Shown here: positions 1 through 64,000 of the stretch, in pieces
Layout: each line of letters begins with the position of its first letter
Numbering within the stretch: position 1 is the stretch's first letter
Assembly (NCBI GenBank): GCA_017505465.1
Contig: JAFVPE010000023.1
Location: 1 to 64,000, forward strand
Source of the DNA: Clostridia bacterium
Lineage (GTDB): Bacteria; Bacillota; Clostridia; Christensenellales; Borkfalkiaceae
Direction of reading: 5' to 3'
DNA: 64,000 nucleotides
The notes under the pieces: model-generated
Database searches by the model: none
What the model saw: the letters and a program-made list of their open reading frames with translations, nothing else
What the model was told of the DNA's origin: nothing
Translations under genes and position numbers: made by a program

Positions 1-1
1 A

Positions 2-607
2 GATAGCAGTTACACAACGTTAACAGCGAACGCTCAGCTCTTCGGGACGAATGCAACGTTTGATTCGATGTTTAAAACGAATTTGTGGACAAACGACGCT
101 TACAACCATGAAGTATATGCAACGGACGTTTGGGGCGTTACGGTTGTCGGCGGTGAAGTAGCGGCATGGGAAGCTGCGGGCGCAGAAAAGCTTGGCAGCG
201 CTCTCAATTCCAGCGAAGCACTTGCAGAAACTTTAGGCGGATTAGCAATCTACAAGACAACCGGCGGCTTTAACCAAAGCATTGCGAATCTTAATATCGT
301 AGCTTCTGATTATACGCAATTGTACTTTGCGTATAAGACAAACATGGCAGTAGCTTTAAGCAACACGGACGGTCAAAACGGAAACAAAGCAAACACGTGG
401 TATTTCGTGAAGCTTGAAAAGCAAGCGGACGGAAACTGGACGATTGCAGTAAAGGCATTCGGCGATAGCGATTACACGGCACTAACGGCGAAGGAACAAC
501 TTTTCGGCGCTGGCGCAACGTTTGATTCGATGTTTAAAACGAATTTGTGGGCAGGCGACAACAAAAACAACCATGAAGTATACGCAACGGACGTTTGGGG
601 CAAATAA
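2..607 (+). CDS. C-terminal part of a repeat-containing secreted or surface protein (5' end outside window)
   Basis: The reading frame is open from the first bases, so this is the tail of a longer gene whose start lies upstream. The visible 201 codons hold the end of one domain copy and one complete copy of about 155 residues. Both copies end with the same segment (ATFDSMFKTNLW followed by NHEVYATDVWG), and bases 53-88 and 515-550 are identical over 36 nt, which points to a recent tandem duplication. Composition is Thr/Asn/Gly/aromatic-rich with no Cys, as in extracellular beta-sandwich or carbohydrate-binding modules, but I do not recognise the family. No LPXTG motif or C-terminal membrane anchor is seen; the protein simply ends after the last repeat. 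Function is unknown. Extracellular location is inferred from composition only. Confidence 0.8.
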   Translation, partial: DSSYTTLTANAQLFGTNATFDSMFKTNLWTNDAYNHEVYATDVWGVTVVGGEVAAWEAAGAEKLGSALNSSEALAETLGGLAIYKTTGGFNQSIANLNIVASDYTQLYFAYKTNMAVALSNTDGQNGNKANTWYFVKLEKQADGNWTIAVKAFGDSDYTALTAKEQLFGAGATFDSMFKTNLWAGDNKNNHEVYATDVWGK

Positions 608-620
608 TGAAAATAAAGTT

Positions 621-652
621 GTTATGCTGATACAAAGCTGTATCAGCATAAC
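621..652 (+). terminator. Perfect 13-bp hairpin after the surface-protein gene
   Basis: GTTATGCTGATAC and its exact complement are separated by a 6-nt loop, 14 nt past the stop codon. The trailing bases are A-rich rather than a clean U run, so it may act as a 3' stabiliser or as a weak terminator together with the hairpin at 688-720. Confidence 0.6.
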
Positions 653-687
653 AAAAATTTAAGTCCCGTCTCTCTTCAATGAAACAA

Positions 688-720
688 CTCCTGAAATCTA
701 AAGGGTTTCAGGAGTTTTTT
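688..720 (+). terminator. Rho-independent terminator
   Basis: CTCCTGAAA pairs with TTTCAGGAG across a 9-nt loop, followed by six T residues. This is a textbook intrinsic terminator and closes the transcript of the upstream surface protein. Confidence 0.85.
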
Positions 721-1054
721 GTTTTATCTTTTGCATTGACGCAATAAGGAGGCGTGGGAAATATAAGGGTGATAGTAGATTATATAATTGTTGTATATAT
801 AAGGGATTGGTGTCTTATGAAGATATATTAAGAGAAGAAATAGGTTGAAGGATGAAAAAAAGAGCAGAAGAAGTTTTAGAACATATGATAAGCCTATTAT
901 TGCTTTACTTACAATATTTGCCTCTTCTTGCGGCTATGTTGGGAAGATAATGGGACAAAGGCCTGGAAGTCTTTAAAATAAAGGGATTGAGAGAGGTAGC
1001 TTTGCTTCGTCCACCTCTGTGCTTGAGGGAAGATACGGCGTAATATTAACAGTA

Positions 1055-1090
1055 AAAAGCCCAAGCAAAGAGGAAATTGCTTGGGCTTTT
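1055..1090 (+). terminator. Intrinsic terminator in gene-free stretch
   Basis: AAAAGCCCAAGC and GCTTGGGCTTTT form a 12-bp stem with a 12-nt loop. The A/T ends make it potentially bidirectional. No intact gene lies directly upstream, so it is probably a relic of a lost gene. Confidence 0.7.
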
Positions 1091-1139
1091 CGATATATTT
1101 ATCTTTTGGCTTAATTTGGGTCGTTATTGGGTCGCTAAT

Positions 1140-1172
1140 CGCTGAAAGCCTTTAAAATAAAGGCTTTCAGCG
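1140..1172. repeat. 15-bp perfect inverted repeat with 3-nt loop
   Basis: CGCTGAAAGCCTTTA is followed by AAA and its exact complement. It sits 14 nt upstream of the tRNA-like fragment. It could be a terminator or a recombinase-related palindrome at an element boundary. Confidence 0.7.
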
Positions 1173-1186
1173 TTTCATTAATAGGC

Positions 1187-1209
1187 TTCGAGTCCCGTAC
1201 GGGTCACCA
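1187..1209 (+). other. tRNA 3'-end fragment (T-loop, T-stem 3' strand, acceptor 3' strand, CCA); attachment-site candidate
   Basis: The bases read TTCGAGT (T-loop), CCCGT (T-stem 3' strand), ACGGGTC (acceptor 3' strand), A (discriminator) and CCA. The spacing is exactly 7+5+7+1+3, as in a real tRNA gene. The preceding five bases (TAGGC) do not pair with CCCGT and no anticodon arm lies upstream, so this is only the 3' part. Tyrosine recombinases commonly leave such 3'-end duplications as att sites, so an att remnant is the favoured inference. It also forms the left part of the long inverted repeat 1195-1269. Confidence 0.5.
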
Positions 1210-1269
1210 GCAAAATCCTAAAGCGAACACAGTTTGCTTTAGGATTTTTGCTTTTTGGTGCCCGTACGG
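1195..1269. repeat. Long imperfect inverted repeat containing the tRNA tail and a terminator-like core
   Basis: The left arm 1195-1224 runs from CCGTACGGG through CACCA and GCAAAATCC to AAAGC. The right arm 1236-1269 is its complement with small bulges, ending TGGTG then CCCGTACGG. The inner AAATCCTAAAGC/GCTTTAGGATTT stem followed by TTGCTTTTT resembles an intrinsic terminator. The architecture GGGTCACCAGCAAAA plus hairpin is shared with the repeats at 1383, 3078 and 7998, although the stem sequence differs. Confidence 0.7.
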
Positions 1270-1382
1270 ATTGACTTGGTTCTACGGTTCGCGCGTTCAG
1301 CTTGCTATTTGGCGTAGCCAAGGCAATTTATTGCCGACGCTCTCCGAGGGTTCCCTTTTAAGGGTGTCGGAGTTTCCCGCGA

Positions 1383-1606
1383 AAAGGTTCGATTTAGGTT
1401 GGTTAAGGGTCACCAGCAAAAAGGATAGGCAAAACGCCTATCCTTTTTTGCTGCGTGCTTCCGTTGGGCGAACCCATCGGTTCGCGCGAGCAAGCTACGC
1501 TTGCGACGCCCTGCCGAGAGTTCTCGCTTGCGAGAAACGGCAGATACCCGTACGGGTCACCTACTCCATTATTGCCTTACAATGCAAGTGCACGCCGTAG
1601 TACCAA
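1383..1606 (+). repeat. Dispersed structured repeat, copy 1
   Basis: About 224 bp, nearly identical to copy 2 (3078-3302). It starts AAAGGTTCGATTTAGG, then GGGTCACCAGCAAAA and a strong hairpin (GGATAGGC/GCCTATCC flanked by A5/T6). A chain of small stems follows: GCGAACC/GGTTCGC, GCAAGC/GCTTGC, TTCTCG/CGAGAA and the palindrome ACCCGTACGGGT. The tail CACGCCGTAGTACCAA is shared with copy 2. The first hairpin has A-rich and T-rich flanks and can terminate transcription from both sides. Open frames crossing it are not credible genes. It marks the left edge of the XRE-PAP2 cassette. Confidence 0.85.
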
Positions 1607-1610
1607 ATTG

Positions 1611-1639
1611 TTGACTTTCGATGTTAATTATGGTATAAT
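1611..1639 (+). promoter_or_regulatory. Sigma-A type promoter of the XRE gene
   Basis: TTGACT (1611-1616), 17-bp spacer, TATAAT (1634-1639). It begins 4 nt beyond the end of the repeat copy and 42 nt upstream of the start codon. Confidence 0.75.
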
Positions 1640-1680
1640 AAATTCACCGATAAATAAGAATTTGTAGGCAAACATGAACT

Positions 1681-2286
1681 ATGGAATTTAATGAAAAACT
1701 TCAAGAATTAAGAAAACAAAAGGGATTGACGCAAGAGGAGCTTGCTGAAAAACTTTACGTTTCCCGAACTGCCATCTCAAAATGGGAGTCAGGTAGAGGA
1801 TACCCGAATATAGACTCGTTAAAAGAAATTGCCAAATTCTTTTCGGTTACTGTTGATGAGTTACTCTCCCCCAACGAGATGCTGACGATAGCCGTGGAAG
1901 ATGGAAAACGAAAAGAAAAGCATTTCCGTGATTTGATATACGGCTTACTTGATATCTGTATTGCAATGCTCCTTTTTCTGCCCTTCTTTGCTGAAAAAGC
2001 GGACGGAGCTATTCAAAGTGTTTCGCTCATCGCGCTTGACGGCGTCCAGCCGTACCTGAAAATAGCGTACTTTGCCGTTGTCATTTCGAGTATCGTAATA
2101 GGCATTTTGACACTTGCATTACAAAACTGTCAATGGGTGGCTTGGGTAAAAAGCAAAACAACGGTTTCACTTGCGCTCGGGTCCATTGCTGTCTTGGTCT
2201 TTATGATAAGCTCACAGCCGTATGTTGCCGTTTTTGCGTTCGCGCTCTTGGCAATTAAGGCTTTAATGCTTATAAAAAGGCAATGA
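1681..2286 (+). CDS. XRE-family helix-turn-helix regulator with C-terminal membrane domain
   Basis: This 201-aa protein has an N-terminal Cro/CI-type HTH at about residues 5-60, with the family signature LTQEELAEKLYVSRTAISKWE followed by an LxxIAxFFxVTVDELL tail. Residues 75-200 form about four hydrophobic segments, so the DNA-binding domain is probably tethered to the membrane. This layout is common in Bacillota, where such proteins regulate neighbouring membrane-protein genes. The start is the ATG at 1681, 42 nt past a good promoter; the Shine-Dalgarno site (TAGG) is weak. It lies 107 nt upstream of a PAP2-like gene, and the pair is bracketed by two copies of a dispersed repeat, which suggests the two genes moved as a unit. 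The HTH assignment is firm; the signal and target are unknown. Confidence 0.88.
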   Translation: MEFNEKLQELRKQKGLTQEELAEKLYVSRTAISKWESGRGYPNIDSLKEIAKFFSVTVDELLSPNEMLTIAVEDGKRKEKHFRDLIYGLLDICIAMLLFLPFFAEKADGAIQSVSLIALDGVQPYLKIAYFAVVISSIVIGILTLALQNCQWVAWVKSKTTVSLALGSIAVLVFMISSQPYVAVFAFALLAIKALMLIKRQ

Positions 2287-2320
2287 TACGAAAGGTATCA
2301 CGCTTGTGACGAGCCGTTTC

Positions 2321-2349
2321 TTGATTATTTTTATGCCTTCCGTTAAAAT
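2321..2349 (+). promoter_or_regulatory. Probable promoter of the PAP2-like gene
   Basis: TTGATT (2321-2326), 17-bp spacer, TAAAAT (2344-2349). It lies in the 107-nt gap after the XRE gene, so the second gene probably has its own start point, possibly controlled by the XRE protein. Confidence 0.45.
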
Positions 2350-2393
2350 GTATTCAGGCGAGAGCCAATACACAAAAGGAAGGTTAAAGGATA

Positions 2394-3053
2394 ATGAAAA
2401 AGAAAAACAGAAGGTCGTTTTGGATAGGAGCGGGCTTGCTTGCGGTATTTGTGTTGTGGACGGTGTTGATTTGCTTCGTTGACGTTCAGGCAATTGGTCC
2501 CGAAGGTTCGTCCGTTGGCTTTTCGACAATTAACGGATTTATACACGAGCTTACGGGTGTGAATTGGTTTCTTTACACCGTAACCGATTGGCTTGGACTT
2601 GTACCGATTGGCGTTGCATTCGCGTTTGCCGTTCTCGGTCTTGTACAATGGATTAAAAGAAAGAGCCTATTAAAAGTTGACCGAAGCATTCTTACACTCG
2701 GTGGATTTTACATTGTCGTAATGGCGGTATATATCCTCTTTGAAATAGTTGTTATCAATTACAGACCGACGCTGATTAATGGACATTTGGAAGCTTCGTA
2801 TCCGTCTTCAACAACGATGCTTGTGATGTGCGTGATGCCTACGGCAATGATGCAGCTTCGCGCCCGTATTAAAAACGACTTGTTTAGACGATGTGTAATG
2901 TTTGCGATTGCCGTGTTTATTGCCTTTATGGTGATAGGCAGACTTGTGTCGGGCGTGCATTGGATTAGCGATATTATCGGCGGTGTGTTGCTTAGTGCAG
3001 GGCTTGTGATGATGTATTATTCTGTCAGTAACATAGCAACAAAGAATTGCTAA
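2394..3053 (+). CDS. PAP2-superfamily membrane protein
   Basis: A 219-aa integral membrane protein with about six hydrophobic segments. It carries the PAP2/acid phosphatase landmarks: NYRP at residues 122-125 (motif C1), YPSST at 136-140 in the place of the usual PSGH (motif C2), and R183, H189 and D193 in a GRLVSGVHWISD segment (motif C3). Family members dephosphorylate lipid phosphates such as undecaprenyl pyrophosphate or phosphatidic acid. The motif C2 histidine is absent here, so activity may be altered or the protein may serve another lipid-binding role. The RBS AAGGATA sits just ahead of the ATG. It lies downstream of the XRE membrane regulator in the same repeat-bounded cassette and may be its target. 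Confidence 0.75.
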   Translation: MKKKNRRSFWIGAGLLAVFVLWTVLICFVDVQAIGPEGSSVGFSTINGFIHELTGVNWFLYTVTDWLGLVPIGVAFAFAVLGLVQWIKRKSLLKVDRSILTLGGFYIVVMAVYILFEIVVINYRPTLINGHLEASYPSSTTMLVMCVMPTAMMQLRARIKNDLFRRCVMFAIAVFIAFMVIGRLVSGVHWISDIIGGVLLSAGLVMMYYSVSNIATKNC

Positions 3054-3077
3054 ACAAATTTCAATTTATCGAGCTGT

Positions 3078-3302
3078 AAAGGTTCGATTTAGGTTGGTTA
3101 AGGGTCACCAGCAAAAAAGGATAGGCAAAATTCCTATCCTTTTTTGCTGCGTGCTTCCGTTGGGCGAACCCATCGGTTCGCGCGAGCAAGCTATGCTTGC
3201 GACGCCCTGCCGAGAGTTCTCGCTTGCGAGAAACGGCAGATACCCGTACGGGTCACTTTATAAATTTTATCCGTACTATGTAAGCGCACGCCGTAGTGCC
3301 AA
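3078..3302 (+). repeat. Dispersed structured repeat, copy 2
   Basis: Nearly identical to copy 1, with A6/T6 flanking the main stem and a slightly different loop (CAAAATT). The downstream stems GCGAACC/GGTTCGC, GCAAGC/GCTTGC, TTCTCG/CGAGAA and ACCCGTACGGGT are all kept. It lies between the PAP2 gene and the convergent helicase gene, where its symmetric A/T-flanked hairpin can terminate both transcripts. Confidence 0.85.
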
Positions 3303-3316
3303 GACCTAATTTTTAA

Positions 3317-6300
3317 CTATTTCAACGAAAGCATTTCACCGTTGGTTTCTATGTCTTTTGAAATGAGTTTTAATGCGCTTTCCAAACGTGCCAAAATCGC
3401 ATCGCCCATACGAGTAAAGCCAAGCTGTTCTACAAGCAATTTGAAAAGACCTGCTTTTTCTGCTGTTACGTTTCGTTTAAGTAATTCTTTTAAACCGTTT
3501 GCCAATTCTTCAATGGCGATATATTTGATATCACGGGGCGTTTTGCCGTCCATAGGTACACGCAACATAGGAATTTCTTTGCCCTGCAAATAGAGGAAGC
3601 CGTTGCGACGGATAATACCTTGTCTTTTGCAATTCCACATTAACCTCTCGAATTCATCATGTACAACGTTTGTTACCTTTTCTCGCCCGTCGAATAAAAA
3701 GACGATACGTTTCAAAAGCCATTCTTCGGAAAGCGGTGATTCGATTTCAAGCATAGCGCGAGTAACACGAACTATATCATAGTTCATTCTTCTGCTAAGC
3801 GATAATTCATCTGCCATTTGATATTTGGGGAACTCGAAGTGTTTTTCTATGACGGTTTCCTCAAATGATACCTCGGGCGCGGTAGATTGTTCTGCTTTTC
3901 TCGGTGCATTTTCAAACGCTTTTTTAACAGCCGTTAAAAGCCTTTCTTTTTCTACGCGCTTATTTCTAAACCAATCGGTTGACCAAATACGATAGAATTG
4001 CCAACCCATTCTTTCCAAAACATCTTGACGGAGTCTATCTCTATCACGTGCAGTTTTAGACGAATGATACGTCGCGCCGTCGCACTCAACAGCCAATACG
4101 TAATCGGAAGAATCGGGGCGTTTTACGGCCAAGTCGATTTTGAAAGAAGAACAACCGACCTGCGTATCTACCGCATAACCTTTTTCGCGTAAAAACTCGC
4201 AAACTTCCATTTCAAACTCGGAGTCGAAGTGTTCAAAGGGATTCACGCTTACCGCTCTTTCCAATGCAACCGCGCCGTTTTCGGCGTAGTCTAAATATTC
4301 GCGGAGCAATCTTGCGCCAACGGATTTAGAACCCGATAAGTCAATGTCCGTATAGTGCATAGACGATACAAGTTTAACGTTGTATTTTGCACGCGTTACC
4401 GCAACGTTCAAACGGCGTTCACCGCCCTCACGGTTGATAGGACCAAAATTCAAAAGCAATCTTCCTTGTGAATCTTTTGCATATGCGATACTGAATATAA
4501 TCGTGTCGCGTTCATCACCCTGTACGGTTTCCAAATTCTTCACGAAGAAAGGTTCTAACTTATCGGATTTGAAGAAGGAATCTTTTGACGGGTCTTGCTG
4601 TCTGCGCTTTGAAATGAGTTTGTCAATCAAACTTTGTTGTGCTACGCTGAACGCCACAACGCCCAAACTACGTTCGGGGTATTTTTCGATATGTTCAAAT
4701 ACCATATCAACGATTTTCTCAGCTTCCGCACGATTCGTTTTTGTTTTTCTATCGAATACGCCGTTTACGTAAACGTAATCAACGCCAATGTCGACTTTGT
4801 CCGTCTTGGACGACGGGAAGGTAACCAAATCGTTGTCATAGAAGTTTTTATTCGAGAACGAAATAAGCTGTTCAAAACGGCTACGGTAATGCCATTTTAA
4901 TCTGCGTTGGGGGAATGTGGTCGAACACAAATCTAAAATCGATTCAAAGTCGGTTATATCTTCCGCTTCGTCATCGGAGTCAACTTCCGTCGAAGAATTG
5001 AAGAAGTTACTCGGTGGCATTTGTTTGGAGTCGCCCACGACAATTAACTGCTTTCCGCGGTAAATCGCCCCAACTGCGTCTTGGGGGAATATCTGCGAAG
5101 CCTCGTCGAAAATAACGACGTCGAATTTCATATCCGCGCTTAAATACGTACTTACACTCAACGGCGACATTAAGAAACAGGGTTTTAAGGTCTGCGCCAA
5201 TTCACCGATTTCCGACAATAACAGGCGAATACCTTTTTGCTTGCGCTTTTTCTCCCCCTCTCGGAGCAAAATAGCAATACTGCTACCCTGTGCGACCATA
5301 TCAAGATTTGGTCTTTGTGCGGAAAGGTTTGCCTTGATTTTTGCTTTATTGATTTCAAAGTGTAATTCGTCTTTTTCTCTAAAACGTTTTACTGCTTCAT
5401 CGTGAGAAACGCGCGCCAATTCAATAAGCGCAGGGGATTCGTGCAATACGGCATCCACCCATTGGGAATAGAACGCTTTTTTATACGTAACCACGATTTT
5501 ATTCGCTTCAACTTTCTTTTCGATTGCATAGTCGATAAAGGAACGCAAATCCAAGCCCTTTAATTGCTGTAAAAGTTTAACGAATTCGCACCAATTATCG
5601 AGTTCGTCTGCGTTTTCGTGGCAACCCTCACATTTTTCGATTAAAGTATTAAGGGGAACGCTTTGCAAATCATATTCTTTCAAGTCAAAGCAAGCGAGCA
5701 TCCGCTTTTCGGCTTCGCCTTTTTCGGTAAATGCTTTTTGATATCTATTTGCTAATTCGGCAAAAATAGGTTGCTCGGCTACAAATTCGTCTTTGCTCAT
5801 TGTAGCTAACTTTTCAAACGTTATACCTATTGCGAAAATGTCTGCTAAATCACGCAATTCGCATAAGCAACGCCCAAAATCGGTATTAACACCTTTATAC
5901 GATTCACCAAGCAAGTCTTGAATGTTGGTTTGCAATTCGTTAAACTCGCCGTATTTTTGTTGATAAATACGGAGATTATCTATTGCACTTACCGCAATTT
6001 TATATTTAGGCTTTTTGCCGTCTTTTTTGCAAAGTTTTATATCGCCGATAATGCGCTTATATTCGCCATTGAACAGACGGGAGAAGAAACCGTTAAACTG
6101 TTTTGTCAGTCTTTTATAAAGGGTTTGTCCGTCGAGTTTATAAATATCTTCGTCAAACATTTCCTCTAAAACAGCTTTCTTTTCAAGGATTTCCTTGGCA
6201 AGTTCTTGCATTTGCTTTAAGGTATTCAACGCTTTATTAAGCGTAGTTGCAACCAACAACGCAGGAGTAATAAAACCGCTGTCTTTGGCAATCGAGAAGA

Positions 6301-7915
6301 ATTTTTCAAAAGCGTGAGCGTGGGTAAGTGTATTTGCCGTTATATCATATTTTACCTTTGCCGTTGCTTCGATTTCCTGTAATGTACGGCAAAGTTCGGC
6401 TACGGAGAGCAAATCAGATTTAACTTGCATTACCGCTTGATAGGAACAGTCGGGATTTGTATATCCGTACCAAATATTATGGTGATAATCATATCCAATC
6501 GAGGGGATATAATCAACGTATCTACAAAGTGCCGTTTCCGCTTTTTCAATGTATTCTTCGCCTTTATTTTTAATGTTTTGGATAACAAAGTCTATATCGG
6601 GGGCAAGACGGCACGCCGATACTTCTTCATATAGCCGATAAAGGGTCTTGTTAATAACAGGGCGAACCTTATGCAGTTCTACTGCATAATCGTCCAATTT
6701 TTGTTGCGCTTCTTTTTTGGCTCTTAATTCTCTTTCCGCTTGGTCGGAAACACCGCTTTTTTGCAATTTTAACGTATGACAAAGTTCTTCAATAACCTGC
6801 TTTTTGTTCGCTTTGTGGCTGTGGAGTTCCAAACAGAATTCTTCCAAACCTACGTTTTTCAGTTTTTCATATACTACGTTCAAAGCGGCGAGCTTTTCGG
6901 AAACGAATAATACCTTTTTTCCGTTCAAAAGGCACTCCGCGATAATGTTGGTAATGGTTTGGCTCTTGCCTGTACCTGGAGGCCCTTGCAGAACGAAACT
7001 CTTACCAAGTAACGCCATTTCGATTGCTTCGGCTTGGCTTGAATCCGCATCCACAACGTTATGCAAATCCAAAAGGTCTATTTTACGTGCGGAAGATTCG
7101 CCCTCGCCCGACATAGATTCTATATGCGATTCTCCAAGCAGGGCGCGAACGCTTCCATTTTTAACGATTTTCTCTGCGTTATCTTTCAAATCCTTATACA
7201 TATTGATTTTCAAGAAAGAGAAAATCCCGATTTTACATTCGGTCGATACTTTCCATTTGAGTTTGGAAACCAATTCTTCTATTTTTGCGAAATAGGCTTC
7301 GATTCCTTCATCGTCGTCAAATTCGGGCAGTTTGATACCATAGTCATTTTGTAATTTGAAGGCAAAGGTAGGGTTGACAATAATTTCATCATCGGTAACT
7401 TTTACATAGTAAGGTTCGATAGACGATTCGTTTTCAATCGTTATAGGCGCAAGTAAAATCGGAGCGCGCATAACGTATTGCGAATTTTCATTTTCCGTCC
7501 AATGGATAAAGCCAAATGCGATATAGGCAATATTAATACCCGTTTCTTCAATGGCAGTTTTTGCCTTTTTGCTTATATTTTTTAACGCGGAAATGGGCTT
7601 ATTGCTAATATTGTAAACAAGGATTTGCTGTCTTTTCAGTTTTCTTTCGTATGCGCTTAAATAGTCGTCTTTTGAAATGTGCTTGTCATTTCGATTTTCT
7701 TCGGTTTCTTCTTCAACAAAATCGAATTCTTCTTCATCTTCTAATTTGGGGTCGTAAACCTCAAACACAGCAGAATGTTCCGCGCGATTAAAAAGCGTAA
7801 CAAAATCAGGGGAAAGAATTTCAACCGAACCCATTTCCTTGAAATGAATAAGGTTATTGCGTTTCCCCGTATCAAGTAATAATTCAGCCCATTTGTTTAA
7901 CTTTTCCGTTTTCAT
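3317..7915 (-). CDS. Large SF1 (UPF1/DNA2-like) helicase with DUF4011, Vsr/DUF559-like nuclease and DUF3320 domains; candidate defence protein
   Basis: This 1532-aa protein has a DUF4011-type N-terminus (about 1-200) and a Walker A motif GPPGTGKS at about 311-318. A long helical insertion separates it from Walker B (FDEAS, about 936-940), followed by helicase motifs GDSKQMPP, WHYRSR, QGDERD and VAVTRAK up to about 1190. A PD-(D/E)XK/Vsr-like nuclease domain follows at about 1215-1310 (QVG, FKIDLAV, AVECDGATYH, then IWSTDW), and a DUF3320-like tail ends the protein. ATP-driven DNA or RNA translocation coupled to cleavage is expected. Multidomain proteins of this type occur in bacterial defence islands; a defence role is inference. 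The start at 7915 was chosen because upstream frames run through the promoter; AAGGATAG provides the RBS. The gene is a single-gene cassette bounded by repeats. Confidence 0.87.
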   Translation of the reverse strand: MKTEKLNKWAELLLDTGKRNNLIHFKEMGSVEILSPDFVTLFNRAEHSAVFEVYDPKLEDEEEFDFVEEETEENRNDKHISKDDYLSAYERKLKRQQILVYNISNKPISALKNISKKAKTAIEETGINIAYIAFGFIHWTENENSQYVMRAPILLAPITIENESSIEPYYVKVTDDEIIVNPTFAFKLQNDYGIKLPEFDDDEGIEAYFAKIEELVSKLKWKVSTECKIGIFSFLKINMYKDLKDNAEKIVKNGSVRALLGESHIESMSGEGESSARKIDLLDLHNVVDADSSQAEAIEMALLGKSFVLQGPPGTGKSQTITNIIAECLLNGKKVLFVSEKLAALNVVYEKLKNVGLEEFCLELHSHKANKKQVIEELCHTLKLQKSGVSDQAERELRAKKEAQQKLDDYAVELHKVRPVINKTLYRLYEEVSACRLAPDIDFVIQNIKNKGEEYIEKAETALCRYVDYIPSIGYDYHHNIWYGYTNPDCSYQAVMQVKSDLLSVAELCRTLQEIEATAKVKYDITANTLTHAHAFEKFFSIAKDSGFITPALLVATTLNKALNTLKQMQELAKEILEKKAVLEEMFDEDIYKLDGQTLYKRLTKQFNGFFSRLFNGEYKRIIGDIKLCKKDGKKPKYKIAVSAIDNLRIYQQKYGEFNELQTNIQDLLGESYKGVNTDFGRCLCELRDLADIFAIGITFEKLATMSKDEFVAEQPIFAELANRYQKAFTEKGEAEKRMLACFDLKEYDLQSVPLNTLIEKCEGCHENADELDNWCEFVKLLQQLKGLDLRSFIDYAIEKKVEANKIVVTYKKAFYSQWVDAVLHESPALIELARVSHDEAVKRFREKDELHFEINKAKIKANLSAQRPNLDMVAQGSSIAILLREGEKKRKQKGIRLLLSEIGELAQTLKPCFLMSPLSVSTYLSADMKFDVVIFDEASQIFPQDAVGAIYRGKQLIVVGDSKQMPPSNFFNSSTEVDSDDEAEDITDFESILDLCSTTFPQRRLKWHYRSRFEQLISFSNKNFYDNDLVTFPSSKTDKVDIGVDYVYVNGVFDRKTKTNRAEAEKIVDMVFEHIEKYPERSLGVVAFSVAQQSLIDKLISKRRQQDPSKDSFFKSDKLEPFFVKNLETVQGDERDTIIFSIAYAKDSQGRLLLNFGPINREGGERRLNVAVTRAKYNVKLVSSMHYTDIDLSGSKSVGARLLREYLDYAENGAVALERAVSVNPFEHFDSEFEMEVCEFLREKGYAVDTQVGCSSFKIDLAVKRPDSSDYVLAVECDGATYHSSKTARDRDRLRQDVLERMGWQFYRIWSTDWFRNKRVEKERLLTAVKKAFENAPRKAEQSTAPEVSFEETVIEKHFEFPKYQMADELSLSRRMNYDIVRVTRAMLEIESPLSEEWLLKRIVFLFDGREKVTNVVHDEFERLMWNCKRQGIIRRNGFLYLQGKEIPMLRVPMDGKTPRDIKYIAIEELANGLKELLKRNVTAEKAGLFKLLVEQLGFTRMGDAILARLESALKLISKDIETNGEMLSLK

Positions 7916-7945
7916 TTGTCTATCCTTAATTACAATATTTTTTCT

Positions 7946-7974
7946 ATTATACCATATTTTTCGACAAATTTCAA
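7946..7974 (-). promoter_or_regulatory. Promoter of the helicase-nuclease gene
   Basis: Read on the minus strand: TTGAAA (7974-7969), 17-bp spacer, TATAAT (7951-7946). It lies 31 nt ahead of the chosen start and rules out the longer upstream reading frame as coding. Confidence 0.75.
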
Positions 7975-7997
7975 GTATTCTAATGTTGTATAACCTC

Positions 7998-8072
7998 AAA
8001 AGGTTCGATTTAGGTTGGTTAAGGGTCACCAGCAAAAAGGATAGGCAAAACGCCTATCCTTTTTTGCTGCGT
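7998..8072 (+). repeat. Dispersed structured repeat, copy 3 (truncated)
   Basis: It matches copies 1 and 2 from AAAGGTTCGATT through the GGATAGGC/GCCTATCC hairpin and TTGCTGCGTGCTT, then diverges. The distal stems and the CACGCCGTAG tail are missing. It lies just upstream of the helicase promoter and closes the right side of the helicase cassette. Confidence 0.82.
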
Positions 8073-8160
8073 GCTTTCGTCGCACGAACTGTTGAAAACG
8101 GCGATGTTCTCTAAGGTGTCCTTGGAAGGTTTTTTGAAATAAAATTTTGACGAAATTAAG

Positions 8161-8199
8161 AAGAACGGTATGCTAATTGGCACGCCGTTCTTTATTTTT
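8161..8199 (+). terminator. Intrinsic terminator at the right edge of the accessory region
   Basis: AAGAACGG pairs with CCGTTCTT, with an inner TGC/GCA pairing, followed by TATTTTT. It insulates the sugar-uptake operon from upstream transcription. Confidence 0.7.
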
Positions 8200-8308
8200 A
8201 CGTGTATGTTGGAAACGTATTATCCAACTCTGTTTTTTTGTAGCGAGATGTATGAAAAAATAAGACTAAAAAGGTAAAAATTTGCAACTCATTAGTCAAA
8301 AAATAATA

Positions 8309-8337
8309 TTTACACGTAACCATAATTATTGTATAAT
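8309..8337 (+). promoter_or_regulatory. Promoter of the first sugar-uptake operon
   Basis: TTTACA (8309-8314), 17-bp spacer, TATAAT (8332-8337). The inverted repeat AATGAAA/TTTCATT (8341-8359) overlaps the expected transcription start and is a plausible operator for a repressor. Confidence 0.75.
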
Positions 8338-8340
8338 GAT

Positions 8341-8445
8341 AATGAAAAATAGTTTCATTTTATGTGTGAAATTTTAGCCCCATGGGGCTGTTTGTCGTTC
8401 TCGACAAACAAAAATAATTAATGGTAATTTAAGCGGCTTCGCCGC
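8341..8445 (+). promoter_or_regulatory. Structured 5' leader with four stem-forming segments
   Basis: Four palindromic segments lie in a row: AATGAAA/TTTCATT (8341-8359), the 14-bp palindrome AGCCCCATGGGGCT (8376-8389), GTTTGTCG/CGACAAAC with a 4-nt loop (8390-8409) and GCGGC/GCCGC (8433-8445). The last one ends a few bases before the AGGAGGG ribosome binding site. No U-tract follows any of them, so an attenuator is not obvious. Stabilisation of the highly expressed first cistron or protein binding are possible. It matches no riboswitch class that I recognise. Confidence 0.5.
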
Positions 8446-8464
8446 AGTACAGGAGGGCAACTAT

Positions 8465-10087
8465 ATGAAAAAAAACTTAACAAAGATGATGGCAGTACTT
8501 TGTGCATTGACGGCATGTATGCCGTTTGCTGCGTGCACAGGAGCTACTGGCGGAGTTGAAATTGATAAGACCAAAACACAGCTGTACGTTTCCAACTTTA
8601 ACGGTGGTGTAGGGCACAATTGGTTGGATGCACACATTGCTCGTTTTGAAGCAGACTATGCAGAAACGGAATTTACGCCCGGCAAAAAAGGTGTACAGGT
8701 TATCGTTTCCAACCACAAGAAAGGTATGGTAAACATCGGTGGTTCAATGAAAAAAGCAAAAGAGGAAATTTATTTCCTTGAAAAAGTTAACTATCACGAC
8801 GAAATTGCGCAGGGCAGATTCCTTGATATCACCGATATGGTAACAGAACCTTTAACGGAATTTGGGGAAACGGAGACGATTGAAGATAAGTTGTACCCTT
8901 CTCAAAAAGAATATTATAAAGTAAATGGCAGATATTACGGCTTACCTCACGCACAGTCGCCTACACTCATTACCTATGATGCAGATTTATTTGATCAAAA
9001 GAAATTGTTTATGGGCGAGGATGGGGAATTTAAATATACGTCCACCGCTACGAATCTTTCCAAGGGCGTAGATAACGTAAAGGGAACGTATGACGACGGT
9101 TTGCCCGCTACGTACGAAGAATTTTTCTCACTTTGCGCAACGATGAAAAAGCGTGGTGTAGACCCGATTATTTGGTCGGGTATGTACGAATGGTACACCA
9201 CGAGATTTGCGAAACAGCTCCGCGCAGACTTTGATGGGGAAGAAGCTACTGTTTCTTACACCTTTAACGGTACGATGAGCCATATCGTAGATACCATCGA
9301 TAAGAATGGCAATATTACTTATAAAGATCCTGTGGTAATTACCGAAAATAACGGCTACGAAGTATTGTCTTCCGCAAGTTATTATTATACCTTCAAGTTC
9401 ATTGAAGAGATGTATAACGGTAAGTATTATTCCAAATATGCAATCAATGAAAACGTATCGCACGGCGACGCGCAGGCGTATTTCTTGAAGAGCCGTTTCA
9501 CTTCCGAAACGGACATCGCAATGCTTATCGAGGGTTTGTATTGGGTAAATGAAGCAAGCGGAGCATTCAAGAGTATGTCTTCCTACCAAGGCTCATCCTT
9601 GCAGGAAAGAAACCTTAAAGTTATGCCTTTACCCAAAGCGACGGCAGAGCAAGTAGGAGAGCAGACGACAATTGTTGACTCGCTCAATCAGCTCGCATTT
9701 ATCTCTGCATACATCGACGAAAGCAAGAAAGAACTTGCAACGACATTCTTGCAGTACTGTACGACGCAAGCTTCTTTAGAAGAATTCCTTCTTGAAACGG
9801 GCTTGACGCGTAACTATAAAATTGATTATTCCAAAGTATACGATAATTTGTGCCCTTATTCCAAGAGCGTAGTAGATCTTTTGGCTAGCAGCAACTATAT
9901 TATGCCTGCTTCGTCTTCTCCGATTATTCAAAAGAACTATGAAGCTTTTGTTGGCGATTATGAAATCGGTACGACGAAATATGCGGAACCGATTAACGCA
10001 ATCCGTGCGAAAATTTCTGCAGTGGATTTCTTTAATCAGTTTAGAAGTAAATATGACGCAAATAGCTGGAAGGCATTACTTGGTTAA
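8465..10087 (+). CDS. Extracellular solute-binding lipoprotein of a sugar ABC importer (module 1)
   Basis: A 540-aa protein with a lipoprotein signal peptide: basic start, hydrophobic core and lipobox FAAC, with Cys24 as the lipidation site. The mature part resembles family 1 solute-binding proteins of carbohydrate importers. It would capture an oligosaccharide outside the membrane and deliver it to the two permeases encoded next. The gene at 33825 is a close paralogue; both begin the mature protein with a TQLYVxNFxGG segment and share a long central region. AGGAGGG provides a strong RBS 8 nt before the ATG. It is the first gene of a long operon read from the promoter at 8309. The ligand cannot be deduced from sequence. 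Confidence 0.9.
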   Translation: MKKNLTKMMAVLCALTACMPFAACTGATGGVEIDKTKTQLYVSNFNGGVGHNWLDAHIARFEADYAETEFTPGKKGVQVIVSNHKKGMVNIGGSMKKAKEEIYFLEKVNYHDEIAQGRFLDITDMVTEPLTEFGETETIEDKLYPSQKEYYKVNGRYYGLPHAQSPTLITYDADLFDQKKLFMGEDGEFKYTSTATNLSKGVDNVKGTYDDGLPATYEEFFSLCATMKKRGVDPIIWSGMYEWYTTRFAKQLRADFDGEEATVSYTFNGTMSHIVDTIDKNGNITYKDPVVITENNGYEVLSSASYYYTFKFIEEMYNGKYYSKYAINENVSHGDAQAYFLKSRFTSETDIAMLIEGLYWVNEASGAFKSMSSYQGSSLQERNLKVMPLPKATAEQVGEQTTIVDSLNQLAFISAYIDESKKELATTFLQYCTTQASLEEFLLETGLTRNYKIDYSKVYDNLCPYSKSVVDLLASSNYIMPASSSPIIQKNYEAFVGDYEIGTTKYAEPINAIRAKISAVDFFNQFRSKYDANSWKALLG

Positions 10088-10149
10088 TTTTTAGTTTCTT
10101 TGATTTAACAAACGGATTCATTTCATAAAAGTAGTAAAAGGACGTATCT

Positions 10150-11058
10150 ATGAAACAGGCTTTTTCTCAAAATAGAAAAAAACACGACATTATCTTTTGT
10201 TTGTTGGTGTTGTTAGTGCCGATGGTGCAATTTGCAATCTTCTACATCGGTGTTAATATCACTTCCTTGGCAATGGTATTTCAAAAATATGAGGTGGATC
10301 CAATTACCAACCGCGGTGCGTATATTTTCAATGGGTTGAATAACTTTAAGGATATGTGGTTCCAAATTGAAAATGAAGGCGTATTCGGTACGGCGTTGAA
10401 AAACTCTTTGTTGGCATTCGTTATGATTACGTTGGTAGGAATAACCTTTGCGCTTATCTTTTCCTTATATATTTTTAAGGAAATGCCGGGCGCAGGTATG
10501 TTCCGCGTGCTTTTATTTGCACCATCTATTCTTTCGGCGTCAGTAACGGTTACCATTTATAGATTCTTTGTGGAAGGTGCAGTTCCCGTAATTTTCGGCT
10601 TGGAACAAGGTTTATTGGGGAATGCGGAAACAAAACTTGGGACGATTATATTCTTTAACATTTGGATTGGCTTTGGTACGCAGATTTTAATGTATTCAGG
10701 CGCAATGAACGGCATTGATCCTTCCATTACGGAAGCAGCGAAACTGGACGGCGCAAATCCGTTTGTGGAATTTTTCTATATAATTTTGCCTTTGATTTTT
10801 CCGACAATTCAAACCTTCTTGGTAACGGGTGTAGCTGGGATTTTTATCAACCAAATCAACTTGGTCGCATTCGAGGGATTTGGTGCGGAAGGTCAGTATA
10901 TGACGGTGGGGTACTATCTGTTCAAAAACACAGAAAGCGCAACGCAATACGAATATCCGCTTTTGGCAACTTACGGCGTGGCGTTGACTTTGATTGCTGC
11001 ACCGCTTACCTTACTTACTCGTAGGGCTTTGGAGAAATTTGGCCCGTCGGTAGATTAA
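10150..11058 (+). CDS. Sugar ABC transporter permease, UgpA/MsmF-like (module 1)
   Basis: A 302-aa inner-membrane subunit with about six transmembrane helices. The cytoplasmic EAA loop reads EAAKLDGANPFVEF followed by LP at about residue 194, the docking site for the ATPase. It follows the binding-protein gene by 62 nt and precedes its partner permease by 15 nt, so the three act as one importer. No ATPase gene is present in the cluster, which is usual for Gram-positive CUT1 systems that share one MsmK-type ATPase. The paralogue is at 35530. Confidence 0.92.
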   Translation: MKQAFSQNRKKHDIIFCLLVLLVPMVQFAIFYIGVNITSLAMVFQKYEVDPITNRGAYIFNGLNNFKDMWFQIENEGVFGTALKNSLLAFVMITLVGITFALIFSLYIFKEMPGAGMFRVLLFAPSILSASVTVTIYRFFVEGAVPVIFGLEQGLLGNAETKLGTIIFFNIWIGFGTQILMYSGAMNGIDPSITEAAKLDGANPFVEFFYIILPLIFPTIQTFLVTGVAGIFINQINLVAFEGFGAEGQYMTVGYYLFKNTESATQYEYPLLATYGVALTLIAAPLTLLTRRALEKFGPSVD

Positions 11059-11073
11059 CGGGAGGTGTGCAGT

Positions 11074-11973
11074 ATGAATAAAGTAAAAAAATTCTTTCAA
11101 AAGAAGCAAATTTCCGTTTTTTCAATTATTAGCTTTATTTTCTTGTTTGCTTATGCGATATCTTTGATATTCCCGTTGCTTTGGTCTTTAATGACTTCGT
11201 TTAAAGACTATTACAACGACTATCTCGTGAATAGTTTTGGGTGGCCGAAGGAATTTGTATTTGAAAACTACATAACTATTTTCCAACATTTTATTGCGCC
11301 AATGGAAACGGCGGATGGGCTTGAGGTTGAAGTGGGAATGGGAGTTATGCTATTGAACTCCATTTGGTACTCGCTCGGCACGGCTATTGTATCTACGATT
11401 ACATCCTTCTTGGTTGGATACGTCGTTGCAAGATTTCGTTTTAAATTTTGCGAAATAATTTATACGGTCATCATTTTGCAAATGATCATTCCTACCGTCG
11501 GTACGTTGCCGTCGGAATTGCGTATGGCACAGTCTTTGGGGTTATACAATACCGTGTACGGCATGCTATTTATGAAATCGTACGTAACGGGTTTGTATTT
11601 CTTGTCCTTCTATGCGGCGCTTCGCGTTATCCCCAAGGATTTTGCGGAGGCTGCGTATTTGGATGGCGCAGGTAATTTTAGGGTAATGGTAAGCATTATG
11701 TTGCCAATGGCTTCGGGGGTATTTTCCACCGTGCTTTTGCTTAATTTTATCGCATTTTGGAACGATTACCAAACGCCCATGATTTATATGCCTAGCTTCC
11801 CGACGCTTGCATACGGGCTTTGGTATTACGTAAACGGCTCCTACGATTTGGAAACGAGTACCGTTCCAATGAAATTGGGTGGCTGTATGTTGATGGCAAT
11901 GCCTTTACTTATTATTTTTATCATTTTCCAAAAGAAGTTGCTCGGCAATGTTTCTATTGGCGGATTAAAGTAA
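11074..11973 (+). CDS. Sugar ABC transporter permease, UgpE/MsmG-like (module 1)
   Basis: A 299-aa permease with about six transmembrane helices and an EAA loop (EAAYLDGAGNFRVM) near residue 191. The C-terminus KKLLGNVSIGGLK is typical of the second CUT1 permease. The ATG at 11074 is preferred because GGGAGG lies 8 nt upstream; a GTG at 11065 overlaps that site and is rejected. It pairs with the permease encoded just before it. The paralogue is at 36468. Confidence 0.92.
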   Translation: MNKVKKFFQKKQISVFSIISFIFLFAYAISLIFPLLWSLMTSFKDYYNDYLVNSFGWPKEFVFENYITIFQHFIAPMETADGLEVEVGMGVMLLNSIWYSLGTAIVSTITSFLVGYVVARFRFKFCEIIYTVIILQMIIPTVGTLPSELRMAQSLGLYNTVYGMLFMKSYVTGLYFLSFYAALRVIPKDFAEAAYLDGAGNFRVMVSIMLPMASGVFSTVLLLNFIAFWNDYQTPMIYMPSFPTLAYGLWYYVNGSYDLETSTVPMKLGGCMLMAMPLLIIFIIFQKKLLGNVSIGGLK

Positions 11974-11996
11974 CAAAAACGGAGTGAAATAAAGAA

Positions 11997-14798
11997 ATGA
12001 AGAAAAAAAGTATCATAACCTTACTTCTTTCAACGTTGATGACAGCTAGCGTTGCTACGGGTATAGCGATTACGGCGGGTGCGAACGGCAGCGAAAAAAC
12101 GAAAGAGCCGCTTGCACAAAATACGCAAACGACAGTTTCGAAAGGGAATGCGGCGTATACGGTAGGGAAAGAGGACTCAGTTGCCGTATACGGTCAAGAT
12201 AACAACTCCCCGGTAATGGGTATTAAAGCGACGCTTGCCCCTGATGATGCGCTGACCTTTCATAACGTTATCGATTTAAATGAAATGTATGAAAAGGGAG
12301 AATCTTTTCTCGACTTGCTTCCCATTGTTGAGGAAGAAGGCGTTGCAGAATATAAAGGAATGTTTATCGAAGTGGTGGACGCTTACGATCCCACAAACTT
12401 TTTGAAAATTAAAATTAACTGTATGCCGCAAATGGAAGATTCGTCTACAACGTCCTATTTCCTTGCCGGTGCAAGCAATGGGCAAAAGTTGACGGGCTAT
12501 GAGGTTGGTTCTGGTAAATTGCACGTCAACAACGAATACGGCGAATATTCCGTTTTCGCATTCGGCGACGTTATTCAGCAATATAGCGGGGCAGGATTTT
12601 TCTACGATGTTATTAAAAACACAATAAGCGTTGTGGATTATAGAGGAGTCAAAAAACAAATCATCGATTTGGACGATCCTGCGTATTTTGGTATGAATAT
12701 ATGGTCGGGCTTTACGACGGGTGAAGTATATTGTCGTATAAAGTGCGACGACTATAAGAAGGATGCTGCAAGCTTTTTGGTTACAAAATACGGTAACTAC
12801 GACTTGACGAATCCCGAAATTTGCGATGAGGTGGCGCCTGTTATTAAGGTGGATTACGGTGCATATACAAAAGATACTGTGCCTTCTGCTCTTCTTAACC
12901 ATGCGTATCCTATTTTCCCCGTAACAACGACGGATGCATTGGACGGCGTATTGGAAACGGAAGTGAAAGTATATATGAACTATCACTCCTCAAACCCCAT
13001 GTCTGTCAACGTGAAGAACGGTATGTTTACCCCGAAGATGCCTGTGCCTTACACAATCGTATATTCGGCGACAGACGCACACGGAAACGAAAGTCGAGAA
13101 GTATTGCAAATCAACGTTATTAACAGTATTGATGATATAGTGATTGACTTTGCCGAGTTTGTGGAAACAACCGTAGAAGGCGACTTGTATGCACTTCCTG
13201 CGTATACGGTAAACAATGCAATGGGCTGCGCAAACGTAACGGTGGACGTAACGCTCAACGGCAAAGCTTTGGAAATTGAAAAGGGCGCAGTTAGACCTTT
13301 TGTGGAAGGTGAAATGAAGGTGTCCTACAAGGTAGTTGACTACATTGGGAGAAGCTGTGAAACGAGCTTTTCTGTAAACGTTGAAGCGGCAACGAAGCCT
13401 ACCTTTATTGAAACGCCTATTTTGCCTAACGCATTTATCGCAGGCAATAGCTACGTGCTCCCCAAGCTTGATGCATACAACTATGTAACGGCGCAAGGCG
13501 ATGCAATATCTACGGAAATTTACGTAAAAGAGGGGAGCGACGTGAAGTTGCTCGTAGACGGCGAATACGTGCCTTCCAACGTAGCGGAAACGGAAATTAT
13601 TTATAAGGCGAAAATTGGTGATGCAGTCAACGAATATTCTGTGTCTATTCCCGTTTACAACGTAAGAACCGAAGAAGGCTTGGATATGGCGAAGTACTTC
13701 CTTGGAGGTGCGAATACGAGCGTATCAGCTCAATTCAACGGCGTGGACTTGACGGCAACGGCGGACGCAAAATTCGATTACATCAATTATTTGGCGGCGA
13801 TTTCGCTTGATATGGAATTCTCGCTCGGTCAACAACCGAAAAATGCGGAAAAAGTACACATTTACTTAACGGATATTTCCAACCCGAGCAGAATGCTTAA
13901 ATTTACGTACGTATTGACGGGCACGCAAGCGTATTTCTACGTCAATGATGACGAAGCGGGTGCCGTACCCGTAGAAGGGGATATCGAGGCGGAAAAGAGA
14001 TTTTTCTTGAATTTTGTTGCCGACGAAAAGAAGGTATATTACGATATCGTAAACCGCAATATTCTTCCCGTTAGCACATTCTTGAACGGCGAGGCTTTTG
14101 AAGGCTTTACAAAAAATAGAGCATACGTGTCCTATGCGTTTGAAGGGGTAAAGGATAGCGCAACGATTAGCGTCAATGCAATTAATGGCAACTATTTCAG
14201 CGATGAAGTGGACGATTGGATTTCACCCCTTATCGATTTGGTTGGCAACGTTGGCGGAGAATATCTTATCAACTCGGTAGTAAGCTTGCCCGAGATTGTT
14301 GCAACCGACGTTATGGAAGGGGACGTGAAGGGTTATATTACGGTAACGTCGCCGAGCGGTAAAGTTCTTACGACGGTAGATGGAAAGAAACTGGAAAAGC
14401 TTTATTACGATGGTTCTAATTTGCAAGTCAAATTGGAAGAATACGGTTGTTACTCTGTGGAAATAACAGCAGAAGATACCGCAGGAAACTCTGCATTTAT
14501 TCCCACCGTTCTTTGGGTAGTGGATACGGAAAATCCTTCATTCACTCTTTCCAAGGAAGTGGCGACGACGGCAAAGGTTGGTGCAAAAATCACTCTTCCC
14601 ACAGTAAAAGCGACGGATAACCTGTCCGAAAAAGTGCAAGTAACGGTTTACGTGATGGTTCCTGGCGGTAAAATGCTTGACGTTAGCAATAGCAAGGGCT
14701 TTGTTGCGAAAGTTGCAGGCGTATATACCGTGGTGTATTATGTAACGGACGATGCGGGAAATTTTGCGTCGGAATATTACACAATTAAAGTATCTTAA
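11997..14798 (+). CDS. Secreted multi-Ig-domain protein (module 1)
   Basis: A 933-aa exported protein with a Sec signal peptide (about residues 1-31, MKKKSIITLL start, cleavage near ITAGANG). It has two lectin-like beta-sandwich segments (about 60-270 and 560-740) separated and followed by Ig/cadherin-like domains, recognisable from repeated D-x-YG-x-YTVVYxATDxxGN endings like those of DUF5011-type bacterial Ig folds. No lipobox, LPXTG or SLH domain is seen, so how it stays on the cell is unclear. Its position between the permease and DUF4838 genes is conserved in the second module (37461), which suggests it helps present or bind the glycan. Enzymatic activity is not indicated. The start has the RBS GGAG 12 nt upstream. 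Confidence 0.8.
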   Translation: MKKKSIITLLLSTLMTASVATGIAITAGANGSEKTKEPLAQNTQTTVSKGNAAYTVGKEDSVAVYGQDNNSPVMGIKATLAPDDALTFHNVIDLNEMYEKGESFLDLLPIVEEEGVAEYKGMFIEVVDAYDPTNFLKIKINCMPQMEDSSTTSYFLAGASNGQKLTGYEVGSGKLHVNNEYGEYSVFAFGDVIQQYSGAGFFYDVIKNTISVVDYRGVKKQIIDLDDPAYFGMNIWSGFTTGEVYCRIKCDDYKKDAASFLVTKYGNYDLTNPEICDEVAPVIKVDYGAYTKDTVPSALLNHAYPIFPVTTTDALDGVLETEVKVYMNYHSSNPMSVNVKNGMFTPKMPVPYTIVYSATDAHGNESREVLQINVINSIDDIVIDFAEFVETTVEGDLYALPAYTVNNAMGCANVTVDVTLNGKALEIEKGAVRPFVEGEMKVSYKVVDYIGRSCETSFSVNVEAATKPTFIETPILPNAFIAGNSYVLPKLDAYNYVTAQGDAISTEIYVKEGSDVKLLVDGEYVPSNVAETEIIYKAKIGDAVNEYSVSIPVYNVRTEEGLDMAKYFLGGANTSVSAQFNGVDLTATADAKFDYINYLAAISLDMEFSLGQQPKNAEKVHIYLTDISNPSRMLKFTYVLTGTQAYFYVNDDEAGAVPVEGDIEAEKRFFLNFVADEKKVYYDIVNRNILPVSTFLNGEAFEGFTKNRAYVSYAFEGVKDSATISVNAINGNYFSDEVDDWISPLIDLVGNVGGEYLINSVVSLPEIVATDVMEGDVKGYITVTSPSGKVLTTVDGKKLEKLYYDGSNLQVKLEEYGCYSVEITAEDTAGNSAFIPTVLWVVDTENPSFTLSKEVATTAKVGAKITLPTVKATDNLSEKVQVTVYVMVPGGKMLDVSNSKGFVAKVAGVYTVVYYVTDDAGNFASEYYTIKVS

Positions 14799-14815
14799 TG
14801 GAAGGAGGAATGGTT

Positions 14816-16741
14816 ATGAAGAAAGCAAAAAGAATAATCGCTTGTTTACTTGCTGCGTTTTCTATGTTATCTGTATCGGCTCTTTCCGGATGTACAAAAA
14901 AGAAAGAAGATAAGCGCGGCGCACACTTGTCTGGAAGCTCTTTGCCGAACGTGGAAGGAACGGTGCACGAGCGTGCGGTAGGGACAACGAGCTATAAGCT
15001 ACTTAACAATGGTGTGTCAGATTACGTAATACTGGTAAATCAAGAAGATAAGGCTACGCTGGTAGAAGCAATTAGCGAATTACAAGCCATTTTTGGGGAA
15101 GCAACGGGGGTGCAACTGCCCGTTGTGACGGAAGGCGCGTACTCGGCGAATGCAAAATACATTTCCCTTGGCGATACGGAAGCGCTTAAAGGCTCCGGTT
15201 TTCAAGCGGATTACGCAAAGCTTGGTGCGCAGGGCTACCAAATCAAAACGGTTGGACAAAGCATTTTCATTTGCGGTCAACAGCGCGGCGTTTTGTACGG
15301 TGTATACGATTTATTAAAGATTCTTGTCGATTTCGAAACGTATACAACAACGATCGATTATATGCAAAAAGGGGTAAAGGATATTGACTTGCCCGATTTG
15401 AACATCAAGGAAGTTCCCGATATCGAATACAGAATCCCCGTGATGGGTGAGCAAATAAAAGATAGAGTGGCTTCGCACCGTATGCGTATGCACATTTCAT
15501 CGGAAGTGACGATTTCAATGGGTACTGCACATAACGTTTTGAAATATATCGTACCGATTGAAGAACACAAAGATACGCACGGTGATTGGTTCAGTGGCGA
15601 TAGAACGCAGCTTTGTTATACGGCGCACGGCAACGAAGAAGAGTATGAATTGATGGTACAAGAGGCTGTAACCAACATTCAAAAGATTTTGGATGATGCG
15701 CCTCATCAAAATATAATGTCCATTACGCAAATGGATGAACAAACGTGGTGCGAATGTACCGTTTGCCAAGATTTGGAAGACTATTACGGAACGAACGCAG
15801 CGTCGCAAATTTTCTTTGTAAACGACGTAACGGCGAGAGTGAAGGAATGGTTGGATACCGAACGCGATGGCAGAGAAGTACAGTTTATGTTCTTTGCTTA
15901 TCATAAGTCAGAGGGCGCTCCCGTAAGACAAAATGCGGACGGCTCTTGGGCGGCAATCGACGGGATTAAGGTAAACGATAACGTTTCAGTATGGATTGCA
16001 CCTATTTACGAGGATTATACGTTGAGCGTCACTGCTCCCGAAAGCGTCAACATTCGTATGATGTGTGAAAGTTGGCATGCTGTGGCAAACAGCTATTTCG
16101 TTTGGGCATACAACGTTTATTTTGAAAATTATTTGATCCCTTACGATTCTTATGCGGCTATGCAGGACCTCGTAAAATATTTCGTTATCCACAACACCAA
16201 ATATCTTTGGGTTCAGGGCAATTGGAACTTGAATCAAAATACGGGTTACGACGACTTGAAAGGGTATTTGTTTGCAAAGCTTATGTGGAATTGCAACTTG
16301 GACGTAAATGAATTAATTTCCGATTATTTCGATAAAGTATATCGGGAAGCGGCGGATACGATGGAAGGCACGTTCTGGACGTGGAGAGCGCATTCTGAAA
16401 TGCAAAGAGCGATGGGTAGAAGCGGTAATATTTACTCTTCGCCCAACGAAGCCAAGTATTGGCCGAAGCGTTACTTAATGAATCAGCTTGCGCAAATGGA
16501 AGAAGCAAAAAAGCAAATTGCGAAATATGAAGCGAGCGAGCCCGAATTGTATCAAGCTATATACGATTCTATCGTTTGTGAAACAATCAGTCTTCGTTAT
16601 CTCTTGATAACGCATCACGAAGAAACGTTTGAAAAAACGGAATGGGCTACATTGAAAGCGGAATTCAAAGCCGATGCAAATCGTTTGGATTTTAATATGC
16701 TCGCAGAACAAGTGAGCATCGAAAGTATCACGGAAAGGTAA
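14816..16741 (+). CDS. DUF4838 lipoprotein, glycoside-hydrolase-like (module 1)
   Basis: A 641-aa lipoprotein (lipobox ALSGC). Residues about 55-195 form the alpha/beta domain often found ahead of glycosidase barrels of the GH20/GH67 type (YISLGDT, GAQGYQIKT, GVLYGVYDLL). The rest is a DUF4838 domain with a TIM-barrel-like pattern. A conserved WCECTVC cluster places Cys at 312, 314 and 317. Family members are linked to glycan use in gut bacteria, but the reaction is not established. The start at 14816 is chosen because GGAGG lies 7 nt upstream; ATGs at 14798 and 14810 are in frame but poorly placed. The previous gene ends at 14798, so translation is closely coupled. Paralogues: 40515 and the C-terminus of 20076. 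Confidence 0.85.
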   Translation: MKKAKRIIACLLAAFSMLSVSALSGCTKKKEDKRGAHLSGSSLPNVEGTVHERAVGTTSYKLLNNGVSDYVILVNQEDKATLVEAISELQAIFGEATGVQLPVVTEGAYSANAKYISLGDTEALKGSGFQADYAKLGAQGYQIKTVGQSIFICGQQRGVLYGVYDLLKILVDFETYTTTIDYMQKGVKDIDLPDLNIKEVPDIEYRIPVMGEQIKDRVASHRMRMHISSEVTISMGTAHNVLKYIVPIEEHKDTHGDWFSGDRTQLCYTAHGNEEEYELMVQEAVTNIQKILDDAPHQNIMSITQMDEQTWCECTVCQDLEDYYGTNAASQIFFVNDVTARVKEWLDTERDGREVQFMFFAYHKSEGAPVRQNADGSWAAIDGIKVNDNVSVWIAPIYEDYTLSVTAPESVNIRMMCESWHAVANSYFVWAYNVYFENYLIPYDSYAAMQDLVKYFVIHNTKYLWVQGNWNLNQNTGYDDLKGYLFAKLMWNCNLDVNELISDYFDKVYREAADTMEGTFWTWRAHSEMQRAMGRSGNIYSSPNEAKYWPKRYLMNQLAQMEEAKKQIAKYEASEPELYQAIYDSIVCETISLRYLLITHHEETFEKTEWATLKAEFKADANRLDFNMLAEQVSIESITER

Positions 16742-16767
16742 ATAATAAGGAGGAATATAAATATATT

Positions 16768-19700
16768 ATGAAAAAGAAATTGCTTGGTTTGATGTCCTTG
16801 CTCTTCGCCTTCACAATGACGGCGGTTGGCGCCGTAGCTTGTGGGGAAAGCGATAAGAGTGGCTCGTCTAGTAGCTCGGGCGGAAACGTTAGCGGAAGCG
16901 TAGATGGGAGTGTAGACGACGGTTCGGATTCGGGTAATGAAGAGGAATTGTTGCCCTCCCTTGCCGTTAGCCAAAAGACTCTTTCCGTTGAAGCGTATGC
17001 AAGCGCGACCTTGACGGCAGAGCTCAAAAACAGCGAAGCTGACATTCTTTGGACGTCTTCAGATGAGTCGGTTGTTAAAGTTGTAGACGGCGTTGTTACG
17101 GCATTTAAGGCGGGTACGGCGACGGTTACGGCAACGGCAGGTGAATTGAGCGACAGTTGCGAAGTAACGGTTACGGCAGCGACGGAAGCGGTTGAGTTTA
17201 CTAATTTACAAGACGCAATTTCGATTATCAAAGGTACGAGTGAAGAACTTGATCTTGCTCTTACCTATAAGGGGCAGGAATTTACTTTTGCAACGGTTAG
17301 CGTAGCGACGGGAAATACGAATATCTCTATTGAAGAAAACGAGGTTTCGGCTTTGGAATATGGCGAAGCAACGGTTATCGTAACGGCAAAGGTCGGCGAT
17401 GAAACGGTTGCGACCAAAACAATTACCGTGAATGTAATTGAATTTGGTACGTTGCTTGTGGATCTTCCCGACAACAGTTTAGAGCTTTGGATTGGTCAAG
17501 ACGGATACGCGCTTTCCAATATTACCGCGCAAATCAATGGCATTGCGGTGGTGAATCCTACGCTTGAGGCGGTTTCCGATAACGAAGAAATCGTTAAAGT
17601 CGTGGACGGCGTGATTACGGCGTTTGCGGCTGGTGAGGCAGAAGTTACGGTATCCTATACGACGGAAATGGCAACCTATGATACAAAGATAAACGTAACG
17701 GTTCGCAAGGAATCGATTACGAAATCCGTGAACTTCCTTGCAAAAGGTAACAACGAAAAGACGGTTGCAGAAACGGGTGACGCAACGATTGACCTTTCGG
17801 CTGCGGAAATTGATTTGACGAAGGTAACGAAGGTTCTTTGCGGAGAAACGGAAGTTGCTTTCAGCGTAGAAGGAAGCAATCTTACGCTTACCAACGCTCC
17901 AGGCGGTTATCAACTGTATACGCTCGTAACGGCTACGGTGGATTACGTCGTAGACGGTACGGTATACGGTTACAGTATTTCGACGGCGGAAGAATTGCTT
18001 GCTTGGCGCGAAGATGTATTTTATTGCAAGGCGTATACCATTCTTATGAATGATATCGATTTGGCAGGAGTAGTGCTTGACGGTGGCGCTGATTTGCAAT
18101 TATCTTGTACGCTTGACGGTAGAGGATATACCATTTCCAACTTTACCTTTACGGAAACCTGCGGTTTCTTATATTATATTTGGGAACCTGGTACGGTGAA
18201 AAACGTTCAATTTATCAACGTAGTGCAAGACTGTTCCGGTCAAGCGGAAGGCACGCCTGTAAAAATGGGCTTGTTTGGCGATAACGTTCAAGGCACGATG
18301 GAAAATCTTCTTTTGAAGATGACGGTAAAGAATATGCTTGACAATACCGATCACTACGGAGCAGTTGCTTATTACGTGGCTGCCACGGCAGTTATGAGGA
18401 ACGTTTTGATTCAAGTAGAAGCGTTTGATTGTGCTCCTCATTATTTCTATGGATTTGGGGCAGCTGGTGGAGGGGCTCCCGCAACCTCGTTCAGTAACAT
18501 CCGTTTTGTATGCGCAGGCACGAGCGGCGCTGTTACTGGTCAGGCGAGCGAAAATTGCGGTATGCACGAAAGCGTAGAAAATTTGCTTGCGAACGTTGAC
18601 TTCACGACGTGGAGCAACGCTTGGCAAGTAATCGACGGCACTCCTTGTTTGAGCGATTATTCGGAAAATGAAGCGGCACCCGTAATTACTTCGAAGGGCG
18701 CGACGACGATTGGTTCGACGATTACGTTCGATACCACTTCGTTCTATCCTTTGACGTATGCTTTGGCGGAAGAAGTAACGGGCGTTAGCATCAATGAAAA
18801 TAACGAACTCGTTATTGGCGCAGACGCAACGGTTGGCGCAACGATCACCGTAAATGCTTCTTGTGCGGCAATGCCTACGTTTAGTAAACAGTTCACCTTC
18901 ACGATTGAAAAGGAAATCGTTAACGTGGCGGATTTGATGCTTGCAAAGGGCAGTGCAGGTAAATGGGAGCGCGGAACAGGTACGGCGACAATCGATTTGA
19001 CGGATAAGGGAATCGACTTGGCGAACGTTGATAGCGTAGCAATCGACGGAGTTGCTTTTGCAGGTTATGCAATTAGCGGCAATACAATTAGTCTTACGGA
19101 AGCTCCCGGCGGTGACCACGTTCTTACGATTGATACGGCGGCAAAAACGTATAACGTTAAGATTTGCGTATACACGCTTGGTATCTCTACGGTAGAAGAG
19201 CTTGAAGAATGGCGTACAACAGAAAGCTATTGGTATGCAGTTCTTTTGAATGATATCGATTATAAAGGCGAAACGCTTGCCGTTGGCGCAAATACCCTCG
19301 GTACGTTGGACGGGCGCGGATATAAAATTAAGAATTTTACGTATGCGCAGGGCTTTGTTAAGAGTGTATATGATACGCAGTCGGTAATCAAAAACATATA
19401 CTTCATCGCAACGCAAGATTGTACGGGCATGGGGAAATATCCTGCATACGGATTGTTTGGTCAATGGACGAATGGTACCATTGAAAATATATACCTTGAT
19501 ATAACGACAACGAATATGGATACGGGAGCAGAACATATTGCCACAATTTGCTACGGTCTGGAAGCTACTGCTACGGCTAAGAATATCGTAGTAGACCTTA
19601 AAAATGCGAATGGCAACTTCCATTATGCATTGAATGATAAAAAAGAAGGTGGCACTACAATTGGGCTTGTCGGTGGTTATGAGGGCGCAAAGGGTTCCTC

Positions 19701-19857
19701 GGAAGGTGCTGGTGCAGATTGGGGTGTAAATAGCGGTTTCCATGCAAAGCTTGATTGGATGATTGTCGAAGAAGCAAACGACGAATTGCTGAGCTTTACC
19801 TCGGCCTACTGGGCAATCGATACGTCGGCAAGAACGATTACAATGAAACCTTGGTAA
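16768..19857 (+). CDS. Lipoprotein with Ig-like (BIG2) domains and two beta-helix modules (module 1)
   Basis: A 1029-aa lipoprotein: signal peptide with Cys near residue 25 (GAVAC), then a Ser/Gly/Asp linker (about 28-60) typical of cell-wall-spanning spacers. Two or three bacterial Ig-like domains follow (about 65-310, with WTSSDESVVKVVDGVVTAFKAG, the BIG2 hallmark in shortened form: SSDESVVKVVDG). Two larger modules then each combine an Ig-like strand set with a GLUG-like beta-helix; their landmarks are ISTxEEL, NDID, TLDGRGY and QDC, near residues 403 and 805. The same module recurs in 20076 and 42530. A role in binding glycan or adhering to particles is inferred; no catalytic residues are apparent. 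Confidence 0.8.
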   Translation: MKKKLLGLMSLLFAFTMTAVGAVACGESDKSGSSSSSGGNVSGSVDGSVDDGSDSGNEEELLPSLAVSQKTLSVEAYASATLTAELKNSEADILWTSSDESVVKVVDGVVTAFKAGTATVTATAGELSDSCEVTVTAATEAVEFTNLQDAISIIKGTSEELDLALTYKGQEFTFATVSVATGNTNISIEENEVSALEYGEATVIVTAKVGDETVATKTITVNVIEFGTLLVDLPDNSLELWIGQDGYALSNITAQINGIAVVNPTLEAVSDNEEIVKVVDGVITAFAAGEAEVTVSYTTEMATYDTKINVTVRKESITKSVNFLAKGNNEKTVAETGDATIDLSAAEIDLTKVTKVLCGETEVAFSVEGSNLTLTNAPGGYQLYTLVTATVDYVVDGTVYGYSISTAEELLAWREDVFYCKAYTILMNDIDLAGVVLDGGADLQLSCTLDGRGYTISNFTFTETCGFLYYIWEPGTVKNVQFINVVQDCSGQAEGTPVKMGLFGDNVQGTMENLLLKMTVKNMLDNTDHYGAVAYYVAATAVMRNVLIQVEAFDCAPHYFYGFGAAGGGAPATSFSNIRFVCAGTSGAVTGQASENCGMHESVENLLANVDFTTWSNAWQVIDGTPCLSDYSENEAAPVITSKGATTIGSTITFDTTSFYPLTYALAEEVTGVSINENNELVIGADATVGATITVNASCAAMPTFSKQFTFTIEKEIVNVADLMLAKGSAGKWERGTGTATIDLTDKGIDLANVDSVAIDGVAFAGYAISGNTISLTEAPGGDHVLTIDTAAKTYNVKICVYTLGISTVEELEEWRTTESYWYAVLLNDIDYKGETLAVGANTLGTLDGRGYKIKNFTYAQGFVKSVYDTQSVIKNIYFIATQDCTGMGKYPAYGLFGQWTNGTIENIYLDITTTNMDTGAEHIATICYGLEATATAKNIVVDLKNANGNFHYALNDKKEGGTTIGLVGGYEGAKGSSEGAGADWGVNSGFHAKLDWMIVEEANDELLSFTSAYWAIDTSARTITMKPW

Positions 19858-19875
19858 GATGAAAAATTAGAGTCT

Positions 19876-19898
19876 TGCGGCGGCAAATTGCCGCCGCA
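19876..19898 (+). terminator. Intercistronic hairpin (9-bp, GC-rich)
   Basis: TGCGGCGGC and GCCGCCGCA are separated by AAATT, 18 nt after a stop codon. No U-tract follows. It probably protects the upstream mRNA 3' end or partially reduces read-through into the next genes. Confidence 0.5.
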
Positions 19899-19925
19899 GG
19901 ATAAATCATAAAATGGAGAAAAAAT

Positions 19926-20063
19926 ATGAAAGCGTATCTTGATTTAGAAATGCATATCATTATGTTGGAACAAGACGACGTGATCACGGCGAGTGGTTTT
20001 GACGGCGTGATGGATAGCGATAGCAACGACGTTGACGGCGACGATCCTTACGGGGATTTTTAA
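19926..20063 (+). CDS. Small acidic 45-aa peptide, unknown function
   Basis: An ATG-initiated 45-codon frame with GGAG 9 nt upstream, ending 12 nt before the start of the 2261-aa gene. The N-terminal half is amphipathic (start MKAYLDLEMHIIMLEQDDVI); the C-terminal half is very acidic (nine Asp in the last 20 residues, ending PYGDF). There is no signal peptide and no Cys. Its tight spacing on both sides and good RBS argue that it is translated, perhaps coupling translation to the giant downstream gene. Short peptides of the pattern [start]-MEIxxLExxDVIxxSG are frequent in Clostridia, but I know of no assigned function. It is absent from the second module. Confidence 0.65.
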   Translation: MKAYLDLEMHIIMLEQDDVITASGFDGVMDSDSNDVDGDDPYGDF

Positions 20064-20075
20064 GGGGGTGAAAAA

Positions 20076-23000
20076 ATGAAGAAGAGAAATAGAAGTAAAT
20101 TCTTAATTATATCCTCTATTTTGGCAGGGGTAACGACGTTTGCGGCGGTTGCTTTGGCAAATAACGTAAAGGCATCGGCGGAAAACGCAGACGTTTCGTT
20201 TGAAATGATGTATGGTGCGAGCCTTCGTGCGGATAATCCCGACGCAACTGAAATGGGTTTGCGTTTTAAGGTTCAATTTGACAAAGAACATTACGATAAA
20301 ATTAAAGGCGACGCAAATTTGCACGTAGCTATTATTCCCTATACCTATTATACGGCTTGGCAAGCAAGCGATAAGGAGCTGTATCCTTGGTTAGAAGAAA
20401 CCTACGGTTTGGGTAAATTCTTGGATTTGCAAATCCCCGATAGCAAGGTTTATGCGCTTGAAGGGACGGATAATTATGCGGCAAACGCCGTTATGTCCAA
20501 CGTCCGTTTTAACAACCTTTATAGAGAGTTTGTCGGCGTAGCGTATATTCAAGACGGCGACACCTACGAATACGCAGCTCTTAACGAAGAGGACAACGTG
20601 AGAAGCGTTATGTGGGTTGCTGATAAGGCGTACCAAGATGAAGAGGATTACGCGAAGTATAGCGAATTCTTGCAAAACACCTTGGATAAGGGTATGTATA
20701 GCGCTTACGGTGTGAAATATGACAACGTAACGGGGAATTATGCGTACAACGGCGAAACCTATACGTATAATGAATTGAAAAACCTTGTCAACGTGGAAGA
20801 TTCCACGCTTTCGTTGAGCGATACTACGGTTTTTTTGGGCGCTAAAACGCAATTAAAGCCTACGATTAAATTCAAGGATGGGTTTGAGTACGAAAAAGAT
20901 GGGTTCTATACGTGGGAAAGCTCCAATACAGGCGTTGCAACCGTAGATGAAAAGGGCGTACTTACGCCTTTAGCGGCAGGACAAACAACGGTTAGAGTAA
21001 AGGCAATCGGCGGACAGTTCGAAGCGTCCTGTACGGTTACGGTCGAAAGCAAAGCAACGGTAGTCATTTCCGAGGACGTTACGTTCTTTGCGCAAGGTAA
21101 CGCAGGAATGTGGGCGCATAACACGGGTGCAGCAACCGTTGATTTAACGGGTGTTCCTTTTAACGTTAGCGATATTCAAAAGGTAACCTGCAACGAGAAA
21201 GAAATTACATTCTCGGTTAGCGGTAACAACGTTATCCTTACGGATGCGCCCGGCGGCGATCAGCTTTATACGTTTGAAACCTCGGAAGCAAAATACGTCC
21301 TTGGCGGCTGTATCTATGGCTTGGCTATTTCGACGGTAGAGGATCTTGAAACGTGGAGAAATAATGAATACTATGCTTATGCAGTGCTTTTAAACGACAT
21401 TGATTACAATGGCGCAACGTTAAGCGTGGCGGCGAAGAATAACGTATGCGGTACGCTTGACGGTAGAGGTTATAGTATTTCTAACTTTACTTATACACAA
21501 GGGTTCGTACAAGGGTTATGGACAGATTCGGCAATTAAGAACTTGCAGATTCTTAATGCCACGCAAGATTGTTCGTTTAAAACAAATCCTGACTATGGGG
21601 TATTCGGTTATGGTATTCGCGGTGCGATTGAAAACGTTTATTTGCAAGTAACGACTACAAATCTTGCAGGTGAACATTACGGTGTAATGGGGCATGCGCT
21701 TTATGATGTGGGCGCAATGAAGAACACGATTACAAACATTACCGGCACGGGTGCACATTATGTATTGATGGTATGTAATGCAACAGAAGATAATTATCAA
21801 AACAATTACCTTTGCTACGGTGGCGGCTATACGGCACACTTTTCAGGTACGAACGCCGCAGGTAACGGCGGAAGAGACGGTAACTGGAATACTCGAATGG
21901 ATTGGTTATTCTCGGTTGCAAATCCTTCGCTTGAATCGTTGGGCGGTTATTGGAACAACGACGGGGCTACTTCAACGGTGGACATGAACCCTTGGGGCAT
22001 CGGCGCATTTGCTAAGACGGTTGTGGACGTGGAAGACGTATTGTTGGCGCAAGGCAACAGCAATAAATGGTCTTATGATACTGGCGCTGCAACGCTTACG
22101 ATTGCAGGCGCAGATTTCAGTGCGGTAGAATCGGTTGCAATTGACGGCGAAGCATTTGCCAATTATACGGCAAGCGGTGCTACGGTTACGTTGAATAACG
22201 TGGCAGGTGGCGATCATGCTGTTACGATTGAAACGAGTACGCATATCTATAATGCAACCGTTTGCGTATACGTTGTAGGTATTTCTACGGTAGAAGAATT
22301 GGAAGAATGGAGAACGAGCGAAAGCAATTGGTATGCAGTTCTTTTGAACGATATCGATTATAACGGCGCAATGCTTAGCGATGGCGCAAACGTACTCGGT
22401 ACGCTTGACGGTAGAGGATATCAAATTAAAAACTTCACGACGAAGAACGGCTTCATCAATAGATTGTATGCGGCAAAATCCGCAATCAAGAACGTATACT
22501 TTAAGAACGTAACGCAAGATTGCTCGGGTTGGACGGGTGGCGTCGACCGCGGTGTGCTTGGTCAATGGAACAACGGTACGCTTGAAAACGTATATCTTAA
22601 CGTACATACCACCAATTTGTCGGGCGAACACTACGGCGTATTGTGCTACGGTATGGATACGGGCTCGAAGATTAAGAACGTAGTTGTGGAAGTGACGAGC
22701 GACAGCACGAAATTCCATTACATTATGATGCACGACTATGCTTTGGCAGCAGGCGATTCCGTAGGCGTAGTAGGTTCTTACGCAAACGGTGCAACGGAAA
22801 GTGCGGAATCGGCGTGGGGCGTAAACAGCGGTTTCCATCAGCAGCTTTCTTGGATGATCGCAGAAGAAGCGAACGACGAATTGTTAAGCTTCACTTCCCC
22901 TTATTGGGTACTTGATACGGCTGCAAGAACGATTACGATGAAACCCGTTAAGTTCACGTTTGTTGCAGAAGAACCCGTTGAACCTGAACAACCCAGTGAA

Positions 23001-26000
23001 ACGGTAAAGCCTGAAAACGTAAAGCTTTCGGGTACCTATTACAACGAGGCAGGCTCTATTGATTTGACGGGCAGCGGTATTGACGTTAGCAAAATTACGT
23101 CTGTTACGAGCGACGGTGCGGCGGTTAACTTCACGGTAAGCGGAAACGCCTTGGCGGTTGCGGCGCAAACGAACGGCGTGGAATATACCTACGTTCTTAC
23201 CGCAGGCATCGACACCTATACGGTAAACGTATTGGCGTGTGACGTAGCCATTTCCACGGCGGATGAATTTGTTGCTTGGGCTACGACGGCAACGGAAGGC
23301 AGCTTAATTAACAACTATGCTGTATTGGCAAATGATATCCAGCTTGACGGTTCGGTTGTTTCTGGGGTGAGCTTGTACGGTACGTTCGATGGCAGAGGAT
23401 ATTCGATTTATAACCTTACCACGTTGGGGACGAAAGGATTATTTACCTCGCTTAATAGCGGTACGTTTAAAAACGTTCAACTTATCAACTACACGCAAGA
23501 TTGTAACAATGCGAAAGCAACGCAAGGCTTGTTTGGTGACTGGACATCGGGTACGGTTGAAAACCTTCTTATTCAAGGTCGAATTATTAATCTTGGGGCG
23601 AATGTTCACGACGGCGTGCTTTTACACTACGCAACGGGCGGTACGTATAAAAATATTGTGGCATATCTCGAAAGCGACGGTACTGCTTATCATTACGGGC
23701 TTTCGATGGGCGGGGACGGTACGCCTACGGCAAGCAATATCCATTTCGTATCCTCTTCTGCTGTTTTCAATACGTTATTTAATGAGAATGGAACGTTTGG
23801 CACGACGGAAAATAACGGTAGCTATGCAAGTGAAGCTGCTATGCTCGCGGCGGTAGATTTCAGCACGTGGGCAGCCCCTTGGGCAACGGATGAAAACGGT
23901 GCTCCTTATATGAGCGAAGTGCAGCTTAAACAAGTCGTATTGCCTAGTTGTGGCTTCGAAAGAGCAAACGGTAAAGTTGCGGTAAACTTGACAGAGTTTG
24001 GTATCCAAGACGCTGTTACCAAGATTACCGTAGGCGGCGCAAATACGGCGTATGAGCTTAATGGCAAAAATCCTGTTTTTGCAGTAGAAGAAGGGGAGTA
24101 CCAACTTAGCATCTATACGAAATGGGTACAATATCACATCGAAGCATTTTTCTGTGATTCGTTCCCTACGGAAAAGCTTGCGACCACCTTTCTTGCGCAG
24201 AAAGTAGACGGAAACGCATCGATTGATCTTAGCGAAAGCGGCGTTGACTTGAGTAAAATTAAATCGGTATCGTGCGGCGGTGTGAATATTTCATTCTCCG
24301 TCACTGGGAACAATCTTGTATTGACGGGCGCGCCTTATGGCGATCAAACCTATGTGTTGGCGACGATGGGCAAGCGTTACGTATTGGAAGGTTGCGTATA
24401 TCAAAACGGTCTTTCGACGGTAGAAGACGTAGATTTGTGGAGAAATAACAGTATGCCCGGCTATTCGGTGCTCTTGAATGATATTGATTATCAAGGCGCA
24501 ACAATTACCGAAGGCGGATTTGTTACGAGCCAAACGCTCGACGGCAGAGGGTATACCATTTCCAACTTTACGTATAAAAATTTCGTAACGAGATTGTATA
24601 ATAACAATGCAGTAGTGAAGAACGTTTATTTTGATGACGTAACGCAGGATTGCTCTTCTTGGGAAGGCGGTATCGATCAAGGGCTTTTCGGCAACTGGCA
24701 TTCGGGCGTTATTGAAAACGTATATCTCAACGTAACGACGACGAATATGAACGGCGAACATTACGGCGTACTCTTCAACGGCACGGAAGCGAATGCTGTC
24801 GTTAGAAACGTTGTTGTGGAAATTGAAAGCGAGTGTGTGAAAGAAAACGGCGATCCACAGGCGCATTACGTACATATGCAAGATGATGCGGCGGGTACAG
24901 TGGTAGAAAACCTCGTAGGCTCTGGGTTGAACGTTGGTGAAGGTGGCAAGGCAGGCTGGTCGGGCGCAGCTAGCGGTTTCCATCAGTATCTCAACTGGAT
25001 GATTATAGAAGAAGCGAACGACGAATTGTTAAGCTTCACTTCCCCTTATTGGGTAATTGATACGGCTGCGAATACGATTACGATGTTGCCTTTGGCAGAA
25101 ACAAAACCCATAGAAGTGGAAGACGGGTATCTCGTAAAAGACGGCTTATCTGCATATGGAATTGTGTTGGATATAGATAATACTTCTTCCGAGTATTCTA
25201 CTGCCGTTACGGAATTAAAGACGTTGTTTAAGGAAGCAACGGGTGTAGAACTTCGTTCTATAAGCGAAGCTAACGTTGTGTATAGCGACGATGAAAAGTA
25301 TATTTCGCTTGGCAATACGAGCTACGCGTCGGCTGCAAACGTTTATGCTTCGGCAGATCTTGGCGCGCAGGGCTTTGCAATCGTTACGAGAGGACAAAGT
25401 ATCTTTATCGTGGGTGAATCGCAAGGCGTTCAGTACGGCGTATACGAGCTTTTGCATCAGCTCTTCAACTTCGAGCAATACACGAAGGAAATTTATACGT
25501 TGAATACGGGCGTTACCACTTTAGAGCTGCCTACGTTGGACATCGAAGATAAACCAGCGATTGAAAATCGTATCGCATTCAGCGGCGTGCAACGCGTAGA
25601 TAAGACTTCGCGCGAACGTATGCGTACGACCAATAGCGAAGAGGTTATGATGAATAAAGGCGCCGCGCACAATATGATTCTTCATATTGTACCGTTCGAC
25701 ACCTATCATGCTACGAATCCTACGTGGTTTAGTTCTAAGACAAAAAGCAGTGATACATATGCGACGACGCAACTTTGCTATACGGCAGGTGGTTACGGTT
25801 CGGATAACTACAATGCAATGAAAGCGGTTGCGGTTGCGAACATCAAACAAATTATTCTTGAAAATCCGCAAGCAAACCTGATGTCGTTGACGCAAATGGA
25901 CACTTCCATTGAGGACAATAAGTGGTGCGCTTGTTCCGGTTGTCAAGCTATCATGGCTCAGTATGGCGGAGCGCAAGCCGCAACGCAAATCGTGTTTATT

Positions 26001-26861
26001 AACGACGTGGTGACAGAAGTGAGAGCATGGCTTCAAACTTCGCAGGCAGGTAGAGAAGTACAGTTTGTAACCTTTGCATATGGCGACACAGAAGATGCTC
26101 CTACGGGCTTGAACTTGCACGAGGACGTATCTATTTGGATTGCACCTATTAGATATAGAACGGGCGAGAGCGAGAACGATCTTTACACGATGTTTGATAA
26201 GTGGGAGAACGTTACAAGCAGTGTTGTCGTTTGGGAATACGGCGTATATTTTAGTAACTATCTCATTCCTTATAACAATTTCGGCGAACTTCAAACTCTC
26301 ATTCAAGCGTGCAGAGATAATAAGGCTAAATATTTGTGGATTCAAGGCAACTGGAACAACACGCAAAATACGGGATTTGATAGCTTAAAGGCATATCTCA
26401 TATCCAAGCTTATGTGGAACCCCGACGCAAACGTAACAGAATTGACGAATAACTATTTCAACGCAGTTTACGGCGAAGCAGCGGAAACCATGAAGTCGGT
26501 ATACGAAGCGATGCTTGCGAAATCGGCGTCGGTAAGCAAAGATATCTATGCAAACGCTAATGATGATAACATTATCAGCGTTTGGAATTCCGATAGTTAT
26601 TTGGAAAATCAACTTGCGGCATTGGATAATGCTCTTGGAATGATAGATAAGGAAGCAGATCCCGTTCGTTATAATGCAATTCTTTGCGAAACGATTAGTT
26701 TTAGATACCTTTATAGAGAGAATAATAAGAAATCTTTCTGGCAAGGCGGCGGTAAGCTCGATTACAGTGCTACCAATTGGAGTAACACTTTTGCAACGGA
26801 CGTAGCAAATCTTGGATTTACTATGCTTTCCGAAAACGACAATATCTCAACGTACAGTTAA
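20076..26861 (+). CDS. Giant secreted protein: BIG2 domain, four Ig/beta-helix modules and a C-terminal DUF4838 region
   Basis: A 2261-aa exported protein with a Sec signal peptide (about 1-35, cleavage near VKASA). An unassigned N-terminal domain (about 36-230) is followed by one BIG2 domain (about 240-315). Four Ig-plus-beta-helix modules follow, centred on ISTVEDL-type landmarks near residues 416, 735, 1058 and 1445, with a short divergent Ig-like insert near 1290-1360. Residues about 1680-2261 form a full DUF4838 unit, homologous over its length to the lipoprotein at 14816 and with the cluster WCACSGC (Cys 1951, 1953, 1956). In effect it fuses the two preceding gene products. No lipobox or wall anchor is seen. 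A 49-nt identical stretch (22862-22910 and 25007-25055) points to recent module duplication. The RBS AAGGGGGTG precedes the ATG. Confidence 0.85.
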   Translation: MKKRNRSKFLIISSILAGVTTFAAVALANNVKASAENADVSFEMMYGASLRADNPDATEMGLRFKVQFDKEHYDKIKGDANLHVAIIPYTYYTAWQASDKELYPWLEETYGLGKFLDLQIPDSKVYALEGTDNYAANAVMSNVRFNNLYREFVGVAYIQDGDTYEYAALNEEDNVRSVMWVADKAYQDEEDYAKYSEFLQNTLDKGMYSAYGVKYDNVTGNYAYNGETYTYNELKNLVNVEDSTLSLSDTTVFLGAKTQLKPTIKFKDGFEYEKDGFYTWESSNTGVATVDEKGVLTPLAAGQTTVRVKAIGGQFEASCTVTVESKATVVISEDVTFFAQGNAGMWAHNTGAATVDLTGVPFNVSDIQKVTCNEKEITFSVSGNNVILTDAPGGDQLYTFETSEAKYVLGGCIYGLAISTVEDLETWRNNEYYAYAVLLNDIDYNGATLSVAAKNNVCGTLDGRGYSISNFTYTQGFVQGLWTDSAIKNLQILNATQDCSFKTNPDYGVFGYGIRGAIENVYLQVTTTNLAGEHYGVMGHALYDVGAMKNTITNITGTGAHYVLMVCNATEDNYQNNYLCYGGGYTAHFSGTNAAGNGGRDGNWNTRMDWLFSVANPSLESLGGYWNNDGATSTVDMNPWGIGAFAKTVVDVEDVLLAQGNSNKWSYDTGAATLTIAGADFSAVESVAIDGEAFANYTASGATVTLNNVAGGDHAVTIETSTHIYNATVCVYVVGISTVEELEEWRTSESNWYAVLLNDIDYNGAMLSDGANVLGTLDGRGYQIKNFTTKNGFINRLYAAKSAIKNVYFKNVTQDCSGWTGGVDRGVLGQWNNGTLENVYLNVHTTNLSGEHYGVLCYGMDTGSKIKNVVVEVTSDSTKFHYIMMHDYALAAGDSVGVVGSYANGATESAESAWGVNSGFHQQLSWMIAEEANDELLSFTSPYWVLDTAARTITMKPVKFTFVAEEPVEPEQPSETVKPENVKLSGTYYNEAGSIDLTGSGIDVSKITSVTSDGAAVNFTVSGNALAVAAQTNGVEYTYVLTAGIDTYTVNVLACDVAISTADEFVAWATTATEGSLINNYAVLANDIQLDGSVVSGVSLYGTFDGRGYSIYNLTTLGTKGLFTSLNSGTFKNVQLINYTQDCNNAKATQGLFGDWTSGTVENLLIQGRIINLGANVHDGVLLHYATGGTYKNIVAYLESDGTAYHYGLSMGGDGTPTASNIHFVSSSAVFNTLFNENGTFGTTENNGSYASEAAMLAAVDFSTWAAPWATDENGAPYMSEVQLKQVVLPSCGFERANGKVAVNLTEFGIQDAVTKITVGGANTAYELNGKNPVFAVEEGEYQLSIYTKWVQYHIEAFFCDSFPTEKLATTFLAQKVDGNASIDLSESGVDLSKIKSVSCGGVNISFSVTGNNLVLTGAPYGDQTYVLATMGKRYVLEGCVYQNGLSTVEDVDLWRNNSMPGYSVLLNDIDYQGATITEGGFVTSQTLDGRGYTISNFTYKNFVTRLYNNNAVVKNVYFDDVTQDCSSWEGGIDQGLFGNWHSGVIENVYLNVTTTNMNGEHYGVLFNGTEANAVVRNVVVEIESECVKENGDPQAHYVHMQDDAAGTVVENLVGSGLNVGEGGKAGWSGAASGFHQYLNWMIIEEANDELLSFTSPYWVIDTAANTITMLPLAETKPIEVEDGYLVKDGLSAYGIVLDIDNTSSEYSTAVTELKTLFKEATGVELRSISEANVVYSDDEKYISLGNTSYASAANVYASADLGAQGFAIVTRGQSIFIVGESQGVQYGVYELLHQLFNFEQYTKEIYTLNTGVTTLELPTLDIEDKPAIENRIAFSGVQRVDKTSRERMRTTNSEEVMMNKGAAHNMILHIVPFDTYHATNPTWFSSKTKSSDTYATTQLCYTAGGYGSDNYNAMKAVAVANIKQIILENPQANLMSLTQMDTSIEDNKWCACSGCQAIMAQYGGAQAATQIVFINDVVTEVRAWLQTSQAGREVQFVTFAYGDTEDAPTGLNLHEDVSIWIAPIRYRTGESENDLYTMFDKWENVTSSVVVWEYGVYFSNYLIPYNNFGELQTLIQACRDNKAKYLWIQGNWNNTQNTGFDSLKAYLISKLMWNPDANVTELTNNYFNAVYGEAAETMKSVYEAMLAKSASVSKDIYANANDDNIISVWNSDSYLENQLAALDNALGMIDKEADPVRYNAILCETISFRYLYRENNKKSFWQGGGKLDYSATNWSNTFATDVANLGFTMLSENDNISTYS

Positions 26862-26891
26862 ACATTAAAGAACTATTAAGGTAAGCGAAGA

Positions 26892-26920
26892 CGTCTTGGC
26901 GGTTTATCGCCGCCAAGACG
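26892..26920 (+). terminator. Intercistronic hairpin (11-bp, GC-rich)
   Basis: CGTCTTGGCGG pairs with CCGCCAAGACG over a 7-nt loop, between the giant gene and the DUF6259 gene. There is no U-tract. It is similar in style to the hairpin at 19876. Confidence 0.55.
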
Positions 26921-26951
26921 CCCAAGCTATACTCGTTTGGTGGAGTTAGTT

Positions 26952-29093
26952 ATGAAAACCTTACGGTTGGAAAATAAAAAATCGGCATTGGAAATACAGC
27001 TTGTAGAAGGTGTTATTACCTGCTTACAAGGAAATGGGAAGGACCTGTGCGCAGGGAATGTCTACCCACTTTTTGTTGTATCTATTATTGAAGAGAATTA
27101 TGAAAATAAGCGCTTACCTTCCTTCGATTTTGCGTTCCAAAAAATGGAGAACGTAGGGGGCAGGTACGTGTTGACGTATACATATTTAGATAAATACGTC
27201 GCAAAAGCGGAAATTGTCAACGATACGGAGCTTGACGAATTCCGTTTCCGTATCCAAGTGAAAAACAACACGAACGCATTGATTGAATGGGTGGAATATC
27301 CCGGTGTTTCTTGGTTGGATGATTTGGACGGTTCTAAAAAATCGAAAATACTGTGGATGTTTAACGAGGGAACGCTCGTTAGCTATCCCAAAGATGAAAT
27401 GTGGCCGTATGAAGAGCCTTGCTATCCAAGCTATGGCTCGTTTGGTATTTACCCCAATATGGTGCAATCGCAGTTTATGGCGTATTTGTACGATGATGGT
27501 GGTATGTACGTTGGTTGCCACGATAAGGACGATAACGTAAAGCAAATCGATTTCTACCATAAAGAAAAGCGTGTAAAATTGCAACTTCGTTTTTATAGCG
27601 GCGTGGAATATGGCGAAGACTTTACAATGGATTTCGACGTGGTGTTCCGTTTTTTCAAAGGGGAATGGCAAGACGCGTGCGATATTTATCGTGATTGGTT
27701 TGAAAGTATTACCGATGCGAAGAAAATATATGAAAACGAAGACGTACCTGCATGGTATGAGGAGTCTCCACTCGTCGTTGCATTGCCGATTAGAGGTGAG
27801 CATGACACCATAGAGGGGATGCCCCCCAATAAGCTCTATCCTTTTGATAATCTCCTTCGTGAGGTGGAAAAGATTGCGGAAAAAACGAAGAGTAAACTTC
27901 TTGTTTTGTTGATGCATTGGGAAGGGACCGCACCTTGGGCTCCCCCTTATGTTTGGCCCCCTTACGGCGGCGAAGAAGGGTTTAGAGAATTTGCGGATAA
28001 GCTCCATGCGATGGGGCATTATCTTGGCTTGTATTGCAGTGGTTTTGCTTGGACGCAACAGAGTAAAGTCTTGCCTGAATACAACAAGGAAAGGGAATTC
28101 GAGGAGAAGAATTTGGCGGCGGAAATGTGCGTCGGTCCCGATCAAAAGCTTGAGTACCGTCTTGTATGTCAACCACAGGTGCGTGGATACGATTTCTGTC
28201 CAACGAGCCCTTTCTTGAAACAGGTTATGACGCAAGAAGTGAATAGCATGCTTAACGCAGGGGTGGATTATATCCAGCTTCTCGACCAAAATCATGGCGG
28301 CGGCAGTTATTTCTGCTTTTCGAAGTCACACGGACATCCCCCCGTGCCGGGGAAATGGCAAATAGAGGCAGTAAAGGATATATTAGAAACAGTACGCCGA
28401 GAGAAAAAGGTGTTTGGTTGTGAATCAGCTGCGGCGCAGGCGTTTATTAAGAATCTTCTTTTTAGCGATAATCGCAGTACGCTTGCGGAGCTTGTCGGCG
28501 ATGCCGTTCCTGCATATGCGTACGTTTATCATCGTTATTTAAATAACTTTATGGGAAACCAATGTTGTTGTGAAATGAAGTATCATGATGATAGTTTCCG
28601 TTACCGTATGGCATATTCTTTCTTGGCAGGGGATATGTTGACGATTGTTATTAATGAAAATGCAGAAATTACACACCACTGGGGTGCAGCGCGTAAAGGT
28701 ATTCCCAATCCCGAACAAAGTAGTTGCTTTGAGCTTATCAAAGAGTGTAATGCTTGGCGTGTTGCGGCGAAAAAGTATCTTTGCTACGGCGATATGCAAA
28801 AGCCGATGGCATATACGTGCGACGAGGTTTGTAATCTTGTAGTTTCGCGCCGTCGTGACTTTGATAAACCCGTGAAAAAAGTTATGTCCAACGCTTTCTC
28901 GTTTGATGGCAAAGTGGGGAATTTCTTTATTAATTTTACTACGAGTCCCATAACTATTTTCATCCCCATTCAAAAGGGCGAGAAAATGTATACTACTAGC
29001 GAGGATTTTGTTGCGAATGAAGGAATGGAAAGAAAGACGGAAGAAATTACCGTTCCGCCTTTATCTGTAATTCTTCTTGAATTGGACGCATAA
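26952..29093 (+). CDS. DUF6259-type glycoside-hydrolase-like protein (cytoplasmic)
   Basis: A 713-aa protein without a signal peptide, so probably cytoplasmic. Residues about 1-240 form a beta-sandwich-rich domain and about 265-610 a TIM-barrel-like domain (LLVLLMHWEG, FADKLHAMGHYLGLYCSG, VDYIQLLDQNHGGG), followed by a beta-rich tail. This arrangement resembles alpha-galactosidase-like hydrolases and the DUF6259 family; the reaction is not established. Asp in LLDQNHGG and Glu in FGCESAA are candidate catalytic residues by position only. The ATG at 26952 is chosen because GGTGGAG lies 6 nt upstream; a TTG at 26937 lies ahead of that site. As last gene of the first operon it could process imported oligosaccharide. 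Confidence 0.72.
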   Translation: MKTLRLENKKSALEIQLVEGVITCLQGNGKDLCAGNVYPLFVVSIIEENYENKRLPSFDFAFQKMENVGGRYVLTYTYLDKYVAKAEIVNDTELDEFRFRIQVKNNTNALIEWVEYPGVSWLDDLDGSKKSKILWMFNEGTLVSYPKDEMWPYEEPCYPSYGSFGIYPNMVQSQFMAYLYDDGGMYVGCHDKDDNVKQIDFYHKEKRVKLQLRFYSGVEYGEDFTMDFDVVFRFFKGEWQDACDIYRDWFESITDAKKIYENEDVPAWYEESPLVVALPIRGEHDTIEGMPPNKLYPFDNLLREVEKIAEKTKSKLLVLLMHWEGTAPWAPPYVWPPYGGEEGFREFADKLHAMGHYLGLYCSGFAWTQQSKVLPEYNKEREFEEKNLAAEMCVGPDQKLEYRLVCQPQVRGYDFCPTSPFLKQVMTQEVNSMLNAGVDYIQLLDQNHGGGSYFCFSKSHGHPPVPGKWQIEAVKDILETVRREKKVFGCESAAAQAFIKNLLFSDNRSTLAELVGDAVPAYAYVYHRYLNNFMGNQCCCEMKYHDDSFRYRMAYSFLAGDMLTIVINENAEITHHWGAARKGIPNPEQSSCFELIKECNAWRVAAKKYLCYGDMQKPMAYTCDEVCNLVVSRRRDFDKPVKKVMSNAFSFDGKVGNFFINFTTSPITIFIPIQKGEKMYTTSEDFVANEGMERKTEEITVPPLSVILLELDA

Positions 29094-29116
29094 ATTGCAT
29101 ATTTGGCAAAAAAAGA

Positions 29117-29140
29117 ATACCGCCCTTTTTAGGGCGGTAT
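29117..29140 (-). terminator. Convergent terminator between the DUF6259 and AraC genes
   Basis: ATACCGCCCT pairs with AGGGCGGTAT over TTTT. On the minus strand the stem is followed by TTCTTTTTTT, making a strong terminator for the AraC gene. On the plus strand it is weaker but still usable. Confidence 0.85.
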
Positions 29141-29156
29141 AAATTTATGAAATGGA

Positions 29157-30023
29157 TTATGTTTTTAAGGCTTTACGGTATGCGGAAGGGGTGCAACCGT
29201 AATGTTTTTCAAAAGCGCGATAAAGGCTCGATTTATCTCCAAAACCACATTGCTCGGCAAGTTCTTCCATGGAAAGGGATTCATTTTGCAATAAAGATGC
29301 TGCCATGAAAACGCGCTCGCGTGTGATATATTCCATAGGGGAAACGCCAAACTTGCGTTTGAATGCGCGGCTGAAGTAAGAAGGATTGTAAAAACATTGC
29401 TGCGCCAAATCTTCCAGCGTCAATTTTTGGTCTAAATTCTCATCGATGAATTCAGATAAGGCTCGCCAAACGTCGCTTAATTCCTTGCGTTTTGTGACGT
29501 TTGCTTCGTGTGCTTTGCGCAAGATTTTTGCAATCATAATGGTCATATAACTTTCTAGGATTGCATTACGCTCGGATTCATTTGACGTGTACTCTTTATG
29601 CATATCTTTAAGCAAGGCTTCCACCCACAAGCGTTCTTCACCACCAAAGGTGAAACGGCAAATAGGGACGGATTCACTTTGAATTTCTTCCAATGTAGAA
29701 AGGGAAATCAAATCCAAGGCATTCTGTCTATCGATAATACGTTTTACGACCGTGGCAGGCGAAAAACAAATATTATAATAGGTGAATGAATTAATGGGCG
29801 AGAAAGAGTGGGTACTACTCAAATTGATGAAGAATAGATCGCCTCGTTTTGCTGTGTAGGAAACTCCGTTAATCGTTTGCAAACACTCTCCGCTTGTGAT
29901 ATATACGATTTCAGTGAACTGTTCGTGTATGTGTAAAGAAACGGAGTGGTCCACTACGGTTTCTTCGAAAATATGCAAGCTTAATTCGCCTTGTATGTAG
30001 TTTTTAGCTTTGTAAACTTCCAT
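29157..30023 (-). CDS. AraC-family transcriptional regulator
   Basis: A 288-aa protein. The N-terminal cupin sensor domain (about 10-140, with HIHEQFTEIVYITSGE and the GDLFFI strand) would bind a sugar. Two C-terminal HTH motifs (about 185-288, LEDLAQQCFYNPSYFSRAFK, then MEELAEQCGFGDKSSLYRAF) are of the AraC/XylS type. It is transcribed divergently from the GH5-like gene at 30354 and convergently to the first operon, so it likely controls one or both glycan modules. The ATG at 30023 begins only 6 nt beyond the -10 box and has no Shine-Dalgarno site, so the mRNA appears leaderless; the longer upstream frame would run through the promoter. Confidence 0.88.
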   Translation of the reverse strand: MEVYKAKNYIQGELSLHIFEETVVDHSVSLHIHEQFTEIVYITSGECLQTINGVSYTAKRGDLFFINLSSTHSFSPINSFTYYNICFSPATVVKRIIDRQNALDLISLSTLEEIQSESVPICRFTFGGEERLWVEALLKDMHKEYTSNESERNAILESYMTIMIAKILRKAHEANVTKRKELSDVWRALSEFIDENLDQKLTLEDLAQQCFYNPSYFSRAFKRKFGVSPMEYITRERVFMAASLLQNESLSMEELAEQCGFGDKSSLYRAFEKHYGCTPSAYRKALKT

Positions 30024-30029
30024 ACGTAT

Positions 30030-30058
30030 AGTATAACATATTTTTGTGATTTTTGCAA
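30030..30058 (-). promoter_or_regulatory. Promoter of the AraC gene
   Basis: Minus strand: TTGCAA (30058-30053), 17-bp spacer, TATACT (30035-30030). The expected start site falls at or next to the A of the ATG at 30023. Confidence 0.65.
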
Positions 30059-30102
30059 TAGGAAAAAACAAATTTGTAAAAGCAAAACGAGTATTTTTAT
30101 AA

Positions 30103-30291
30103 AACAGGAGTAGTTTCTTAACGATTGAAGAAAGAGTAAATAGGCTTACGTTGGAGAAAATAGGCGGAGGGTTCTTTTTTGATATTTACGAAAAGAATTC
30201 GTTGTTCAAACGCCCTTATGAAGTTGAGCGTTGTAAGAAAACCAATTTTTTTAGCAAGAAAATCAAAGATTATAATGGAAATAAGTATTGA
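30103..30291 (+). pseudogene. Possible gene remnant without a start codon
   Basis: An open frame of about 62 codons with coding-like composition (GGGFFFDIYEKNSLFKRPYE, then a Lys-rich end KKIKDYNGNKY). It lacks ATG, GTG or TTG at a suitable place, although AGGAG occurs at 30106-30110. The consensus promoter of the next gene overlaps its end. It is either a decayed gene or chance; no homologue recognised. Confidence 0.25.
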
Positions 30292-30316
30292 CAATCCTTA
30301 TTGTGAGTGATATAAT
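30288..30316 (+). promoter_or_regulatory. Consensus promoter of the GH5-like gene
   Basis: TTGACA (30288-30293), 17-bp spacer, TATAAT (30311-30316), preceded by TGA as an extended -10. This is a perfect match to the sigma-A consensus, so strong basal activity is expected unless repressed. Confidence 0.88.
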
Positions 30317-30353
30317 TTGTTGCGTATGAATATTTGCTAAAGGAGCAAAAATT

Positions 30354-32246
30354 ATGGCAAAAAATCTTCAAGACGGTGTGTTTTATAATGGGGTGAACTA
30401 TTGGGCCTCACACGTAAGCTTAAAAATGTGGGAACAGTGGGACGCTGCAGTCGTAGAAAGGGATTTTCAAGCTCTTTCGGCGGCAGGGATAAAGCTCTTG
30501 AGAGTTTTCCCGCTTTGGACGGATTTTCAGCCCGTGAAAGCGTTGCTCGGGTGGGGCGGTCACGTTCGTGAAATTCGCCGCAGCGATGAGTATTCGTCGC
30601 AGGACGTTGCGGAAGAAAGTCGCTTGAATGAAAAGTGCGTAGAAGAATTTGCACAGCTTTGTGATTTGGCGAAAAAATATGGATTTAAGTTAATCGTGCC
30701 TTTGATTACGGGCTATATGAGCGGACAAAACTATTTCCCTGAAGCTTTTGTCGGCAGAAACGTAATTACCGATCCGCTTTGCATGAAGTGGGAAGTAAAA
30801 TACGTGCAAGCTTTCGTGGAAACCTTCAAGCACCGCGAAGAAATTATTGCATGGGAGCTTGGTAACGAATGCAACTGTATGGGGGAAATAGCAAACCCGT
30901 ATCAAGGTTGGCTTTGGACGAACACCATTGTTTCCGCAGTGAAAGCAAAAGACGGCACAAGACCTGTAATTTCGGGTATGCATGGGCTTTGCGCAGGGGA
31001 TAATTGGCGTTTGGAAGATCAAGCGGACGTATGTGATATTCTCACCGTGCATCCGTATCATTTGTTTACGGCGCACTGTTCGACGGACGGATTGCTTTCG
31101 TCGAGAGCGATACTCCATTCGGTTGCAGAACAAACGATGTATGCCGATTTAAGCGGCAAACCCTGCTTGATTGAAGAAATCGGTTCGTTGGGAAATATCT
31201 ACGGCGACGAGCAAACGGTTGCGGATTTTCTTCGAGCAAACTTGTGGAACGGTTGGGCATGCAACGGTCTTGGATTGTTGTGGTGGACGGCGTTTGACCA
31301 AGACTTTGGCTACGCGCCCTACGAATGGGTAGATTGCGAGAGAGAGCTCGGTATTTTTGGACAGGGATATAGACCGAAACGTTCGGTGGAAGAGTTTGTG
31401 AAGTTTAACGAGTTCTTGGAAAAATTCCCTTGTCGCGAGCTTCCCAAGCGCGTGCGTAACGCCGCTTGTTTGGTGAAATCGGACGGTTGGGCGAATGCGT
31501 TTGGCGCGTATATGTTGGCGAAGCGCGCAGGGATAGAATTGCAGCTTGCAGACAGTACGAAAGCCTTGCCCGACAAAGAATTGTATATCGTTCCCGGCCC
31601 GGATAGCGTAGAATTTATGCCGCGCACTCGTTTGAAGGAATTGATCGACAAAATCGAAGCGGGCGCAACGGTGTTGATGACGTATGCCGGCGGTACGATT
31701 GCGGGGTTTGAAAAACTGACGGGTTGTCTTTCGAAGGGCAGAATCTACGCAGGCGCGATGGATATCGAAATCGACGGGCAGGAATTGCATATTTCTCGTG
31801 AGTTTGCTTTGCTGTTAAGCGCAAATACCGCTAGCGTATTGCTTACGGATAAAAAGGGAAATCCTGCGCTCACCTGCAATCGTTTGGGAAAGGGGCAGGT
31901 ATTCTTCTTCAACGCGCCGCTTGAAAATTTCTTTGCTACGACGGCAGGAATATGCGACGGTGAAACCGCGTATGAAAAAATCTACGAAATCGCATTGAAC
32001 GCGTCGAGCGTAAAGCAAGTTGTGAAAAAGCAAAACGCAAACACACATTTTACGTTGCACCCCTTGAAAGAAGGCGGTTATTTGGTCGTAGCGATCAACA
32101 ACACAGCGAAGGATATTTCGGAATGCTTTGCGTTTGAAAATTATGAAATCGAAACCGTTTATCACGGTGAAATGGATAAAAATAGCCACACGGCAGTGAT
32201 TAAAAGCTGCGACGCCGTTGTTTTTTCTATAAAAGAAAGGGCGTAA
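30354..32246 (+). CDS. GH5-like glycoside hydrolase (cytoplasmic)
   Basis: A 630-aa protein with no signal peptide. Residues about 1-380 form a GH5/clan GH-A type barrel: GVNYWAS near the start, LLRVFPLW, and AWELGNEC with the probable acid/base Glu172. LIEEIGS holds the probable nucleophile Glu275. Clan GH-A enzymes retain configuration and act on beta-linked mannans, glucans or galactosides; the substrate is not identifiable. Residues about 400-630 are a Rossmann-like glutamine-amidotransferase-fold domain (ELYIVPGPDS) and a beta-sandwich, as in beta-galactosidase trimerisation-type architectures. The RBS AAAGGAG lies 9 nt upstream. It is followed by an oxidoreductase gene, suggesting stepwise breakdown of imported oligosaccharide. 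Confidence 0.78.
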   Translation: MAKNLQDGVFYNGVNYWASHVSLKMWEQWDAAVVERDFQALSAAGIKLLRVFPLWTDFQPVKALLGWGGHVREIRRSDEYSSQDVAEESRLNEKCVEEFAQLCDLAKKYGFKLIVPLITGYMSGQNYFPEAFVGRNVITDPLCMKWEVKYVQAFVETFKHREEIIAWELGNECNCMGEIANPYQGWLWTNTIVSAVKAKDGTRPVISGMHGLCAGDNWRLEDQADVCDILTVHPYHLFTAHCSTDGLLSSRAILHSVAEQTMYADLSGKPCLIEEIGSLGNIYGDEQTVADFLRANLWNGWACNGLGLLWWTAFDQDFGYAPYEWVDCERELGIFGQGYRPKRSVEEFVKFNEFLEKFPCRELPKRVRNAACLVKSDGWANAFGAYMLAKRAGIELQLADSTKALPDKELYIVPGPDSVEFMPRTRLKELIDKIEAGATVLMTYAGGTIAGFEKLTGCLSKGRIYAGAMDIEIDGQELHISREFALLLSANTASVLLTDKKGNPALTCNRLGKGQVFFFNAPLENFFATTAGICDGETAYEKIYEIALNASSVKQVVKKQNANTHFTLHPLKEGGYLVVAINNTAKDISECFAFENYEIETVYHGEMDKNSHTAVIKSCDAVVFSIKERA

Positions 32247-32298
32247 CGGACGAAGAAAAAGCTTGCAAGCGGGCGATAACCGATAAAGGAAGGTAGAA

Positions 32299-33528
32299 AT
32301 GACGAAGAAATTGGTTGTATTTGGATTGGGGCAACGCGGTAATATTTATGCGGCGTTTGCGAAGATGAATCCGGAAAAATTTGACTTGGTGGCGGTGATT
32401 GAAAACAATCCTGCAAGAATGGAATTGGCAAAAACGACATACCCAGGTGTGCGTTTATTTGCAAATTATCACGATTTTCTTGCGGAAAAGATCGAGGCGG
32501 ATATCGTTGCGGTAGCGACGCAAGACGACGATCATAAGGAACATGCCATTGCAATGATGGAAGCAGGTTATGATTTGCTTTTGGAAAAGCCGATTGCCAA
32601 TCATCTTGCCGATTGCGAAGCTATTTACGAAACGAGCAAAAAATATAATCGCAAGGTGGTGATTTGCCACGTACTCCGTTATACGCCTTTCTACTCCACG
32701 GTAAAGCGTATTATTGACAGTGGCAAATTGGGGGAAGTGGTAACCGTACACGCAAGCGAAAACGTCGGTTATTACCACCAAGCGCACAGCTTTGTGCGTG
32801 GACCTTGGAGAAATAAAGCGGCTTCTAGCCCTATGATTTTGGCAAAATGCTGTCACGATATGGACATTTTGCGTTATTTGATAGGGGAAAAGTGCTTGTC
32901 TGTAAATTCCTACGGCTCTCTTTCTCATTTCACGAAAGAGAATGCGCCGAAGGGCAGCACGGAGTATTGCTCCGACTGTCCGCATACCGACTGTATTTAC
33001 AAGGCGCAGACTCTTTACACGTCGCCTTGCAGTGACTTCTTCGCCAACTATTTTACGACGAAAGAACACACGAAAGAGAATATTTTAAACGATTTAAAAG
33101 GTACGCAGTACGATAAATGCGTTTATCAAACGGACAACGACGTAGTCGATCACCAAGTGACGATTATGCTTTTCGAAAACGGTAAAACGGCTTGCCATAC
33201 GATGACGGCGTTTAGCAAAGAAATTTACCGTGATTTAAAAATCCACGGCACGAAAGCGGAATTGGTTGGCTGCGTGGAAGAAAATTGGCTTGAAATCCGC
33301 AATTTCGGCGGCGAGGTTGAGAGAATCGAAATCGACGTTTCGGCTGCGAACGTTGGCGGACATATGGGTGGTGACTACTTTATGATGAACAGCTTGTATA
33401 AAGCTTTGAACGGCGAGGCGGCGGAAGGCGTCACCTATTTGGACGTTTCTATCGATAGCCATTTGATGAGCTTTGCGGCGGAAGAATCTCGTTTAAATAA
33501 CGGCGAAACGGTGAAGATCCGTCGGTGA
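32299..33528 (+). CDS. Gfo/Idh/MocA-family NAD(P)-dependent sugar oxidoreductase
   Basis: A 409-aa protein with an N-terminal Rossmann domain (VVFGLGQRGNIYA near residue 6), the family motif EKPI (about 97-100) and the C-terminal alpha/beta domain with the catalytic region KCCHDMDIL (His and Asp near 190). It has an insertion bearing a Cys cluster (YCSDCPHTDC, about 218-227), seen in a subset of the family and possibly metal binding. It likely oxidises or epimerises a sugar or sugar acid released by the neighbouring hydrolase. It lies 52 nt after the GH5-like gene and before a strong terminator, so the two form an operon. Confidence 0.88.
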   Translation: MTKKLVVFGLGQRGNIYAAFAKMNPEKFDLVAVIENNPARMELAKTTYPGVRLFANYHDFLAEKIEADIVAVATQDDDHKEHAIAMMEAGYDLLLEKPIANHLADCEAIYETSKKYNRKVVICHVLRYTPFYSTVKRIIDSGKLGEVVTVHASENVGYYHQAHSFVRGPWRNKAASSPMILAKCCHDMDILRYLIGEKCLSVNSYGSLSHFTKENAPKGSTEYCSDCPHTDCIYKAQTLYTSPCSDFFANYFTTKEHTKENILNDLKGTQYDKCVYQTDNDVVDHQVTIMLFENGKTACHTMTAFSKEIYRDLKIHGTKAELVGCVEENWLEIRNFGGEVERIEIDVSAANVGGHMGGDYFMMNSLYKALNGEAAEGVTYLDVSIDSHLMSFAAEESRLNNGETVKIRR

Positions 33529-33615
33529 TTAAGGTAGTGCTCAATTCCTAAAATTTATTGCTTTATACATTATTAAAATTGAAGATAATTATATAATAAT
33601 TATATTAATGAAGGC

Positions 33616-33650
33616 AAAAACAGCGAACGCAAAAAGTTTGCTGTTTTTTT
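33616..33650 (+). terminator. Intrinsic terminator between the GH5/oxidoreductase operon and module 2
   Basis: AAAAACAGCGAAC pairs with GTTTGCTGTTTTT (one G-T pair) over a 7-nt loop, followed by more T. It lies in a 296-nt gap that otherwise holds AT-rich sequence and the next promoter. Confidence 0.8.
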
Positions 33651-33746
33651 GCGTCAAATAGGTTACTTTTTATCAAATTAGCAGCGTTTGACAAAAATAT
33701 CGACGAAGAAGAGCAAAAAATGCAATAGTTTTAGCAATTATGGATA

Positions 33747-33774
33747 TTTCAATATATTTTTTTTGTGATATAAT
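33747..33774 (+). promoter_or_regulatory. Promoter of module 2
   Basis: Extended -10 TGATATAAT (33766-33774) with a weak -35, TTTCAA (33747-33752), at 16-bp spacing. The weak -35 suggests dependence on an activator, possibly the AraC protein. Confidence 0.6.
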
Positions 33775-33824
33775 AGTGATGTAGTATGTAATAATATACC
33801 CAATATTGCAAGCAGGAGGACATT

Positions 33825-35510
33825 ATGAAGAAAATGATGAAGAAAACTTTTTGCGGTGCGTTCGCTTTAGCGATTGCGTGCGGTGCGTTTGGTTGCGCTT
33901 CGCCCAACGATATCGGTAATAGCAACACACAAATTCAGGTGGACGAAAAGCGTACGCAGCTCTATGTTTTTAACTTTGACGGCGGTTACGGCGCAGAGTG
34001 GATGTCGACGGCGATTGCCGAATATGAAAAGTTGCATGCGGAAGACGTTTACGAAGAAGGTAAGGTCGGCGTGCAAATTATTCCTACCCACACAAAGAAA
34101 ACTCGTGAAGGCGCAGAAATTTTAAGTAACAGAGAAGAAGTGTACTTCACCGAAGCCGTGCAATATTATCAATCGATTAACGACGGCGCGTTTGCGGATA
34201 TTACCGATATAGTTGTCAAAGCGAACGTATACGAGCAAGAAAAAACGATTGAAAGCAAGATGACGCAAGAGCAGAAAGATTATTTCGGTTACAAGAAGGA
34301 CGGAAAGACGATTTATTACGGGATTCCGCACTATTCGGGTGCTTTTGGTCTTGTATACGATATTGATCTTTTCGATGAAAAGGGCTTCTATTTCAAGGAC
34401 GGTTATAATCCCTCGGATGCTTTGGAAGAGCATTTCATTTACGACGTTAACGACAAAAAGAGCGCAGGGCCCGACGGCGTAAAGGATACGAGCGACGACG
34501 GTTTACCTGCGACGTATACAGAATTTATTGAGCTTTGCGATTATATTTCTAGTATAGGCTTGACGCCGATTTGTTGGTCGGGCGCAAACTATTCGGGTTA
34601 TATTTCTATGCTTTATAATCAATTGGTTGTAAATGATGCAGGTTTAGAAGATTCGCTTATGATGTACTCGATGGAAGGTACGGCGGACAAGTTGGGTGTG
34701 GTAAACGAAAACGGTGAGTTTGTCAGAGACGCTAACCCTACGACGATTACGGCGGATAACGCATACGAATTGTATCGTCATGAAAGTAAATATAAGGCGT
34801 TGGAATTCCTTCGCAAAATAATTAAAACGGAAAAATATCTCAACGAGACAGCGTTCACGAACACGCACGAACATACGACGGCGCAGGATGACTTCTTGTG
34901 GTCGGGTAAAGACGGTATGACCAAGTCGATGGCGATGCTTGCAGACGGTGTTTGGTGGCAATCGGAAGCCAATGAAACGTTTAAGGCGATGGGAACGCAG
35001 ATGGCGGCTTGGAGCAAGGAAAACCGCAATTTGGGTTGGATGCCTCTTCCCAAGGCGGAACAAAAAGATCAAAAGAACGTATATTTCGATCACTTGTATT
35101 CTATGTGTTTTGTAAAGAAAAATATTGCATCTTGGAAACTTCCGCTTGCAGTAGACTTCATTCAATTCGTGCACACGGACGAAAACTTGAAGATGTTTAC
35201 AAAAACGACTAATACGCCTAAGGCATATAACTATGAAATGAACGCAAGCGATTTGGCGGAATTGACGCCTTTCGGTCGTTCGGTCTTGGAATACAAGCAA
35301 AATGCGGACGTGTTGTATCCCTTCTCTTCACAGGCTAAATTCTTGAACAATCAATCAATGTTTACGGCGGGGGAAGGTTATAAAGCGACGATAGATAAGA
35401 ATGACGTAATCTATCCTTCGATGACGTTGCACGAAAAGAACGTTAGCGCAAAAACGTATTTTGAGGGTATGTATACTTATTATAAAAAGGCATGGGGAAC
35501 GCTCCGTTAA
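33825..35510 (+). CDS. Extracellular solute-binding lipoprotein of a sugar ABC importer (module 2)
   Basis: A 561-aa lipoprotein: signal peptide with lipobox AFGC (Cys24). It is a paralogue of the protein at 8465, with the shared segments RTQLYVFNFDGGYG, YFxEAVxYY, GIPHYS and DDGLPATYxEF along the chain. It would bind an oligosaccharide and hand it to the permeases at 35530 and 36468. AGGAGG lies 7 nt before the ATG. Divergence from the module 1 protein is large enough to suggest a different ligand or linkage. First gene of the second operon. Confidence 0.9.
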   Translation: MKKMMKKTFCGAFALAIACGAFGCASPNDIGNSNTQIQVDEKRTQLYVFNFDGGYGAEWMSTAIAEYEKLHAEDVYEEGKVGVQIIPTHTKKTREGAEILSNREEVYFTEAVQYYQSINDGAFADITDIVVKANVYEQEKTIESKMTQEQKDYFGYKKDGKTIYYGIPHYSGAFGLVYDIDLFDEKGFYFKDGYNPSDALEEHFIYDVNDKKSAGPDGVKDTSDDGLPATYTEFIELCDYISSIGLTPICWSGANYSGYISMLYNQLVVNDAGLEDSLMMYSMEGTADKLGVVNENGEFVRDANPTTITADNAYELYRHESKYKALEFLRKIIKTEKYLNETAFTNTHEHTTAQDDFLWSGKDGMTKSMAMLADGVWWQSEANETFKAMGTQMAAWSKENRNLGWMPLPKAEQKDQKNVYFDHLYSMCFVKKNIASWKLPLAVDFIQFVHTDENLKMFTKTTNTPKAYNYEMNASDLAELTPFGRSVLEYKQNADVLYPFSSQAKFLNNQSMFTAGEGYKATIDKNDVIYPSMTLHEKNVSAKTYFEGMYTYYKKAWGTLR

Positions 35511-35529
35511 ACGATAAAGGGCTGATTTT

Positions 35530-36453
35530 ATGGCAATAAGAAAAAAGAGGAAAGGTTTACAAAATAATAGAAACGATTTGATATTTTATTGCATTATAAT
35601 GGCGTGGCCTGTATTGCAATTCGCCGTATTTTACATCGGCGTAAATTTCAATTCGATTTTGATCGCCTTTCAAGATATTGATATTGTAACGAATTCGTAT
35701 AGTTGGACGGCAAAGCATTTTGTCAACGGTTTTGAGAAAATGCTTTCGCCGACACAGTTGACAATGGCGAAAAATTCTATTTTGGCATATCTTATTACGA
35801 TATGTACAAGTATTCCGCTTGGTTTGCTTTTCTCGTATTATATTTACAAAGCGATGCCCGGCGCGGGAATATTCCGCGTTATTTTATTCATGCCTTCCAT
35901 CGTTTCTAGTATTATTATGGTTTCGATGTTCCGTTTCTTCACAACGGACGCATTTCCTGCGATGATGAGGGACTTCTTTGATATCACGATGAAAGCGCCG
36001 CTCGATGACAAATCCACCCGTTTTGGAACGGTAATGTTCTACAACATTTGGGTAGGCTTTGGTACGGCAGTGTTGATGTATTCCAATAAGATGTCGACGA
36101 TCGATCCGGCAATTTCAGAGGCGGCAAGTATCGAAGGCGCAAAAGGATTTAGCGAATTTTGGTATATTACGTTGCCTTTGGTATTCCCTACGTTGTCCAT
36201 CTTTTTGATTACGGGTATGGCGGGGCTTTTTACCAACCAAATTAACTTATTCTCTTTCTATGGCGTTTCCGCACCCGAATCGGTGCAGACGTTTGGATAT
36301 TGGTTGTTTAGAGAAGCAAAACGCGCGACGAAAGACGGCTTGGCAGGGTATTCGGAATTGTCGGCGATTGGGTTGCTGTTGACGTTTATCGCAGTACCCT
36401 TGACGCTTGGCATGAGAATGCTTATTGAAAAGCTTGGTCCGTCCGAAGATTAA
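35530..36453 (+). CDS. Sugar ABC transporter permease, UgpA/MsmF-like (module 2)
   Basis: A 307-aa permease with about six transmembrane helices and an EAA loop (EAASIEGAKGFSEF) near residue 196. It follows the binding protein by 19 nt and is the counterpart of the permease at 10150; both share FYIGVNxxS near the N-terminus and end in EKxGPS. The ribosome binding site is weak (AAGGGCTG). Like module 1, it has no cognate ATPase gene nearby. Confidence 0.92.
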   Translation: MAIRKKRKGLQNNRNDLIFYCIIMAWPVLQFAVFYIGVNFNSILIAFQDIDIVTNSYSWTAKHFVNGFEKMLSPTQLTMAKNSILAYLITICTSIPLGLLFSYYIYKAMPGAGIFRVILFMPSIVSSIIMVSMFRFFTTDAFPAMMRDFFDITMKAPLDDKSTRFGTVMFYNIWVGFGTAVLMYSNKMSTIDPAISEAASIEGAKGFSEFWYITLPLVFPTLSIFLITGMAGLFTNQINLFSFYGVSAPESVQTFGYWLFREAKRATKDGLAGYSELSAIGLLLTFIAVPLTLGMRMLIEKLGPSED

Positions 36454-36467
36454 GAGGGGTAGGTGTT

Positions 36468-37433
36468 ATGAAAATGAAAAGTGGCACCATAGGTCAAGTG
36501 CCTACAATTAATCAAAAAAAATCTCGGGGTTCTAAATCTCGTTTCACCCTACTGACAGTGCTCATGTTGGTGGTACTTATTGTTTATTCGCTTTCTTTAT
36601 TCGCCTTATTCTTCTACGGCTTTATTACAGCATTCAAATGTGGTAAAGTAGGTACGCTTGAATATAGATTGGAGTACTATCCGGGTAATTTATACGGACT
36701 TCCTAAGACGTGGTATTGGAATTTCGGCTTTGTATTCAAGAACTTTGTCGTGGAAGGTACGGATCCGATGGGGGTAGGGGCTCCCGTAAAAGTCGGGATG
36801 GTGCAGATGTTTGGCAACTCTATTTTATATTCTTTGGGTTGTTCTTTCTGTAATACGTTCGTTATGTGTCTCACGGCATACGGCTGCGCGAGATTCCCGT
36901 ATAAGTTCTCGAAGATCATTCACACAACGGTTATTATCGTTATGATCGTCCCCATCGTTGGTAATGCGCCGGCGGAGTTGGAAATGGCAATTCGCTTTGG
37001 GTTGTATAACCAAATTTGGGGTATGTGGATCATGCGCGCAAATTTCTTGGGAATGTATTTCTTGGTATTTTACGATATCTTTAAATCATTGCCTACCGCT
37101 TATACCGAAGCCGCAAAGATAGATGGAGCAGGCAATTGGGCAATCTTATTTCGGGTAATATTTCCGCTTATTGCGAACACGTTCCTTACCGTATTGCTTA
37201 TCACGTTTATTACGTCTTGGAACGATTACCAAATTCCCTTCTTATATTTGCCTTCTTATCCGACGGTTGCATATGGCTTATTTACGGTTGTAAACTCGAA
37301 GATTAAGGGGATGGAAACAACGCCTATGCGTTTGGCGGCGGCAATCATTATGCTTATTCCCATTTTAATCGTATTCCTTTGCACGCAAAAGCGTTTGCTT
37401 GGAAATCTTACGGTTGGTGGAGTAAAAGGTTAA
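36468..37433 (+). CDS. Sugar ABC transporter permease, UgpE/MsmG-like (module 2)
   Basis: A 321-aa permease with a 30-residue basic N-terminal extension compared with the module 1 counterpart (299 aa). It has six transmembrane helices, an EAA loop (EAAKIDGAGNWAIL) near residue 214, and the C-terminal sequence KRLLGNLTVGGVKG typical of the family. It starts 14 nt after the partner permease. Confidence 0.92.
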   Translation: MKMKSGTIGQVPTINQKKSRGSKSRFTLLTVLMLVVLIVYSLSLFALFFYGFITAFKCGKVGTLEYRLEYYPGNLYGLPKTWYWNFGFVFKNFVVEGTDPMGVGAPVKVGMVQMFGNSILYSLGCSFCNTFVMCLTAYGCARFPYKFSKIIHTTVIIVMIVPIVGNAPAELEMAIRFGLYNQIWGMWIMRANFLGMYFLVFYDIFKSLPTAYTEAAKIDGAGNWAILFRVIFPLIANTFLTVLLITFITSWNDYQIPFLYLPSYPTVAYGLFTVVNSKIKGMETTPMRLAAAIIMLIPILIVFLCTQKRLLGNLTVGGVKG

Positions 37434-37460
37434 TCAGTTTTGAATAAGGATCATAAATCT

Positions 37461-40400
37461 ATGAAAAAGAAAATTATCACAGGTATTGTTTGTGCAACGT
37501 TTGGATTGGTTGCGGCGGCTGGCGTTGTGATCGGTGCAAATAGCTTGTCAAGCAACGGAATTAATGCGGTTGCAGAATGGAACAACGAGGAAGTTACGGA
37601 ATCCTATTATCTTGGTGCGGAGTTTACGCTTCCCGAAGCAAAGCTTACCGTTGGGGATAAAACGGTGGATGCGGACGTGGCGCTTATTGCGCCCGACGGT
37701 ACTGCAACGCGCGCCGAAAAAACGGTGCTCAAACAAGTTGGTACGTACGTATTGAAATATTCGGCGATCATAGACGGTAAACCGTACGGTAAAGAAATTG
37801 CCTTTGACGTACGCGGTGATATCATCACGTATAACAACGAAGAGACGAAAATAGGGTATCAAACTTGTGCGTATGCTTCCGATCCGACCAAGGAATATTT
37901 TACGGTATCCTTGGCGCAAAGCGATACGATTACGTTTAGTCAGCTTATTGACGTTAGTGATATCACGAGAGATGATAAGTTGATTGATTTGTTTGTTTCG
38001 CCTGCAACGGAAGGCATTGCAGATTTCGACAATCTCTTTTATTTATTCACCGATTCGGCAAATCCTGATATTTATTTGAAGGTGCGTTTAAGACGATATC
38101 TGAAGAGATCGGGGACGGCATACTACCTTTCTGGCGGTAACGGACAAGAATTGAAGGGCTACGAAGCAGGATTGAATAAGTTGCACGTTAACGATGACTA
38201 CGGTGCACCGTTTACGAATATTTCTTTTGACGCAAAGAAAGGCGATGAGCCTGTTTTTGTGGATCAATGCACTGCGTCCTTCCGTTATGATGCGGCAACG
38301 AGAGCAACGTATGCAGTCGATTACAAAGGCGGCTTGACCATGATTATTGATCAAGACAGTACGCAGTATTACGAAAACCTTTGGACTGGTTTTCCGAGTG
38401 GAAAGGTGAGCCTTTCTATATGGGCGGAAAATTATAATTCCGCGAGTGCTACTTTCTGTATTACGAGTGTGCGCGGCATCGATCTTTCTGTGTATGGAGG
38501 CAAATTTGAAGAAAATACGCCTCCCGTGATTGACATCGATAGCGAGTACGAAACGATGCCTGAGGCAAAGCTTGGCGGCGCATATACAATCCCTAAGGCA
38601 ACGGCGATTGACGATTATTCTGGTATTTGCGACGTGGACGTTTCCGTGTGGTATAACTATGCGACATCCAATGCAATTCTTGTCGACGTAGCGGATGGCG
38701 CGTTTGTAGCGAACCGTAAGGGATATTATGCAATTGTCTATACGGCAACCGACCGTTATGGCAATCAGGCGCAGGAAGTATTGTCGGTACATGCAGGGAA
38801 TGAAATTCCTGAAATTCAGTTGGAACCCTTGTTCGCACCTGTGGAAAGCGCAATTCTTGGCGAATGGTTGACGTTGCCTAACGACTTTGCGATTACGGGC
38901 GGCAGTGGTAATAAGAACGTTACGATAACCGTTTCTAACGGCACGGACGTTTACGAGGTTGAAGGGGACGGATTCCGTCCGGAAACGATAGGGGATTGGA
39001 CGGTCCTTTATACGGCTACGGACTACGTAGGCGGTATGGGTACGTATACGTATAGTTTCAAAACGGAATTGCCCACACAGCCCATTTTGGTGGATTCTAT
39101 TACGTTGCCGCAAATCTTTATTTCGGCACAACCGTATGCAATTCCCGAAATATATGCGAATGATTATAGGTCGGGCGCATTAAAACGCGAGCTTTGCGAG
39201 GTTGAAGTAACGGATGCAACGGGCACAAATACGTATAAAGCAGGGGGCACGTTTAATCCTACGGTCAACGAAAACGGTGACAAGGTTTCCGTTTCGTTTA
39301 AGGCTGACGGCGTAACCTTAAAGAGCTTTGAAATTCCTACCATTTTGGCATGGGTAAGAGAAGACGGCTCTACGAGATTGCAAGAACAGAATTATTTCTA
39401 CGGCGAAGGCTTTACCACCGAAAAAACGGGGGAAGGCTTGAAAATTATTGCTGAACAGGAAAATGCAACGTGGACTTTTGCGAACGTATTGGTTTCGCAA
39501 GGCTTGAATATTGCGCTTATAGCCGAAAGCGGTGCGACAAACTATGACGGATATGAAATGACGCTTACGGATGCGGAAAACTCCGAAAATGCCATTCGTA
39601 TAAAAGTTGCAAAGAACGGTAATAAGGCGTTCTTTAACGTTTTCGGTTCTGATATTGATTGGGAAATATATTGCAATCTTAACGAAGAGAAACTCGAGAT
39701 TGGCTTTGAAGACAATTGCTTCTTGGTCAACGGAACGCCCTCTAAGGTTGAAAAAACGATCAGCGGCGAAGCATTTGAAGGATTTGCGTCCTCCAAGGTT
39801 TTTGCAAGCGTAAAAATGATTGATGCGGAAGCAGGCGCAGCGTATAAAGTTGTTTCCATTAACGGCAATCCGTTTACAGGTAAAACGAGAGACCAAGTTT
39901 CTCCGAACGTGACCATTTTTGGGGACTATGGCGGTACGTACGCCTTGAATTCGGAATACGTTGTAAATGCAGCGGTTGCAAGCGACGTGCTTTCGCCCAA
40001 CGTAAACTTCACCATGAGTGTAATGACGCCTAGCGGCAGTGTTGCTAAGGACGTAAACGGAAAAGAATTGCGTGCGGTAGATCCTTCTATTGCGTATACG
40101 ATTTTACTTTCCGAATACGGCCAATATACCGTAATGTATGAGGCGGCGGAAGATTCTACGTTCGCGCCCCGTCCCAATCCCTATAATTTCCTTGTCGGTA
40201 TCAACGTGGTTGATATGGAAGCGCCGGAAATCACGTTTGACGGTCAATTCCAAACGTCGGCAAAGGTGGGTGACGTATTGGTTATTCCTGATTTCACCGT
40301 TAGCGATAATTTATCGGCTGTAGAAGATATTATTGTGGCGAAATACGTATCCAATCCTTACGGTGGTTTCATCAAACTTATAAATGGTAACTCTATCAAG

Positions 40401-40496
40401 GTGGCTCATGCAGGAATTTACGAATTCCGAATCATCGCGATTGACGCAATCGGTAACGTAAAAATGATTCAAGCTTACGTTACGGTAACCGAATAA
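37461..40496 (+). CDS. Secreted multi-Ig-domain protein (module 2)
   Basis: A 1011-aa exported protein, paralogue of the 933-aa protein at 11997. It has a Sec signal (about 1-27), an N-terminal Ig-like domain (about 30-120, absent from module 1), a lectin-like beta-sandwich, then alternating Ig and sandwich domains ending with two DUF5011-like repeats (GVYT/GIYEF-type endings before the stop). Shared landmarks with 11997 include GYEAGLNKLHVNDDYG, VDYKG and TDxxGN. No membrane or wall anchor is seen. The ATG at 37461 follows AAGGATC; an in-frame TTG at 37440 lies upstream of that site and is rejected. Confidence 0.8.
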   Translation: MKKKIITGIVCATFGLVAAAGVVIGANSLSSNGINAVAEWNNEEVTESYYLGAEFTLPEAKLTVGDKTVDADVALIAPDGTATRAEKTVLKQVGTYVLKYSAIIDGKPYGKEIAFDVRGDIITYNNEETKIGYQTCAYASDPTKEYFTVSLAQSDTITFSQLIDVSDITRDDKLIDLFVSPATEGIADFDNLFYLFTDSANPDIYLKVRLRRYLKRSGTAYYLSGGNGQELKGYEAGLNKLHVNDDYGAPFTNISFDAKKGDEPVFVDQCTASFRYDAATRATYAVDYKGGLTMIIDQDSTQYYENLWTGFPSGKVSLSIWAENYNSASATFCITSVRGIDLSVYGGKFEENTPPVIDIDSEYETMPEAKLGGAYTIPKATAIDDYSGICDVDVSVWYNYATSNAILVDVADGAFVANRKGYYAIVYTATDRYGNQAQEVLSVHAGNEIPEIQLEPLFAPVESAILGEWLTLPNDFAITGGSGNKNVTITVSNGTDVYEVEGDGFRPETIGDWTVLYTATDYVGGMGTYTYSFKTELPTQPILVDSITLPQIFISAQPYAIPEIYANDYRSGALKRELCEVEVTDATGTNTYKAGGTFNPTVNENGDKVSVSFKADGVTLKSFEIPTILAWVREDGSTRLQEQNYFYGEGFTTEKTGEGLKIIAEQENATWTFANVLVSQGLNIALIAESGATNYDGYEMTLTDAENSENAIRIKVAKNGNKAFFNVFGSDIDWEIYCNLNEEKLEIGFEDNCFLVNGTPSKVEKTISGEAFEGFASSKVFASVKMIDAEAGAAYKVVSINGNPFTGKTRDQVSPNVTIFGDYGGTYALNSEYVVNAAVASDVLSPNVNFTMSVMTPSGSVAKDVNGKELRAVDPSIAYTILLSEYGQYTVMYEAAEDSTFAPRPNPYNFLVGINVVDMEAPEITFDGQFQTSAKVGDVLVIPDFTVSDNLSAVEDIIVAKYVSNPYGGFIKLINGNSIKVAHAGIYEFRIIAIDAIGNVKMIQAYVTVTE

Positions 40497-40514
40497 GGTG
40501 TGGGGGAATACAAT

Positions 40515-42500
40515 ATGAAAGGTAAAAAGATAATTTCTGCAATGCTTGCGGGATTGATGTTATTCAGTGCCGTAGGATGCAATGATTCTAATACAAACAA
40601 GGACGAAACGAACACCACAAAGCCTGTCGGTACGGTGCAGGACCGCGATAACGTCTATGTGGAAGGTATGTTGCACAAAGTCAACGTAACGCCCTCGAAC
40701 AAGGTTTTTGCGGAAAACAAAAAATCGGAATATAAATTTGTACTTGGGAATGAATCCAATGCAATTATCACCGCTTCCAACTTTATTTTTACGCACGTAA
40801 GAGAAGCTACGGGGGTTTCGCTTGATTACGCGGAAGAAGGTGTAACGTGGTCCGCGTCTGCAAAATATATCGTTCTTGGCGATAGCGAGATGTACAAAGC
40901 GGCAGGTCTTACCGTCCCCACAGACGATCTTGGTCCCGTTGGATATTACATTAAGACGGTGGGGAACTCCGTCTTCATTATGGCAAAAAATAAAGAAGGG
41001 TATCAGTTGGCGTCTATTGCATTTTTGCGTGCGCTGCTTGGCTATGATATGATTGCAGGCGACACCGTTATTTATGAAAAGGACGGAAAAACGTTGCCTA
41101 ATATGGATATCGTAGAAAGACCGGACTATGACGTTCGTGTCGTCACGAATGGTGGCATATCTCAGAATACAGCGTATGGTATGGGCTATTCGGCGGATAG
41201 GGGTATGATCTCTGTAGGCGGCGCATTCGTACATAACTCGTTTAATTATTTGCCCCCTGCAACTTACTTAGAGAGCAATCCTGAGTGGTACAGCGACGTT
41301 TTGTTGTCGGCAAACAATCAAGACTATCGCCAAATTTGCTATACGGCACATGGCAATGAAGAGTCTTACGACTTGATGCAAGACACCATTATCGACGTAA
41401 TGATGGATGCAATTATTGCAGACCCCGATAAGACGGTTGTTTCCTTTACCCAACAAGACGTAAATGCATATTGTAAGTGCGAGTCTTGCTTGGAAGCAAT
41501 GAAACCGTATGGCGTATATTCCGCTTTGATGATTATGTTCTGTAATGATCTTGCGGATAAATTGGACGTTGCGTTGACGCAATATGCGGAAACGACCGGA
41601 GAAGAAAAGAGAGATATTCAAATTTGCTTCTTCGCATATCACTTCTCGGAAGCACCTCCCGTTACGAAGAATGCGAAAGGGGAATACGAGCCTATCAACG
41701 GTTTGAGATGTAACGAGAACGTTGCCGTATTTATCGCGTCGATTGAAACGAAGTATTATTACTCGTTCTATGACGAAGTCAATGAAGTTTACGCGGAAAA
41801 TATGTATGGTTGGATGGCGATTACGGACACGATTTTGCTGTGGCTGTACCAAACGAATTTCGGGGAATATTTGTATCCGTACAATACGTGGAATACGCAA
41901 ATTGAAAACTATCGCTTTGGTAAGACGGTAGGGGCAAGATATATGTTCAGTCAAGGACAAGCGAACCATCCAAACAGTACGGGCTTTACGAAATTGAAGG
42001 AGTACATTGATTCGAAGGCTTTGCTTGACGTCAACGTGCAATACGATGAATTGGTGGATAGATATTTCAAGTATTACTTCATGGATGCGGAAAAGCCCAT
42101 GCGTCAATTTTTCGATGAATTGCAAGCGTATATGACTTATCTTGAAACGGAATACAGCACGGAGTTGACAGGTTACATCCGCGATTCGATTGCACAATCT
42201 AAATATTGGTCGCCTCGTACCATTCAACATTGGTTGGAACTTATTGACGAAGCGTATGCAGCTATCGAAAAATATAAATCAACCGACGTAAATTTGTACA
42301 ATAGATTGCACGAGCATATTATGCTAGAAGCTATGTTCCCCCGTTACGTAATGTGTACGTTACATACCGGTTTTATGTCTGCGGAGGCGTTGAAACAAAT
42401 GCGTCAGGATTTCTATATGGACGCAACGACTTTGCGTATCACGAACGTGCGTGAGGTTGACACACTTAGCGGTATTTATCAGACGTGGGGCGTTATTTAA
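40515..42500 (+). CDS. DUF4838 lipoprotein, glycoside-hydrolase-like (module 2)
   Basis: A 661-aa lipoprotein with lipobox SAVGC (Cys22). It has an alpha/beta N-terminal domain (YIVLGDSEMY, VGYYIKTVGNSVFIMA) and a DUF4838 region with the cluster YCKCESC (Cys 320, 322, 325), followed by a helical C-terminus. It is the counterpart of 14816 but more diverged; the HGNEExYxLM segment and the LWxQGxxN-type region are retained in both. The start at 40515 is set by GGGGGA 7 nt upstream. A glycan hydrolase role is inferred from family context only. Confidence 0.83.
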   Translation: MKGKKIISAMLAGLMLFSAVGCNDSNTNKDETNTTKPVGTVQDRDNVYVEGMLHKVNVTPSNKVFAENKKSEYKFVLGNESNAIITASNFIFTHVREATGVSLDYAEEGVTWSASAKYIVLGDSEMYKAAGLTVPTDDLGPVGYYIKTVGNSVFIMAKNKEGYQLASIAFLRALLGYDMIAGDTVIYEKDGKTLPNMDIVERPDYDVRVVTNGGISQNTAYGMGYSADRGMISVGGAFVHNSFNYLPPATYLESNPEWYSDVLLSANNQDYRQICYTAHGNEESYDLMQDTIIDVMMDAIIADPDKTVVSFTQQDVNAYCKCESCLEAMKPYGVYSALMIMFCNDLADKLDVALTQYAETTGEEKRDIQICFFAYHFSEAPPVTKNAKGEYEPINGLRCNENVAVFIASIETKYYYSFYDEVNEVYAENMYGWMAITDTILLWLYQTNFGEYLYPYNTWNTQIENYRFGKTVGARYMFSQGQANHPNSTGFTKLKEYIDSKALLDVNVQYDELVDRYFKYYFMDAEKPMRQFFDELQAYMTYLETEYSTELTGYIRDSIAQSKYWSPRTIQHWLELIDEAYAAIEKYKSTDVNLYNRLHEHIMLEAMFPRYVMCTLHTGFMSAEALKQMRQDFYMDATTLRITNVREVDTLSGIYQTWGVI

Positions 42501-42529
42501 GGTTAGCCAAGGCAAAAGGAGTCAATAAA

Positions 42530-45103
42530 ATGAAAAATAAAAAACTATTCATTCTTATGCTTGCTGTTTTGGCGACGGCTGCTTGTGCAGGCGCAGTGGG
42601 TTGTGAAAAAGAATCCAAGCCGTCGGTTGTGGTGAATATCCACCAAGAATCGGAAACGTTGAACGTGCTTGGTGAGACAACGCTTACTGTATCCACGGAA
42701 AATGCTACGGCAGACGTGGTGTGGAGCAGTTCGGACGAAACGGTTGCTACGGTAAAAGACGGTGTGGTTACGGCTTTGAACGTCGGAACAGTAACGATTA
42801 CGGCGAAAGTGAACGGGGTTAGTGATACCTGTGCGGTGGAAGTGGTCCGTTCGATGGAAGCTCCTGTTTTGAAAGTGAGCAGAACGGAAATATCCGTAGA
42901 GAAAAATGGAGAATATACGGTTTCGGCGTCCATTTATTGGTTGGGCGAAGACGTTACGGATAAAGTTCCGCTTCATTGGGAGCTTGGTGCAGGCGCGAAG
43001 GACGGCGTTGCAAGCGTAACGTCGGCAGAAAACGGAAAAGCGGTGGTAAAAGGCATTGCGGATGGCGAAACGGAATACTACGTATCGGCTACGGTTGGCG
43101 ATGTGTACGTGAACCAAAAGCTTTCCATTGCCGTTTGCGATAGCAGCGTTTGGTTTGAAAGCGACGAAATGGCAGTAGGCAGCAATGGTAAATTCTTATT
43201 CCAAATGAACTCGATAGATGCGGATGGGAACTCCATTGTGGCGGATACACCCATAATTAAGGCGTATACCAACGACGGGGAAATCCCGAACGTAAGCTAC
43301 GTTTGGACGAGTAGCGACGAATCCGTGGTAAAAATCGAAAACGGCAAATTTGTTGCGCAGCGCACGGGCGCAGTAGACGTCTATGGCGAATATGAAGGAC
43401 AAAAGGTTATCGTTACGGTATCCGTAGAGCCGTCTGTTATCCGCCTTGATCAAACGCTTACCTTTGAGTATGCGGATTTGAAGGCTGTGGCTTTGGACGC
43501 TCATACGTTCGGATCGGGTGAAGTGTATCTCGAAGAGAGCAAGATTGGCTTTTTAGAAAACGGCGAGATTATGTTGGAAGAGTCCAAGTATCCTACTGCA
43601 AGTAAGGAGCTCGGTAAGCGTGAGCTTGTTGCAAAGACCGACCAAGCAACGTATATTATTCCAACGAATTTATACAGTATGTATATTGAAACTGCGGAAG
43701 AATTGAGTGCTTGGCACGCGCATGCCTATGCGAATGGTGACGACGGCTACTATGCTCTTGCGAATCATATTGCATTCAACGGCACGTATACAGGCTCTCG
43801 CAATTGGGATAGTTCTGGCTATTATTGGGCGAATCCCGATACGACGGGCTTTAAAGGTATCTTTGACGGAAACGGTTATATTATTGACGGTTTGCGTATC
43901 GAAGAAGGATATCGCGGTTTCATTACCTTATTGCAAAGCACGGGCGTTCTTAAAAACGTATCGTTTATCAATGCTTCGCATTCTGCCAACAGCGCATATC
44001 TTTGCACGTGGGGATGCGGTACGATTGAAAACGTATACGTACAGTATGCAACAGACGGTGGCACGGGTAAGACCGCATTTGGCGGCGTGTTTATGTCGGT
44101 AGACCATACTCGTGGTATGACGAATAAAATGACGATTAAGAACTGCTTTGTGGACGCGAGCCAAACGACTTTGAGCCATTATAGACAGTCTTATATCGGC
44201 GGTTATATGAAGTATGACGGGACTGCGGGGGCTTGGATTCACGCCGGTGCGTATGCGAAACTTCAAGACGTGTACGTGGTAGCGCCTGCAAAAGTAGTAG
44301 GCGGCTCGGATGCAATGTTCATCTACAACGACGTAGTAGAAGGCAGTGCAAATTACGGTATGTATACTTCGGCGGAAGAAATGGCGGCGGATAGTGCGGT
44401 GCAAACGCACATAGCTGCATGGGATAATTCCTTCTGGGGCGTGAAGAACGGTATGCCTACGCCGCTTAGCGTTATCGAGCGTGGCGATCCGTTGGCGGTT
44501 ACGATCCCTGCGAGCAGTGCTTATTACACGTTTAAAGGCGGTATGTCGGTATATCCCGGTGAAGATTATACCTTCACGGTGACGCCCAAGAATGCAGCTT
44601 TGTCGAATTTCTTCGTTACGGCGAATGGCGTGACGTTGACGCCTGTAAACGGTATTTACACGGTTAGTGACGTACAAGGCGCTTTAGATATCGACGTGGT
44701 GCACGGCTACGTTGAAGTGCGTTCGGCGTCCACGACGGCTACGTATGAGGCGGATACGGATACTTGGAAACTGTCCAAGGCGGTATTTGCTTCGTATGAA
44801 GGGGTGAGAGATCACGGCGATGCTTATATTTCCAAGGAATATATAGAGAGTATGATGTCGCAAGGCTATACGAAGGTGCAGTTCACCATTCAACCGGACG
44901 GTGTATATGCGGTACAAGCTTGCTATAAATACAACGGATCCACTCGTCTGGCAACGACTACGGGCGAAGCTGTCTTGGCAACGATTGACCTTACTGTGGC
45001 TTCGGAATTGGAATTCTGGGGGCAGAATAGCGCTGGTTCGGGCAATGCAATTAGAAATGAAGATTGCTATGTAACGATTACTGGGTTAACCTTCCTCAAA
45101 TGA
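42530..45103 (+). CDS. Lipoprotein with Ig-like (BIG2) domains and one beta-helix module (module 2)
   Basis: An 857-aa lipoprotein with lipobox GAVGC (Cys near 24). A BIG2 domain follows immediately (about 35-115, VVWSSSDETVATVKDG), then further Ig-like domains to about 310. A single Ig-plus-beta-helix module is centred near residue 386 (IETAEELSAW, FDGNGYIIDGL, TIENVYV). A beta-rich C-terminal domain (about 660-857) is not present in the module 1 paralogue. The start is set by AAAGGAG 9 nt upstream. It probably binds glycan at the surface. It is the last gene of the conserved six-gene block. Confidence 0.8.
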   Translation: MKNKKLFILMLAVLATAACAGAVGCEKESKPSVVVNIHQESETLNVLGETTLTVSTENATADVVWSSSDETVATVKDGVVTALNVGTVTITAKVNGVSDTCAVEVVRSMEAPVLKVSRTEISVEKNGEYTVSASIYWLGEDVTDKVPLHWELGAGAKDGVASVTSAENGKAVVKGIADGETEYYVSATVGDVYVNQKLSIAVCDSSVWFESDEMAVGSNGKFLFQMNSIDADGNSIVADTPIIKAYTNDGEIPNVSYVWTSSDESVVKIENGKFVAQRTGAVDVYGEYEGQKVIVTVSVEPSVIRLDQTLTFEYADLKAVALDAHTFGSGEVYLEESKIGFLENGEIMLEESKYPTASKELGKRELVAKTDQATYIIPTNLYSMYIETAEELSAWHAHAYANGDDGYYALANHIAFNGTYTGSRNWDSSGYYWANPDTTGFKGIFDGNGYIIDGLRIEEGYRGFITLLQSTGVLKNVSFINASHSANSAYLCTWGCGTIENVYVQYATDGGTGKTAFGGVFMSVDHTRGMTNKMTIKNCFVDASQTTLSHYRQSYIGGYMKYDGTAGAWIHAGAYAKLQDVYVVAPAKVVGGSDAMFIYNDVVEGSANYGMYTSAEEMAADSAVQTHIAAWDNSFWGVKNGMPTPLSVIERGDPLAVTIPASSAYYTFKGGMSVYPGEDYTFTVTPKNAALSNFFVTANGVTLTPVNGIYTVSDVQGALDIDVVHGYVEVRSASTTATYEADTDTWKLSKAVFASYEGVRDHGDAYISKEYIESMMSQGYTKVQFTIQPDGVYAVQACYKYNGSTRLATTTGEAVLATIDLTVASELEFWGQNSAGSGNAIRNEDCYVTITGLTFLK

Positions 45104-45128
45104 GAAAAAATCAATAGGTAAAATAAAG

Positions 45129-45169
45129 GACTATAATGGAATACCGTACGACGGTATTCCATTATAGTC
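45129..45169. terminator. Perfect 19-bp hairpin with 3-nt loop
   Basis: GACTATAATGGAATACCGT, then ACG, then the exact complement. It lies between the module 2 lipoprotein and the next oxidoreductase gene. No U-run follows on the plus strand; TTTATTTTA follows on the minus strand. It may block read-through or be processed by RNase III. Confidence 0.7.
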
Positions 45170-45192
45170 AAAACCATTTATAGGAGTACGGC

Positions 45193-46161
45193 ATGAAGAT
45201 ATTATTTTACGGGTTTCGTCACTCGCATATTGACGGCTTGTTTTCCCGAGCTCAAAACAATGCTCGCGTAGAAATTGCGGCTTGCCTTGAAGAGAACGAA
45301 GAGGCTCGAAAGAGCGCGGAAGAAAGACTTGGCGTAAAATTCGACAACCAATCGTATGGCGAATGGTTGAAAACGGACGTCGACGTCGTAGCAATCGGCG
45401 GTAGATACGGCGATAGAGGAAATGCAATCATTGAGGCGTTAAAGGCAGGGAAGCACGTTATTGCAGACAAGCCGATTTGTACGAAAATGGAAGAGTACGA
45501 AGAGATTGCAAGGCTCGTAAAAGAGAAAAATTTGAAGCTTGCGTGTATGTTCGACCTTCGCTATATGCCTGCGGCGCGAGCGGCAAAAACGCTCTTTGAT
45601 GGCGGTGAAATGGGCGAAGTGCGCAACGTATCCTTTACGGGGCAGCACTATTTGAACTATGGAAACCGTCCAATGTGGTACTTTGAAAAGGGGATGCACG
45701 GCGGAACGCTCAACGATTTGGCAATCCACGGCGTGGATTTGATTACCCATTTGACCGGCTTTTGTATGAAGGAAGTCAATGCGGCTCGTTGTTGGAATGC
45801 ATACGCAACGAAAGAACCGCATTTCAAGGATTGCGCCACGTATATGGCGACGCTTGAAAACGAGGCGGGCGTTTTGGCGGACGTTTCCTATTCAGCGCCC
45901 CCGTTGGTTTATGGTACGGATATTTATTGGAATTTCAAGTTTTGGTGCGATAAAGGACTCGTTACCTTTAATTTTAAAGAACCGAACGTCAAAATTTACA
46001 AATTGGGCGAAACAGAGCCTAAGATTTTAGAAGGGGTTGTAGATGAAAAAAATTATCTCGACGACCTTTTAGACGAAATGGAACAAGACGGCAATTCTAT
46101 GACGGAAAGCGTGCTTTGTACGACCTATCAAGCGCTTCTTTTGCAAAGCAAAGCGCAATAA
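45193..46161 (+). CDS. Gfo/Idh/MocA-family oxidoreductase
   Basis: A 322-aa protein. The N-terminal Rossmann fold is short (ILFYGFRHSHIDG), with the family motif DKPI (about 92-95) and the catalytic region LNDLAIHGVDL (His near 183). It shares the fold but little sequence with 32299, so it probably acts on a different sugar or cofactor. It lies after the 19-bp hairpin and 24 nt upstream of a NagB-like gene, with which it is probably cotranscribed. The pairing suggests metabolism of amino-sugar-containing units. Confidence 0.85.
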   Translation: MKILFYGFRHSHIDGLFSRAQNNARVEIAACLEENEEARKSAEERLGVKFDNQSYGEWLKTDVDVVAIGGRYGDRGNAIIEALKAGKHVIADKPICTKMEEYEEIARLVKEKNLKLACMFDLRYMPAARAAKTLFDGGEMGEVRNVSFTGQHYLNYGNRPMWYFEKGMHGGTLNDLAIHGVDLITHLTGFCMKEVNAARCWNAYATKEPHFKDCATYMATLENEAGVLADVSYSAPPLVYGTDIYWNFKFWCDKGLVTFNFKEPNVKIYKLGETEPKILEGVVDEKNYLDDLLDEMEQDGNSMTESVLCTTYQALLLQSKAQ

Positions 46162-46185
46162 TACGAGAGAAGGAATGGATAAAAG

Positions 46186-46944
46186 ATGAAAACGTTAAAG
46201 CAAGATAAATTGGTAGTGGAAATTTACGAAAATCGCACGCTTATGGGCGAAGCGGCGGCAAGGGATATCAAGGCGAAAATCGGGGAACTTTTGGCGCAAA
46301 AATCCGAGATCAATATGATTTTTGCGGCGGCTCCTTCGCAAAACGACGTGCTGAAATCGCTTGTCGAGGACAAGGAAATCGAATGGGACAGAGTGAACGC
46401 GTACCACATGGACGAGTATATCGGTCTTGACAAAGACGCGCCGCAAGGCTTTGGCAATTTCTTGAAGGAGCATATCTTTGGGCTCGTTCCCTTTAAGAGC
46501 GTAAATTACATTGACATTACGGCAACCGATCCCGAAGCGGAAGCGAATAGATACGGAAAGATTTTGCAAGCAAATCCTACGGATATCGTGATCATGGGTA
46601 TTGGCGAAAACGGACATATTGCGTTCAATGATCCCCCCGTGGCGGATTTTAAGGATGAAAAATGGGTAAAACCCGTAAAATTGGACGAAATTTGCCGTCA
46701 GCAACAGGTCAACGACGGCTGTTTTGCGAGCATTGACAAAGTGCCTACGCACGCAATGACGCTCACCGTTCCCACACTCGTGAGAGCGCCGTATTTGTTC
46801 TGTATCGTGCCTGCAAAGACGAAGGCGAATGCGGTATACGAAACGTTGAACGGAAGCATAGACGAACATTGCCCTGCAAGCATTTTGAGAACGCACGACA
46901 ATGCGAAATTATATTTGGATAATGAAAGCTCGAAGCTTTTATAA
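46186..46944 (+). CDS. nagB: Glucosamine-6-phosphate deaminase family protein (NagB-like)
   Basis: A 252-aa protein of the NagB/6-phosphogluconolactonase fold. The active-site landmarks are YHMDEYIGL (about 66-74) and GIGENGHIAFNDPP (about 136-149). The enzyme converts glucosamine-6-phosphate to fructose-6-phosphate and ammonia in the cytoplasm. Length is typical of the family. Because the family includes galactosamine-phosphate isomerases and uncharacterised relatives, the exact substrate is uncertain and the symbol is provisional. It ends the second glycan module and is followed by a strong terminator. Confidence 0.8.
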   Translation: MKTLKQDKLVVEIYENRTLMGEAAARDIKAKIGELLAQKSEINMIFAAAPSQNDVLKSLVEDKEIEWDRVNAYHMDEYIGLDKDAPQGFGNFLKEHIFGLVPFKSVNYIDITATDPEAEANRYGKILQANPTDIVIMGIGENGHIAFNDPPVADFKDEKWVKPVKLDEICRQQQVNDGCFASIDKVPTHAMTLTVPTLVRAPYLFCIVPAKTKANAVYETLNGSIDEHCPASILRTHDNAKLYLDNESSKLL

Positions 46945-46976
46945 GGAAGCTTTGCGCTCATATAGGAATCGTTGAT

Positions 46977-47005
46977 AAAAAGCACGGAATTTCCCGTGCT
47001 TTTTT
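46977..47005 (+). terminator. Intrinsic terminator ending the glycan region
   Basis: AAAAAGCACGG pairs with CCGTGCTTTTT across a 6-nt loop, with a continued T run. The following promoter starts an unrelated operon. Confidence 0.88.
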
Positions 47006-47037
47006 GCGTCGTTTTGTCAAATTGCGCCGTCGTTCGT

Positions 47038-47067
47038 TTGACAGTGTATAGAAAAATGTGTTATAAT
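47038..47067 (+). promoter_or_regulatory. Promoter of the symporter-paaK-ACT operon
   Basis: TTGACA (47038-47043), 18-bp spacer, TATAAT (47062-47067). The leader to the start codon is about 52 nt. Confidence 0.8.
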
Positions 47068-47125
47068 CATAAAAATCGATTTTTCAATAATGATAAATCG
47101 ATAATACAAATAGTGAGAAAAAAAG

Positions 47126-48664
47126 ATGGTACTGGACTATATTATCCTTGGCTTGTATGCCTTAGGGATGGTGGGAATTGCAATTTATACGCGTAACCGT
47201 TCGAAGACGGTCAATGACTTCCTAATGGCAGGGAAGAAGGGCTTAAACGGTTGGATGAGTGCTTTTGCATACGGAACGACGTATTTTTCCGCCGTTATTT
47301 TCATAGGCTATGCAGGGAAATTCGGACAGCAGTACGGCTTGGCGGCGGTGTGGATTGGAATAGGCAACGCAGTGATAGGCTCGCTGTTTGCGTGGCTTGT
47401 TTTGGCGAAGCGTACCAAGCGTATGACGCACCGCTTATCATCGAGAACGATGCCGGAGTTTTTTGAAAAACGCTTTAACAGTTCTTCGTTGAAGCTCGTT
47501 TCGGCAATCATTATTTTCTTGTTCTTGATTCCCTATTCAGCGTCCGTGTATAATGGATTAAGCTCTCTCTTTGAAATTGTATTTAACGTGCCGGGGTGGA
47601 TCGTTATGATTGTGCTTGCGGCGTTGACGGCGTTGTATCTTTTCTTTGGCGGTTATTTCGCAACGGCGCTTTCGGACTTCATTCAAGGCATCATCATGAT
47701 AATCGGCGTAGTGGCGATGGTTATTTGCTTTATGAATTATAAGACTGTCGATTGGGATATAGTGGAGCTTGCCACAAGTTCGGAGCTTGGATGGTTTACG
47801 TTCACAAGTGAGCATACGGGCTTATATGGCAACACGGTATCCTTGCTTTCACTCATTATGCTTACGTCCTTCGGGGTGTGGGCGCTGCCGCAAACGGTAC
47901 ATAAATATCACGCCATTCGCGATGATAAGGCGATTATGCAAGGAACGATTATTAGCACCTTGTTTGCATTGATTATCGGTTTCGGGGCGTATTTCACGGG
48001 TGCGTTGTCTTATTATTTCCCCGAGCTTGCAGGGGTGGGCGGCGATAATATTATTCCGCACATGATGAAGATCGTTATTCCCACGGGCTTGATCGGTGTA
48101 ATTGCCGTATTGATTTTATCGGCGAGTATGTCTACGTTATCTTCCGTATCGTTGGCTTCGGCGTCCGTCGTGGCGGTGGATATTTACAAGGGAAGAATTA
48201 ATCCAAAGGCTTTGGACAGACGGACGAATTGGACGATGAAAATTTTATGCCTTGTGTTCGTTGCCATTTCCGTTGTGCTTGCGGTTTTGAATGAAAAATT
48301 CAAAATTTCCGCCATCGCTTACCTGATGGGTTTGAGTTGGGGGGTGTTGGCAGGTTGTTTCATTGGTCCGTACGTTTTGGGCTTGTTATGGAAGAAGGTT
48401 ACCGTGCCTGCGGTGTGGAGCTCGATTATCGGTACGTTGGTATTGACGGTTGCGCTTATCTTTGTGTTCGGGTACGATAAAAATGGTTGGGATTGCACGT
48501 TTGGGAAAGCGTTGCAGGACGGCATCGGCTGTTCGCCCATGATTGGGGTGATTTGTATGGCGTATTCGATGCTTGTCACCTTTGTGGTTAGCTTGTTTAC
48601 GAAAGCTCCCGATAAAAAAACGATAGAAGCGGCGTTTGCGCCAAAGGAAGAAAAAGCAATATGA
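47126..48664 (+). CDS. Sodium:solute symporter family (SSS) transporter
   Basis: A 512-aa integral membrane protein with about 13 hydrophobic helices, the usual SSS size. N-terminal SSS features include NDFLMAGKKGLNGWMSAFAYG and the later SASMSTLSSVSLASASVVAVD segment, which lines the sodium site in this family. It imports an organic solute with Na+. Its stop codon overlaps the start of the CoA-ligase gene (ATGA at 48661-48664), so translation is coupled and the substrate may be an aryl or other carboxylic acid activated by that ligase. The substrate is inferred from context only. The RBS is weak. Confidence 0.88.
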   Translation: MVLDYIILGLYALGMVGIAIYTRNRSKTVNDFLMAGKKGLNGWMSAFAYGTTYFSAVIFIGYAGKFGQQYGLAAVWIGIGNAVIGSLFAWLVLAKRTKRMTHRLSSRTMPEFFEKRFNSSSLKLVSAIIIFLFLIPYSASVYNGLSSLFEIVFNVPGWIVMIVLAALTALYLFFGGYFATALSDFIQGIIMIIGVVAMVICFMNYKTVDWDIVELATSSELGWFTFTSEHTGLYGNTVSLLSLIMLTSFGVWALPQTVHKYHAIRDDKAIMQGTIISTLFALIIGFGAYFTGALSYYFPELAGVGGDNIIPHMMKIVIPTGLIGVIAVLILSASMSTLSSVSLASASVVAVDIYKGRINPKALDRRTNWTMKILCLVFVAISVVLAVLNEKFKISAIAYLMGLSWGVLAGCFIGPYVLGLLWKKVTVPAVWSSIIGTLVLTVALIFVFGYDKNGWDCTFGKALQDGIGCSPMIGVICMAYSMLVTFVVSLFTKAPDKKTIEAAFAPKEEKAI

Positions 48665-49959
48665 TTTGGTCGAAGGAAGAAACGCTCACAAGGGCGGAAA
48701 TGGAAGCGTTGCAGTTGGAACGCTTAAAGGAAACGGTGGCGCGCGTCTATGCGAAAGTGCCGTATTATCGCGCGAAAATGGATGAAAAGGGAGTAAAACC
48801 GCAGGACATACAATCGCTTGCGGATTTATCCAAGCTCCCATTTACGACGAAGCAGGATATGCGCGATTCGTATCCGTTCGGCTTGTTTGCGGTGGAGCAG
48901 GATGAAATCGTCCGTATCCACGCAAGCTCGGGTACGACGGGTAAGCCTACGGTGGTAGGCTATACGCGTGGCGACTTGGATACGTGGACGGATTGCGTTT
49001 CCCGTATTGCGTGTATGGGCGGCGCGAGCCATAAGGACGTGGCACAAATTTGTTTTGGCTACGGAATGTTCACGGGGGCGCTCGGTTTGCATTACGGCTT
49101 GGAAAAGATTGGCGCGGCAATCGTGCCTTCGTCCACGGGTAACTCCGAAAAACAATTGATGTATATGCAGGATTTCAAGACGTCGCTGCTTGTAGCAACC
49201 CCCTCGTATGCCTTGCGACTTGCGGAAGTAGCAAGGGGACTCGGCATAGAACCTGAAAAGGACTTGAACGTCAAAATTGCGTTGGTCGGTAGCGAATTGC
49301 TCACGGACGCCATGCGCGAAGAAATGCATTTGGCGTGGGGCAGGGACGTGAAGATTACGTCCAACTATGGCATGAGTGAATTGATGGGCCCTGGCGTTTC
49401 GGGTGAATGCTTGGAACACTGTGGTATGCATATCAATGAAGATTATTTCTTGCCCGAAATCATTGACAGCGAAACGGGCGAGGTATTGCCTGCGGGCGAG
49501 AAAGGGGAGCTTGTTATCACTTGCATTAAAAAGGAAGGCTTGCCCTTGATTCGCTATCGCACGAAAGATATTACGAGGCTCTTTTACGAGCCTTGCGCTT
49601 GCGGACGAACGACGTGCCGTATGGAAAATTTGTCGGGCAGAAGCGACGATATGTTGAAGATTCGCGGCGTCAACGTGTTCCCCGGCCAAATCGAAGAAGT
49701 GGTGCTTTCCATTCCCGAACTTGGTCCTCATTACGAAATCATCGTCGAGAGAGAAGGATATACGGACAAGCTCACCGTTCGTGTGGAATTGAACAAGGAA
49801 ACGGACTCCTTTGCGGAATTGCAGCGCATTGAATCGGCGACGCGGAACAAGTTAAAAGTGATACTTGGCTTGGATGCGAAAATCCGTTTGGAATCCCCGA
49901 ACACTTTGCAACGCTTTGAAGGCAAGGCAAAACGAATCAAAGATTTACGGAAGGTGTAA
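48661..49959 (+). CDS. paaK: Phenylacetate-CoA ligase family protein (AMP-forming)
   Basis: A 432-aa adenylate-forming enzyme matching PaaK in length and motifs: SSGTTGKPTVVGYT (about 80-93, AMP/ATP binding), SNYGMSE (about 237-243), RYRTKDI (about 300-306), DDMLKIRGVNVFP (about 330-342), and a C-terminal lobe ending in KAKRI with the catalytic Lys. It activates phenylacetate or a related aryl acid such as indoleacetate to the CoA thioester. In anaerobes PaaK-like ligases with an ACT partner often accompany indolepyruvate:ferredoxin oxidoreductase genes, which are not in this window. It overlaps the symporter gene by 4 nt and precedes the ACT gene by 3 nt. Confidence 0.9.
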   Translation: MIWSKEETLTRAEMEALQLERLKETVARVYAKVPYYRAKMDEKGVKPQDIQSLADLSKLPFTTKQDMRDSYPFGLFAVEQDEIVRIHASSGTTGKPTVVGYTRGDLDTWTDCVSRIACMGGASHKDVAQICFGYGMFTGALGLHYGLEKIGAAIVPSSTGNSEKQLMYMQDFKTSLLVATPSYALRLAEVARGLGIEPEKDLNVKIALVGSELLTDAMREEMHLAWGRDVKITSNYGMSELMGPGVSGECLEHCGMHINEDYFLPEIIDSETGEVLPAGEKGELVITCIKKEGLPLIRYRTKDITRLFYEPCACGRTTCRMENLSGRSDDMLKIRGVNVFPGQIEEVVLSIPELGPHYEIIVEREGYTDKLTVRVELNKETDSFAELQRIESATRNKLKVILGLDAKIRLESPNTLQRFEGKAKRIKDLRKV

Positions 49960-49962
49960 GAT

Positions 49963-50382
49963 ATGGTAACGAAGCAAATATCGGTATTTATAGAAAATAG
50001 AAAGGGCAGATTGGGCGAGATTTTGGACGTATTGAAAGAAAAGGACGTCAATATTCTTTCCATGAGTCTTGCGGATACGGCGGAATACGGGCTTTTGCGT
50101 ATCATTTCGGACAAGCCGCAGGAAGGGAAAACGGCATTATCGGCGGCGGGCTTTTCGTCTATGCTTACGGACGTGTTTATTTTGAAAGTGCCGCACACGC
50201 CGGGCGCGTTGCAAAATATTCTTCGTATTATATCCGAAGAAGAAATCAACGTGGAATATATGTACGGTCTTTCCGTCGGCGGTGACGACGCGTCGATTGT
50301 AGTCAAAACGTCCGACTTGGAAAAAGCGGATGCAACGTTTGAAAAGCACGGCATAGAAACGATGTCTTTTTGTGAGATTTAA
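49963..50382 (+). CDS. Tandem ACT-domain protein
   Basis: A 139-aa protein made of two ACT-like halves: KQISVFIENRKGRLGEILDV (residues 4-23) and VFILKVPHTPGALQNILRI (about 71-89), each followed by the beta-alpha-beta pattern. ACT domains bind amino acids and regulate metabolic enzymes. Small double-ACT proteins are regularly encoded next to PaaK-like ligases, and here the gap is only 3 nt, so an allosteric role on the ligase is likely. Last gene of the operon. Confidence 0.88.
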   Translation: MVTKQISVFIENRKGRLGEILDVLKEKDVNILSMSLADTAEYGLLRIISDKPQEGKTALSAAGFSSMLTDVFILKVPHTPGALQNILRIISEEEINVEYMYGLSVGGDDASIVVKTSDLEKADATFEKHGIETMSFCEI

Positions 50383-50389
50383 TAAAAGT

Positions 50390-50413
50390 GAGCGATGATA
50401 AGTCGCTCCTTTT
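50390..50413 (+). terminator. Intrinsic terminator after the ACT gene
   Basis: GAGCGA pairs with TCGCTC over a 7-nt loop, followed by CTTTTT. Confidence 0.75.
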
Positions 50414-50461
50414 TAATGGAGACGTAAGATAAATTATTATAGAATAAATCAGTTTATTTTA

Positions 50462-50491
50462 TTGACAGGCGGTTGTCTTTTTGAGTATAAT
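50462..50491 (+). promoter_or_regulatory. Promoter of the SGNH hydrolase gene
   Basis: TTGACA (50462-50467), 18-bp spacer, TATAAT (50486-50491). The leader to the chosen start codon is about 17 nt. Confidence 0.8.
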
Positions 50492-50514
50492 AGCACATGG
50501 ATAGGAGATGCATG

Positions 50515-51156
50515 ATGAGAATTTTGTTTTTAGGGGATAGTATTACACAGGGAGCGGGCGCAAGCTGCCCCGAAGAACGCTACGTTGACGTGGTTGGGGA
50601 ATTGCTTGGCTGCGAAGCATTGAACTTCGGTGTGGGCGGTACGAGAATTGCTCGCCAAACGACGCCGTCACAAGAGTCAATTTACGATGAGGATTTCTTA
50701 AAAAGAAGCGAAGAAATGCCCCTCAACGCGGACATTGTATTCGTGTTTGGCGGAACGAACGATTATGGACACGGCGACGCCGAGATAGGAAATATGGACT
50801 CCAAGGACGTCTATACCTTCTGCGGGGCGGTCAACGTATTGATAGAAACGCTCTCGAAAAAATACGGAAAAGAGAACCTGTGTTTCATTCTTCCTTTGCA
50901 CCGCTATAATGAAGACAATCCCTATGGCGAGGGAAATAAGGCAAAGGCGGGCGCGCCTTTGTCTGTGTACGTGGAAACCTTGCGTGGACTTGTAACGGCG
51001 CAAGGAGTGGAGTATCTAGACTTGAACGGATATTTCCCGATTCCGCAAACGAACGCGGGGGACGAATACACCGTAGACGGCTTGCATCCAAACTCGCAAG
51101 GACATCGCTTAATTGCGGAAAAGATTGCGGAATACGTCCGCGCGAAACAAAAATAA
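50515..51156 (+). CDS. SGNH/GDSL-family hydrolase (esterase)
   Basis: A 213-aa cytoplasmic protein. The blocks are GDSIT (block I, nucleophile Ser near residue 9), a Gly in FGVGGTRI (block II), FGGTNDYG (block III, Asn) and DGLHPN (block V, Asp and His near 189-192). Such enzymes hydrolyse esters of sugars or lipids, for example O-acetyl groups on glycans; the substrate here is unknown. The ATG at 50515 is chosen since AGGAG lies 7 nt upstream; the ATG at 50497 precedes that site. It is a single-gene unit with its own promoter and terminator. Confidence 0.88.
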   Translation: MRILFLGDSITQGAGASCPEERYVDVVGELLGCEALNFGVGGTRIARQTTPSQESIYDEDFLKRSEEMPLNADIVFVFGGTNDYGHGDAEIGNMDSKDVYTFCGAVNVLIETLSKKYGKENLCFILPLHRYNEDNPYGEGNKAKAGAPLSVYVETLRGLVTAQGVEYLDLNGYFPIPQTNAGDEYTVDGLHPNSQGHRLIAEKIAEYVRAKQK

Positions 51157-51162
51157 AAAGGG

Positions 51163-51189
51163 AAAGGCTTACGGCAACGTGAGCCTTTT
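51163..51189 (+). terminator. Intrinsic terminator with a GCAA tetraloop
   Basis: AAGGCTTACG pairs with CGTGAGCCTT (one G-T pair) around the stable GNRA-type loop GCAA, followed by TT. It isolates the esterase gene from the ribosomal operon. Confidence 0.75.
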
Positions 51190-51351
51190 GTATGGATAAG
51201 GGCTTCGCCGCGCCGTCCTCGCGCGCGTATATGCGCACAATAATAAATATGCGTACGTGTAGGTATAAGGGGGAGCGAAAGGGGGAATAATCCGTCTGAA
51301 AAAGCCCGAAAAAATATTAAAAAATTTTTTCAAAAAAGTGCGTTCAAATAG

Positions 51352-51381
51352 TTGACACGGGGTTGACGGATGTGATATTAT
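51352..51381 (+). promoter_or_regulatory. Promoter of the ribosomal protein operon
   Basis: TTGACA (51352-51357), 18-bp spacer and TATTAT (51376-51381), preceded by TGTGA, which supplies an extended -10. A long leader of about 240 nt follows. Confidence 0.75.
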
Positions 51382-51387
51382 AGGTAA

Positions 51388-51629
51388 GCTGTGTAAAAAC
51401 GCGTGTATGGGTTGATGCGTGAAGTTACTGCAAATCCAAAGCTAAAGCCGCTTTGGCAGATAATTTACGCTGACAAAAGTGGGGGCTCGACTCCTGCGAC
51501 TAACCGAGGCTTTGCGTAAGAACGCTCGGTCAAAATGAAGAGTGTTTTTATTTTGCAAAAGACTCGATACACACGGATAAGTTGATACAGCGAAATAAAA
51601 TGTTAGTATAAACTAAAAGGAGCAACAAA
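51388..51629 (+). promoter_or_regulatory. Structured leader of the S10 ribosomal operon
   Basis: About 240 nt without an ORF. Visible stems include CCAAAGC/GCTTTGG (51436-51456) and ACCGAG/CTCGGT enclosing GCGT-AAGA-ACGC (51503-51530). A later GAGTGTTTT/AAAAGACTC hairpin lies near 51540-51570, and GTGTAT near 51402 may pair with ATACAC near 51568 to close the domain. In many bacteria the S10 leader is bound by ribosomal protein L4 to repress the operon; this leader is a candidate for such control, but the sequence does not match one that I can name. AAAGGAG precedes rpsJ. Confidence 0.5.
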
Positions 51630-51929
51630 ATGGCAGTACAGAAAATCAGAATTAAGTTGGCGGCTTATAGCCACGAACTCGTAGACGAAGCAGCAAGCAA
51701 GATCGTCGAAGTTATGAAGAAGAGCGGCGCGAAGATTAGCGGTCCTATTCCTCTTCCCACGGAAAGAGAAATCGTAACCATCCTTCGTTCCCCCCACAAG
51801 TACAAGGATTCCCGCGAACAGTTCGAAATGAGAACGTATAAGAGAATCATCGACATCTATTCGCCCAATGCAAACTTGCTTAACTCGATCCACCTCCCTG
51901 CAGGTGTTGACATCAAGATTAAGCTCTAA
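51630..51929 (+). CDS. rpsJ: 30S ribosomal protein S10
   Basis: A 99-aa protein, with the family hallmarks [14 protein letters not shown] at the start and [13 protein letters not shown] in the C-terminal half. It sits in the 30S head and also acts as NusE in antitermination. First gene of the operon, with a strong AAAGGAG site. The 70-nt gap to rplC holds a small AT-rich hairpin (AATACTT/AGGTATT) that could tune expression of the genes beyond. Confidence 0.97.
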
Positions 51930-51999
51930 TCACCAAAATGCCGAGAAATACTTTCAAAGGTATTCGAGAATAAAAAATTTTAAGGAGTGAACTTTATCA

Positions 52000-52635
52000 A
52001 TGAATAAAGCAATCATCGGTCGCAAAGTTGGGATGACCCAAATCTTTGCAGAAGACGGGAAGATGATCCCCGTCACGGTAGTGGAAGCAGGTCCTTGCCC
52101 CGTAGTACAAGTTAAGACGGTAGCAAACGACGGTTACGCAGCGTTGAAGCTCGGTTTCATCGAAGTGAGCGAAAAGGCTCTCACGAAGCCTGAACTCGGT
52201 CAGTTCAAAAAAGCAGGCGTAAAACCCCACAAGGTATTGAAAGAAATCAGAGTAGACAATGCTGAATCTTTCGAAGTAGGCACAGAACTTAAAGCTGACG
52301 TGTTTGCGGCAGGCGACAAAGTTGACGTACAGGGCGTGACGAAAGGTCACGGTTTCACGGGTGTAATCAAGAAGTGGAATCAACACAGATTGAAGATGAC
52401 CCACGGTACCGGCCCCGTACACAGAGAACCCGGTTCTATGGGTCCCATCAGCTCCCCCTCGCGTGTTTTCAAAAACAAGCACTTGGCTGGTCAGTACGGT
52501 AACGACAACGTAACGATTCAAAATCTCGAAGTAGTTCGCGTAGATTTGAACAGAAACGCGATCCTCATCAAGGGCGCTATTCCCGGTGCAAAAGGTAGCA
52601 TCGTTACGATTTCGAATAGCGTAAAGAGCAAATAA
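52000..52635 (+). CDS. rplC: 50S ribosomal protein L3
   Basis: A 211-aa protein of normal length beginning MNKAIIGRKVGMTQIF, the family signature. The conserved loop HGTGPVHREPGSMGPISSP reaches towards the peptidyl-transferase centre. It is one of the first proteins to assemble on 23S rRNA. AAGGAGTGA precedes the start, and rplD follows by 15 nt. Confidence 0.97.
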   Translation: MNKAIIGRKVGMTQIFAEDGKMIPVTVVEAGPCPVVQVKTVANDGYAALKLGFIEVSEKALTKPELGQFKKAGVKPHKVLKEIRVDNAESFEVGTELKADVFAAGDKVDVQGVTKGHGFTGVIKKWNQHRLKMTHGTGPVHREPGSMGPISSPSRVFKNKHLAGQYGNDNVTIQNLEVVRVDLNRNAILIKGAIPGAKGSIVTISNSVKSK

Positions 52636-52650
52636 GGAGAGTGAACGACA

Positions 52651-53274
52651 ATGGCGGCTATTAAAGTATTAAATATGAACGGCTCCGAAGTTGGTTCGAT
52701 GGAACTCAACGACAACGTATTCGCAGTAGAATACAACGAGCCTTTGATTCATCAGGCAGTCGTTACCCGTCTTGCAAATGAAAGACAGGGTACCAAATCC
52801 ACCCTCACGAGAACGGAAGTTAGAGGCGGCGGTATCAAACCTTGGAGACAAAAGGGCACGGGTCGTGCGCGTCAAGGTTCGATCAGAGCTCCCCAATGGA
52901 TTAAGGGCGGCGTAGTATTCGCACCCAAGTCCCGCGACTTCTCCAAGAAGATGAACGCAAAAGCAAAGAATGCAGCTCTTCTTTCCGCACTTTCCAAGAA
53001 AGTTGCTGACGGTGAATTCATCGTAGTGGACGAGCTTAAAGTTGCAGCTCCCAAGACGAAGGAAATGGTAGCGTTTGCAAAAGCACTCGGTTTGGATAAG
53101 ACGGCTCTCGTAGTTATGGATAACGACGATATCAACGTAATCCGCGCAGCAGCTAACCTTCCTAAGCTTGCAACGTTGCCCCTTGCGCAATTGAGCACCT
53201 ATGAAGTGGTAGTCAACCAAAAGATCGTTATGACGAAGGCTGCGGTTGAGAAATTCCAGGAGGTAAATGGCTAA
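52651..53274 (+). CDS. rplD: 50S ribosomal protein L4
   Basis: A 207-aa protein with the conserved extended loop ([20 protein letters not shown] then [11 protein letters not shown]) that lines the exit tunnel. L4 is the known translational and transcriptional repressor of S10 operons in several bacteria, so it may act on the leader at 51388. Its stop overlaps the rplW start by one base (TAATG). Confidence 0.97.
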
Positions 53275-53564
53275 TGTTTGCAGAAGACATCATCATTAAA
53301 CCCGTCCTTACCGAAAAAGGTTACGACGGCATCGCGGATAAGAAATATACGTTCATCGTAAAGAAGACCGCGAACAAGACGGAAATCAAATTGGCAGTCG
53401 AAAAGATTTTCGGCGTTCAGGTTGCAAGCGTAAACACCGTTACCTGCAAGGGCAAATTGAAGAGAATGGGCAGATACGAAGGGTACACTCCCGACCGCAA
53501 GAAGGCTATCGTAACCTTGAAAGCGGAAAGCAAGTCCATCGAATTCTTCGATTATTTGACTTAA
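53274..53564 (+). CDS. rplW: 50S ribosomal protein L23
   Basis: A 96-aa protein with the family features [12 protein letters not shown] near the N-terminus and [15 protein letters not shown] in the centre. It sits at the tunnel exit and docks trigger factor and SRP. It is translationally coupled to rplD by a one-base overlap. Confidence 0.97.
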
Positions 53565-53581
53565 TGGAGGAATAAAAGAAA

Positions 53582-54412
53582 ATGGCTATTAAATCGTATA
53601 AACCCACGTCGGCAGGTCGTCGTTTCGTAACGGTTCTTACCTATGACGATCTTACGCCCGGCGCTAAGCCCGAAAGATCCTTGATGCACGACCAACGTCA
53701 CAGCGGTGACCGTAACAACATGGGTCGCATCACGACCAGACACATCGGCGGTGGTAACCGCAGAAAATACCGTATCATCGACTTCAAGAGAAAGAAGGAC
53801 GATATCCCTGCAACGGTTAAGAGCATTCAGTATGACCCCAACCGCAGCGCGCACATCGCATTGCTCGTGTACGCAGACGGCGTTAAGTCTTACATCCTTG
53901 CTCCCGTAGGTCTTAACGTTGGCGATAAGGTAATGAGCGGCGTAAACGCAGATATCAAGGTAGGTAACACGCTTCCCCTTGAAAACATTCCCGTAGGTAC
54001 GATGGTACACAACATCGAACTCACGCCTGGTAAAGGTGGCCAGATCGCACGTTCCGCAGGTATTTCTGCACAGATCATGGCTATGGAAGGCAAATATGCA
54101 ACCATCCGTATGCCCAGCGGCGAAATGAGATATATCCTCGCAAAGTGCCGCGCGACGATCGGTCAGGTTGGTAACGTAGACCACGAACTTGTATCCCTCG
54201 GTAAAGCAGGTAAGGCAAGATACCTTGGTTTGAGACCTGAAGTCAGAGGTTCCGTAATGAACCCTGTTGACCACCCTCACGGCGGTGGTGAAGGTAAGTC
54301 TCCTATCGGTCATGCTGGTCCTTTGACGCCTTGGGGCAAACCCGCTCTTGGTTACAAGACGCGTAAGAAGAAGAATGCAACCAACAAGTTCATTCTTAAG
54401 AGAATCAACTAA
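53582..54412 (+). CDS. rplB: 50S ribosomal protein L2
   Basis: A 276-aa protein of standard length. Conserved segments include [26 protein letters not shown] sequence near 45-65 and the C-terminal [13 protein letters not shown], whose His is linked to peptidyl-transferase function. It binds domain IV of 23S rRNA. GGAGG precedes the start. Confidence 0.97.
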
Positions 54413-54428
54413 TCGGAGGAACTGAAAA

Positions 54429-54701
54429 ATGTCGAGAAGTGTTAAGAAAGGACCTTACGTCGAAGCGAAGCTCTTTAGCCGTATCGAGGCTATGAACGCT
54501 GCGAACGAGAAGAAAGTTATCAAGACCTGGTCGAGAGCATCTACCATTTTCCCCGAATTCGTAGGTCACACGATTGCTGTATATGACGGACGTAAGCACG
54601 TTCCCGTATACGTAACGGAAGATATGATCGGCTGCAAGCTCGGTGAGTTTGCTCCCACGAGAACCTTCCACGGCCACACGGCAAGAACGACGGGCAAATA
54701 A
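54429..54701 (+). CDS. rpsS: 30S ribosomal protein S19
   Basis: A 90-aa protein starting [12 protein letters not shown], the family signature, with [20 protein letters not shown] in the core. It sits in the 30S head next to S13. CGGAGG lies 8 nt upstream. Confidence 0.97.
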
Positions 54702-54714
54702 GGAGAAATAAACA

Positions 54715-55116
54715 ATGGCAAGTAATATGAAGAAAAAGACTGAAAGGGTAGCAGAAAGAAGAGAAAAGCGCCCCCACGCAGTCGCTAAGTATATCAGAGT
54801 TTCGCCTTACAAAGTAAGAACGGTTCTTGCTTTGATCCGCGGTAAAGACTACAAGGAAGCAAAAGCAATCCTTGATTACAGCGTAAACGGCAGCGCGCTT
54901 GCGGTTAAGAAGGTTCTTATGTCCGCAGCGGCAAACGCAGAAAACAATATGGGTATGGACAGAAACGACCTCTACGTTGCAGAATGCTTCGCAGACGGCG
55001 GCACGATGCTCAAGAGAATGCAGCCTGTATCGAAGGGTAGAGGTCACGCGATCCTTAAGAGAACCAGCCACATCACGGTTATCTTGGACGTTAAGAAATT
55101 GGAAGGAGAAGTATAA
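54715..55116 (+). CDS. rplV: 50S ribosomal protein L22
   Basis: A 133-aa protein. It carries a basic N-terminal extension of about 20 residues ([15 protein letters not shown]) ahead of the conserved core [20 protein letters not shown]. The C-terminal hairpin ([16 protein letters not shown]) lines the exit tunnel, the site linked to macrolide resistance in other bacteria. It ends 2 nt before rpsC. Confidence 0.96.
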
Positions 55117-55118
55117 CA

Positions 55119-55781
55119 ATGGGACAGAAAGTTAATCCTCACGGTTTGAGAGTCGGCGTTATCAAAGATTGGAACACCACTTGGTACGCAGATAAGAAAG
55201 AATTCTCCAAATTCCTTAAAGAAGACAACGTAATCCGTACCTTCCTTAAGAAGAAATACTATGCAGCGGCGATCAGCAAAATCTTGATCGAAAGAGCAGC
55301 AGCAAGAATCGTTGTAACCATCTACACGGCTCGTCCCGGTGTAATCATCGGCAAGGGCGGCGCAGAAGTAGAAGTTATGAAGAAAGACCTTGCAAAGCTT
55401 ACGAACGGTAAAGCAGTAGCTATCAACATTACCGAAGTAAGAAAGCCCGATTGCGACGCACAACTCGTTGCAGAAGGGGTTGCTGCGCAGCTTGAAAAGC
55501 GTATGTCTTTCAGACGTTGCATGAAGCAGGCTATCGGCCGTTCTATGAGAGCGGGCGTTAAGGGTATCAAAATGATGGTCAGCGGTCGTCTTGACGGTGC
55601 TGAAATCGCAAGAAGCGAAAGCTATCACGAGGGTTCGATTCCTCTTCAAACGCTTCGCGCGGACATCGATTATGGCTTTGCGGAAGCGCACACGACCTTC
55701 GGTATGATCGGCGTTAAGTGCTGGATCTACAAGGGTGAAGTTATCAAAGCCGCGAAGAAATTCGAAGGAGGCGAACAGTAA
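55119..55781 (+). CDS. rpsC: 30S ribosomal protein S3
   Basis: A 220-aa protein starting [18 protein letters not shown]. It has a KH domain with [11 protein letters not shown] (about 73-83) and the C-terminal S3 domain. It forms part of the mRNA entry channel. Its stop shares one base with the rplP start (TAATG). Confidence 0.97.
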
Positions 55782-56227
55782 TGTTAATTCCCAAGAGAGT
55801 AAAAAGACGTAGACAACATCGTGGTACGATGAAAGGTAAGGCTACGAAGGGTAACGTAATCGCATACGGCGAATACGGCCTTGTATCTGAAGAACTTGGC
55901 TGGATTAAATCCAACCAAATCGAAGCAGCCCGTATCGCAATGACGAGATTCATCAAGCGTGGCGGTAAAGTTTGGATCGACATCTTCCCTCACAAGCCTA
56001 TTACGAAGAAGCCCGCTGAAACGCGTATGGGTTCTGGTAAAGGTTCTGTAGAATACTGGGTAGCTGTTGTTAAACCTGGCCGCGTTATGTTCGAAATGTC
56101 GGGCGTAAGCGAAGAAGTAGCAAGAGAAGCTATGCGTCTTGCATCGCATAAGCTTCCCGTAAAGTGCAAGTTTGTTAAGAAAGAAGTCGTAGCGGCTCCC
56201 GAGACGGCTGAAGGCGGTGAACAATAA
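55781..56227 (+). CDS. rplP: 50S ribosomal protein L16
   Basis: A 148-aa protein starting [15 protein letters not shown], with the conserved [20 protein letters not shown] segment near the tRNA-binding region. It has a short acidic and alanine-rich tail ([10 protein letters not shown]) beyond the usual end. It overlaps rpmC by one base. Confidence 0.97.
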
Positions 56228-56421
56228 TGAAAGCTAAAGAAGTGAAAGAGATGACGAGCGAAGAGCTCGTAGCGAAGCTCGCGGAACTTAAGAGCGAACT
56301 TTTCAATCTTCGTTTCCGTATGGCATCCGGCCAGCTTGAAAACCCCATTTCCATCAGAACCTGCAAGAGAGATATCGCTCGCGTAAACACGGAAATCCGT
56401 GCGAGAGAGCTCAAGGCATAA
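56227..56421 (+). CDS. rpmC: 50S ribosomal protein L29
   Basis: A 64-aa two-helix protein ([20 protein letters not shown] start, ending in NTEIRARELKA). It sits near the tunnel exit beside L23. It is translationally coupled to rplP by a TAATG overlap. Confidence 0.96.
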   Translation: MKAKEVKEMTSEELVAKLAELKSELFNLRFRMASGQLENPISIRTCKRDIARVNTEIRARELKA

Positions 56422-56436
56422 CGGAGGACAACGACC

Positions 56437-56691
56437 ATGGAAAGAAATTTGAGAAAAGAAAGAGTAGGGATCGTTGTATCCGATAAAATGGATAAGACGG
56501 TAATCGTTCTTGTCAGCGACAAGACCAAGCACCCTCTCTACAAGAAAACCATCACGACGAGTAAGCGCTACAAGGCGCACGACGAAAACAACGAATACGG
56601 CGTTGGTGACACCGTACGTATCGTTGAAACGAGAAAGCTCAGCAAGGACAAGAATTGGAGAGTTGCTGAACTTATCGAAAAGGCTAAGTAA
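56437..56691 (+). CDS. rpsQ: 30S ribosomal protein S17
   Basis: An 84-aa OB-fold protein with the family core [18 protein letters not shown]-like start and [20 protein letters not shown] near the C-terminus. It is a primary binder of 16S rRNA. GGAGGAC precedes the start. Confidence 0.97.
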
Positions 56692-56711
56692 GGATAGGAG
56701 GATAAGATATT

Positions 56712-57080
56712 ATGATACAGCCTCAGAGCAGACTTAAAGCAGCTGACAACAGCGGCGCAAAAGAGCTTATGTGTATTAGAGTATTGGGCGGCTCCTTCCG
56801 TAAGACCGGTAACATCGGCGACGTAATCGTAGCTTCTGTAAAGACGGCTACGCCCGGCGGTGCGGTTAAGAAAGGTGACGTCGTAAAGGCAGTCATCGTA
56901 AGAAGCGCTAGCGGTATCAGAAGAGCGGACGGTACGTTCGTAAAATTCGACGATAACGCAGCGGTAATCATCGATGCAAACAAGCAGCCTAAGGGTACCC
57001 GTATCTTTGGGCCGATCGCAAGAGAATTGAGAGATAAAGACTACATGAAGATTATCTCCCTTGCTCCGGAAGTTCTGTAA
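56712..57080 (+). CDS. rplN: 50S ribosomal protein L14
   Basis: A 122-aa protein of exactly the usual size, starting [18 protein letters not shown], with the conserved [16 protein letters not shown] end. It forms intersubunit bridges. AGGAGG precedes the start. Confidence 0.97.
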
Positions 57081-57100
57081 TTGTTAGGAGGACTAAAACA

Positions 57101-57523
57101 ATGAACGTAAAAGTAAATGATAACGTACTTGTAATTGCCGGTAAAGATAAAGGCGTACAGGGAAAAGTCCTTGCCACGTCCCCCAAAGCAAATACGGTAA
57201 CGGTTGAGGGCGTTCGCATTCAAAAGAAGCATCAAAAAGCTAGAAAGGCGAACGAAACGAGCAAGATCGCTGAAATCCCCGGTGCAATTGACGTGTCTAA
57301 CGTAATGGTAGTATGCCCCGAATGCGGCAAAGCAACGAGAGTACACCACAACGTTGTAGACGGTAAGAAGGTTCGCATATGTAAGTGCGGTGCCGTTCTT
57401 GATAAGGCATATTCCAAGAAAGCTGCTGCAAAAGCTGCGGCTGCTGCGGAAGAAGCACCTAAGAAGAGAACGAGAAAGCGCGCTGCTAAGACAGAAGCGA
57501 AGCCCGAAACGGAAAACAACTAA
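57101..57523 (+). CDS. rplX: 50S ribosomal protein L24 with zinc-ribbon-like core and Lys/Ala tail
   Basis: A 140-aa protein, longer than the usual 100-110. The N-terminal KOW motif (VLVIAGKDKGVQGKVLA) is intact. The central region carries CPEC (about residues 69-72) and CKCG (about 91-94), a possible four-Cys zinc site seen in a subset of Gram-positive L24 proteins. A C-terminal extension of about 30 residues, rich in Ala, Lys and Arg and ending in acidic KPETENN, is unusual and probably flexible. L24 starts 50S assembly. Confidence 0.95.
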   Translation: MNVKVNDNVLVIAGKDKGVQGKVLATSPKANTVTVEGVRIQKKHQKARKANETSKIAEIPGAIDVSNVMVVCPECGKATRVHHNVVDGKKVRICKCGAVLDKAYSKKAAAKAAAAAEEAPKKRTRKRAAKTEAKPETENN

Positions 57524-57537
57524 CGAGGTAAGTTAAA

Positions 57538-58095
57538 ATGGCAGAGAAAGTTTATAAAAACAGAGTAAAAGAAAAGTACGAAAAAGAAGTAGTACCTTAT
57601 CTTATGCAAAAATTCGGATACAAATCCGTAATGCAATGCCCGAAGCTCGTTAAGATTGTTATCAATACGGGTCTTGGCGACATCAAAGATAATGCGAAGT
57701 CCATCCAAACGACCGAAAATGAGATCAAGTTGATTTCCGGTCAAAAGCCCATCTTGACGAAGGCGAAGAAATCTGTCGCTAACTTCAAGGTAAGAGAAGG
57801 ACAAACCGTTGGTATTAAAGTAACCCTTCGTGGTGAAAGAATGTATAACTTCTACGACAAGTTCGTATCTATCGCGCTTCCCAGACTTCGCGACTTCCGC
57901 GGTGTGTCTGACAAAGCGTTCGACGGACGCGGCAACTACTCGGTTGGTTTGAAAGAACAATTGATCTTCCCCGAAATCACGTACGATCAGGTTGAAAAGA
58001 TCAGAGGTATGGACGTAGCAATCGTTACGACCGCAAACACCGATGAAGAGGCAAGAGAGCTTTTGAGAGCGCTCGGTATGCCTTTCAAGAAGTAA
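57538..58095 (+). CDS. rplE: 50S ribosomal protein L5
   Basis: A 185-aa protein with family segments [20 protein letters not shown] at the start, [17 protein letters not shown] and [16 protein letters not shown]. It binds 5S rRNA and contacts the 30S head. Normal length. Confidence 0.97.
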
Positions 58096-58107
58096 GGAGA
58101 AACGAAC

Positions 58108-58293
58108 ATGGCAAAGAAGTCAATGATTAATAAACAGCAAAAGACGCCTAAGTTCTCTACGAGAGCTTATACGAGATGCAGCATCTGCGGAAGACCCCAC
58201 GCGGTTCTCAGAAAATACGGTATTTGCCGTATCTGCTTCCGTAACCTTGCGTACAAGGGAGAAATTCCCGGCGTTAAGAAGTCGAGCTGGTAA
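58108..58293 (+). CDS. rpsN: 30S ribosomal protein S14, zinc-binding type Z
   Basis: A 61-aa protein of the short zinc-containing S14 type, with CSIC and CRIC motifs forming a four-Cys site and the conserved end [11 protein letters not shown]. The long zinc-free S14 is a different form used by other bacteria. The form seen here is typical of Bacillota. Confidence 0.97.
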
Positions 58294-58308
58294 TAGGAGG
58301 TAAAAGAA

Positions 58309-58698
58309 ATGACGGATCCTATCGCAGATATGCTTACTAGAATTAGAAACGCGATCACGGCTAAGAAGGAAACGGTTGAAATTCCCGCTTCCAACGAAAA
58401 GAAAGCAATCGCTGAAATCCTTCTCAACGAAGGTTGGGTAAAGGACGTTAAAATCGTAGAAGACGGTTATAACGGCAAGATCGCAATTACGCTTAAATAC
58501 GATGACAAGAAATCGGTTATCAGCGGCTTACGCAGAGTATCCAAGCCCGGCTTGCGTACTTATGCAGGCGTTGAAAATATGCCCAGAGTACTCGGTGGTT
58601 TCGGTACGGTTATCCTTTCCACGAACAAGGGCATCATGACCGGTAAGAACGCGAAGGCAGCCAACGTTGGTGGCGAAGTCCTTTGCGAGATCTGGTAA
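58309..58698 (+). CDS. rpsH: 30S ribosomal protein S8
   Basis: A 129-aa protein starting [15 protein letters not shown], with the [12 protein letters not shown] and [16 protein letters not shown] segments of the family. It binds the central domain of 16S rRNA and in other bacteria represses the spc operon. AGGAGG precedes the start. Confidence 0.97.
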
Positions 58699-58715
58699 TA
58701 GGGAGGGTATGGACT

Positions 58716-59264
58716 ATGTCGAGAATCGGTAAATTGCCCATCACGCTTCCTGCAGGCGTAACGGTTGAATTTAAAGACGGTATCGCAACCGTTAAGGGCC
58801 CCAAGGGTACCTTGACGCGCGAAATCGTAGGTAACATCGGTTTGGAAGTTGAAGGCAACGTTCTTACGGTAAAAGCCCTTGACGACAAATCCGAAACCAA
58901 CGCAAAGCACGGCCTTTACAGAGCACTTCTCAACGGTATGGTTGTAGGTGTTTCCGAAGGTTTCGTAAAGACGTTGGAAGTAAAAGGTGTAGGTTGGAAA
59001 GCTGCAGTTCAAGGCAACAAGCTTGTATTGAACGTAGGTTTCTCCCACCCTGTAGAAGTTGTAGCACCTGAAGGCATCAAATTCGAATGTCCTTCGTTGA
59101 CGGAAGTAAAAGTTTCCGGTATCAACAAGGAAGTCGTAGGCCAAATTGCTGCAAACATCCGCAAGATCAGATTGCCTGAACCTTATCACGGATACGGTAT
59201 TCGCTACCAAGGCGAACACGTAGAGCATAAGGAAGGTAAGACGTCCGGTAAAGGTAAGAAATAA
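58716..59264 (+). CDS. rplF: 50S ribosomal protein L6
   Basis: A 182-aa protein starting MSRIGKLPITLPAGV, with the C-terminal signature PEPYHGYGIRY. The ATG at 58716 is chosen because GGGAGGG lies 8 nt upstream; an in-frame ATG at 58683 overlaps rpsH. It sits near the sarcin-ricin loop and factor-binding site. Confidence 0.97.
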   Translation: MSRIGKLPITLPAGVTVEFKDGIATVKGPKGTLTREIVGNIGLEVEGNVLTVKALDDKSETNAKHGLYRALLNGMVVGVSEGFVKTLEVKGVGWKAAVQGNKLVLNVGFSHPVEVVAPEGIKFECPSLTEVKVSGINKEVVGQIAANIRKIRLPEPYHGYGIRYQGEHVEHKEGKTSGKGKK

Positions 59265-59277
59265 GGAGCGTTAAAGT

Positions 59278-59661
59278 ATGATTACGAAAATTGATAAAAA
59301 TGCAGTCAGACAGAGACGCCACGCACGCGTCAGAAAGACGGTTACGGGTACTGCGGAAACGCCCCGTATGAACGTATACAGAAGCCTTAACCACATCTAC
59401 GTACAAATTATCGACGATCGTAAGGGCGACAACAAAGGCGGCGTAACGCTTGCTGCAGCGTCCACGATGGATAAGGAAGTAAAAGAAAAGGTTGCAGGCT
59501 TGAGCAAGACGGAAGCTGCTAAAATTGTCGGCGCAGTTGCTGCTGAAAGAGCAATGGCAAAAGGCGTTCAGGCAGTCGTATTCGACAGAGGCGGTTATCT
59601 TTATACGGGTCGTGTAAAGGCAGTCGCAGACGGCGCGAGAGAAGCCGGACTTAAATTCTAA
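59278..59661 (+). CDS. rplR: 50S ribosomal protein L18
   Basis: A 127-aa protein with family segments [20 protein letters not shown] and [20 protein letters not shown]. It binds 5S rRNA with L5. It is slightly longer than usual because of an insertion near [10 protein letters not shown]. Confidence 0.97.
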
Positions 59662-59673
59662 GGAGTGGGTACA

Positions 59674-60201
59674 ATGGCAGACGAAAAAAGAGAAAGAAGA
59701 CCTCAAAGAAGACAGGCTGAAGACGACGGGCTTATCAAAAAGCTCATCGAAGTAAACCGCGTTACCAAGGTTGTTAAGGGTGGTAAGAACATGCGTTTCG
59801 CAGCTCTTGTTATCGTTGGCGACGGTAAGGGTAAGATCGGTGTTGCAACGGGTAAAGCAAAGGAAGTTCCCGAAGCAATCGAAAAAGCTACTTTGAGAGC
59901 AAAGAAAAACATGATTTCCGTATCCATCGTAGACTCGACCATTCCTCATACGGTAGTTGGTAAATTCGGCCGCGGTGCAGTTCTTATGATGCCCGCTGCA
60001 GAAGGTACCGGCGTTATCGCAGGCGGTCCCGTTCGTGCGGTTATGGAAGCAGTAGGTATTAAGAACATCAGAACGAAATCTCACGGCAGCCAGAACTCCG
60101 GTAACTGCGTAAAAGCAGCTATCGAAGGTTTGAAAGAGCTTAAATCTGCAGAACAGGTTGCTGCGCTTCGCGGTAAGACCGTAGAAGAAATTTTGAGCTG
60201 A
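59674..60201 (+). CDS. rpsE: 30S ribosomal protein S5
   Basis: A 175-aa protein with the S5 signature [20 protein letters not shown] and the C-terminal [20 protein letters not shown]. It contributes to decoding accuracy and mRNA helicase activity at the entry channel. The ATG at 59674 follows AAGGAG by 8 nt; an in-frame GTG at 59665 overlaps that site. Confidence 0.97.
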
Positions 60202-60219
60202 GAAACGGAGGAATAGGAA

Positions 60220-60399
60220 ATGGCTAAAATTAAAGTAACGCTTGTTAAGAGCACGATCGGTCAGGTTGCATCCGTAAAGGGTACGATCGCAGCACTCGGT
60301 CTTAAGAAAATCCGTTCTTCCAAAGAACTTGACGATACTCCCGCAATTCAAGGTATGATTGCGAAAGTTAAGCACCTCGTCAAGGTAGAAAACGTTTAA
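60220..60399 (+). CDS. rpmD: 50S ribosomal protein L30
   Basis: A 59-aa protein starting MAKIKVTLVKSTIG, with the conserved ALGLKKI segment and the PAIQGMI...VKHLV end. Length and position between rpsE and rplO are as expected. GGAGGAATAGG precedes the start. Confidence 0.96.
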   Translation: MAKIKVTLVKSTIGQVASVKGTIAALGLKKIRSSKELDDTPAIQGMIAKVKHLVKVENV

Positions 60400-60411
60400 G
60401 GAGAGATTACT

Positions 60412-60858
60412 ATGAGAATAGATACTCTTTCTCCCGCACAGGGAGCAACGAAGGCGACGAAGAGACTTGGTCGCGGTATCGGTTCGGGTACGGGTAAAAC
60501 GTCCGGTAAGGGCCACAAAGGTCAATGGGCTCGTTCCGGCGGTGGCGTACGTCCCGGTTTTGAAGGCGGTCAGATGCCTATCGCGCGTCGTGTACCTAAG
60601 AGAGGCTTTACCCATAACGCAAAGAAATATTACGTTATCGTTAACCTTTCCGACCTTGCAGAACTTCCCGCAGGCACGGTAGTTGATTACGGCTTCGTTA
60701 TGGAAAACGGTCTTGCTAAAGAAGTAAAGAATAACAGTGGCTTGAAGGTATTGGGTGGCGGCGAACTCAAAGTTGCTCTTACCGTAAAGGCAGCGAAGTT
60801 CTCTGCATCTGCAAAAGCAGCGATCGAAGCAGCACAGGGTACGGCGGAGACCCTCTAA
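60412..60858 (+). CDS. rplO: 50S ribosomal protein L15
   Basis: A 148-aa protein with the Gly-rich N-terminal part (RLGRGIGSGTGKTSGKGHKG) and RRVPKRGFTH in the middle. It assembles late on the 50S. The last ribosomal gene in the window. A 128-nt structured gap separates it from secY. Confidence 0.97.
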   Translation: MRIDTLSPAQGATKATKRLGRGIGSGTGKTSGKGHKGQWARSGGGVRPGFEGGQMPIARRVPKRGFTHNAKKYYVIVNLSDLAELPAGTVVDYGFVMENGLAKEVKNNSGLKVLGGGELKVALTVKAAKFSASAKAAIEAAQGTAETL

Positions 60859-60986
60859 AACGAAAAATTGTGACACGGAAAACCTTGTAATAGGGGTTTT
60901 CCGCTGTTCGCATTATTTCTCCCCTGCATTTTCCACTGATTGTTCAGCAAGGAAATGCGATTAGAAAAACAAAAACGGAGAAAAAA
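60859..60986 (+). promoter_or_regulatory. Structured spacer between rplO and secY
   Basis: Hairpin CGGAAAACC/GGTTTTCCG (60876-60903), then a nested structure with GCATTTTCC pairing with GGAAATGC around an inner CTGA-TTGT-TCAG stem (about 60927-60961). No U-run follows, so full termination is unlikely. It could adjust secY expression relative to the ribosomal genes. Confidence 0.4.
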
Positions 60987-62342
60987 ATGTTACAGACACT
61001 CATCAATGCATTTAAAGTAAAGGAGATCAGACGTAAAGTCTACATGATGCTCCTTTTGCTGCTGATTTTCCGCATTGGCGCATACATTCCCGTTCCCGGT
61101 CTTAATAGCGAACAATTCTCGCAAGCATTTGATCCGAATTCAGGTAATGCATTCCTTACGTTGATGAACAGCGTAACGGGTGGTGCGCTTGGTCAAGGTA
61201 CGATATTCGCTTTGGGTATCGGGCCCTACATTAACGCGTCGATTATCATGCAGCTTCTTTGCGTGGGTATTCCTGCGCTTGAAAGATTGTCGAAACAAGG
61301 GGAAGAAGGTCGTAAAAAGATCGCGCAATATACGAGATACGTTACCATTCTTCTTGCAATTGTACAATCCGTAGGTATTATCGTCATGTTTGCTAACGGC
61401 CAAAACGCAATTGACACGCAATATTTTGCGGGGAAAAAATGGCTTGCAGGCATCTTCATGGCGCTTGTATATACGGCAGGTGCGCTTGTTGTTATGTGGA
61501 TCGGTGAAAGAATTACCGATTACGGCGTAGGCAATGGTCAATCGATGATTATCTTCGTCGGTATCCTTTCAACGGCGGGTATGTTGATTGTCAACAAGAT
61601 TACGGCTATTTTTGAGGGTGGCAAGTTCAATCACGAACCCTTCTGGGAAATTATGGCGTTCATTCTTGTTACGATCGTAATCTTCTTTGCTATCGTTTAC
61701 GTAGACCTTTCTGAAAGAAAAGTTCCCGTACAGTATGCAAAGCAGATTAGAGGCAGAAAGATGTACGGCGGTCAATCCTCGTCCATTCCCATTAGAATTT
61801 CCGGCGGTGGCGTAATGCCTTTGATTTTCGCGTTCTCGATTTTGAGCTTCCCTCAAATGATCGGTACGATGATCAAAAACGGCGACAATGCGTTTATCGA
61901 TTGGTGGAATAAGTGGATCGTTGGTACCACGGTTAATGCTAGTGGTATGCAAGCTGATTTCATTCCCGGTAAAATTATCAACGGCGTGATCCTTTGCGTA
62001 TTGATTTTTGCATTTGCATTCTTCTATGCACAAATGCAGTTCAATCCCGAAGACGTATCCAAGAGCATTCAACAAAACGGTGGTTTCATTCAAGGTATTC
62101 GTCCCGGTAAAGCTACGGAAGCTTACCTTAAGAAGATTTCCAACCGTATCACGTTGTTTGGTGCAATCTACCTTGCGTTGATTGCCTTCATTCCTTCCGC
62201 TGCGTTCTCGTGGGCTTCCTACGACCTCGTTAACGTATTCTCTACCACGGGTATCCTCATCGTAGTATCCTGTGCAATGGAATTCGAGAAACAGCTTCAA
62301 GCGCAGCTCATGATGAAGAATTACAAAGGATTCTTGAAGTAA
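60987..62342 (+). CDS. secY: Protein translocase subunit SecY
   Basis: A 451-aa integral membrane protein with ten transmembrane helices, the channel of the Sec translocon. Family features include RIGAYIPVPGLN in the first helix region, the GIGPYINASIIMQLL segment of helix 2, the loop VQYAKQIRGRKMYGGQSSSIPI and the plug region near residues 45-60. It is slightly longer than the usual 430 residues because of a loop near EGGKFNHEPF. It would export the many secreted and lipoprotein products encoded in this window. Confidence 0.97.
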   Translation: MLQTLINAFKVKEIRRKVYMMLLLLLIFRIGAYIPVPGLNSEQFSQAFDPNSGNAFLTLMNSVTGGALGQGTIFALGIGPYINASIIMQLLCVGIPALERLSKQGEEGRKKIAQYTRYVTILLAIVQSVGIIVMFANGQNAIDTQYFAGKKWLAGIFMALVYTAGALVVMWIGERITDYGVGNGQSMIIFVGILSTAGMLIVNKITAIFEGGKFNHEPFWEIMAFILVTIVIFFAIVYVDLSERKVPVQYAKQIRGRKMYGGQSSSIPIRISGGGVMPLIFAFSILSFPQMIGTMIKNGDNAFIDWWNKWIVGTTVNASGMQADFIPGKIINGVILCVLIFAFAFFYAQMQFNPEDVSKSIQQNGGFIQGIRPGKATEAYLKKISNRITLFGAIYLALIAFIPSAAFSWASYDLVNVFSTTGILIVVSCAMEFEKQLQAQLMMKNYKGFLK

Positions 62343-62356
62343 GAAACAACTCGGCT

Positions 62357-62382
62357 TACGCTCCGACGAAACTCGGAGCGTA
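62357..62382 (+). terminator. Intercistronic hairpin between secY and adk
   Basis: TACGCTCCGA pairs with TCGGAGCGTA across a 6-nt loop, 14 nt after the secY stop. No U-run follows, so partial termination or mRNA protection is more likely. Confidence 0.5.
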
Positions 62383-62436
62383 GGACGAAAATTACAAAAG
62401 AGTACTTATGAAAATTCAAAAGGGAGGAATTACCTT

Positions 62437-63066
62437 ATGAACATCATTTTACTTGGCGCGCCCGGCGCAGGCAAAGGTACGCAAGCTTCGAAAATTTCGG
62501 ACGCATACAACTTGCCCCACATTTCTACGGGCGACATTTTCAGAGAAAATATCAAGAACCAGACCCCCATCGGGTTGCTTGCAAAATCTTATACGGATAA
62601 GGGACAGCTTGTTCCCGACGAAGTAACGTGCAAGATTGTGGAAGAACGTTTGAGCAGAGAAGACTGTAAAAACGGTTATATGCTTGACGGTTTCCCTCGT
62701 ACGATTGCACAAGCGGAAGCTTTGGACAAAATCGCGAATATCGACCTCGTTATCAACATCGACGTAGATTTCTCGTTGCTTTTGGACAGACTTTGCGGAA
62801 GAAGAGTTTGCAAGGATTGCGGCGAAAGCTATCACGTTTCCAGACTGAACGGTGAAACGAAATGCGCACGTTGCGGCGGTGAATTGTATCAAAGAAAGGA
62901 TGATAATCCCGAAACGGTACAAAGCCGACTTGACGTTTACAAAGCGCAAACCGCACCTCTCATCGATTATTATACGAAGAAGGGCATCATCTTCAACGTT
63001 GTAGGTAATACGACGCCGGAAGACGTTTTCCAAAAGGTTGCGGAAAAGCTCGACGCCATGAAATAA
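62437..63066 (+). CDS. adk: Adenylate kinase with zinc-type LID
   Basis: A 209-aa enzyme converting AMP and ATP to two ADP. It has the P-loop GAPGAGKGT (about 7-15), the AMP-site segment PHISTGDIFR, DGFPRT, and a LID with CKDC and CARC, the four-Cys zinc site of Gram-positive enzymes. Length is slightly below the usual 214-217. GGGAGGAAT precedes the start. It is normally followed directly by map; here a 276-bp inserted element separates them. Confidence 0.97.
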   Translation: MNIILLGAPGAGKGTQASKISDAYNLPHISTGDIFRENIKNQTPIGLLAKSYTDKGQLVPDEVTCKIVEERLSREDCKNGYMLDGFPRTIAQAEALDKIANIDLVINIDVDFSLLLDRLCGRRVCKDCGESYHVSRLNGETKCARCGGELYQRKDDNPETVQSRLDVYKAQTAPLIDYYTKKGIIFNVVGNTTPEDVFQKVAEKLDAMK

Positions 63067-63072
63067 TAGGCG

Positions 63073-63348
63073 AACCAAAGTAATATAATCCGAACCAGTC
63101 CAAAAGCCGTCTTTTCAGTGCTTTTCGGCTTGTCGTCATCATAATACTTTGGTATGATTTCTTCCTTCGCACCAAAAATCATCTAAAAATCCGAACTTTT
63201 GGATGCGAAGCAATTTTATGGTAGGGAAATTTTAAACGGATACAAGGCGAGGGACGAAGATAAACCCGACGGTTTATCAAGGAGTTTAACGCTGTAGACG
63301 CTGAAATTTACCACCAAAAATCTTGGTTCGGGTTATATTGCTTTGGTT
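63073..63348. mobile_element. MITE-like element with 24-bp terminal inverted repeats
   Basis: The left end (63073-63096) begins AACCAAAGTAATATAATCCG and the right end (63325-63348) is its inverted complement with 22 of 24 bases matching. The 276-bp body has no ORF but several internal stems: AAGCCG/CGGCTT (63104-63134), a CTTCGCACCAAAA/TTTTGGATGCGAAG pair (about 63165-63206) and GATAAACC-CGAC-GGTTTATC (about 63261-63281). CACCAAAAATC occurs twice inside. It has no transposase, so it would depend on one elsewhere. It ends exactly one base before the map ATG. No clear target duplication is visible. Confidence 0.7.
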
Positions 63349-64000
63349 ATGATTCACGTAAAGAGCGAAAAAGAAATAGATCTTATCCGCGAAGCGTGCC
63401 GTGTGGTAAAAGACACGTTCGCATTTGTGGAAACGAAGATTAAAGCGGGTATGACTACGAAAGAGTTGGATACGCTCATCGAACGTTTTATTCGTTCGGA
63501 AGGCGCAAATCCTTCTTGTCTTGGCTACGGCGGCTTTCCTGCGTCGGCTTGTATCTCTATCAACGAGATGGTCGTACACGGTATCCCTGACGATCGCATC
63601 ATCAAAGAAGGCGACATCGTTAGCGTGGATATTGTCGCAGATAAGAATGGTTACCACGGCGATGCATGCAGAACGTACTGCATCGGCGAAGTAAAACCTG
63701 AAGTCAAGCAACTCGTAAAGGTTACCGAAGAATGTTTCTTTAAAGGAATTGAAGGATTGAGAGCAGGCACTCCGTTATACGATATCGGATATAGAGTGCA
63801 AAAGCATGCGGAATCCTTCGGGTACGGAGTCATCCGTTCTTATACCGGACACGGCATCGGCAGAGAAATGCACGAAGACCCTTCCGTTCCAAATTACGGA
63901 AAGTTGGGTACGGGCACGAGATTGAGAGCCGGAACGGTACTTTGCGTGGAACCGATGATTGCACTCGGCGATTGGAAGGTAAGATTACTGAAAGACGGCT
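63349..64000 (+). CDS. map: Methionine aminopeptidase type I (3' end outside window)
   Basis: The first 217 codons of a type I methionine aminopeptidase. Metal and catalytic residues are visible: the His in MVVHGIP, the Asp in VDIVADKNGYHGDA (two ligands), the His in YTGHGIGREMHEDP and the Glu in CVEPM. It removes the N-terminal Met from nascent proteins. The reading frame has no Shine-Dalgarno site because the inserted element at 63073-63348 ends directly before the ATG; upstream in-frame codons reach a stop at 63295. Expression may rely on a promoter in the element or on weak initiation. Confidence 0.93.
   Translation, partial: MIHVKSEKEIDLIREACRVVKDTFAFVETKIKAGMTTKELDTLIERFIRSEGANPSCLGYGGFPASACISINEMVVHGIPDDRIIKEGDIVSVDIVADKNGYHGDACRTYCIGEVKPEVKQLVKVTEECFFKGIEGLRAGTPLYDIGYRVQKHAESFGYGVIRSYTGHGIGREMHEDPSVPNYGKLGTGTRLRAGTVLCVEPMIALGDWKVRLLKDG

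Follow-up and report, generated by a model that had tools for sequence, protein, structure and literature searches.

A six-gene module for predicted polysaccharide utilisation, present in diverged copies in a Borkfalkiaceae genome

Two six-gene modules, here named A and B, lie on the 64,000-nucleotide stretch of a Clostridia bacterium contig analysed here (the window). They are probably copies of a standardised Gram-positive polysaccharide-utilisation cassette, which combines surface binding, cleavage by a DUF4838 protein and ABC import, and whose copies have diverged. Module genes are numbered 1 to 6, and all of them are on the forward strand.

Two diverged modules and their gene order

The initial annotation had described a six-gene block at 8465–19857 and again at 33825–45103. 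All twelve open reading frames are found at these positions and form six collinear homologous pairs, diverged to 27–45% identity. From gene 1 to gene 6, global identities between modules A and B are 34.7, 45.4, 40.6, 31.3, 29.1 and 27.1%. Measured against shuffled partners, the z-scores lie between 25 and 123, and blastp E-values range from 1e-92 to 1e-22. Pfam profiles recognise an ABC permease (BPD_transp_1) in A2, A3 and B3, Big_3_4 in A4, DUF4838 in A5 and B5 and Big_2 in A6 and B6; A1 is a borderline match to SBP_bac_1 (25.3 bits, with a cut-off of 26). As Pfam recognises none of B1, B2 and B4, their identity was assigned through homology to the module A partners, with which they share 35%, 45% and 31% identity. 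Lipobox-like motifs occur in genes 1, 5 and 6 of 45–47 of 48 modules (45 for gene 1 and 47 for gene 6).

The count of two modules was too low: the 1.66-Mb genome carries six collinear modules, two in the window and four on other contigs, with intergenic gaps mostly below 70 bp. Pseudogenes flagged by TAA and TAG codons in module C24 disappeared when a better profile was used, and its reading frames are open. A viral origin of the modules was rejected, as a permease search of viral contigs gave no relative.

The same six-gene order, for which the initial annotation had proposed a search, is found in many other genomes. The full succession of binding lipoprotein, two permeases, Ig protein, DUF4838 lipoprotein and Ig/beta-helix lipoprotein is present in 42 of 80 loci selected by their permease, while 16 more are cut off by an end but consistent in order. 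Among 40 loci selected by their Ig protein, 30 have the full order and six more have genes 1–5; in 39, the DUF4838 gene follows that of the Ig protein. This Ig protein is present in 85 of the 151 sampled genomes of the family Borkfalkiaceae, is rare elsewhere in the order Christensenellales and had no convincing occurrence in the remaining sample of the class Clostridia. Such recurrence across the family suggests that the six genes are a standard unit for harvesting sugars, copies of which became adapted to different ones.

Predicted roles of the module proteins and their neighbours

Genes 1–3 encode a carbohydrate ABC importer. Gene 1 is a substrate-binding lipoprotein (A1, 8465–10087; B1, 33825–35510, with a lipobox visible in its sequence), and genes 2 and 3 are permeases (A2, 10150–11058; A3, 11065–11973; B2, 35530–36453, with a weak NCBIfam match to MalF; B3, 36468–37433). 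Judging by these families, gene 1 would capture oligosaccharides, and genes 2 and 3 would import them. Every module has one binding protein and two permeases, in an operon without an ATPase gene, as in type I carbohydrate ABC importers that use a shared MsmX-type ATPase. The genome contains a single TOBE_2 ATPase gene, scoring 461.9 bits against a UgpC cut-off of 432, and this MsmX/UgpC-type ATPase, encoded elsewhere, on contig C27, would drive import by all modules. In Bacillus subtilis, MsmX drives ABC importers of similar make-up (PMC5730181). Among them, the pectin oligosaccharide importer YtcQ-YtcP-YteP also consists of a binding protein and two permeases that depend on a shared, separately encoded ATPase; unlike the modules, the described operon is without surface proteins of the gene 4, 5 and 6 types (PMC5730181).

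Gene 5 encodes the DUF4838 lipoprotein (A5, 14798–16741, PF16126 at 1.4e-36, with a GH67 N-terminal domain; B5, 40500–42500, PF16126 at 1.2e-39). Sequence searches of solved structures with DUF4838 gave only weak matches to GH67 and GH20 N-terminal domains; therefore, fold comparison was used. Modelled at a pLDDT of 92.5, the protein has structural matches among TIM-barrel glycoside hydrolases, namely families GH115, GH84, GH67 and GH20; GH115 is the best (Z-score 18.0 over 494 residues) and GH84 the next, over most of the protein. While gene 5 shares their overall fold and a GH67-type N-terminal domain, it is only 10–15% identical to them and carries Asp313, which is conserved, together with a Cys-rich C-x-C-x2-C motif. 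From the modelled fold, the protein is predicted to be a glycoside hydrolase, which would cut the glycan into oligosaccharides. The initial annotation's view of a Gram-positive unit that takes up glycans and includes a DUF4838 lipoprotein is supported. Its contrast between DUF4838 and classical secreted hydrolases misleads, as the fold of DUF4838 is that of a glycoside hydrolase. DUF4838 may conceivably correspond to the CAZy family GH163, of which a Bacteroides enzyme is characterised; a literature search found no paper connecting the two, and DUF4838 is nearly missing from the literature searched, appearing in one paper.

Asp313 is invariant in 51 sequences. A second conserved carboxylate was not found in the barrel part, making standard two-carboxylate catalysis by gene 5 only putative. 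A lone invariant carboxylate, with no recognised pair, would suit a non-catalytic glycan binder of a hydrolase-fold family, cleavage being left to other bacteria or to the giant proteins described below. We consider this unlikely, as Asp, Tyr, Trp and His residues that are invariant across divergent copies, together with four conserved Cys, suggest that an active site has been kept.

Gene 4 encodes an Ig/beta-sandwich protein, secreted in the case of A4 (11997–14798); B4 (37440–40496) gives a full-length profile match. The structure model of A4 (pLDDT 87) is multidomain and all-beta, and the fold search returned generic Ig-repeat matches only, with very low TM-scores and nothing informative on function. 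We regard gene 4 as a candidate surface glycan-binding protein. Gene 6 encodes a Big_2/beta-helix-like lipoprotein (A6, 16768–19857; B6, 42485–45103). Module A is followed by X7 (20076–26861, forward strand), a secreted fusion of 2261 amino acids that joins gene-6-like repeats (Big_2) to a DUF4838 domain (7.7e-47). X7 groups with A5 and the modules L108 and L126 in the tree (support 100) and is nearer to A6 and A5 than module B is; by these sequence relationships, it is derived from module A's own genes. Genes 4 and 6 and such adjacent giant fusion proteins would hold the glycan at the cell surface.

Genes 4–6 might instead serve mainly in adhesion or surface architecture, with the ABC importer an independent neighbour. 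The gene-4 model is nearer to adhesins, S-layer and other Ig-repeat proteins than to any one binding protein, and gene 6 and the giant proteins, too, are built of repeats. The glycosidase fold of gene 5 argues against this, as do the order kept across the family and the co-evolution of genes 1–5, whose tree distances correlate at 0.64–0.83, compared with at most 0.29 for permuted labels; we judge the proposal improbable. Gene 6 tracks the other genes weakly (correlation 0.25–0.44).

In the polysaccharide-utilisation reading, cytoplasmic enzymes beside each cassette would complete degradation, under an AraC-type regulator. Between the modules lie X8 (26937–29093, forward strand; PF19773 at 1.6e-26), a DUF6259 protein without a visible signal peptide and probably a cytoplasmic glycosidase, and an AraC-family regulator on the reverse strand (29157–30071; HTH_AraC and AraC_binding), with a terminator-like hairpin (29117–29140) between these convergent genes. 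A perfect sigma-70-like promoter with an extended -10 element (30288–30316, forward strand) precedes X10 (30354–32246, forward strand; PF00150 at 8.5e-06), a GH5-type (Cellulase) glycosidase without a visible signal peptide, which is followed by the GFO/IDH/MocA oxidoreductase X11 (32299–33528, forward strand). Upstream of module A, a promoter-like site (8309–8337, forward strand) matches at 11 of 12 positions, and is a tentative assignment, as such sites are no more frequent in the region than expected by chance. Downstream of module B, a 19-bp palindrome (45129–45169), possibly a terminator or an mRNA-end hairpin, separates B6 from B7 (45193–46161, forward strand), another GFO/IDH/MocA oxidoreductase; then comes B8 (46186–46944, forward strand), a protein of the NagB-like glucosamine-6-phosphate deaminase family (PF01182, with NagB models below their equivalog cut-off). 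No Rfam elements were found in the window. Within the genome, AraC regulators adjoin modules in C20, C25 and C41. Assigning a substrate from neighbouring genes was attempted and abandoned: they vary by locus (NagB-like at module B, GH31 at C24, GH2 at C40 and C41, debranching-like at C41), indicating different sugars and none in common.

Ancestry of the modules

Each module has one foreign module as its nearest relative, and this holds for all six of its genes or nearly all. Genes 2, 3 and 5 of module A are 76–80% identical to those of L108, a module from a different genome. The A–B distance ranks 22–30 of 47 for every gene, and more than 20 other modules lie between A and B in every gene tree. 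AU tests of the A–B sister relation covered genes 1, 2, 3 and 5, and a forced A+B clade was rejected for each (p 3e-150 to 3e-4). The foreign neighbours shared across genes and the rejected sisterhood together point to old paralogy of whole modules. The initial annotation had envisaged an old block duplication, which holds in that diverged modules were passed on as whole blocks, but not as a single duplication of A into B. It had also reasoned that different distant relatives would reveal separate assembly; A and B do have different nearest relatives, but these agree for every gene within a module, implying inheritance as a unit. Separate assembly is rejected, since a module's neighbours stay the same whichever of the six genes is compared.

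A local block duplication, in which this lineage first produced B directly from A, or A from B, and the two then diverged, would explain the shared order and strand, the spacing of about 14 kb and the homology of all six pairs, but the distance ranks, AU tests and similarity of A to L108 already refute it, unless outside gene conversion replaced all six genes. The whole polysaccharide-utilisation cassette would rather have duplicated long ago, its copies diverging, most likely for different glycans, with six remaining in this genome.

Relation to known polysaccharide utilisation loci

Sus-type polysaccharide utilisation loci (PULs) of Bacteroidetes combine surface binding and cleavage with import and a neighbouring regulator, and occur in many diverged copies per genome. 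The module resembles them in working outline, but has an ABC importer in place of SusC/SusD; no homology was found, nor any Pfam match to the SusC/SusD pair among the locus proteins. Gram-positive gut bacteria are not known to have a recognisable conserved core like SusCD, and their glycan loci are annotated singly.

Like the Gram-positive PULs (gpPULs; Sheridan et al. 2016, PMC5320581), the locus contains a carbohydrate ABC importer, predicted degrading enzymes (candidates being the DUF4838 proteins, with their glycosidase fold, and the GH5-type and DUF6259 proteins) and an AraC regulator. In the gpPULs of that study, enzyme content varies and a surface binding protein was not recognised (PMC5320581), whereas the module keeps a constant core of six genes, among them DUF4838 and an Ig/beta-sandwich surface protein of its own, and occurs six times in one genome.

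It is conceivable, although we propose it tentatively, that the module is a Gram-positive counterpart of Sus: a fixed, copyable cassette with gene 4 as dedicated surface glycan binder and DUF4838 lipoproteins as founding enzyme group. Such a cassette, amplified and diverged but served by a single shared ATPase, would determine which glycans a family of gut Clostridia with small genomes feeds on. DUF4838 gains a concrete, if predicted, role and a set of orthologous groups to test on glycans. A fixed six-gene core would allow glycan loci to be spotted by sequence alone in hundreds of genomes of uncultured Clostridia.

Architecture of the two modules and their surroundings

All twelve open reading frames claimed for modules A (8465-19857) and B (33825-45103) are present. 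The initial annotation had described each as a binding lipoprotein, two permeases, an Ig protein, a DUF4838 lipoprotein and an Ig/beta-helix lipoprotein (genes 1-6), homologous between modules, and this holds: the pairs are homologous over most of their length, with identities, from gene 1 to gene 6, of 34.7, 45.4, 40.6, 31.3, 29.1 and 27.1%, and their alignment scores lie 25 to 123 standard deviations above those of shuffled partners. Six homologous genes in common order and on a common strand exclude chance as the cause of the likeness. Pfam recognises permeases, DUF4838 and Big_2/Big_3_4 domains. The SBP_bac_1 score of A1 is slightly below the cut-off; B1, B2 and B4, with no Pfam match of their own, were assigned via homology.

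Genes A1-A6, the giant gene X7 and the DUF6259 gene X8 are co-directional up to a hairpin at 29117-29140, where an AraC gene converges. A perfect promoter-like site (30288-30316) lies upstream of X10, a GH5-type gene. In our reading, a hairpin with T residues at about 33620-33646 follows the oxidoreductase gene X11, so that B is likely to start separately. A perfect 19-bp palindrome between B6 and B7 (45129-45169) occurs nowhere else in the genome. Since promoter-like and terminator-like sites are in total no more numerous than expected by chance, the transcription units of the window are putative.

Module A adjoins a 1572-residue helicase-nuclease gene on the reverse strand (3317-8035), with DUF4011, AAA_11/AAA_12 and MTES_1575 endonuclease domains, looking like a stand-alone defence protein. 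A GDSL lipase-like protein (50497-51156) also matches phage tail-fibre families, and a ribosomal protein cluster (L3, L4, L2, S3, L5, SecY, adenylate kinase) lies directly 3' of the glycan locus at 52000-63066.

Copies, spread and history of the module

The count of two modules proved too low. Profiles of genes 1, 2 and 4 locate six across the genome: besides the two in the window, contigs C25, C24, C40 and C41 carry one apiece. All follow the order 1-2-3-4-5-6 on a single strand, with gaps mostly below 70 bases; gene 6 differs strongly in length in C40 and C41. The order is also shared elsewhere, being complete in 42 of 80 loci chosen by gene 2 and consistent in 16 more that are cut by an end. 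Among 40 loci hand-picked down the gene-4 match list, 30 have the full order and six have genes 1-5; DUF4838 directly follows gene 4 in 39. Variants exist: four loci (L083, L084, L096, L097) place DUF4838 and a long gene-6 protein before the two permeases, with other genes behind these. In four more (L133 of Pumilibacter muris, and L127, L129 and L149 of relatives), genes 1-3 stand ahead of another protein, of about 536 residues and weakly matching gene 6, in place of genes 4-6.

Within the same family, 85 of 151 genomes have gene-4 profile matches (12 of 18 genera, up to seven per genome), the weak ones possibly being mere Ig proteins. At a stricter threshold, 7 of 200 genomes of the order sample match, with full-length matches in two further families; the class sample gave the own genome and one partial Ig match only. 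In both samples few own-family genomes were searched and only top candidates were scored, so a lack of matches does not prove that the gene is missing there. The relatives found in the named collection are MAGs of Clostridia from herbivore and chicken guts, including Candidatus Scatosoma and Candidatus Borkfalkia, the latter placed in Christensenellales in the NCBI taxonomy.

One tree per gene was calculated from 42 complete modules of other genomes and the six own modules. All six trees put L108 and next L126 closest to module A; the closest modules to B are those of the L077-L081 group, mixed with L092 in gene 5. The nearest foreign modules are L101 for C25, L116/L122 for C40 and L155 for C41; C24 groups with L101, L105 and C25. 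In mutual distance, A and B rank 22 to 30 of 47, and AU tests reject an A+B clade in genes 1, 2, 3 and 5 (p-AU 2.8e-150, 1.9e-4, 8.5e-6 and 3.1e-4). Tree distances correlate between genes 1-5 at 0.64-0.83 (maximum 0.29 in label permutations); for gene 6 the values, 0.25-0.44, are at or somewhat over its permutations. The shared nearest relatives, the rejected clade and these correlations argue that modules were passed on or exchanged as whole units and that A and B stem from an older split. Of the old duplication with divergence originally proposed, the age of the split and the integrity of the units therefore stand, and direct A+B sisterhood does not; the trees are compatible both with ancient duplication with loss and with whole-module transfer between species.

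The genome contains about 13 DUF4838 genes. Giant secreted DUF4838 proteins of 2,261 to 3,035 residues adjoin the modules of C20, C24, C25, C40 and C41. Those of 2,388 to 3,035 residues, an unusual size given the 1.66-Mb genome, are encoded beside modules at C25:61665-70661, C24:9971-19078, C40:14408-23254 and C41:51657-58823, and at C32:6881-14473, where the sequence read contains no module. The giants showed no LPxTG motif. The DUF4838 domain of X7 (20076-26861) clusters with A5, L108 and L126 (support 100), and its repeats reach 53% identity to A6; the C41 giant clusters likewise with gene 5 of its module (support 96). On these grounds at least these two look like fusions built from genes of the adjoining module.

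Gene products and putative substrates

Lipobox-like motifs are found in gene 1 (45 of 48 modules), gene 5 (45/48) and gene 6 (47/48); gene 4 usually has none and starts like a signal peptide. The gene-5 model (pLDDT 92.5) best matches GH115 alpha-glucuronidases (Z 18.0, 494 residues, 4.1 Å), followed by GH84; GH67 and GH20 are in the Foldseek list, and Pfam also matches a GH67 N-terminal domain in A5. Asp313, Cys318, Tyr368, Trp426 and Tyr438 are strictly conserved across 51 sequences, and conservation is nearly complete at His245, Cys273, Cys320 and Cys323; the barrel part offers no conserved partner carboxylate for Asp313. The gene-4 model is all-beta and multidomain (pLDDT 87); in our reading of its secondary structure it comprises a pair of larger beta-sandwiches plus several Ig-like domains, and its fold search returned generic Ig-repeat matches only. 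None of the six modules contains an ATPase gene. A single TOBE_2 ATPase, above the UgpC cut-off, is encoded on C27; in Bacillus subtilis, MsmX powers several importers of this type (PMC5730181).

The protein families, gene-5 fold, lipoprotein signals, kept order, shared ATPase gene and AraC regulators are established elements. From these, genes 4 and 6 and the giants would bind glycan at the surface, gene 5 would cleave it, genes 1-3 would import the products, driven by the C27 ATPase, and X8, X10, B7 and B8 would complete breakdown. A gpPUL as published combines enzyme, transporter and regulator (PMC5320581); the A/B locus would fit this definition, with a putative enzyme recognised by its predicted fold. 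It differs in its fixed six-gene core and its multiplication, and in that a dedicated surface protein is a candidate binder, whereas binding by CBMs of the enzymes was proposed for those organisms (PMC5320581). The cassette resembles a Sus system in its predicted working, yet is not one. Among the open-access papers searched, a single one names DUF4838, its Pfam number appears in none, and we found no description of the six-gene cassette.

Two GFO/IDH/MocA oxidoreductases, X11 (32299-33528) and B7 (45193-46161), weakly match the glycoside/disaccharide 3-dehydrogenase families BT_2158 and BT_2159, and perhaps a 3-keto-glycoside route adjoins the modules. The binding proteins have weak matches, far under cut-off, to GlcNAc/chitobiose- and carbohydrate-binding families; together with a NagB-like gene 3' of module B, this hints at amino sugars as the substrate of B. 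Neighbours of other modules, namely GH31, GH2 and debranching-like enzymes, suggest sugars other than amino sugars, and the simplest reading is that each module serves a different, putative substrate.
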